A DNA stretch of 20,827 nt from a virus, in the IMG/VR virus record IMGVR_UViG_3300032053_000651, positions 1 to 20,827 of that record; one strand, given 5' to 3'. Position 1 is the stretch's first letter. Each line of letters opens with the position of its first letter. A model generated the notes under the pieces. That model saw nothing but the letters and a program-made list of their open reading frames with translations. It did not search any database and was not told the origin of the DNA. Shown piece by piece: positions 1 to 20,827 of this stretch. The translations under genes were made by a program, and so were the position numbers.

Positions 1-48
1 CAGGGCCGCCAGGATGGCGACCGCGAACATCTGGGTCCAGGACTTCAT
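1..48 (-). CDS. 5' end of an unknown gene downstream of the capsid gene (partial)
   Basis: Sixteen codons are visible before the window edge, starting with ATG at 48 and reading MKSWTQMFAVAILAAL on the minus strand. An AAGGAG Shine-Dalgarno lies 8 nt upstream (about 57-62). The hydrophobic stretch after a lysine looks like the start of a signal peptide or membrane anchor. It follows the capsid gene in the same direction, so it is probably the next gene of the head/tail operon, but too little is present to name it. Confidence 0.55.
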   Translation of the reverse strand, partial: MKSWTQMFAVAILAAL

Positions 49-123
49 TTCGAATCTCCTTACGTTGTGTTCCTGTTTTCATCCCCCGGCCGCGCGGCCG
101 GAGGTTGTCGCTTTCCCCCGCCC

Positions 124-152
124 GGGGGCGGGCCGCCGTTCGGCCCGCCCCC
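124..152 (-). other. Strong GC hairpin between capsid gene and next gene
   Basis: A perfect 11-bp inverted repeat (GGGGGCGGGCC, 7-nt loop, GGCCCGCCCCC) lies about 20 bp beyond the capsid stop codon. A second GC palindrome (CCGGCCGCGCGGCCGG) follows at about 85-100. Neither is followed by a T-run on the minus strand, so a standard intrinsic terminator is not supported. It may stabilise the 3' end of capsid mRNA or reduce read-through to the next gene. Confidence 0.5.
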
Positions 153-171
153 ACAGCGCGGAAGGGGTTTT

Positions 172-1548
172 CTACGAGTGCGTCTTCAGGATCGTGAGGG
201 CCGTGATGTCGGCCTCCTCGCAATCGACGTAGGCGATGCCGCGGATGGCGGCCATGTCCTGGGTGAACAGGGCGTCCTGGCTCGTGTCGATCCGCAGGGC
301 CTGGAGGACGCCGAAGATGTGCGAAAACGCCAGGTCGCCGAAGGCGCCCCACTTTTTGTCCGCCCCGATGGCCCCGCGGGCCGGGAAGACGTTCGAGACG
401 GTGAACGGGTAGCCGTTGATCGTCGGGGGCACGCCTCCGCCGCCCTCATCGTAGGCCGTCCGGATGCTGGTGGCGTTCCGGATGTTCTTGATGTGCTTCA
501 TCATCGTGAGGTGCATCCACCACCGCGCGACCATGCCGGGGTACTGGACCGTCAGGCCCAGTTCGTACTGGTCGAGGTCGGTCTGGGCGATCTCGCTGCC
601 GGCATCGTGGTCGTCGGCCAGCGTCACGACCTGGGCGGCGTCGAAGTCCGTGTTGTGGAGGAACCCGTCGATGTTGCCGTAGTCGGCCGTTCCGTCGCCG
701 TTGACGACCGCGTTGTCGAAGGCATAGGCCATCGCGTACACGATCTCCAGGGCGACGAACTGGCCGATGGCGACGAGGGTGCGGCCGGCGAAGAACTCGT
801 TGGGCACCGCCGTCAGCGTCGCCCACTTCACCGGGTTCAGCGTCACGAGGTCCAGGGTGACGCCGCTCTGGCGGATCTTCGCCCCGGCGGCAGTCGGGTA
901 GGCCGTGAGGCCCCCCGTCCGCTTGAGGATCGACGTCGCCCCGAGCGTAAAGAGCGGCAGCCGGCGCATGGCGGTGTAGACCTGGCCGACGGCCTCGACG
1001 TTCCGGATCAATTCCGCGAGGAACTCGTCCGGCAGGGCGTACTCGCCCTGCGTGGTGACCGTCGTCGAGAGGTCCGGCAGGACGTCCTTGGTCTCCGACG
1101 AGGAGACCTCGTCGCGGGCCAACTTGACGACGTCCTTGGCGAGTTCCCTGCCCCGGCCCGAGAGGAGGGACGGGTGGCGGACGGCCAGGTAATACGCGCC
1201 GAAGCGTTCGGCGGTGCCGTCGCCCATGAAGGCCCGGCGATCGGCGAGCATCGACAGTCGCTCGTCGCGGGTCCGCGGGGCGAGGGCCATGCCGCCCGCC
1301 TGGGCGACGAGGCCGGCCCTGGCGAGTTTGCGGTGGGCCTCGTCGATGCGGTCGATCTCGGCCTGGACGGTCTTCTTGAAGGCGTCCAACGCGGTGGCCC
1401 CGTCGCCGCCGGCGGCGGCGGCGAGTCCCCTCACGGCCTCTTCGCTCGCGCGGAGGGCCTCGGCCAGACGCTGGCGGTTCTGTTCGGCCGCCGGTTTCTG
1501 GGCCTCTTCCGCCACGATGGCCAGGGCGGATTTCAGTTTCGTAATCAT
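172..1548 (-). CDS. Major capsid protein, HK97 fold
   Basis: This 458-residue protein is the likely shell subunit of the phage head. The first ~140 residues are charged, helical and coiled-coil-like, as expected for the scaffolding delta domain that the prohead protease removes in HK97-type capsids. The remainder has the mixed alpha/beta pattern of the phage_capsid family, including the ALPDEFLAELIRN segment near the domain start, a NGDG..GNIDGFL segment and a C-terminal FGDLAFSHIFG region. The ATG start at 1548 has GGAGA 8 nt upstream. The gene lies 26 bp downstream of the protease gene in the same operon. The assignment rests on sequence pattern and on the portal-protease-capsid order; the family is clear, but the exact subfamily is not. 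Confidence 0.92.
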   Translation of the reverse strand: MITKLKSALAIVAEEAQKPAAEQNRQRLAEALRASEEAVRGLAAAAGGDGATALDAFKKTVQAEIDRIDEAHRKLARAGLVAQAGGMALAPRTRDERLSMLADRRAFMGDGTAERFGAYYLAVRHPSLLSGRGRELAKDVVKLARDEVSSSETKDVLPDLSTTVTTQGEYALPDEFLAELIRNVEAVGQVYTAMRRLPLFTLGATSILKRTGGLTAYPTAAGAKIRQSGVTLDLVTLNPVKWATLTAVPNEFFAGRTLVAIGQFVALEIVYAMAYAFDNAVVNGDGTADYGNIDGFLHNTDFDAAQVVTLADDHDAGSEIAQTDLDQYELGLTVQYPGMVARWWMHLTMMKHIKNIRNATSIRTAYDEGGGGVPPTINGYPFTVSNVFPARGAIGADKKWGAFGDLAFSHIFGVLQALRIDTSQDALFTQDMAAIRGIAYVDCEEADITALTILKTHS

Positions 1549-1574
1549 TGCGGATTCTCCATTCGTTCTTGCGT

Positions 1575-2393
1575 TCAGGGGTTCAGGGTCGCCGCGAGAC
1601 GCCTCGCGGCTTCGGGTACCGGGTCGGCCGCGGGGGCGGCCGGCCGTCCTTCGGTCCCGCCCCCCGCGCCGCCCACGTCCGGGCCGAGCGTGTCAGGGGC
1701 GAGGGCCGCGAGGAGGTCGGAGACCTCCCCGGTTTTGGCGATCAGTTCCGCGATCTGCCTTTCGACGTTTTCGATTGCGGATTGCGGATTGCGGATTGCG
1801 GATTGAACGGCCTCGGCGAGCGGGGCCTTCAGGCGCGCCATGACGAGGTCCGCCAGGCGGGCCAGGGCCTCGTCGTCGAGGCCGCTCGCCAGGGCCTTCG
1901 CTATCCGCGCGAGGGCGTTGGGATTTGCGCCGACGGGTACGCACGAGACTTCGAGGAGTTCCTGCTTGGTATGATGGTAGATCTGCGTGCTTTTTCCGGA
2001 CCCGCTGGACGTCGTTTTCGATCCCCCCTCCAGGGGCGAGAAGCCGACGCTGAAGGCCCGCATGTGCCGGCCGCGGTAAAGATTTCGAAATTCCGTGCCG
2101 AGGGCCGTCGCGTTGGGTTCCCTCGCGGCGAAACCGATGAACTGTTGCAATTGTCCTTCCGCGTCGACGAAGGTTTTCGGAGCGCTGCCGACGACGGGAC
2201 TGTTACCCGTCGCCAGGCGGTGCTGGTGATATGCGAGGACGACGGGGTTCATCAGGTACGGATCAAGAATCCAGCCCTGCGGCTCTATGACCTCGTTTTC
2301 CCTGTCCAGGGTGTCGTCGCTCGTGACGGCCTGGATGTCCCAGGATTCTTCAGGGGCGGCCACGTTTTTGGTGAAAGAAAACAAACGCCGCAT
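1575..2393 (-). CDS. Prohead protease (HK97 / U35 type)
   Basis: This is the likely maturation protease that trims capsid delta domains inside the prohead. Family landmarks are an early D-R-E-N-E-V-I segment, the AYHQHR stretch carrying the candidate catalytic histidine, MRAFSVGF with the candidate catalytic serine, and the ELLEVSCVPVGANPNA segment that usually closes the domain. I chose the ATG at 2393, just past the portal stop codon, because the protein then begins MRRLFSF and GAGGTG lies upstream. A GTG at 2450 and an ATG at 2432 in the same frame would add 19 or 13 residues but have no clear ribosome site. After the protease domain comes an alanine- and proline-rich tail. A heptamer array sits inside the gene and encodes QSAIRNPQSAIE at the start of that tail, without breaking the frame. 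Confidence 0.88.
   Translation of the reverse strand: MRRLFSFTKNVAAPEESWDIQAVTSDDTLDRENEVIEPQGWILDPYLMNPVVLAYHQHRLATGNSPVVGSAPKTFVDAEGQLQQFIGFAAREPNATALGTEFRNLYRGRHMRAFSVGFSPLEGGSKTTSSGSGKSTQIYHHTKQELLEVSCVPVGANPNALARIAKALASGLDDEALARLADLVMARLKAPLAEAVQSAIRNPQSAIENVERQIAELIAKTGEVSDLLAALAPDTLGPDVGGAGGGTEGRPAAPAADPVPEAARRLAATLNP
1773..1805. repeat. Heptamer array (GATTGCG), 4.7 copies, inside protease gene
   Basis: Four perfect GATTGCG units plus GATTG lie in the coding sequence of the prohead protease. On the coding strand it reads as the heptapeptide SAIRNPQ repeat. It falls just after the catalytic domain, where an insertion is least likely to harm folding. Confidence 0.95.
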
Positions 2394-2403
2394 CGTATCC
2401 ACA

Positions 2404-4893
2404 TCACACCTCGGCTTTCTCTCCGTGTTCATGGGCAGGCGAGGCCGCACGCGCGTTTACGACATCCTTAAAGCCCACAAAACCGGCCGTTTCGCGGCCC
2501 TTAAGCATGGCCGCGACGTCGGCCCGTTCGCCCTCGGCGAAGCGTTTGTAAATGGCCAGGCACTGGCAGTTCACGATCTCTCCGGGCGGCCCGGATGGGT
2601 CGCGCGGGTACATGAGGCGGACCGGCCCTGCGTCCCCCTCGACCACGAACGGGTCGGAGATGGGGCACGGCTCGGCGGCGTAGACGGCCTCGGCCGCGAC
2701 GTGGCCGGGCCGCGGGGCGGCCTCGGGCGCGCGGGTGTGCAGCCAGAGTTTGTGCGTCATTCCGGTCGAAAGGACGCCCTCGTGGCGCGACTTGGAGAGG
2801 ACCTGGCCGACGACGTTCCGGGCCATCATCATCGAGGTCCCCCGGCGATGGCCGAACTGGGCGTCGAGGCGCGAGGCGAGGGCGGGGAAGGATTCCCCCG
2901 CATCCAGTCCTTCCTGGAGGCTGCGCTTCAGGGCCTCGCGCGTGGTGGCATCGATCTTCTTTGACAGGAGGATCGCCTCGCCCCTCAGGGCCGCGATCGG
3001 GCCGGGGTTGGCAAGGAGCCGCCTGAGGGCCTCCGCCAGGGCATCGCCCGCGAGGCCCGACTCGGCGAGGGCCTGGCGGAGGCCGAGTTCGCGGCCGTCC
3101 TTCAAGGCCGAGAAGATGCGCGCCCGGAACGCCGCCACCATCTTCGGGTCCTGGAAAATCTCGATGAGCAGGGCGTCAACCTGGACTGTTTTCTCGGCCG
3201 TTTTTTCGTTCTGCGTTCTGCATTCTGCATTCTGCATTTGCGCGTTGAGGGCCGCCCTTGCCCGGCGTTCCTGCTCGAAGTAATGGCTGCGGAGGACCTG
3301 GCGGACCTGCTGGGCGAGGGGCGCCCAGGATCTGGCCCACGCCCGCCAGATCCGGCCGCGTGCATCCCTCTGTTCGTTTTCAATCCGCGATCCGCAATCC
3401 GCAATCCGCAATCCCGCACCGGCCTGTCCGAGGCCGTCCGTCTCCTCGCCCGCCGGCGGGCCTTCGGGGACGGGCGAGAACCCGCCGCCCGCCGCCACGT
3501 CCGCCGCCGGCAGGAGACCGCTCGGGAGGTAGCCGATGTCGCCCCACGGCTGGTCGGGCATCCCGAGGTCCAGGAGGTCGTTGATCCGGTTGGGCGGGTA
3601 ACTGAGGTCGAAATACTTCTTGGCCGAGTCCAGGCGAGCGAGGCGCATCTCCTGGACGACCGGCAGGTCCTCCACGTCGAACCAGGCGAGGAGCCCCGAA
3701 TCGAACCGCGAGACCAGGTCCTGGACGGCCGGGGCGATGGAATCGAGCAGCGGAAACATCGTTTCCTGCCAGAACTGGCGGAGGGCGTTGGAGGTGTAGG
3801 CGGAGGAGTCGCCCGCCGCATCGACCCACCCGGCCACGACCGGGGGGACGCCGTAGAGGCAGCATATCTCCAGGCGGGTCGTCCGTTTCCCCTGGTCGAA
3901 CTGGAGGTCCGCCATCGTCGATCCGATGACCTGGACCTCTCCGTTCTCAAGGATGAGCGGCCGGCGGGCGTTCATCGGCCCCTGGTACCGCTCCGCCAGG
4001 ACCGCCCTCAGTTCATCCCGCTGTTCCGGCGTCAGCGTCCCCGGCTTGATGGCGATGCCGGGATCCGCCCCGTTGGCGAGCATGGCCGCATTGAAATACG
4101 AGGCGTTATAGTCCGTCGCCACGGCGAGGCGCCCCGGCGTCAAGGGACTCATGCCGCCGAGGGGATCCTTGCCGTCCGTCCAGAGGGCGAAGTAGCGGCA
4201 CTCGTCGAGCGCGAGGGGCAGCCGCGCCCCCGTCTCGGGGTGAGAGAACTCATAGCCAGCCAGGATGGGGATGCCTTCGGGCGTCCGCCGCCAGATCGGC
4301 GTCACGCGCCGGCCGTCGAAGACGTGGACCTCGCCCGGACGCCGGCCCTTCAAGTCCGTGTAGATCCACGCGACGCTCCCCGCCGTGAGGAGCCATCCGA
4401 TGTGGGCCGTCAGGAACGCCGGCCAGTCCTGGTACCCGTTCGGCCGGTCGAGGATCGCCCGCGCATCGCCCTCTTCGACGATCTCTCCGTCCGCCGCCCG
4501 GCCGGTGCAGACGGCCTTGCGCCCGGCGACCGGACGGAGCGTCCGCCGCCGCGAACGGCGGATGTCGGCCGCGAGGCTTTTGGCCCGGACGCGGGCCTCC
4601 GGCCCCTCTCGCATGAGGCGCAAGGGGACGCCCGAGCCGGATTCCTGGATCTTCCGGACGCAGCGGTAGACCCAGAGGACCTGCTGGTACGGCCGGAGCG
4701 GCTCGTGGAGGGCCGCGGCCGAGCCGCCGCCGACCCCGCGAAGCCACGCCTGGGCGGCGCCCGACAGGCCCAGGGTCGCTTCCTTGGCCGTCCCGCCGCC
4801 GCTCATCCGGTCGAGGGCGGCCAGGGCGCGGGCCGTCCGCGTTTCGGATCGCCGGCCCGCCTGGATGGTCGCATTTCGGGTCACGCCGTCCAC
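2404..4893 (-). CDS. Portal protein fused to MuF head-morphogenesis domain
   Basis: This 829-residue protein combines two usually separate head proteins. Residues ~60-470 match the HK97-type phage_portal family: YQQVLWVYRCVRKI near the start, RPNGYQDWPAFL, the NAAMLANGADPGIAI segment and SSAYTSNALRQFWQETMFP near the end of the domain. Residues ~660-780 match the MuF (SPP1 gp7-like) domain, with ARNVVGQVLSKSRHEG and the typical closing EIVNCQC. The linker carries two separate heptamer arrays, read as GLRIADCGSRIENE (~493-505) and NAQMQNAECRTQNEK (~550-563). The GTG at 4893 overlaps the terminase end. A GTG at 4884 forms a 4-nt GTGA overlap with the terminase stop and has AAGG about 10 nt upstream, so it is an equally good start. 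The portal forms the DNA entry ring, and MuF proteins are minor head components. Confidence 0.92.
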   Translation of the reverse strand: MDGVTRNATIQAGRRSETRTARALAALDRMSGGGTAKEATLGLSGAAQAWLRGVGGGSAAALHEPLRPYQQVLWVYRCVRKIQESGSGVPLRLMREGPEARVRAKSLAADIRRSRRRTLRPVAGRKAVCTGRAADGEIVEEGDARAILDRPNGYQDWPAFLTAHIGWLLTAGSVAWIYTDLKGRRPGEVHVFDGRRVTPIWRRTPEGIPILAGYEFSHPETGARLPLALDECRYFALWTDGKDPLGGMSPLTPGRLAVATDYNASYFNAAMLANGADPGIAIKPGTLTPEQRDELRAVLAERYQGPMNARRPLILENGEVQVIGSTMADLQFDQGKRTTRLEICCLYGVPPVVAGWVDAAGDSSAYTSNALRQFWQETMFPLLDSIAPAVQDLVSRFDSGLLAWFDVEDLPVVQEMRLARLDSAKKYFDLSYPPNRINDLLDLGMPDQPWGDIGYLPSGLLPAADVAAGGGFSPVPEGPPAGEETDGLGQAGAGLRIADCGSRIENEQRDARGRIWRAWARSWAPLAQQVRQVLRSHYFEQERRARAALNAQMQNAECRTQNEKTAEKTVQVDALLIEIFQDPKMVAAFRARIFSALKDGRELGLRQALAESGLAGDALAEALRRLLANPGPIAALRGEAILLSKKIDATTREALKRSLQEGLDAGESFPALASRLDAQFGHRRGTSMMMARNVVGQVLSKSRHEGVLSTGMTHKLWLHTRAPEAAPRPGHVAAEAVYAAEPCPISDPFVVEGDAGPVRLMYPRDPSGPPGEIVNCQCLAIYKRFAEGERADVAAMLKGRETAGFVGFKDVVNARAASPAHEHGEKAEV
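3207..3238. repeat. Heptamer array (CATTCTG), 4.6 copies, in portal-MuF linker
   Basis: The units are CGTTCTG twice, CATTCTG twice and a partial CATT. On the coding (minus) strand it encodes MQNAECRTQNE. The reverse-strand unit, GAATGCA, differs from the GATTGCG family at two positions. There is no stop codon in any frame of the CATTCTG unit. Confidence 0.93.
3381..3414. repeat. Heptamer array (CAATCCG), 4.9 copies, in portal-MuF linker
   Basis: CAATCCG units, one of them CGATCCG, lie inside the portal-MuF gene. On the coding strand the array reads GLRIADCGSRIE. It lies between the portal and MuF domains, about 140 bp from the second array in the same linker. Confidence 0.95.
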
Positions 4894-6374
4894 GCCTTAA
4901 ACACCGCCGCCGCGATCCCCGCGGCCTTCCGCGCGAGGCCGCAGGCCCGCGCGATGTCGCAATGCGAGTCCGCCAGGAGCGGGTTCTCGCCCTCTTCCAG
5001 CGTCAGTTTTTCCCCGTCGCCCGCCTTCTGGAGGGCGTAGAGGTCCGTATGGATGAACTTCTCGGCCCCATCGCCCTGCATGGGCGGCAACGTCTGCGTG
5101 CGGTCGCCGAAGGCGGTTCTGAGGAGGCTGGCCGCCTCGCGCTTCGCCGCCTGGGTGAAGGTGACCGGCTGCCAGCGGTCGCCGAACCGCTTGTGCAAGG
5201 TCTCGTTGGAATCCATGCCGAGGCCGGTCTCGTCGCCGCAGCCGACGGAGGCCGGGGCGGCCATCGCGGCCGCGGCCACCGCCCGCTGAAGTTCAAATTC
5301 GCATTCCTGCATAACCACGAGACGCGCGAGGTGCCGCACGCCCTGCCACGCGGGCAGGGACTGGTTGACCCAGAACACCGAGAAGTTCGCGTGCCGCGCG
5401 ACATCCCACCCGATCTCGAGCCGCCCCTTCGCACGCAGGCAATCGTCGAAGAACGCCGGCTGCCATCCGCCGCCGTTCTTGACCCACAGGCACTTGAACG
5501 GCAGGGCATCCGGCCGGGCGAGCACCGGGCTGGCCGCCGCCTCCACCAGGAGCGCCCAGCGGATGAGCGATTCCAGGTCGCCCGTGAACTCGCAGAGGTA
5601 CTCGCGGCGGAACCCCGCCTCGTCGCCGTAGAGGGCCTTGAAGGTCTCCAGGTCCGTCGGCCGGCCCTCGTTGTCGAACAGGATGAATCCCTCGGCGATG
5701 GAATCGGGGAGCGTCTGCGTGTGGATGGAGTAGGTCTCGGGTTGCGAGCACAACTCGTAGAACTTCGTGTTCTTTCCGCGCGGCGTCGTGATCACGATGA
5801 TCCGGTATCCGCGCGTGATGAGAGGGAACACGACCCGCCAATGCTCGGAGCCGCCCTTCGGCTTGAACAGACCAAACTCCGTGAAAATGACGTTGCCGCT
5901 GAGGCCCGCGAGGGTGTCGGGGTCGCGGCCGGGGAGGGCCGTCACGCTGCCGCCGCCGGGCAGGTGCAGCGTCCGGGCGACCTGGCGGAAATGCTGGTCG
6001 ATCTCCGCATCGTACTCCGAGTACTCGGACTCCGAGAGGGTGATCTCGCCCCGGCGCTTGAGGACGCGCTTGAAGGCGTCGGCGATCTGGCGGGCCTTGG
6101 CGAACGTCGCATCCGCCTGGCGCTGCGTCATCGAGACGATGTACCACGGCTGATGCGTCCGGAACGCATCGTCCACCGCCTCGGCCGCCGCGAAGAAATC
6201 CTTGCCCGATTGGCGGTGGGCGTTGACGACCTTGACGCGGGCGGGGTCGCGGCGCCACCGCTCCTGCCAAGGCGACAGTCGCACGACGCCGCGTTTCACC
6301 GTTCCCGCGGCGTTGCGTTCGGCCAGGTTTTCAGCGACCGGGGCCAAAGACCGCCTCCGAAATCTCATCCACAT
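4881..6374 (-). CDS. Large terminase subunit, Mu gp28-like
   Basis: This 497-residue protein is the likely packaging motor ATPase and nuclease. The ATPase part has a Walker A-like AHRQSGKD (residues ~52-59), like the R-Q-x-G-K-S/D form of Mu gp28 relatives, and a Walker B-like VIFTEF (162-167) in which Thr stands where Asp is usual. A coupling-type VITTPRGK follows at about 194-201. The nuclease part has acidic positions in EIGWDVARH (D324), GCGDETGLG (D381) and LLADSHCDIA (D469/D473), as expected of an RNase H-fold terminase nuclease. The ATG at 6374 overlaps the small terminase gene by 44 nt with only a weak ribosome site; a GTG around residue 26 (VKRGVVRL) is an alternative start. It is followed by the portal gene with overlapping ends. 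Confidence 0.93.
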   Translation of the reverse strand: MWMRFRRRSLAPVAENLAERNAAGTVKRGVVRLSPWQERWRRDPARVKVVNAHRQSGKDFFAAAEAVDDAFRTHQPWYIVSMTQRQADATFAKARQIADAFKRVLKRRGEITLSESEYSEYDAEIDQHFRQVARTLHLPGGGSVTALPGRDPDTLAGLSGNVIFTEFGLFKPKGGSEHWRVVFPLITRGYRIIVITTPRGKNTKFYELCSQPETYSIHTQTLPDSIAEGFILFDNEGRPTDLETFKALYGDEAGFRREYLCEFTGDLESLIRWALLVEAAASPVLARPDALPFKCLWVKNGGGWQPAFFDDCLRAKGRLEIGWDVARHANFSVFWVNQSLPAWQGVRHLARLVVMQECEFELQRAVAAAAMAAPASVGCGDETGLGMDSNETLHKRFGDRWQPVTFTQAAKREAASLLRTAFGDRTQTLPPMQGDGAEKFIHTDLYALQKAGDGEKLTLEEGENPLLADSHCDIARACGLARKAAGIAAAVFKAWTA

Positions 6375-6969
6375 CCGTCTGCGACAACCGGCCGTCCCCC
6401 GACTTCTGGCTCGCGGTCTTCACGCGGGCCTGGAAATCCCGCCGCATGACCGCCAGTTTCTCCGTCAGGAGGTCCGTCTCGGCGAGCGCCTTGGCCAGTT
6501 TGCCGATCGAGTCGCCCAGACGAAGGACGTCCCCCGCCTTCATCGCCTCGGCCAGTTCCTCCGCCGAAAAGTGCAAACTCGTCTCGAAAAACAACTGCCC
6601 CATCCGGCGGATGCCGGCCTTGAGGACATCCAGTTCCCCCGCCCCTTCTGTGGCTGACAGGAACCGCCGCGTCGCCTCGCTGGCCAGGGAGAGTTTCTGT
6701 TCCTGGGCGAGGACCGGGGCGCGGTCCCGGTAGACCGCCGACACGCTCACCCTTACGCCATGCTCCGCCAGCCACTTCCGGATCTGCCCCAGCGTGTACG
6801 TCGTCGGATCGGCCAGGCGCTGGCGGTACTGGGCCCACGCCGCATCCCGGACCTCGCGGGCCTCATCCTGCTCGGCCACGCGGGCGGGCGTCGGCCCATC
6901 CATGCCGACCTCCAGCCCGGCCCACGTGGACAGTCCCTCGCACGCCTTGGAGCGGCCGAAATCAAACAC
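6331..6969 (-). CDS. Small terminase subunit, Mu gp27-like (DUF3486 type)
   Basis: This 212-residue helical protein lies directly upstream of the gp28-like terminase, where Mu-like phages carry gp27. A helix-turn-helix-like segment, YTLGQIRKWLAEHGVRVSVSAVYR (~58-81), is typical of the family and would bind packaging DNA. The rest is long helices (QKLSLASEATRRFL, LRLGDSIGKLAKAL) ending in a polar tail. The GTG start at 6969 is supported by GGAGG 6 nt upstream and gives an 8-nt overlap with the preceding gene. A GTG start deserves note because the next ATG, 22 codons in, has no comparable site. The family assignment is from sequence pattern and neighbours. Confidence 0.84.
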   Translation of the reverse strand: MFDFGRSKACEGLSTWAGLEVGMDGPTPARVAEQDEAREVRDAAWAQYRQRLADPTTYTLGQIRKWLAEHGVRVSVSAVYRDRAPVLAQEQKLSLASEATRRFLSATEGAGELDVLKAGIRRMGQLFFETSLHFSAEELAEAMKAGDVLRLGDSIGKLAKALAETDLLTEKLAVMRRDFQARVKTASQKSGDGRLSQTDVDEISEAVFGPGR

Positions 6970-7288
6970 GCAGGTCCTCCACGCCGGGGTCCGCCGGGAT
7001 CATCTCGCCCAGGAGGTCCAGCCCCGAGGCCCCGATCCGGGCCTGGAGTTCGCCGAGCCGGTTGTTCGACTCAGCGGCCCTCCGGGTCTCGGCGTACTCC
7101 TTGCCTTCCAGGTACGAGAATGCCTCGTCGATCTCCGCCAGGATGAGGCCGTCGAATTCCGGGCGGAGATAGGAGAAGCACGCCCGGGCGGCGGTCCATC
7201 CGTCGCCGCCCGCCTGCCGGGCGGCCCTCAGGACCACCAGGCATCGGCGGCGGATCTTCTTCGCGCGGGTCGTTTCGGTTTTGGGCAT
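6962..7288 (-). CDS. Small basic winged-helix-like phage protein (Mu gp26 position)
   Basis: The 108-residue product starts MPKTETTRAKKIRRR, a strongly basic N-terminus, followed by VLRAARQAGGDGWTAAR, LILAEIDEAFSYLEGKEYAE and a helical tail. The middle resembles the small winged-helix proteins found between DUF2730-like and gp27 genes in Mu-like phages, but this is inference from pattern and position. The frame stays open upstream to 7429. I chose ATG at 7288 because it overlaps the preceding stop by one base (TGATG) and has AGGAAA about 9 nt upstream. Its job may be in packaging or regulation, and no catalytic motif is visible. Confidence 0.74.
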   Translation of the reverse strand: MPKTETTRAKKIRRRCLVVLRAARQAGGDGWTAARACFSYLRPEFDGLILAEIDEAFSYLEGKEYAETRRAAESNNRLGELQARIGASGLDLLGEMIPADPGVEDLRV

Positions 7289-7665
7289 CACTCGGGTTTC
7301 CTGATCTCCGCCAGGCGTATGAGGGCATCCAGTTTGCCCGCCACGCCGGCCTGGCCTTCCTGGACCCGTTCGATCTTCGCAAAGAGCAGCGTCGTCGTCT
7401 CCCGCCGCTCGGTCAGGCACCGCGCGCATTCATCCTTCGAGACATACCCGCCGGCCAGCCGTTCCCGGATGAGGCCATCGTGGACGATGGAGGCCTTCTC
7501 GCCCTCGCCGCGCTTCCCCTCGATCTCCTGGACCCGCCGGCAGAGGGCCTCGATCTTCCGGTCGTTCTGGTCGATCTGGCGCTTGAGCAGCCATCCCACC
7601 ACGGCCACGACGGATGAGAAGAGGACCTGGACGGCGATCAGGCCGACGGGGATCCATTCAGACAC
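7288..7665 (-). CDS. Membrane-anchored coiled-coil protein (unknown function)
   Basis: The 125-residue protein has an N-terminal membrane segment (IPVGLIAVQVLFSSVVAVVGWLL, ~5-27) and then a charged, helical, likely coiled-coil cytoplasmic part (KRQIDQNDRKIEALCRRVQEIEG and ETTTLLFAKIERVQEGQAG). Proteins of this shape sit at the equivalent place in many Mu-like phages, upstream of the terminase genes, and have been suggested to act in lysis or assembly; function here is not shown. The GTG start at 7665 has a GGAGGAG site about 11 nt upstream and overlaps the end of the XRE gene by 8 nt. The cysteine pair in KDECARCLTERR could bind metal, but this is unsupported. Confidence 0.78.
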   Translation of the reverse strand: MSEWIPVGLIAVQVLFSSVVAVVGWLLKRQIDQNDRKIEALCRRVQEIEGKRGEGEKASIVHDGLIRERLAGGYVSKDECARCLTERRETTTLLFAKIERVQEGQAGVAGKLDALIRLAEIRKPE

Positions 7666-8104
7666 GGTCGGAATCTCCTCCAGTTAGCCGCCCATCCCTT
7701 CGGCTTCGCTCAGGGCAGGCTTGATGGGCGCGTGTGGTTGTGCCGTCGCCACATTGCGGATCGCGGATTGCGGATTGCGGATTGACAGTTAGCCGCCCAT
7801 CTTGATGGGCGCGTGTGGTTGTGCCGTTCGGATCGGCGGCGGGGAGTTCCATCGGGCCGAGGCCGGTGAAAAGCCAGGAAAGAGAGACGCCCCTTTCGAG
7901 GGCAAACGCGATCAGGCCGCCAAGGGCTTCCAGCGAAAGATAAATCGCGTTTCCGTTCTCCATCTTCCAGATCTGCTCGTCGCAGATCCCGCCAATGGCC
8001 GACACGAGTTCCTGCCGCGAAAGTTGGAAGCGGGCGCGCAAAAGGCGGATGCGTATCGCAAATTCGGCCGTAAAGGGGCTTTTTTTGGCGGCGTCCGAAG
8101 GCAT
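7658..8104 (-). CDS. XRE-family regulator with a repeat-encoded C-terminal tail
   Basis: Residues ~12-87 form a helix-turn-helix domain (FAIRIRLLRARFQLSRQELVSAIGG through GVSLSWLFTGLGPM). It is a clear relative of the N-terminal domain of the C repressor nearby (FASRLRQMRAALGLSQAEIS through GISLNWLLGGTGPM). There is no peptidase domain. From about residue 94 to the end (148) nearly everything is encoded by dispersed repeats: GTTTRAHQDGRL from one palindrome, VNPQSAIRDPQ from a heptamer array, then GTTTRAHQ...RRDGRL from a second palindrome with an insert. The ATG at 8104 has AGGA 7 nt upstream and a good promoter behind it. It heads the late operon, so it may regulate late genes or its own promoter. 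The gene may descend from a longer repressor whose 3' part was replaced. Confidence 0.75.
   Translation of the reverse strand: MPSDAAKKSPFTAEFAIRIRLLRARFQLSRQELVSAIGGICDEQIWKMENGNAIYLSLEALGGLIAFALERGVSLSWLFTGLGPMELPAADPNGTTTRAHQDGRLTVNPQSAIRDPQCGDGTTTRAHQACPERSRRDGRLTGGDSDRV
7683..7740. repeat. Palindromic element P1 with a 24-bp insert
   Basis: The element begins GTTAGCCGCCCATC and ends TTGATGGGCGCGTGTGGTTG. Compared with P2 it is identical except for 24 extra bases (7697-7720, beginning CCTTCGGCTTCGCTCAGGG), placed exactly between the two arms of the palindrome. It encodes part of the tail of the XRE regulator. Confidence 0.88.
7752..7784. repeat. Heptamer array (GATTGCG), 4.7 copies, between P1 and P2
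   Basis: The units are CATTGCG, GATCGCG, GATTGCG, GATTGCG and GATTG. The array is bracketed by palindromes P1 and P2, and all three lie in the coding sequence of the XRE regulator tail without a stop. Confidence 0.94.
7788..7822. repeat. Palindromic element P2
   Basis: GTTAGC followed by CGCCCATC-TT-GATGGGCG (8-bp arms) and CGTGTGGTTG. It shares the TGACA(G/C)TTAGCC left junction with P4 and the GTGTGGTTGTGCCGT right side with P1. It encodes residues ~94-105 of the XRE regulator. Confidence 0.92.
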
Positions 8105-8134
8105 CCCTTGGTCCTGGCTATTTGCCTGCCAAGA

Positions 8135-8163
8135 AAGGTATCTGACGCCGCTTACATCGTCAA
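8135..8163 (-). promoter_or_regulatory. Candidate promoter and operator for the XRE/late operon
   Basis: On the minus strand TTGACG (8163-8158), a 17-bp spacer and TACCTT (8140-8135) form a plausible sigma-70 promoter, with transcription starting about 24 nt before the XRE gene. An inverted repeat TGACG-N10-CGTCA (8143-8162) lies within it, and a similar TCTGACGC-CTT-CAT sequence is repeated about 50 bp upstream (8191-8204). These are possible sites for the XRE protein or the C repressor. The -10 box is only a partial match. Confidence 0.5.
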
Positions 8164-8236
8164 GACAAAACCGGCGGGATTAAGCAAAATTCTGACGCTT
8201 GCATTGTCGGCGATCCGTCGCTAGGGATCGGCAACG

Positions 8237-9016
8237 TTATTTTGTTCCTTGAGCCGCCCTCGTTTTGGCTAGGTTCAGTTTCGCCTTTGCCAGATCATCT
8301 TGGGTCTTTCTCAACTCAATTTCAATGGGCACGAGTATCTCTTTTGCCTTACGCACGGCCTCTTGCTTTTCCATTTCGCTTCTAAAATCGCCCCTTCTTG
8401 TGGGGGAAGGATAGGAATACTGTGGTTGACCGGGACGCCCGGGCGGCGGAACCAATCGCACATCAACGGTGGCTTGCTGAAGGTTAGAGACCTTGGTTCT
8501 GGCAAGTCCTGCCCGCCCCTGCAATTCGGTTAACCGGGCCTGAAGATCGGCGACCTCTTTCTCGGCTTCCGCGGTCATCAGATTCAGGGATTTTGAGTGT
8601 TCCGCGGCCTGTGCGGACGCGGACTCCGGCGGGACTGTCGAACCCTTGGCGGCGACCGATGCCGCCACGGCAGCCGACGCTCTCTTGGCCAGATCCAACT
8701 CGGTCTTCAGCCCCGCGATTTCCTGAATGGCGATGGCCTTCTCGGCCGCTCCCTGGGCCTTGAATTGATCGATCTGCTCTTGGGCGGATTGAAATTTTCT
8801 GGACCACTCTGCGCTGGCAAGCCTCTCGGAATCAATGACGGATTGCAGTTCTTCGTTTCTGGCCATTTCCTTGGTATAAAGGGCCTTCCAGGTCTCCAAC
8901 TCTCCGTTCGTTCGGGCTTGGCTCTGGATCCGATTTTCATCACAGCCCGTCAAGGCCAGGCACCCCATGATCAGGATCGAGAACAATCCCCAGGCAACCC
9001 CCTTTGTGGTTGACAT
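8237..9016 (-). CDS. Coiled-coil lipoprotein co-expressed with the repressor
   Basis: This 259-residue protein starts with a lipoprotein signal: a short positive N-terminus, the hydrophobic stretch VAWGLFSILIMGCLALTGC, and lipobox ALTGC with the lipidated Cys at 25. Asp follows at position +2, which in Escherichia coli retains lipoproteins in the inner membrane. The rest is long charged heptad-like helix (~35-115 and ~145-185), a proline-rich hinge (VPPPGRPGQPQYSYPSPT) and a final helix. ATG at 9016 has AAGGAG 7 nt upstream, and that site overlaps the end of the repressor gene only 3 nt away. It should therefore be translated with the repressor during lysogeny. Its base composition is visibly less G+C-rich than its neighbours, suggesting separate acquisition. 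Superinfection exclusion or lysogenic conversion is my inference; I do not recognise the family. Confidence 0.85.
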   Translation of the reverse strand: MSTTKGVAWGLFSILIMGCLALTGCDENRIQSQARTNGELETWKALYTKEMARNEELQSVIDSERLASAEWSRKFQSAQEQIDQFKAQGAAEKAIAIQEIAGLKTELDLAKRASAAVAASVAAKGSTVPPESASAQAAEHSKSLNLMTAEAEKEVADLQARLTELQGRAGLARTKVSNLQQATVDVRLVPPPGRPGQPQYSYPSPTRRGDFRSEMEKQEAVRKAKEILVPIEIELRKTQDDLAKAKLNLAKTRAAQGTK

Positions 9017-9019
9017 ATT

Positions 9020-9934
9020 TCATCTCCTTCTGGCTGGCAAATCCTTAAGAAACGGCAGATGTTCTATAATTTCGTGGGCCGCGACCAACTTTTCAGGCGA
9101 TAGGATGGCGGGCGGGTACTTCCGGTTCAGGCTCTCGAGATGCACCTTTCCGCGCGCCAGTGCCAGGCGCTTGAGCCGGACCAGCCGCTCGCCCTGATCC
9201 TCGAAGATCACACAGCAAACGCCGCCGGTCACCCGCCGTTCCCCGTCGCAGATCACGATATCCCGCTCAAGGTAATCCGGCTCCATCGAATCCCCACAGA
9301 CCTCGACCGCGAACGGTTTGTCGCACGTCCAGTGCCACCTGACGAACTTGTCGGCCAGACCCGCGGGGTACTGTTCGGCGGCGACCGTGTCAAGGCCCGC
9401 CCCGGCGGCGATCTTGCCGAGGATCGGAACCCAGTCGCCGCGCCAGCGATTGGGCAACACTTCGGCCTGGCAGACCTCGTAGCCGGACTCGATCATGCGG
9501 CGAACGGCAAACGGGCGACCGCGCGGAGCGCGGCCGCGTTTGATCCGCAAACCCCCAGCCGCCTTTTTCTCGCTTGGGGTTGCCGGTATCAGCCTCTCGA
9601 TCCGCCGGGAAAACTCCTGAACCTCGGCCGCGATTTGCGTGACCGGAGAAGATTCCGCGGTGGAAAGGCCCGGTCGATCTTCGAGCCACATCGGCCCTGT
9701 GCCCCCCAGGAGCCAGTTGAGCGAAATGCCATGCTCATAACTCCATGTCGCCAAATCCAGAAGCATATCGACCGAAATTCCGGCGGCGGCCCCGCGTTCG
9801 AGGCGACTCCAGGTATCCGTTCGGTAATCGCCGACGGCACGCGAGATTTCGGCCTGCGAGAGACCGAGGGCCGCCCGCATCTGCCTCAGCCGGGATGCGA
9901 ATCCTTCCGAAAAAACGCCTTTTCCCGCCCCCAA
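9020..9934 (-). CDS. C-type repressor: XRE domain plus LexA-like S24 peptidase
   Basis: This 304-residue protein has an N-terminal helix-turn-helix domain (~12-85, FASRLRQMRAALGLSQAEIS and GISLNWLLGGTGPMW), a basic linker and a C-terminal S24 domain. The linker contains KRGRAPRGRP (132-141), whose PRGRP core resembles an AT-hook. The S24 domain has the cleavage-site-like ILGKIAAGAG (Ala177-Gly178), the catalytic serine in VCGDSMEPD (Ser216) and the lysine in VRLKRL (Lys255), 39 residues apart as in LexA-like proteins. Self-cleavage in response to RecA, and hence SOS induction, is therefore expected. The start is TTG at 9934, unusual but supported by GGAGGT 5 nt upstream. It should hold the early operon silent through operators in the gap to the right. 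Confidence 0.95.
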   Translation of the reverse strand: MGAGKGVFSEGFASRLRQMRAALGLSQAEISRAVGDYRTDTWSRLERGAAAGISVDMLLDLATWSYEHGISLNWLLGGTGPMWLEDRPGLSTAESSPVTQIAAEVQEFSRRIERLIPATPSEKKAAGGLRIKRGRAPRGRPFAVRRMIESGYEVCQAEVLPNRWRGDWVPILGKIAAGAGLDTVAAEQYPAGLADKFVRWHWTCDKPFAVEVCGDSMEPDYLERDIVICDGERRVTGGVCCVIFEDQGERLVRLKRLALARGKVHLESLNRKYPPAILSPEKLVAAHEIIEHLPFLKDLPARRR

Positions 9935-9986
9935 GGGGCACCTCCATCGCGGCGAAACATTTTTTCCGGATTTTCTGATTTTTGCA

Positions 9987-10014
9987 TTGACACGCTGCCG
10001 ATAGCGTGTATGCT
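9987..10014 (+). promoter_or_regulatory. Candidate early promoter with inverted-repeat operator
   Basis: A consensus TTGACA (9987-9992), a 16-bp spacer and TATGCT (10009-10014) drive toward the early operon. The spacer is a perfect inverted repeat, ACACGCT-N6-AGCGTGT (9990-10009), so a bound dimer would cover the promoter. An AT-rich run just upstream (9958-9986) could act as an UP element. It faces the repressor promoter at 10090-10118, and the two predicted start sites converge about 60 bp apart. Confidence 0.65.
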
Positions 10015-10089
10015 TATGCAGGCGTAAGAATCGTTCGTGGCTCGCCCGTTCTTTTCCGGCCGCCTTGCCAGCGGCGCCGTACCAGGAAA

Positions 10090-10118
10090 AGTATAACCCA
10101 CGTTTGAGGGTTTGTCAA
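10090..10118 (-). promoter_or_regulatory. Candidate repressor promoter
   Basis: On the minus strand TTGACA (10118-10113), a 17-bp spacer and TATACT (10095-10090) form a near-consensus sigma-70 promoter, the best in the window. Transcription would begin near 10083, leaving a leader of about 150 nt before the TTG start of the repressor gene and running across the facing early promoter. Confidence 0.72.
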
Positions 10119-10121
10119 ACG
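10101..10121. promoter_or_regulatory. Inverted-repeat operator over the repressor promoter -35
   Basis: CGTTTGA-N7-TCAAACG, with perfect 7-bp arms, overlaps the -35 box of the leftward promoter and ends 10 bp before the Ner-like gene. It is a likely site for the Ner/Cro-like protein or for repressor autoregulation. Confidence 0.55.
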
Positions 10122-10131
10122 GCTTTTCTTT

Positions 10132-10440
10132 ATGAATGAACAGCAAAACGCTTCACGCGTCGTGCCCAGGGTACCCCGGCCGGGGTGCGCTGTCAAGGCC
10201 CGCATCTATGCCGCCGGACTCTCCCTCACTGAAATCGCCCAAGCGGCCCGCATCTCCAGACCCAGCCTGTCGAACTACCTTGCGGGTTACCGGGCCACGT
10301 TCGAGATCCAGTACGACATCTACCTGGCCTTCTGCCGTCTCACGGGGACGGACCTGAAGGCCCTCTCCATTTCGGAGTTCTGGGGCAGCCTCTATCGGAG
10401 ACGGGCATCGGAACAGTCGTCATCGACCTTGGGTTTTTGA
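10132..10440 (+). CDS. Ner/Cro-like helix-turn-helix protein, first early gene
   Basis: This 102-residue protein has an XRE/Ner-like domain, with AAGLSLTEIAQAARISRPSLSNYLAG (~28-53) as the helix-turn-helix and TFEIQYDIYLAFCRLTGTDLKAL after it. By position it matches Mu Ner or lambda Cro: the first gene of the early operon, divergent from the repressor gene, expected to shut down both facing promoters as early transcription builds up. The ATG at 10132 has no Shine-Dalgarno sequence (the upstream bases are pyrimidine-rich), so translation may be weak or the true start may lie a few codons inside, for example the GTG at 10162. The C-terminal ~20 residues are basic and polar. Confidence 0.84.
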   Translation: MNEQQNASRVVPRVPRPGCAVKARIYAAGLSLTEIAQAARISRPSLSNYLAGYRATFEIQYDIYLAFCRLTGTDLKALSISEFWGSLYRRRASEQSSSTLGF

Positions 10441-10545
10441 ATCGAAAGAAGTCGGAATCGTCTTTTGACGCGTGTTTTTTTCGCAAGGAATAGGTCGTCG
10501 GTCAAGGCGAGACGAGGTCGCGGGCAAAGAAGGGACGATCCCAGA

Positions 10546-11085
10546 ATGAAAAAAATACCAACCGTCTTCGAACGCGATTGGGAGGGCGATAAGGCGCTGG
10601 TTACGCGCAAAATCCTCGTGAGTATCCCTGCAGGCGCGGTTGCAACCCGGAAGCGGGATGGCATGGCCTGTATGGTTCGGGGCGGAAGCCTATTTAAGCG
10701 GCACGATGTGAAGGCGGGCAAGGTGCCGCCTGCAGGCTTCGAGCCGTGCGAGGTTAACCCGGATGCCGAAACGGGACACTGGCCCGGCTGGATCGCAGTC
10801 CGCGATGCTCCTGAAAACAAGCACCTTCTTTCCGTTTCCGCCCCGTCGGCCGATGGAACTTACGAGTTCTGCGGGCCTAAAGTTCAAGGCAATCCCGAGG
10901 GTCTCTCGGAACATCGTTTTTTTGCTCATGGCGGGGAAGTCCTTGGTGTAGTGCCCGTTGATTTCGACGGCCTGAAATCTTACCTCGCCGAACATGCCGT
11001 CGAGGGCATTGTCTGGTGGCAGGCAAATAAACCGCTTGCAAAGATCAAGCGGAGGAACTTCGGCCTGTCGTGGCCGATCAGGTAA
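10546..11085 (+). CDS. RNA ligase of the T4 Rnl1-like / DUF5565 type
   Basis: This 179-residue protein carries the ordered motifs of the covalent nucleotidyltransferase superfamily. Motif I is TRKRDGMACMV with the candidate AMP-accepting lysine K36 (K-x-D-G). It is followed by LFKR, a motif III-like TYEFCGPKVQGNP (E107), motif IV VEGIVWW (E153-G154) and motif V KIKRRNFGL (K166/K168). The opening KKIPTVFERD and the short length match the T4 RNA ligase 1-like DUF5565 proteins. Such enzymes join 5'-phosphate and 3'-hydroxyl RNA ends using ATP. ATG at 10546 has GAAGGGA 10 nt upstream; the open frame extends 27 codons further back with no ribosome site. It is the second early gene, between the Ner-like protein and the transposition genes. 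Repair of tRNAs cut by host anticodon nucleases is a reasonable but untested role. Confidence 0.82.
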   Translation: MKKIPTVFERDWEGDKALVTRKILVSIPAGAVATRKRDGMACMVRGGSLFKRHDVKAGKVPPAGFEPCEVNPDAETGHWPGWIAVRDAPENKHLLSVSAPSADGTYEFCGPKVQGNPEGLSEHRFFAHGGEVLGVVPVDFDGLKSYLAEHAVEGIVWWQANKPLAKIKRRNFGLSWPIR

Positions 11086-11098
11086 CGCAGAGAACCTT

Positions 11099-11145
11099 GG
11101 CGGGGCGGGGCCGTGAAAACGGCACGGGTGTGCGTCCGCCCCGCC
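11099..11145 (+). other. Structured leader between RNA ligase gene and next gene
   Basis: A perfect 10-bp stem (GGCGGGGCGG at 11099-11108 with CCGCCCCGCC at 11136-11145) encloses a second hairpin, GCCGT-GAAA-ACGGC (11110-11123), closed by a GNRA tetraloop. No T-run follows, so it is not a standard terminator. It lies 15 nt before the GGAGGT of the next gene and could protect the RNA, attenuate expression or bind a protein. Confidence 0.5.
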
Positions 11146-11171
11146 GGACTTGAAACCAAAGGAGGTTCAGG

Positions 11172-11738
11172 GTGAGCGATCCAACAGTTGAATCCGCAAT
11201 CCGCGATCCGCAATCCGCAATGACGCCCGAGGACCTCGACGTGTTCATCCGCCTGGTGCACGAGGCCCTGAGCCACGCCCTGGGTGCTGCGCACCTCCGG
11301 CCCCCCCGGGCCGGCTCCGATCTCCACGTGGCCCTCTGGCACCTCGCCAAGGCGGAGCGCGATGCCCAGACGGAACTCTCTCAAAACGGGGAACGGGAAA
11401 CCGGGAACCGGGAACCGGACGACCCGTTGTCCAATCCGCAATCCGCAATCCGCAATCCGCAATTTGTTCGCCCCGCCTGCAACGTCATAGCCGAGATCCC
11501 GCCGGGCGGGCAGATCAGTTGCGGCCCCCTGCGTATCCGGCGGCCGGACATCGGGTCGGACGTGGTCATCGAACTGGGGGGCGAGATCCGGATCAACGCC
11601 ATCCTGGCGAGCGCGCACGTGCGGATCAGGACGGACGGCCGGTGGTACCCGGAAGTCCAGGCATCGGAGGCCGACCTGCCCCTGGCCCTCTTCGGCCAGG
11701 GCGACACCCAGCGCGAGATCCGCCCGGAGGACGTGTGA
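11172..11738 (+). CDS. Unknown two-part protein encoded just before the transposase
   Basis: I do not recognise this 188-residue protein. It has a helical part (PEDLDVFIRLVHEALSHALG through LHVALWHLAKAERDA, ~19-67) and a beta-rich part (PACNVIAEIPPGGQISCG through VRIRTDGRWYPEVQA, ~102-165). These are joined by a linker encoded by two heptamer arrays (GERETGNREPDD and NPQSAIRNPQ). A third array encodes ESAIRDPQSA right after the start. The GTG at 11172 has GGAGGT 5 nt upstream; an ATG at 11220 just after the first array lacks such a site. The stop overlaps the transposase ATG by one base, so the two are probably translationally coupled, and a role with transposition is possible. Confidence 0.78.
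   Translation: MSDPTVESAIRDPQSAMTPEDLDVFIRLVHEALSHALGAAHLRPPRAGSDLHVALWHLAKAERDAQTELSQNGERETGNREPDDPLSNPQSAIRNPQFVRPACNVIAEIPPGGQISCGPLRIRRPDIGSDVVIELGGEIRINAILASAHVRIRTDGRWYPEVQASEADLPLALFGQGDTQREIRPEDV
11191..11220. repeat. Heptamer array (AATCCGC), 4.3 copies, at a protein N-terminus
   Basis: AATCCGC, AATCCGC, GATCCGC, AATCCGC and AA, beginning 7 codons after the GTG start of the unknown gene and encoding SAIRDPQSA. Confidence 0.94.
11386..11417. repeat. Heptamer array (GGGAACC) in a protein linker
   Basis: Imperfect copies of GGGAACC, encoding NGERETGNREP. Only 14 bp separates it from a second array of the other family, and both lie in the linker of the unknown protein. Confidence 0.85.
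11432..11463. repeat. Heptamer array (CAATCCG), 4.6 copies, in the same linker
   Basis: Four perfect CAATCCG units plus CAAT, encoding SNPQSAIRNPQ in the linker of the unknown protein before the transposase. Confidence 0.95.
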
Positions 11739-13909
11739 TGGATTCCGCTGCCGTTTTTCAATCCGCAATCCGCAATCCGCAATCCGCAATTTCTGTGGCC
11801 GCCCCCGCCGGATACCTCTCGGTCGAACGGGCCGCCCGGCTCCTCGGCCGGTCCGAACGGACGGTCCAGGATTCCTGCGCGGCGGGGCGACTCAAGGCGG
11901 TCCAGGCGGGCGACCGGTGGTTCATCGACCCGGCCTCGCGGCCGGAATTCAAGATCGTCTCCGGCGGCGACCCCGAATCCTCCCGGGTGCCCCACGCCGC
12001 CGGAGACCTCCTTTGCGAACTCTCGGACCGGAAGCGCCGGGACCTCTTGGCCCGCCACGCCATGGTCGAGGCCTACATGGCCTCCGCCCGCGGCCGCGCC
12101 CGGGGCGATCTGGTGCGGTTTCAGGCCGACTGGATCGCCGCCTGGAACGCGATGCACCCCGCGACGGCCGTGTCCGCCCCGACCCTCCGGCGGCTGCTGC
12201 GGCTGTACCGGAGCGGCGGCCTCGCGGCCCTGGTGGATCGCCGCCGCAACCCCCGCGACTCGGGGTTGTCGCCGGAGGCCCTGGACTTCGCCGCGGGCCT
12301 CGCCCTTTCGGAATCGAAGCCGAAACTGGCGGGCATCTACAACCAGGTCCTGGCCCTCGCGCCGACGATGAACTGGACGCTCCCATCCCGCGGCCACTTC
12401 CTCCGCCGCCTCAAGCGCTACATCGACCCAAAGGTCTGGGCCCTGGGCCGCGATCCCCGGCTCTACCGCCAGCGGATGCAACTCGTGCTCCGCCGCGACT
12501 GGTCGAAGGTCGCCGCAATGGAACTCTGGGTCGCCGATCACCGGACGCTCGATGTGTGGGTGCCCCGCCAGGCGGATGACGGCCGGTGGTCCTGGCAGCG
12601 GCCGTGGCTTACGGTGCTGCTCGATGCCCGGTCCTGGAAGCCGGTCGGATGGACGCTGGCCTGGGATGCCCCCGACTCCAACCGCATCATGGGCACGTTC
12701 GCCCGCGCTGTCCGCGAGCACGGAAAGCCGGACTGGATGTACCTGGACAACGGAAAGGATTTCAGGGCCAAGCGGTTCGCCGGCGGGCGGGCGGGGGCGG
12801 GCGGACGCGCTGGGATGGTGGGCCTCATCGAGGGGGATGCCGTCGAGCCGATCCTTTCGGTCCTCGGCGTCCAGGTGGTCTGGGCCGATCCGTACAACGC
12901 CAGGGCGAAGGTCGTGGAAAACTGGTTCGGCCGGGCGATGGCGGAACTCTTCGACCGAAACTGGGAGACCTACTGCGGCCGGTCGACGGATGCCCGCCCC
13001 GAGGCCGTGACGAAGATGGATGCCGCCGAGGCGGCGCGGGGCGGCCTCTCGATCGATGCCGTCCGCCAGGCCTTCGCCGACTGGGTCCGCGACGATTACG
13101 GCCGATGCGAGTGCCCGGTCTCGGCCTCCCGAGGCCTCTCGGTCGAACAGGCGTTTCTCCGACTCCGCAAGGCCGGCTTCGAGGCGGTCATGCCCGCCGC
13201 GGAGACCCTGGCGATGCTCCTCCTGCCGACCAAGCCCCTCACGGTCAGGAGCACCGGCATCGCCCTTGCGGAGTTCGGATTGACCTATCTCGCCCCCGAA
13301 CTGGAGGACCTCCGCGGGGCGTCCGGGCGGGATGAATCGCGGAAGGTGGTCGTGCGCTACGACCCCGGCGACTCGTCGCGGATCTTCATCTTCGAGCGCT
13401 CGGGGCCGTTTCTCTGCGTCGCCCGGCCCTACCTCGAGCGCGGCGTTCACCCCCTCGCGCGGGCGGGCACGCCGGAGGACCGGGAGCAACTCGCCGACGC
13501 CCTGGGCGCGCAGAAACATGCGGAGAAGGGCGTCCGCGAACAGGTCCGCCGGTTGCGGGCGGTCGCCGCCCGGTACGCCCCGGCCCTCGCCCGCCAGTGG
13601 GCGGCCCACGCGGGCCTGGGCCTCCTGGATGAGACGGTCGCCCCGCCCGCCGAGATGCCCATCATCCGCCTGATGGGCGCGCCCGACCGGGCCGCCCAGG
13701 CGGGGCGGGAGGATGCCCTCGAGCGCCTCCGCCGGGTCCGCCAATCGCGGATCGCGGTCGGGGTGGAAGCCCTGTCTGAAACGAAAGAACGGGACGGCAC
13801 ACGAACCGCCCCGGAAAACGTCTTGGATGCGCTGCCGGATGAGCCGGCGGCCCAGGAAAAGGAGTCCACCTATGATCATGGAACGGGAGATTTTGACGAC
13901 CGCGCCTGA
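11738..13909 (+). CDS. A: Mu A-like DDE transposase
   Basis: This 723-residue protein is the strand-transfer enzyme that inserts and replicates the phage. After a repeat-encoded N-terminus (FQSAIRNPQSAI), residues 26-65 form an excisionase/MerR-type helix-turn-helix (YLSVERAARLLGRSERTVQ). A second helical DNA-binding region follows (SAPTLRRLLRLYRSGGLAAL). The RNase H-like core carries Asp267 in WVADHRTLDVW, Asp337 in WMYLDNGKDF and Glu394 in KVVENWFGRA. This spacing is close to the D269/D336/E392 triad recalled for Mu A. The beta-barrel region follows, with a helical basic C-terminus that would contact the B ATPase. ATG at 11738 overlaps the previous stop by one base and has GGAGG 7 nt upstream. 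The frame is open further upstream but lacks a comparable start. Confidence 0.96.
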   Translation: MDSAAVFQSAIRNPQSAISVAAPAGYLSVERAARLLGRSERTVQDSCAAGRLKAVQAGDRWFIDPASRPEFKIVSGGDPESSRVPHAAGDLLCELSDRKRRDLLARHAMVEAYMASARGRARGDLVRFQADWIAAWNAMHPATAVSAPTLRRLLRLYRSGGLAALVDRRRNPRDSGLSPEALDFAAGLALSESKPKLAGIYNQVLALAPTMNWTLPSRGHFLRRLKRYIDPKVWALGRDPRLYRQRMQLVLRRDWSKVAAMELWVADHRTLDVWVPRQADDGRWSWQRPWLTVLLDARSWKPVGWTLAWDAPDSNRIMGTFARAVREHGKPDWMYLDNGKDFRAKRFAGGRAGAGGRAGMVGLIEGDAVEPILSVLGVQVVWADPYNARAKVVENWFGRAMAELFDRNWETYCGRSTDARPEAVTKMDAAEAARGGLSIDAVRQAFADWVRDDYGRCECPVSASRGLSVEQAFLRLRKAGFEAVMPAAETLAMLLLPTKPLTVRSTGIALAEFGLTYLAPELEDLRGASGRDESRKVVVRYDPGDSSRIFIFERSGPFLCVARPYLERGVHPLARAGTPEDREQLADALGAQKHAEKGVREQVRRLRAVAARYAPALARQWAAHAGLGLLDETVAPPAEMPIIRLMGAPDRAAQAGREDALERLRRVRQSRIAVGVEALSETKERDGTRTAPENVLDALPDEPAAQEKESTYDHGTGDFDDRA
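11759..11790. repeat. Heptamer array (CAATCCG), 4.6 copies, at the transposase N-terminus
   Basis: Four perfect CAATCCG units plus CAAT, starting 7 codons after the transposase ATG and encoding QSAIRNPQSAI immediately before the first helix-turn-helix domain. Confidence 0.95.
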
Positions 13910-14999
13910 GGGCGCGGCAGCCGGAGGAGCACTGACGGTGGCTGAGCGCAAGGCGATCATCGAGCAACTCGAATCGCTCCAGTTGGCGGAGAACCTCTCG
14001 AACTCCGCGATCGCCCGGCTGCTGGACTGCTCGGCGGCGACCTGGAGCCTGATCCGGAAGGGCCGGTACTCGGGCAACGTCGATAAGTTTCTCCACCGGG
14101 CCGAGGTCGTTCTCAAGGCCCGGGCGGAGCGGAAGGACCTGCCGACCTCGGAGTTCGTCGAGACGTCGATCGGCCGGGGGATCCTCAAAATCTGCCGCCT
14201 GGCGGCGGACTTGGGCGACATGGCCCTCGTGCTGACGCCGTCCGGCTGCGGCAAGACCGCGGCCTTGCGCGAGTTCGCCAGGCGCCGCGGCGAGCAGGCG
14301 ATCTACATCCAGGCCGGGGAGTATGGGCGAACAAAACTGGCGCTCCTGAGGGAACTCGCCCGAAGCCTCGGGGCGGATGCGGCCGCCGAACGCGGGACGA
14401 TCGAATCGACGGCCGCCGCCGTCCGCGCGAAACTCGCCGCCGCCTACTCCGGCGGGATCGGCGCGGCGAAGATTCTCATCATCGACGAGGCCCAGACCCT
14501 GGAGGCCTCGGCCTTGAATCTCCTCCGAAACCTCCACGACGACCCCGACTGCCAGGCCGTGATCGTCCTGGGCGACACCTGGCGGTTGCACGCCGAACTC
14601 GGCCGGATCGGCGGAATCGCGGGCGGATACGAGCAACTCACGAGCCGGTTCGGGGCGGTCTTTGCCCTGTCCCTGACCGACCCGATCCCCGAGGCCGACG
14701 TCGCCCTTCTCGGGCGGGCCGTCATCGACGCCCTGGGCTGCCGGGGCGATCTGCCGGGCGACTCCATCAAGTGGCTCGCCCGCCAGGCCCAGACCAAGGG
14801 CAAACTCCGGAACGTAGTCAAGTTGCTCCGCGCCTGTTACCACGTTGCCGACTGCGCGGGCCGGCGGGCGGCGTTCACCGTCCACGAACTCGACTACGCC
14901 GCGGGCGTCCGCGGCGGCCTCTCGCAACTGGAGCACAAGGCCCCGCCCTGGGCGCGGGCCAAGGAAGACCAGCCCGCCCCGGCGGCCGTCGCCGGATGA
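13872..14999 (+). CDS. B: Mu B-like transposition AAA+ ATPase
   Basis: This 375-residue protein is the target-capture ATPase partner of the transposase. Residues ~40-65 hold a helix-turn-helix (NLSNSAIARLLDCSAATWSL). The AAA+ core has Walker A LTPSGCGKTAAL (K128, T129) and Walker B ILIIDEAQ (D205, E206), followed by a sensor-like VIVLGDTWRL. The C-terminal part is helical (KLRNVVKLLRACYHVA), as in Mu B and ExeA-like relatives. In Mu, B binds DNA as filaments, directs A to target sites and supports target immunity. ATG at 13872 has AAGGAG 7 nt upstream, and the gene overlaps the transposase end by 38 nt in another frame. Longer in-frame versions starting at 13713 lack a ribosome site. Confidence 0.95.
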   Translation: MIMEREILTTAPEGAAAGGALTVAERKAIIEQLESLQLAENLSNSAIARLLDCSAATWSLIRKGRYSGNVDKFLHRAEVVLKARAERKDLPTSEFVETSIGRGILKICRLAADLGDMALVLTPSGCGKTAALREFARRRGEQAIYIQAGEYGRTKLALLRELARSLGADAAAERGTIESTAAAVRAKLAAAYSGGIGAAKILIIDEAQTLEASALNLLRNLHDDPDCQAVIVLGDTWRLHAELGRIGGIAGGYEQLTSRFGAVFALSLTDPIPEADVALLGRAVIDALGCRGDLPGDSIKWLARQAQTKGKLRNVVKLLRACYHVADCAGRRAAFTVHELDYAAGVRGGLSQLEHKAPPWARAKEDQPAPAAVAG

Positions 15000-15001
15000 A
15001 T

Positions 15002-15036
15002 AGTTAGCCGCCCATCTCGATGGGCGCGTGTTGTTG
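15002..15036. repeat. Palindromic element P3
   Basis: AGTTAGC then CGCCCATC-TC-GATGGGCG and CGTGTTGTTG, filling most of the gap between the B and gam genes. The AAGGAGG of gam begins 2 nt after its end, so a hairpin would sit directly upstream of the ribosome site. Confidence 0.92.
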
Positions 15037-15049
15037 TAAGGAGGTTGCC

Positions 15050-15541
15050 GTGAAGGCAAAAACGAACGCGGCCCCGGCGGTGACGCTGGGCGATCTTGGG
15101 GCGGTCGATAAGGCCCTCGAACTCATCGCGGCGGCCCAGGCGGATGCCGGGCGGCTGGCGGCGGAAGTCGAGGGGCGGATCGCCGCGATCAAGGCCGACT
15201 ACGATGTCCGGGTCAAGAGCCTCCTGGCCCTGGCCGACGAAGAACGCGGCCTGGTGGAGGCGTTCGCCGAGATCCATCCGGAGTTGTTCGACCCGGTCCG
15301 GCACCAGGACCTGCCCCACGGCCGGATCGGATACCGGCGGGCGGTCTCGGTCACGCTCAAGCACAAGGCCGAGACGGTCGTCGCGGCCCTCGAATCGCGG
15401 GGCCTTAACGACGCGGTAAACGTCAAGAAAAGCCCCAATAAGGACGTCCTCGCGGCCTACGACGACGAGACCCTGGCGGCGGTCGGGGCGAGGAAGACCG
15501 TCCGCGACCAGTTCTATATCGACATCCGAAAGGCGGGGTAG
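15050..15541 (+). CDS. gam: Gam-like host-nuclease inhibitor
   Basis: This 163-residue protein matches the Mu Gam family. It has a long coiled-coil helix (GAVDKALELIAAAQADAGRL through VRVKSLLALADEERGLVEAF), a short beta segment (GRIGYRRAVSVTLKHKAETV) and a C-terminal helical part ending RKTVRDQFYIDI. Mu Gam is a Ku-like dimer that threads onto linear DNA ends and shields them from RecBCD-type exonucleases. Here it would protect incoming or replicating phage DNA. The GTG start at 15050 is fixed by AAGGAGG 5 nt upstream. It follows the B gene with the palindrome P3 between them, in the usual Mu-like order. Confidence 0.92.
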   Translation: MKAKTNAAPAVTLGDLGAVDKALELIAAAQADAGRLAAEVEGRIAAIKADYDVRVKSLLALADEERGLVEAFAEIHPELFDPVRHQDLPHGRIGYRRAVSVTLKHKAETVVAALESRGLNDAVNVKKSPNKDVLAAYDDETLAAVGARKTVRDQFYIDIRKAG

Positions 15542-15542
15542 C

Positions 15543-15800
15543 GTGGTCGGGGCGTTCGTACAAAAGGAGATCGAGAAACTGCGGCGCGAGGCCGGGCGGC
15601 CGAAGCACCGGTTCCTCATCTCCATCAGCCGCGTCGAGACGTGGGACCCGCAAGCGGCCCGGATGTCGGTCGGGCACGTCGCCCAGGTCATCGACGTGGA
15701 GACCCGCCTCGCGGTCCACGAGACGCCGCCGCAGCCGGACGAACAGGATGCCCGCGTCGCCGCCGGTCTCTGGATCGTGCGGCAGGAGGCCTCCGAGTGA
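15543..15800 (+). CDS. Small unknown early protein
   Basis: The 85-residue protein begins KEIEKLRREAGRP, a short charged helix. It continues with RFLISISRVETWDPQAARMSVGHVAQVIDVETRLAVHE, which has a beta-strand pattern, and an acidic end. I do not recognise the family. GTG at 15543 begins 1 nt after the gam stop, with a G-rich ribosome-like GGCGGGG 4 nt upstream, so it is probably translationally coupled to gam. A later ATG would leave only about 45 residues. Confidence 0.68.
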   Translation: MVGAFVQKEIEKLRREAGRPKHRFLISISRVETWDPQAARMSVGHVAQVIDVETRLAVHETPPQPDEQDARVAAGLWIVRQEASE

Positions 15801-15801
15801 T

Positions 15802-15820
15802 GAGTGCGGAGTGCGGAGTG
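15802..15820. repeat. Short heptamer array (GAGTGCG), 2.7 copies
   Basis: GAGTGCG twice plus GAGTG in the 52-bp gap between two small early genes. The unit differs from GATTGCG at one position. Confidence 0.85.
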
Positions 15821-15852
15821 AAAAAACCGGAAGCCGCTGAAGGAGGATCGCC

Positions 15853-16173
15853 ATGAGTGAAATGATTGTTTCGCAGGAATTGGCCTACCGGGCCGCGAGG
15901 AAGTTGTTCGAGTTCAGCGAGGCCCTCGCGGGCCGGACCTTGCCGGCGGAAGCGCGGGGCCGGGGACTGTGCGAGGCCGTCCGGCAACTTCAGATCCTGG
16001 CGGATTCGCTCATCCTCCGGGGGCAGCAGGCCGAGGCGGCGGCGGTCCGCCAAATCCTCGGCATCTCGCTGGAACGGCTCCGGGCGGCGCTGGACGAAGC
16101 GAACGAGGGACAACGGACGGCGACAGGCGGAGAGCGCGGAGCGGGGAGCGACAAGGAAAGGGAGGAGCCATGA
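15853..16173 (+). CDS. Small helical early protein (unknown)
   Basis: This 106-residue protein is mostly alpha-helical: ELAYRAARKLFEFSEALAG, CEAVRQLQILADSLILRGQQAEAAAVRQILGISLERLRAALDEA, then a low-complexity polar tail. I do not recognise the family. The ATG has AAGGAGG 6 nt upstream, and the stop overlaps the next start as ATGA. It lies in the region between gam and gemA that is variable among Mu-like phages. Confidence 0.76.
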   Translation: MSEMIVSQELAYRAARKLFEFSEALAGRTLPAEARGRGLCEAVRQLQILADSLILRGQQAEAAAVRQILGISLERLRAALDEANEGQRTATGGERGAGSDKEREEP

Positions 16174-16292
16174 GCCGGATCGAAATGTTCGTAGAAATCG
16201 TCGTTACGGCCCTGGCGGTGATCGGCGCGGTCGCCGTTCTCGCCGCCGCGGCGTTCGCCATCGGGTTCATCGCCCGTTGGGTGCTGCCGTAG
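16170..16292 (+). CDS. Tiny single-pass membrane protein
   Basis: The 40-residue product is almost entirely one membrane helix (VEIVVTALAVIGAVAVLAAAAFAIGFIARWVLP). It starts with ATG overlapping the previous stop by ATGA, with GGGAGGAG close upstream. Tiny proteins of this kind in Mu-like early regions could be Kil-like or lysis-related, but nothing in the sequence proves it. Confidence 0.64.
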   Translation: MSRIEMFVEIVVTALAVIGAVAVLAAAAFAIGFIARWVLP

Positions 16293-16305
16293 ATCGAGCC
16301 AAGCC

Positions 16306-16767
16306 ATGAACACGGCCGTCAATCCGCAATCCGCAATCCGCAATCCGCAATCCGGCGACCGCCGGACCCTGCGGTCGCCCGAGGAAAAGGCCGCGGACCT
16401 CCGGACGGCCGCCGAGGTCTTCGTCGCATACCTCCGGATGTACTGCGTCGGCCGCGACCAGGCCAGGCCGAAGTGGCGGGTCCTGGCGGAGATCCGGCGG
16501 GCGGGCGCCAAGGTCACAAGCCGCGAGTACGACGACCTGCCGCGCCTCGCCCTCGACCTGGGCGACGACGTCGGCACGTGGCGGAAGGGGGCGTTCTTCA
16601 TCGTGGACCGCGAGGACTTCGATGCGGCTGCCGGCAACCTGGTCGTCAGGTTCGAACTGATGCGGCGGCATCACGACATCCTTCTCGCGCGGCGCCGGAA
16701 GCGGTTCCCGGAAGAGCCGCTCTTCGATAGCGCGGAGTGCGGAATGACACTTAGCCGCCCATCTTGA
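16306..16767 (+). CDS. Unknown early protein with repeat-encoded ends
   Basis: This 153-residue protein has a repeat-encoded N-terminus (NPQSAIRNPQS) followed by a folded region: EEKAADLRTAAEVFVAYLRMY, RPKWRVLAEIRRAGAKVTSREYDDLPRLALDLG and GTWRKGAFFIVDREDFDAAAG. The central part could be a winged-helix domain, but I do not recognise the family. The last residues (SAECGMTLSRPS) are encoded by a heptamer array and by palindrome P4, whose loop supplies the TGA stop. The ATG at 16306 has no strong Shine-Dalgarno (CAAG nearby). Confidence 0.74.
   Translation: MNTAVNPQSAIRNPQSGDRRTLRSPEEKAADLRTAAEVFVAYLRMYCVGRDQARPKWRVLAEIRRAGAKVTSREYDDLPRLALDLGDDVGTWRKGAFFIVDREDFDAAAGNLVVRFELMRRHHDILLARRRKRFPEEPLFDSAECGMTLSRPS
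16320..16354. repeat. Heptamer array (CAATCCG), 5 perfect copies, at a protein N-terminus
   Basis: Five exact CAATCCG units, the longest perfect run in the window, starting 14 bases after the ATG of the unknown gene and encoding NPQSAIRNPQS. Confidence 0.96.
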
Positions 16768-16818
16768 TGGGCGCGTGTTGTTCCAAGTGCGGAGTGCGGA
16801 GTGCGGAATGCGGAGTGA
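16732..16818. repeat. GAGTGCG array interrupted by palindromic element P4
   Basis: GAGTGCG and GAATGAC lie to the left (to about 16747). The palindrome P4 (16751-16782, CGCCCATC-TT-GATGGGCG) follows. To the right are AGTGCG, GAGTGCG, GAGTGCG, GAATGCG and GAGTG (16787-16818). The palindrome therefore sits within or next to the array. The left side ends one gene, the loop gives its stop codon, and the right side provides GGAG and ATG for the lysozyme gene. Confidence 0.88.
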
Positions 16819-17590
16819 GAAGGCCCAAAACCCGCGACTGTATGAATTTCTCCTGGCGGAGGCCCGCGCGGCGCGGCGGCGCAGACGGCGGCGGGCGCTC
16901 GCGGACAACGGGTTCTGGATCGCACTGGCGATCTTCTGCGCCTGCGTCGCCGGGCTGCTCGTCGCCGGGTTCATCGCCGGCTGCCATGACCCGTGCCGGA
17001 CGCAGAGCGACGAGCAATACCGATACCACGAACGCGAAACGCGGAACCCGGAACTCGGAACGGACCCGGCGGGACGCCACCTTCCGGCCATCGGGCAAAA
17101 GGACTGTGGGCCGACCGCGAGCCGCCGACCGACTCGGGCGGCGGAGGACGCCGCCATCCTCCCGGCGCAACCTCCCGTCCAAAATGCCGTAATCGTTCCG
17201 AGTTCCGGGTTCCGGGTTTCGCGCTTGTTGGACGCGATCCGCCAGGTCGAATCGAGCGGCCGGCCTGACCCGCCGGACCGCGACGGCGGCCGGAGCATCG
17301 GCCCGTACCAGATCCAACGCGATTACTGGACCGACGCCGGGGTTCCCTGGCCCTACCAGGCCGTGCGGAGCGAGCGCGAGGGGCGGGCGACGGTCCTCGC
17401 CTACTGGCGCCGGCGGGCGCCGGAGGCCCTGGCCGCGGGCGACCTCCAGGTTCTCGCTCGCATCCACAACGGCGGCCCCAAGTGGGCGGCCAAGCCGACC
17501 ACACTCGACTACTGGCGGCGCGTGCTGACCGTTCTTCCGTCCGTCCGATTCAACGCGGAGAACGCAGAGAAGGCGGAGACAAAGGGATGA
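16808..17590 (+). CDS. Membrane- or lipid-anchored i-type lysozyme (endolysin)
   Basis: The C-terminal domain (~138-245) has the destabilase/invertebrate-type lysozyme pattern: AIRQVESSGRP with candidate Glu148, DRDGGRSIGPYQIQRDYW with candidate Asp159, LARIHNGGP and TTLDYWRRV. It should cleave the glycan strands of peptidoglycan. The N-terminus is arginine-rich (RAARRRRRRR), followed by a hydrophobic stretch (NGFWIALAIFCACVAGLLVAGF) and IAGC, which could be a lipobox, so export as an anchored protein is likely. Between anchor and enzyme lies a polar linker holding two copies of a repeat in opposite orientation. The tail FNAENAEKAETKG is encoded by another repeat. I chose ATG at 16808 because GGAG lies 6 nt upstream, both within the heptamer array. 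A GTG at 16775 would add 11 residues. Its place in the early operon is unusual. Confidence 0.82.
   Translation: MRSEKAQNPRLYEFLLAEARAARRRRRRRALADNGFWIALAIFCACVAGLLVAGFIAGCHDPCRTQSDEQYRYHERETRNPELGTDPAGRHLPAIGQKDCGPTASRRPTRAAEDAAILPAQPPVQNAVIVPSSGFRVSRLLDAIRQVESSGRPDPPDRDGGRSIGPYQIQRDYWTDAGVPWPYQAVRSEREGRATVLAYWRRRAPEALAAGDLQVLARIHNGGPKWAAKPTTLDYWRRVLTVLPSVRFNAENAEKAETKG
17033..17223. repeat. Inverted pair of 29-bp repeats inside the lysozyme gene
   Basis: The left arm is 17033-17061 (CGCGAAACGCGGAACCCGG...) and the right arm is 17195-17223. The reverse complement of the right arm matches the left at 28 of 29 bases. Each arm is made of GGAAC[CT]C heptamers. They encode RETRNPELGT and VPSSGFRVSR in the linker. 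The RNA could fold into a long hairpin across 133 nt. Confidence 0.93.
17549..17579. repeat. Nonamer repeat (AACGCGGAG) at lysozyme 3' end
   Basis: A 31-bp segment of three degenerate 9-bp units encodes FNAENAEKAE just before the lysozyme stop. It matches 29 of 31 bases with the copy at 19823-19853, which ends the GemA-like gene. Confidence 0.9.
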
Positions 17591-18414
17591 TCCGCGGAAA
17601 CCGCCATCACCTGGAGGCCGACGCCGAGAGGATCGTCGCGGGGATCCTGGCCGGCCGCCGCACGCTCGCTGGAACCGCCAGGAGATACCGCGTCACCTAC
17701 GACACCTTCCAAAAGTTCTGGAAGGCGCACACCACGCCCGAACAACGGCAGGAGGTCCTGCGGCGCTTCGCCGCGCGGCGGCGCGAATACAACAAAAAGG
17801 GGCGGTTCCGAAAGGGGCGCCGCCCTTGGAACAGGGATATGAAGGGCTTGCACATCTCCCCCGCCACGGAATTCAAGCCAGGCACATTGAACGGCCGCGC
17901 CCTCGCCCTACTGGCGAAGGTCGGCGAGATCCGCATCCGCCGCGACAGGCCCTCGGGACCCAGGAGCCTTCGCCGGCGCCGGCGGTTCATCAAGGTCCGG
18001 AGCGATGGGTCCCCCAAGTCCCGGTGGGTGCCCCTGGCCCGGCACCTCTGGCAGGAGGCCCACGGCCCGATCCCGCGGGGGATGCTGGTCATCTACAAAA
18101 ACGGCCGCACCCTCGACGACCGGCTTGACAATTACCGTCTCGTCAACCGCGCCGACCACCTGGCCCTCGAGGAGATCCTCATCCCCGGGATGCGCGAGCG
18201 GTGCACCGAAAACGGGCGGACGGCCCTGGCCGTGTTTCACCTGGAACGGCGGACCATCCGCGCCGCCCTTTTGCCGTCCGCAAAAAGGCGCATCCGCATG
18301 TGCGTCGCCTGCGGCTGGTCGCCCAAGCGGTTCGCCAAGGTCAGACGGTGCCTGAAGTGCGGCTGCACCGTCTTTGAGAAGGTCCTCGTCAACATGGAGG
18401 CAATCACATCATGA
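17587..18414 (+). CDS. HNH-like DNA-binding protein with zinc ribbon, catalytic site degenerate
   Basis: This 275-residue protein has an N-terminal HTH-like region (LAGTARRYRVTYDTFQKFW), the basic FRKGRRPWNRDMKG segment common in phage HNH proteins, and then an HNH-like block at ~151-193: HLWQEAHGPIPRGMLVIYKNGRTLDDRLDNYRLVNRADH. In active homing-type enzymes the centre reads V-x-H-x-D/N-G; here the histidine is replaced (VIYKNG), while the N-G and D-N-x-x-L-V parts remain. The C-terminal CVACGW...CLKCGC is a four-cysteine zinc ribbon. It overlaps the lysozyme stop by ATGA. It may be a nickase, an inactive DNA binder or a regulator; cleavage activity is doubtful. Confidence 0.74.
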   Translation: MIRGNRHHLEADAERIVAGILAGRRTLAGTARRYRVTYDTFQKFWKAHTTPEQRQEVLRRFAARRREYNKKGRFRKGRRPWNRDMKGLHISPATEFKPGTLNGRALALLAKVGEIRIRRDRPSGPRSLRRRRRFIKVRSDGSPKSRWVPLARHLWQEAHGPIPRGMLVIYKNGRTLDDRLDNYRLVNRADHLALEEILIPGMRERCTENGRTALAVFHLERRTIRAALLPSAKRRIRMCVACGWSPKRFAKVRRCLKCGCTVFEKVLVNMEAITS

Positions 18415-18608
18415 CCAAACGCAGAACGCTCTGCCCCGTTTGCGGCGGCACAAAGACGGTCAGCCAATTGTGCTGCGTCGGCTGCTGGCGGGCCGTGCCG
18501 CTGAACATCCGCCTCCGGTTCAACGTCGCCAAGGGGCCGGAGCGCCGGCAAATCGTCCGGGCACTCCATGCCGCCTGGAAAACTGGAGGCCGACATGCGG
18601 TGCCATAA
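18411..18608 (+). CDS. Small zinc-ribbon protein
   Basis: The 65-residue protein has CPVCGG...CCVGCWR, two CxxC pairs 10 residues apart that should bind zinc, followed by a basic helix (RLRFNVAKGPERRQIVRALHAAW). Its ATG overlaps the HNH gene stop (ATGA). I do not recognise the family. A regulatory or replication-accessory role would fit its size and position, as does any small nucleic-acid binder. Confidence 0.72.
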   Translation: MTKRRTLCPVCGGTKTVSQLCCVGCWRAVPLNIRLRFNVAKGPERRQIVRALHAAWKTGGRHAVP

Positions 18609-18650
18609 ACGCGACGAAGGTACGAGCGGCTGCATCGCCAGGCCGGGCAC

Positions 18651-19100
18651 ATGGGAAAGTGCACGATCCGCCCGAACCCGGACGATCCGCGGCCGGAGAC
18701 CTGGCCGTGCGCGGCGGAAGGGTGCGGCCGGCGCGTGAAGACGGACGGCGCCCGCTGCCCGGTCCATCGCGGCATGATGAACCGCGGCGTCCGCCGCGGG
18801 GCGGGCCGGACGCCGGATGAACCCTGGCCGCGACGGCCGATGCGCCCCGCCGCCCCGACCGACGCCGCGACGCCGGACGAAGTGGTGGACCCCCGGAACC
18901 TGGAGGACGCCGTCGCCCGCGGCGCCTACGCCTCGGCCGCCCGCGAGGACGGGCGGGTCCGCGACGGCCGGGACCTGGTGAAGCGCCGCATCGAGGCCCT
19001 CACGGTCTACGACGTGATCGCCAGCAAGGCCGCCCGCAAGGTCCTCGTCGGCCTCGGGCGGGCGCTCCTGGCGATGTTCGACAAGCCGGAGGCCCGATGA
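18651..19100 (+). CDS. Unknown protein with CxxxxC...CxxH zinc-finger-like N-terminus
   Basis: The 149-residue protein begins with ETWPCAAEGCGRRVKTDGARCPVHRG, a likely four-ligand zinc site. It continues with a proline-rich linker and a helical end (DLVKRRIEALTVYDVIASKAARKVLVGLGRALLAMF). The frame is the same as the preceding gene's but separated by its TAA. ATG at 18651 has only a weak ribosome site. An ATG at 18595 in another frame has good GGAGG but gives a 47-residue ORF ending inside this gene. The last bases overlap the next start (ATGA). Confidence 0.64.
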   Translation: MGKCTIRPNPDDPRPETWPCAAEGCGRRVKTDGARCPVHRGMMNRGVRRGAGRTPDEPWPRRPMRPAAPTDAATPDEVVDPRNLEDAVARGAYASAAREDGRVRDGRDLVKRRIEALTVYDVIASKAARKVLVGLGRALLAMFDKPEAR

Positions 19101-19354
19101 CCGACGCCGACAGAAAACAGTGGATCATCGACCACGGCGGCGGCCCGTGCCCCCCCCCGTGGCCGCTGGAATGCCAGGTCTTCGTGGAAAAATCCGGCAT
19201 CGAGTGGCTGCTCTGCTCGGACGGCCTGTGGACGCGGGTAGACTGCGTTGAAAAACTGATCCCGTCCAAGGGCGGGTGCGCGACGTGCGGCGTGCCGCTC
19301 CACCGCGAGTGGCCGCACCGGAAATGCCGCCGGTGCCGAAGGATTTTCCATTAG
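19097..19354 (+). CDS. Small zinc-ribbon protein (unknown)
   Basis: The 85-residue protein ends with GCATCGVPL...KCRRCRRIFH, two CxxC pairs forming a zinc ribbon. It is preceded by a Trp- and Cys-containing region (FVEKSGIEWLLCSDGLWTRVDCVEKL). It starts with ATG overlapping the previous stop by ATGA. It is one of three consecutive small Cys-rich genes, suggesting a cassette of nucleic-acid-binding early proteins. The family is not recognised. Confidence 0.74.
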   Translation: MTDADRKQWIIDHGGGPCPPPWPLECQVFVEKSGIEWLLCSDGLWTRVDCVEKLIPSKGGCATCGVPLHREWPHRKCRRCRRIFH

Positions 19355-19363
19355 AGGCGTTTT

Positions 19364-19894
19364 ATGCACCTCTCAAAAGGCCAAAAATACGCCGTGCACG
19401 CGGCCGCCAGGGCGGCCCAGTACGATGATGCCCGGTACCGCCAGGTCCTCAGGCGCCTGGCCGGCGTCCGGTCCTCGACCGACCCGCGCCTCACGCGCGA
19501 AAACTTTATCCGCGTGATGGCGTTCTTCGAGGGCGAGTGCGCGGGCCGGCTGCCGGGCTTTTCGCCCGGCTATTGGTTCGGCCAGGATTTAAGGACCGAC
19601 CCCGGCGACTCCCTCAGGTTCGCCTGCCGCCGCGAGGCGGCGGCCCTCGGCTGGACGGATGAGGACCTGGACCGCTTCCTGGCCTCGGACCGCTGTTCCA
19701 GCGGCCGCTTCGCACGCCTGGCCGACGCATCCAACTACTGGCTCTCGCGTCTCCTCGATGCCCTGAAGGCCATCCGGGGCCGCGCATCCGCACGCCCGGG
19801 GGCGGGCGTGCCACGAACGGCCTTCAACGCGGAGGACGCAGAGAACGCGGAGAATATTGAGGGGGAAACGGAAGATGCGGAAGTGCCGTTTTGA
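19364..19894 (+). CDS. gemA: GemA-like protein (Mu gp16 / DUF1018 type)
   Basis: This 176-residue protein has the Mu gp16/GemA pattern: LSKGQKYAVHAAARAAQYDDARYRQVLRRLAGVRSSTD at the start, TRENFIRVMAFFEGE after it, and SNYWLSRLLDALKAIRG near the end. In Mu, GemA affects host gene expression and DNA supercoiling; the molecular role is incompletely known. ATG at 19364 has GAGG 6 nt upstream. The C-terminus from ~151 (FNAEDAENAENIEGE) is encoded by the nonamer repeat, and the TGA stop touches a GGAACCT heptamer array. It is the expected downstream early gene in a Mu-like order. Confidence 0.8.
   Translation: MHLSKGQKYAVHAAARAAQYDDARYRQVLRRLAGVRSSTDPRLTRENFIRVMAFFEGECAGRLPGFSPGYWFGQDLRTDPGDSLRFACRREAAALGWTDEDLDRFLASDRCSSGRFARLADASNYWLSRLLDALKAIRGRASARPGAGVPRTAFNAEDAENAENIEGETEDAEVPF
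19823..19853. repeat. Nonamer repeat (AACGCGGAG) at gemA 3' end
   Basis: A 31-bp copy matches the lysozyme 3'-end copy at 29 of 31 bases and encodes FNAEDAENAE near the C-terminus. Confidence 0.9.
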
Positions 19895-19925
19895 ACTTGG
19901 AACCTGGAACCTGGAACCTGGAATC
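19893..19925. repeat. Heptamer array (GGAACCT), 4-5 copies, at gemA stop codon
   Basis: GAACTT then GGAACCT three times and GGAATC, starting within the TGA of the GemA-like gene and filling half of the gap to the next gene. It has the same core GGAACC as the GGGAACC array. Confidence 0.93.
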
Positions 19926-19958
19926 TGAAACTTTGACCGCCCTTCGCCGGGGGAGAAC

Positions 19959-20210
19959 ATGACCGACCCGCAGCCGCAGCCGCCGCCGCCGCCCAATCCG
20001 CACTCCTCAATCCGCAATCCGCAATGGCTCGACGTCCGGGACCTCTCGCCCGGCGGCATCCTCGCCCGCCGCCTGCTCGTCTACCAGGACCGCCTCGCCC
20101 GCGTCCACGCCCGCGGGGGCGCCTACGCGAAGGTCGGGTTCTCCGGTTACGTCCGGGACCTCCTGGCCCGGTTGGAGGCTGGCAAGGATCTGTCCCATGC
20201 AGTACATTGA
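19959..20210 (+). CDS. Small unknown protein with repeat-encoded N-terminus
   Basis: The 83-residue protein begins TDPQPQPPPPPNPHSSIRNPQW, a proline-rich and heptamer-encoded leader. It then has a helical region (LARRLLVYQDRLARVHARGGAYAKVGFSGYVRDLLARLEAG) of unknown family. ATG at 19959 has GGGGGAG close upstream. It overlaps the next gene by 14 nt. The folded part alone is only about 55 residues. Confidence 0.7.
   Translation: MTDPQPQPPPPPNPHSSIRNPQWLDVRDLSPGGILARRLLVYQDRLARVHARGGAYAKVGFSGYVRDLLARLEAGKDLSHAVH
19994..20025. repeat. Heptamer array (CAATCCG), 4.6 copies, at a protein N-terminus
   Basis: CAATCCG, CACTCCT, CAATCCG, CAATCCG and CAAT, encoding NPHSSIRNPQ near the start of a small early protein. 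Confidence 0.92.
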
Positions 20211-20526
20211 CCAACAGGCGGCGCCGGGCGAGACCGGCTGGACTCCCCGGCCCTGGCGGCCCGTGACCGCCGACCGGCGCCGCTTTCCTTTTCAGAAGAG
20301 ATCTATGCCGCCATCGGATGACGGTGATCCGCCGCTGTCTCGCCTGGAGCGGATCGCCCTGATCGTTGCCGCGAGCGTGGCGACCCTCGGGATCGTGCCG
20401 CTTTTGTTCGGCCTGATCTTCTTGGTGGCGTGGATCGGCATTCGGATTGAAACCGCCGTCCGGCGTTGGATCGGACGGCCGCTCCGCCTGACCTGGCGCG
20501 AGAGGCGCCGGCTGCGGCGGCGTTGA
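20197..20526 (+). CDS. Membrane protein at the end of the early operon
   Basis: The 109-residue protein has a polar, proline-rich N-terminus and one long hydrophobic stretch (ERIALIVAASVATLGIVPLLFGLIFLVAWIGIRI, ~51-84), enough for one long or two short membrane passes. A very basic tail follows (RRWIGRPLRLTWRERRRLRRR). ATG at 20197 has AAGGAT about 8 nt upstream; an internal ATG at 20305 with AGAAGAG upstream is also possible. A holin-like role beside a phage lysozyme is conceivable, but it lies 2.6 kb downstream, so this is weak. Confidence 0.63.
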   Translation: MQYIDQQAAPGETGWTPRPWRPVTADRRRFPFQKRSMPPSDDGDPPLSRLERIALIVAASVATLGIVPLLFGLIFLVAWIGIRIETAVRRWIGRPLRLTWRERRRLRRR

Positions 20527-20827
20527 TATTGTCGTTGGCTGATATTTCCGTGACGGTCGGAAACGACCGCATGGATTTTGTTGTCAAAATTCCGCCCCGC
20601 CGGATCCGAAAGGCCCACCAAAAACCGCCTCGGCGGCAAGCGCACTTATGGTTCAGCCTTGATGAAAAACCGGCCTTGGCGCGGTCGCCAGGGCCGTTGC
20701 GAAAACCGTTTTTATCATCTCTGAGTTGACCTTCGTTTTCCGCCTTTTCTCCCCTTTATTCGCCCTTTTTCGGCCTTTTTCGCTTTTCGTCACCTGCGGC
20801 GCGCGGTCTTAGCCAGAGGGGGTGACC
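20527..20827. other. Gene-free right end: hairpins, direct repeats, phased T-tracts
   Basis: I see no convincing gene in this 301-bp stretch; the one open frame has no ribosome site. It contains a hairpin CGGTCG-GAAA-CGACCG (20554-20569) and three AAAACCG direct repeats (20621-20627, 20666-20672, 20702-20708). From 20731 to 20790 is a pyrimidine-rich tract whose T-runs recur about every 10 bp, so the DNA may be bent. Such composition would suit transposase-binding phage ends or a regulatory region, but no boundary can be proved here. Confidence 0.5.
20671..20713 (+). terminator. Possible terminator of the early operon
   Basis: An 11-bp stem (CGGCCTTGGCG with CGCCAGGGCCG, one G-T pair, loop CGGT) is followed 12 nt later by TTTTT at 20709-20713. 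The distance to the T-run is longer than usual, so this is only a candidate. Confidence 0.35.

Follow-up and report, generated by a model that had tools for sequence, protein, structure and literature searches.

The window analyzed here, i.e., the whole 20,827-nt stretch of virus record IMGVR_UViG_3300032053_000651, is a 20.8-kb fragment of a Mu-like phage encoding a MuA-type transposase (phrog_310), a portal protein, an S78-type protease, and repressors. TRF and a period-7 scan recovered 15 period-7 arrays, 13 of them within open reading frames (ORFs), so that the heptamer arrays reported in a preliminary description of this DNA are real. The ORF-borne arrays reside in the genes for the protease, the portal (two), an XRE-type regulator, MuA, and a lysozyme-like protein (three), and in the genes at 11172 (three), 16306, and 19959. 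Their units fall into six classes, namely CAATCCG (eight times), CATTCTG, AGTGCGG, GGGAACC, AACGCGG/GGAACCC, and GGAACCT, to which two nonamer arrays are added. At the score used for period 7, periods of 4, 5, 8, 10, 11, and 13 yielded no array in the window. With up to one mismatch, (CAATCCG)3 matches the window at 15 overlapping places and the reversed pattern at none. Features are listed below, with reference to the closest relative, L136 (capsid 96% and portal 91% at the amino acid level).

1773-1805, minus strand: ATTG(CGGATTG)4, 32 bp plus one base, prohead protease codons ~216-227; common to L136
3207-3238, minus strand: CATTCTG/CGTTCTG array, 32 bp, portal linker; unit differs in L136
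3381-3414, plus strand: CAATCCG array, portal linker; common to L136
7753-7784, minus strand: ATTGCGG array, exactly 32 bp, C-terminal tail of the XRE-type regulator
11191-11221, plus strand: CAATCCG array, N terminus of the 11172 gene
11385-11418, plus strand: GGGAACC array, G-rich, with "left-arm" polarity, in the 11172 gene
11432-11463, plus strand: (CAATCCG)4CAAT, 32 bp, with "right-arm" polarity, in the 11172 gene
11759-11790, plus strand: CAATCCG array, 32 bp, N terminus of the MuA-type transposase
15795-15820, plus strand: GAGTGCG array, intergenic
16320-16354, plus strand: (CAATCCG)5, N terminus of the 16306 gene
16786-16817, plus strand: AGTG(CGGAGTG)4-type array, 32 bp, N terminus of the lysozyme-like gene
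17028-17228, no strand assigned: two-armed hairpin unit GGAACCC/GGGTTCC in the lysozyme-like gene
17552-17579, plus strand: nonamer array AACGCGGAG in the lysozyme-like gene
19826-19854, plus strand: nonamer array AACGCGGAG, C terminus of gemA
19893-19931, plus strand: GGAACCT array directly past gemA
19994-20025, plus strand: CAATCCG array, 32 bp, N terminus of the 19959 gene

As the preliminary description had it, the arrays lie close to starts, in linkers, or in tails of ORFs; only those at 15795 and 19893 are intergenic. Two of its assignments hold in part. The lysozyme-like gene does carry the array ascribed to it, but it has three such heptamer arrays in all, plus a nonamer array. The heptamers placed in gemA are downstream of its stop codon, where the 19893 array begins, and the C terminus of gemA instead holds the nonamer array at 19826-19854; a 94% identical copy of the nonamer array at 17552-17579 is found there, at about 19823-19853. 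The hairpin of the lysozyme-like gene has arms at 17028-17062 and 17194-17228, which are 91% complementary, separated by 131 bp, and scored as period-7 arrays at 17031-17062 and 17195-17226. In the 11172 gene, the 11432-11463 array sits 13 bp past that at 11385-11418, and the units of the two differ.

Most window arrays measure 31 to 35 bp, and this size is a standard one. Among 366 arrays from 120 genomic loci retrieved with (CAATCCG)4 and from the viral loci, lengths peak at 31, 32, and 33 bp (33, 55, and 46 arrays, respectively). Arrays whose units are independent of the query behave likewise, with 57 of 171 at 31 to 33 bp, 16 at 28 to 30 bp, and 10 at 34 to 36 bp. A 32-bp array consists of four periods plus four bases, i.e., five 4-bp cores spaced 7 bp, as in ATTG(CGGATTG)4, AATG(CAGAATG)4, AGTG(CGGAGTG)4, or CAGA(AGTCAGA)4. 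The standard size of ~32 bp, absent from the preliminary description, is more telling than the lack of stop codons that it emphasized. It bears directly on polymerase slippage, i.e., expansion of heptamers in place, with 7 nt matching the polymerase footprint. Over-representation of heptamers in bacteria has been noted since 2007, and slippage via the polymerase footprint was the main guess at its cause, as far as that work is cited and quoted in PMC4692102. The preference for period 7 in all loci, a minority of long arrays (up to 300 bp) that must have expanded, and the variable copy number of GACAGAT among Coxiella strains (PMC4990558) fit this explanation. However, slippage predicts graded copy numbers and no preferred length, and the peak at 31 to 33 bp, rather than a fall-off, is therefore evidence against it, as are inverted pairs of a single polarity, near-identical plasmids that differ by the presence or absence of whole units, and the recurrence of one unit across more than 15 phyla. 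We thus consider slippage unlikely as the general origin of the arrays.

This breadth is apparent from the 28-mer (CAATCCG)4 alone, which occurs in at least 120 stretches of GTDB genomes and in 14 of 2.9 million viral contigs. CAATCCG arrays are present in more than 15 phyla, the (CAATCCG)4 carriers including Planctomycetota, Acidobacteria, Verrucomicrobia, Gemmatimonadetes, Bacteroidetes, Chloroflexi, Latescibacteria, Nitrospinota, Nitrospirota, Desulfobacterales, Bipolaricaulota, Coatesbacteria, Schekmanbacteria, Armatimonadetes, Elusimicrobia, and Proteobacteria, among others. In Planctomycetota, (CAATCCG)3 was detected in 9 of 149 genomes and the reversed pattern in none of the 149.

All 15 consensus units of the window lack stop triplets in the six frames, in agreement with the units inspected previously. 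Nonetheless, such heptamers are common anyway, as was also anticipated: of the 1172 heptamer classes, roughly half contain no stop. With CAATCCG arrays excluded because the query had selected for them, units are stop-free in 71% of the arrays within open frames (52% expected) but in only 46% of those outside (49% expected from GC content). The missing excess outside open frames means that stop-freeness reflects survivorship in genes rather than design; stop-free units are those that selection in genes leaves behind. Hence, the proposal of an element that enters genes without killing them retains its behavioral part, borne out by the block-wise units on plasmids and by a unit swap in a phage linker, and loses stop-freeness as a designed property.

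Arrays frequently pair. Neighbors at most 120 bp apart are arranged as G-rich then C-rich (left-right) in 47 cases versus 5 in the reverse order, and this preference vanishes at distances of 200 to 3000 bp (17 left-right, 26 right-left). The resulting two-armed units have the terminal inverted repeats of miniature inverted-repeat elements (MITEs), a single polarity, and gaps mostly of 13 to 110 bp; locus L052 contains a series of hairpins with arms of ~33 bp and loops of 36 to 37 or 77 to 79 bp. Apart from the pair in the lysozyme-like hairpin, the window arrays (13) all lack an inverted partner at distances up to 130 bp, which counts against explaining them as arms of mobile units.

The history of one hairpin can be followed in uvrA. 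Twelve Gemmatimonadota relatives were compared at one internal site of this gene. Ten have an in-frame hairpin there with mutually matching arms, its unit being ATTGCGG, AGTGCGG, or GGAACGC according to species; of the other two, L252 has lost its right arm, and L242 carries a different palindrome. Changes affecting both sides add up to 19 cells versus 7.8 in shuffles, above all 500 shuffles, although the use of related sequences, two of them (L020 and L241) identical, means that these counts do not represent independent events. Comparison of these sequences indicates that units are replaced in place while the uvrA arms stay complementary. An initial clustering that put uvrA beside the arrays in 10 of 120 loci was an artefact, since repeat peptides had joined unrelated ORFs; it disappeared upon masking, and true uvrA occurs only in L020 and L059.

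Arms that remain complementary in uvrA, together with positions that persist between relatives, would be expected if the arrays were recognition or regulatory sites under selection, whether for a DNA- or RNA-binding protein, as G-quadruplexes, or as RNA hairpins. Against this, units change freely, many different ones coexist in a single 8-kb stretch (L044), and the arrays occur within unrelated genes. Furthermore, mismatches between the arms around genes of the PF05635 family comprise 131 G.U and 135 A.C combinations. This absence of a G.U bias would speak against an RNA-level role; it indicates no selected RNA stem and complementarity kept at the DNA level, so that selection for RNA hairpins is unsupported. 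A role of the arrays as recognition or regulatory sites, in place of one as mobile-element ends, is thus distinctly unlikely.

Comparison with related phages provides a similar picture of persisting sites and changing units. L136 shares two of three comparable window arrays (1773 and 3381), which specify nearly identical peptides, whereas the portal site at 3207 holds CATTCTG in the window and a GGTTCCC-type array in L136. More distantly, L150 (TerL 62%) bears an inverted pair of nonamer arrays in the same portal linker and shows a heptamer array in a decayed state at the protease site, and L151 (TerL 55%) has no array at either the portal 3207 or the protease site, with linkers of similar lengths. 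The search for MuA relatives in the viral collection gave no match. The view of the arrays as parts of an element that enters genes is therefore sustained by the swap in the portal linker, but not all of them are fresh insertions, two of three being common to L136 and the protease site being still marked by a decayed array in the distant L150. Because sites persist and units turn over, the arrays are not fixed protein sequence. The notion that they are ordinary protein sequence, the repeats simply encoding low-complexity linkers and tails in phage proteins, can appeal to the two arrays with nearly equal peptides in L136, yet it is very improbable given the different unit at the third site, the empty portal linker of L151, the reading of CAATCCG in both orientations (NPQSAIR and RIADCGL), and the intergenic arrays at 15795 and 19893.

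When repeat peptides were masked, no single gene family stood out around CAATCCG arrays in the 120 loci. A link to PF05635, a four-helix protein family, was found instead from the flanks of the first three such genes met in array loci, all three flanked by inverted short tandem arrays. PF05635 is represented in 19 of 20 array-bearing genomes versus none of 14 control genomes, and in 10 of 12 genomes of a second array-bearing set that has one genome in common with the first. In unselected genomes, the inverted-arm score of PF05635 loci exceeds that of shifted controls both in Planctomycetota (29 loci versus 112 controls; p=9e-15) and in Bacteroidota (30 loci; p=3e-14). The arms at these loci are mostly of period 7, with some of 8 or 9. 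Arrays of the CAGTNNN type occur in 32 of 149 Planctomycetota, with PF05635 in 27 of these 32 versus 50 of the other 117 (p=2e-5, a value that ignores phylogeny), and all nine Planctomycetota genomes with (CAATCCG)3 have PF05635. Mobilization of the arrays as REP-like sequences by RAYT (Y1) transposases follows the same logic of a gene with flanking inverted repeats plus many dispersed hairpin copies (REP/BIME), and a GTAGGGGCG palindrome does occupy the uvrA hairpin site in one relative, but it is very improbable because sequence class and protein family are different, the arrays do not flank a Y1_Tnp gene, and the RAYT (PF01797) loci that served as controls in the same Planctomycetota genomes bear other, classic REP GC palindromes lacking period 7.

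The association has exceptions. In none of the loci read does the CAATCCG unit itself flank a PF05635 gene, which counts against a mobile-arm explanation. Bordetella pseudohinzii, Stagnimonas aquatica, one Verrucomicrobiaceae MAG, and five Planctomycetota carry arrays but no PF05635; a TIGR02436 search of the array genomes without PF05635 found no match, and likewise none in any control genome. A single query against 50,697 phage genomes retrieved no PF05635 relative, and the IVP profile has no match in the window. As separate observations, contig L037 of a B. pseudohinzii isolate without PF05635 contains both (CAATCCG)4 and (CCGCAAC)n, and G061, one of those five Planctomycetota, has 338 CAGTNNN array matches with neither a PF05635 nor a RAYT match.

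Gain or loss of whole units is evident on Nostocales plasmids, in which five sites are either filled or empty between homologous flanks that are ~85 to 99% identical. Four sites (A to D) hold PF05635 elements, and the fifth (E) holds a gene-less hairpin.

Site A: AGTCAGG/AGTCAGA arms plus gene; filled in L329, L344, and L345; empty in L328 and L340-L343
Site B: GGGAAAA arms plus gene; filled in L328; empty in L329, L340, and L341
Site C: GGGTGTA arms plus gene; filled in L332 and L333; empty in L337-L339
Site D, between nrdB and nrdA: GGGAGTA arms plus gene; filled in L331; empty in L346
Site E: gene-less hairpin with CAGGAGT arms; filled in L341, L343, and L344; empty in L328, L329, and L342

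Site E thus alternates between filled and empty states in the manner of a MITE. The TCAGGAG unit is common to its hairpins and to the site A element, which may link the gene-less and gene-carrying forms. In L340 and L345, a second hairpin is nested within the loop at site E. The nested copies speak for gain, although any one site taken by itself may reflect either gain or loss. Junctions of sites A to C adjoin stop and start codons, and the insertion-site duplications that the preliminary description suggested looking for did not appear consistently at the five sites. To our knowledge, PF05635 is not a known transposase. The site B element (L328 1406-1960) is less regular than the others, with GGGAAAA/TTTTCCC arms and a tail of ~37 bp before the next ATG. 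On the same plasmids, copies of the small gene WP_104899637 at L328 1139-1430 and L329 1857-2148 share 99.7% identity within flanks that are 89 to 91% identical, as if the gene had recently been exchanged between plasmids.

Among the closest known systems are the intervening sequences (IVS) of 23S rRNA, which have inverted complementary ends and encode the same PF05635 four-helix protein. IVS exist in short and gene-carrying forms. They are located in 23S rRNA and excised by RNase III, whereas the units described here lie in or between protein genes, on plasmids, and in a phage. All window arrays are in or between protein genes; inverted complementary ends occur at PF05635 loci and at 17028-17228 in the window but not at its other 13 arrays, and the S23/IVP gene is present at loci elsewhere, not in the window. 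Several 23S rRNA genes were checked for heptamer-armed IVS, and none of the genomes examined has a heptamer array inside 23S rRNA. The 23S rRNA of genome G003 (L290 1501-5154) is 3654 nt long, ~730 nt above model length, and lacks heptamer arrays. In Coxiella burnetii, the IVS combines terminal inverted repeats, an S23 ORF, and three tandem GACAGAT heptamers before this ORF; terminal arms made wholly of period-7 arrays are not described for it, and the origin and role of IVS, like the role of S23/IVP, are still open (PMC4990558). Beyond Coxiella, our literature search found no paper joining heptamers and S23, nor any on these repeat peptides or repeat sequences.

Heptamer repeats of Xanthomonas and Nostoc (GGGAATC and GGGGA(C/T)T), like cyanobacterial STRR, have been described as intergenic and quadruplex-prone with no link to mobile elements; the modal array has four units, convergent inverted pairs number 70 in Xcc, and 83% of arrays occupy the same place in Xac (PMC4692102). 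These are likewise heptamer arrays with inverted pairs, but no connection to the four-helix gene is drawn there, even though XCC0516 (2gsc) comes from the same species. The fold predicted for the L091 protein agrees with 2gsc and 2rld, both of which have five chains. It also matches Avd of diversity-generating retroelements (4dwl) and a DGR ribonucleoprotein (8ub7), but at the fold level only (11% identity). Rickettsia palindromic elements enter protein genes in frame as palindromes. The in-frame hairpins of uvrA and the lysozyme-like gene may be comparable; the Rickettsia elements are not known to consist of tandem heptamers.

We regard it as probable that most of the phage arrays represent individual arms of small, mobile hairpin elements from a PF05635-linked family. 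This reading is based on the uniform arm length, the inverted pairing and its polarity, the association with PF05635 in two phyla not selected for arrays, units that are present or absent as blocks, and unit turnover during which complementarity is retained. A full element, seen elsewhere and incomplete in the window, would begin with a left arm of ~32 bp, in which about five cores of 4 bp recur at 7-bp intervals and the top strand is G-rich. A loop would follow, either short (~15 to 130 bp) or holding a PF05635 four-helix gene of the 23S-IVP/Avd kind, and then a right arm made of the same kind of array inverted. Such elements would appear or disappear as whole blocks, both where genes meet and within protein linkers. 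After insertion, units may be replaced by other heptamers while the arms remain complementary, and loss of one arm, as probably exemplified by L252, would leave a single array. A pentameric four-helix protein may bind the five cores of an arm, with DNA transfer presumably performed by a host or mobile enzyme. The phage, presumably thriving in element-rich hosts, would carry 13 single arms and one two-armed unit, kept where the peptide is tolerated; we infer that its single arms are of this family from the same size, the same units, the one full hairpin, and the unit swap. The model is weakest with regard to these single arms, the lack of CAATCCG around PF05635 genes, and array genomes without PF05635 (G061, B. 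pseudohinzii, and Stagnimonas).

If so, heptamer over-representation and S23/IVP would be tied together, the inverted arms marking where the gained or lost blocks end and the four-helix gene often lying between these arms. Many unusual repeat peptides of predicted proteins, NPQSAIR and RIADCGL among them, would find an explanation, elements of this kind would reach phage structural genes, and widespread "junk repeats" look like parts of a little-noticed mobile element family. More tentatively, and short of an even chance in our estimation, this could be a large unnamed class of mobile elements spanning bacteria and phages, with five-core arms, a pentameric Avd-like protein, and no known transposase gene of its own, of which Xanthomonas and cyanobacterial heptamers, 23S rRNA IVS, and repeats in phage genes would all be forms.

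Other repeats also populate the window. A second dispersed repeat, AGTTAGCCGCCCATCTTGATGGGCGCGTGTTGTT, with the palindromic core CGCCCATCTTGATGGGCG, is located at 7720-7746, 7785-7827, 14999-15042, and 16746-16789, amounting to three to four copies at gene starts or ends that touch a heptamer array twice. The peptide CPERSRR at the C terminus of the XRE-type regulator (~7680-7725) adjoins a heptamer array; a REP-like repeat widespread among genomes encodes this peptide. Finally, a tandem decamer-like repeat, TTTTTCGCCC, extends over 20736-20783 in 4.8 copies.

What the first reader, a model, noticed from the sequence alone, without database searches (positions are those of the whole stretch)
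10546..11085. RNA ligase in the early operon of a Mu-like phage
A compact T4 Rnl1-like ligase with motifs KRDG, TYEFCG, EGIV and KIKRRNFG lies between the Ner-like gene and the transposition genes. RNA ligases in T4 reverse damage by host anticodon nucleases. I do not know of one as a standard Mu-like phage gene, so this may be an early anti-defence function. No kinase/phosphatase partner is nearby, so it would need ends that are already ligatable or a host end-healing enzyme.
Basis: partly seen in the sequence, partly recalled or inferred. Interest (0 to 1): 0.72.

Follow-up and report, generated by a model that had tools for sequence, protein, structure and literature searches.

The report
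RNA-joining enzyme in a Mu-like phage
A Mu-like phage carries, among its first-expressed genes, a very small RNA-joining enzyme of the same family as human RNA ligase 1, probably to mend transfer RNAs that the bacterium cuts to stop the infection; the enzyme family is known in phages, the setting is less usual.

Summary
ORF 10546-11085 (+, 179 aa) encodes a nucleotidyltransferase-type RNA ligase with every catalytic residue in place. Its AlphaFold model (pLDDT 96.4) matches the solved Yasminevirus RLIG1 at Z 18.2, 2.1 A over 173 residues. The family is RLIG1/DUF5565 (PF17720), not T4 Rnl1: only the catalytic half of T4 Rnl1 matches (Z 7.5). It lies second in the presumed early operon, after Ner, behind the only + strand promoter-like site in the scanned stretch. 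The nearest Mu-like relative found (51% in MuA) has Ner and the next gene adjacent and no ligase, so the ligase is accessory. One other Mu-like phage (1 of 83 ligase-bearing viral contigs) carries the family elsewhere in its genome. In bacteria, 26 of 75 relatives lie just downstream of co-oriented tRNA genes (3 of 75 have one just downstream), which points to tRNA. An anti-immunity role for viral RLIG1 is already predicted in print (PMC11494293). Best reading: standalone tRNA repair against host cleavage, probably of 5'-phosphate/3'-hydroxyl breaks. Activity, substrate and anti-defence role are inferred, not shown.

The parts
10546..11085 (+). RLIG1/DUF5565-type ATP-dependent 5'-3' RNA ligase, 179 aa (K36 nucleophile)
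10132..10440 (+). Ner-like HTH regulator, first gene of the presumed early operon
   Evidence: HTH_3 2.5e-5 over cut-off; 49% identical to the equivalent gene of sister phage L176
9987..10014 (+). promoter-like site TTGACA-16-TATGCT, candidate early promoter reading into ner and the ligase
   Evidence: 2 sites found against 0.3 expected in shuffles; consensus match only
10090..10118 (-). promoter-like site TTGACA-17-TATACT facing the other way, candidate repressor promoter
   Evidence: consensus match only
9020..9934 (-). S24-type phage repressor
   Evidence: Peptidase_S24 1.2e-13
11172..11738 (+). 188-aa early gene of unknown family; directly follows Ner in the sister phage
   Evidence: no Pfam/PHROG/NCBIfam match; 33% identical to L176 13001-13501
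11735..13909 (+). MuA transposase
   Evidence: phrog_310 2.4e-78, Mu-transpos_C 8.2e-12
13812..14999 (+). MuB-type transposition ATPase (start not fixed)
   Evidence: phrog_296 1.4e-45
15020..15541 (+). Mu Gam-like protein
   Evidence: PF07352 3.2e-25

Best explanation
It is a standalone, minimal (catalytic domain only) RLIG1-family RNA ligase, expressed early in lytic growth. Mechanism: K36 is adenylylated by ATP/Mg2+, AMP is passed to a 5'-phosphate RNA end, and a 3'-hydroxyl end attacks to reseal the strand. The most likely job is to reseal tRNAs cut in or near the anticodon loop by host defence or toxin nucleases, so that translation can go on. As the phage fragment shows no end-healing enzyme, it is best suited to breaks that already bear 5'-phosphate and 3'-hydroxyl, as left by metal-dependent effectors such as the AriB Toprim nuclease of PARIS. 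Shown here: family, complete active site, fold, position after ner, absence of a recognised partner in this 20.8-kb fragment, accessory status. Inferred: early expression, enzymatic activity, tRNA as substrate, anti-defence purpose, the kind of break.
For: Family and active site. The residues shown to matter in YspRLIG1 (K73, D75, R89, E174, H195, E240, K253; PMC11494293 section 8) align with K36, D38, R52, E107, H128, E153, K166 here (chain numbering is one higher than the paper's). Fold: Z 18.2 to YspRLIG1. Bacterial and viral RLIG1 homologues ligated tRNA halves with 5'-P/3'-OH in vitro (PMC11494293). tRNA genes lie within 1 kb upstream, co-oriented, in 26 of 75 bacterial loci against 3 of 75 downstream (5 of 80 loci dropped for short flanks); a published neighbourhood analysis found tRNA genes in over 20% of DUF5565 neighbourhoods (PMC10364804). 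A huge-phage homologue has eight tRNA genes just upstream (L187). Position: only + strand promoter-like site, and no + strand terminator-like site between ner and the 188-aa gene. HAD_PNKP phosphatase in 0 of 50 ligase-bearing viral contigs tested, of 83. AriB leaves 3'-OH and 5'-PO4 (PMC12409363 section 24).
Against: No biochemical or genetic test. 17 of the 26 tRNA-linked loci are Flavobacterium, so they are few independent events. In viral contigs the tRNA link is weak (2 of 74 upstream, 1 of 74 downstream) and this window has no tRNA gene. The record is a 20.8-kb virus record of unknown completeness, so a kinase/phosphatase could lie outside it. Host and its defences are unknown. Human RLIG1 is linked to rRNA integrity under oxidative stress (PMC11747885 and PMC13244148, abstracts), so tRNA need not be the only substrate.
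Confidence: 0.6

Rival explanations
1. The ligase acts after end-healing: a host kinase/phosphatase (or a phage one in the unsequenced part) converts cyclic-phosphate/5'-OH breaks of PrrC/RloC-like anticodon nucleases to ligatable ends, and this gene supplies only the joining step, as in T4.
For: The T4 Pnk/Rnl1 precedent (PMC11494293 discussion passage). The jumbo-phage survey says kinases and phosphoesterases generally accompany ATP-grasp ligases in jumbo phages (PMC7824862 passages). The window may be a fragment.
Against: No partner recognised in the window. HAD_PNKP in 0 of 50 tested viral contigs. A kinase-type AAA_33 over its cut-off in 3 of 50, of which one ORF is an adenylosuccinate synthetase, one is a 171-aa AAA_33 ORF in a 499-kb record and one was not followed up.
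Confidence: 0.2
2. General RNA maintenance rather than anti-defence: repair of phage or host RNA broken during infection or stress, or circularisation/processing of some phage RNA.
For: Human RLIG1 work points to RNA integrity under oxidative stress (PMC11747885, PMC13244148, abstracts only). The family is also present in many bacterial genomes, where an anti-defence role is less obvious.
Against: Sporadic presence (absent from the sister phage; different place in the other Mu-like phage) and repeated virus-bacterium exchange (at least 11 label changes forced by well-supported branches) look like an accessory conflict gene.
Confidence: 0.15
3. A lysogenic-conversion or host-benefit cargo gene that protects the lysogen (e.g. 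against toxins or other phages) rather than the infecting phage.
For: Lower GC than neighbours downstream (0.576, third position 0.62, against 0.67-0.71 and 0.82-0.88 for the 188-aa gene, MuA, MuB and Gam) suggests recent acquisition.
Against: It points the same way as ner and MuA/B, on the side that a Mu-type repressor would shut in the prophage; no separate promoter-like site in the gap before it.
Confidence: 0.05

Closest known systems
RLIG1 / C12orf29 / DUF5565 (Pfam PF17720), Yasminevirus RLIG1 (PDB 9c6l, 9c6m)
   Same: Same fold (Z 18.2, 2.1 A over 173 residues, 28% identity), same motifs I, Ia, III, IIIa, IV, V, no separate RNA-binding domain
   Different: 179 aa against 277 in the PDB construct: the stretches between motifs are much shorter; phage early-operon setting
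PHROG 14301 'RNA ligase' (Cellulophaga phage phi10:1, Mycobacterium phages such as Gengar, Burkholderia phage FLC9)
   Same: Same size and full-length match; 34-42% identity; phi10:1 is the best viral structure match. A 'C. phage' RLIG1 was among the homologues cloned in PMC11494293; that it is phi10:1 is my inference
   Different: 6 of the 20 named phage records were searched and none has the Mu transposase family
Bacteriophage T4 Rnl1 (with Pnk)
   Same: Catalytic domain fold (5tt6, Z 7.5 over 124 residues), chemistry, presumed purpose
   Different: No C-terminal domain, no Pfam match to the Rnl1 family, no Pnk in the fragment
Naegleria gruberi RNA ligase (5cot, 6vt8)
   Same: Catalytic domain fold (Z 8.2-8.3 over 133-134 residues)
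   Different: Lacks its N-terminal OB domain (match starts at chain residue 144; domain named in a PMC9931718 passage)

Membership tests
RLIG1 / DUF5565 (PF17720) | Profile match over the curated cut-off | tested here: met
   35.3 bits against 25, residues 103-178; full-length PHROG 14301 match
RLIG1 / DUF5565 (PF17720) | Conserved KxDG and the motif residues shown to matter in YspRLIG1 (K, D, R, E, H, E, K) | tested here: met
   All seven present; K36/D38/R52/E107/H128/E153 in 158 of 158 and K166 in 157 of 158 aligned homologues
RLIG1 / DUF5565 (PF17720) | Minimal nucleotidyltransferase fold without RNA-binding or OB domain | tested here: met
RLIG1 / DUF5565 (PF17720) | Autoadenylylation and 5'-P/3'-OH RNA ligation | not testable with these tools
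   needs purified protein
T4 Rnl1 family | Sequence profile match (RNA_lig_T4_1, PF09511; name recalled, accession in PMC11494293) | tested here: not met
   Only RLIG1 (and a sub-threshold AlkA_N) within E 1 in Pfam
T4 Rnl1 family | C-terminal RNA-binding domain after motif V | tested here: not met
   Protein ends 13 residues after K166; model matches 5tt6 residues 73-249 of 375 only
T4-type tRNA repair pathway | Linked end-healing kinase/phosphatase | tested here: inconclusive
   None recognised in the window, but the record may be a fragment
Mu-like (transposable) phage | MuA, MuB, Gam, Gp27, repressor and Ner-type regulator | tested here: met
Mu-like (transposable) phage | Random insertion with host DNA at the ends, transposase-bound end sites | not tested
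   record without defined ends

The most novel reading that the evidence does not exclude
Phage RLIG1 ligases form a widespread 'healing-free' class of tRNA-repair counter-defence, matched to metal-dependent tRNA-cutting effectors (Toprim AriB of PARIS; PIN-domain toxins such as VapC, whose end chemistry I recall) that leave 5'-phosphate/3'-hydroxyl breaks, in contrast to the T4 Pnk-Rnl1 route matched to PrrC-type nucleases; in bacteria the same enzyme is wired to tRNA arrays as a repair-and-replace cassette.
Probability: 0.3. Interest if true: 0.6.

Novelty: new member of a known kind. Interest (0 to 1): 0.33.

Why it matters
It gives a well-defined, very small ligase in a temperate transposable phage, so the printed guess that viral RLIG1 counters host immunity could be tested in a simple one-gene assay. 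The lack of an end-healing partner makes a sharp prediction about which tRNA-cutting defences it should and should not undo.

Tried and rejected
T4 Rnl1 membership: rejected on profile and domain content. Chance ORF: rejected by full-length homology. Longer TTG start at 10465: rejected, as most homologues begin at the ATG. Degenerate enzyme: the stretch before motif I is 4-5 residues shorter than in most relatives, but the model is confident there (block means 93-98) and all catalytic residues are present. NCBIfam and PADLOC gave no match for the ligase.

Relatives of this phage by MuA in the viral collection: only L007/L176; named phages match MuA at 23-28% over part of the protein, so the host stays unknown. 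The first genome-contig scan with the single protein found nothing; the second, allowed after an empty first, used alignment A1. Position of the window ligase in the family tree is unresolved: long branch (1.01), no starred set holds it, and the program warns that long branches meet. A weak transposase hit in contig G033 (13.3 bits, E 7.8e-4) was not counted as Mu-like. Neighbour clustering around 169 ligase loci (a first version that failed to place the ligase gene in 39 of 169; genes were re-picked, clustering not repeated) showed a shared neighbourhood mainly in Flavobacterium and in five Chloroflexi/Anaerolineae loci. A planned family scan of the direct neighbours of the viral ligases was not run. 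Literature searches for a Mu-like phage with an RNA ligase, or for a phage RNA ligase tested against tRNA-cutting defence, listed none that I recognised as such; I read only listings there, and subscription papers and preprints are largely outside that library.

Full report
What is there. The ORF at 10546-11085 (+) encodes 179 aa. Pfam gives RLIG1 (PF17720) at 7.8e-9, over its cut-off. PHROGs gives family 14301, 'RNA ligase', at 1.5e-47 over residues 1-174. A sequence search of solved structures gives only Yasminevirus RLIG1 (9c6l/9c6m) as convincing hits, E 5e-11 with the single protein and 2.5e-25 with a 91-row profile.

Active site. In YspRLIG1 the residues K73, D75, R89, E174, H195, E240 and K253 are assigned to motifs I-V and mutations of these residues are reported to reduce activity (PMC11494293 section 8). 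By the printed alignments (chain numbering one higher than the paper's) they correspond to K36, D38, R52, E107, H128, E153 and K166. Of 168 ligases gathered (window included), 10 with a stop in the matched stretch were dropped; in the remaining 158 all these residues are invariant except K166, which is R in one. Because most of those loci were found with motif-I patterns, I also aligned 11 homologues found by plain tblastn: K36, D38, E107, E153 and K166 are kept in 11 of 11, R52 and H128 in 10 of 11 (the exception, a Streptomyces plasmid protein, is the row least like the window's protein).

Fold. AlphaFold2 on the 91-row alignment gives mean pLDDT 96.4, pTM 0.88. VIA-align 2 puts YspRLIG1 first (Z 18.2, 2.1 A, 173 aligned), then Naegleria RNA ligase (Z 8.3), T4 Rnl1 (Z 7.5, residues 73-249 of 375) and T4 Rnl2 (Z 7.0). 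In the viral structure library the best match is Cellulophaga phage phi10:1. So it is an RLIG1-type ligase reduced to the catalytic domain, not a T4 Rnl1 family member.

Setting. The window is a 20,827-base virus record. It has Mu hallmarks: MuA and MuB, Gam, Gp27 and an S24 repressor, plus terminase, portal and capsid genes. The ligase lies 105 bp after the Ner-like gene and 86 bp before an unknown 188-aa gene that precedes MuA. Two sigma-70-like sites were found where 0.3 are expected: one on + (9987-10014) reading into ner, one on - (10118-10090) reading into the repressor; none lies in the ner-ligase gap, and no + strand terminator-like site lies between ner and the 188-aa gene. The face-to-face arrangement recalls Mu Pe/Pc (recalled). 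Early expression is therefore likely but not shown. A purine-rich AGAAGGGA lies 11-18 bases upstream of the ATG.

Accessory status. The only MuA relative in the viral collection (L007/L176, 51%) shares repressor, ner, the 188-aa gene, MuA, MuB, Gam and head genes in the same order, but its ner and 188-aa homologue overlap by four bases (7263/7260 in L007) and it has no ligase. Whether this is gain here or loss there cannot be told. GC (0.576; third position 0.62) is lower than in the 188-aa gene, MuA, MuB and Gam (0.67-0.71; 0.82-0.88), though genes on the repressor side are also low. Among 83 distinct ligase-bearing viral contigs, one (G034/L175) has a clear Mu transposase (E 2.1e-84) and one a weak, uncounted hit. 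In L175 the ligase sits directly after a late-activator (Mor/C-type) gene, a different place. None of 6 named phage records searched has the transposase (the other 14 of the 20 records were not searched).

The family at large. Relatives were found in 246 viral and 188 genome stretches, of which the best 80 each were kept, in 20 of 50,697 phage records and 12 of 72,556 plasmid records. On a FastTree of 158 rows, viral and bacterial copies are mixed: 27 label changes, at least 11 forced by starred branches, against a mean of 53 in shuffles. The window's own position is unresolved.

Substrate clue. In the bacterial loci with at least 1 kb on each side (75 of 80), a tRNA gene lies within 1 kb upstream in 26, always co-oriented, and within 1 kb downstream in 3. 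17 of the 26 are Flavobacterium; the others include Rhizobacter (Albitalea), Phormidium, Actinomadura (2) and Pseudoflavitalea. Viral contigs show it rarely (2 of 74 upstream, 1 of 74 downstream), but a 636-kb uncultured phage has eight tRNA genes upstream of its ligase. PMC10364804 (passages) had already reported tRNA genes over-represented near DUF5565. The window itself has no tRNA gene.

End healing. T4-type repair of PrrC cuts needs Pnk (PMC11494293 passage). No healing enzyme is recognised in the window. Of 83 viral ligase contigs, 50 were tested: HAD_PNKP in 0, AAA_33 over its cut-off in 3, one of them an adenylosuccinate synthetase ORF. PARIS AriB leaves 3'-OH and 5'-PO4 ends (PMC12409363 section 24), the ends RLIG1 joins. 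Hence the specific proposal that such phage ligases need no healing partner. Against this, the jumbo-phage survey reports that healing enzymes usually accompany ATP-grasp ligases there (PMC7824862 passages).

What is known. PMC9931718 (passages) and PMC11494293 (first part, passages and section 8) established RLIG1 as a 5'-3' RNA ligase; the latter tested bacterial and viral homologues on tRNA halves and predicted that viral RLIG1 may combat host immunity. This locus is therefore a new member of a known kind, in an unusual carrier.

Verdict. Observation confirmed; interpretation partly supported. The enzyme assignment is secure; the anti-defence function is the best-supported but untested explanation.

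Noticed in passing
window 1773-1805, 3381-3414, 7753-7784, 11191-11221, 11432-11463, 11759-11790, 16320-16354, 19994-20025: A 7-base tandem repeat (CAATCCG/ATTGCGG, 4-5 copies) is scattered over eight places, some inside genes (N-terminus of MuA, the 188-aa gene), with other 7-base arrays at 3209, 11385, 16786, 17030, 17195 and 19893. Its core was found in none of the other loci held at that point, the sister phage included.
   Followed up: partly
L133, L134, L139-L143, L145-L149, L153, L154, L157, L162, L170: In Flavobacterium the RLIG1 gene follows an array of co-oriented tRNA genes whose members vary between species, and is mostly followed by a 261-273-aa ATP-grasp-like gene (weak RimK, E 0.075), often with Band-7, metallophosphoesterase and RNase T-type genes: a possible RNA repair-and-replace island.
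   Followed up: partly
L175 8139-8696 (-): A second Mu-like phage contig (IMGVR_UViG_3300044825_002856) carries an RLIG1 ligase right after a Mor/C-type late activator.
   Followed up: yes
window 8237-9016 (-): 259-aa protein with an N-terminal lipobox-like LTGC and a coiled-coil-looking rest (by eye), next to the repressor, low GC, no family match and no match in the sister phage: a candidate lysogenic-conversion gene.
   Followed up: partly
L046 codon 40, L083 codon 12, L098 codon 28, L156 codon 28 of the ligase: Otherwise conserved ligases with an in-frame stop (TAG, TAG, TGA, TAG), in L046 inside motif I: pseudogenes, errors or a reassigned stop.
   Followed up: no
window 17584-18411 (+): HNH_3 endonuclease gene (4.8e-9) among the rightward genes.
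   Followed up: no
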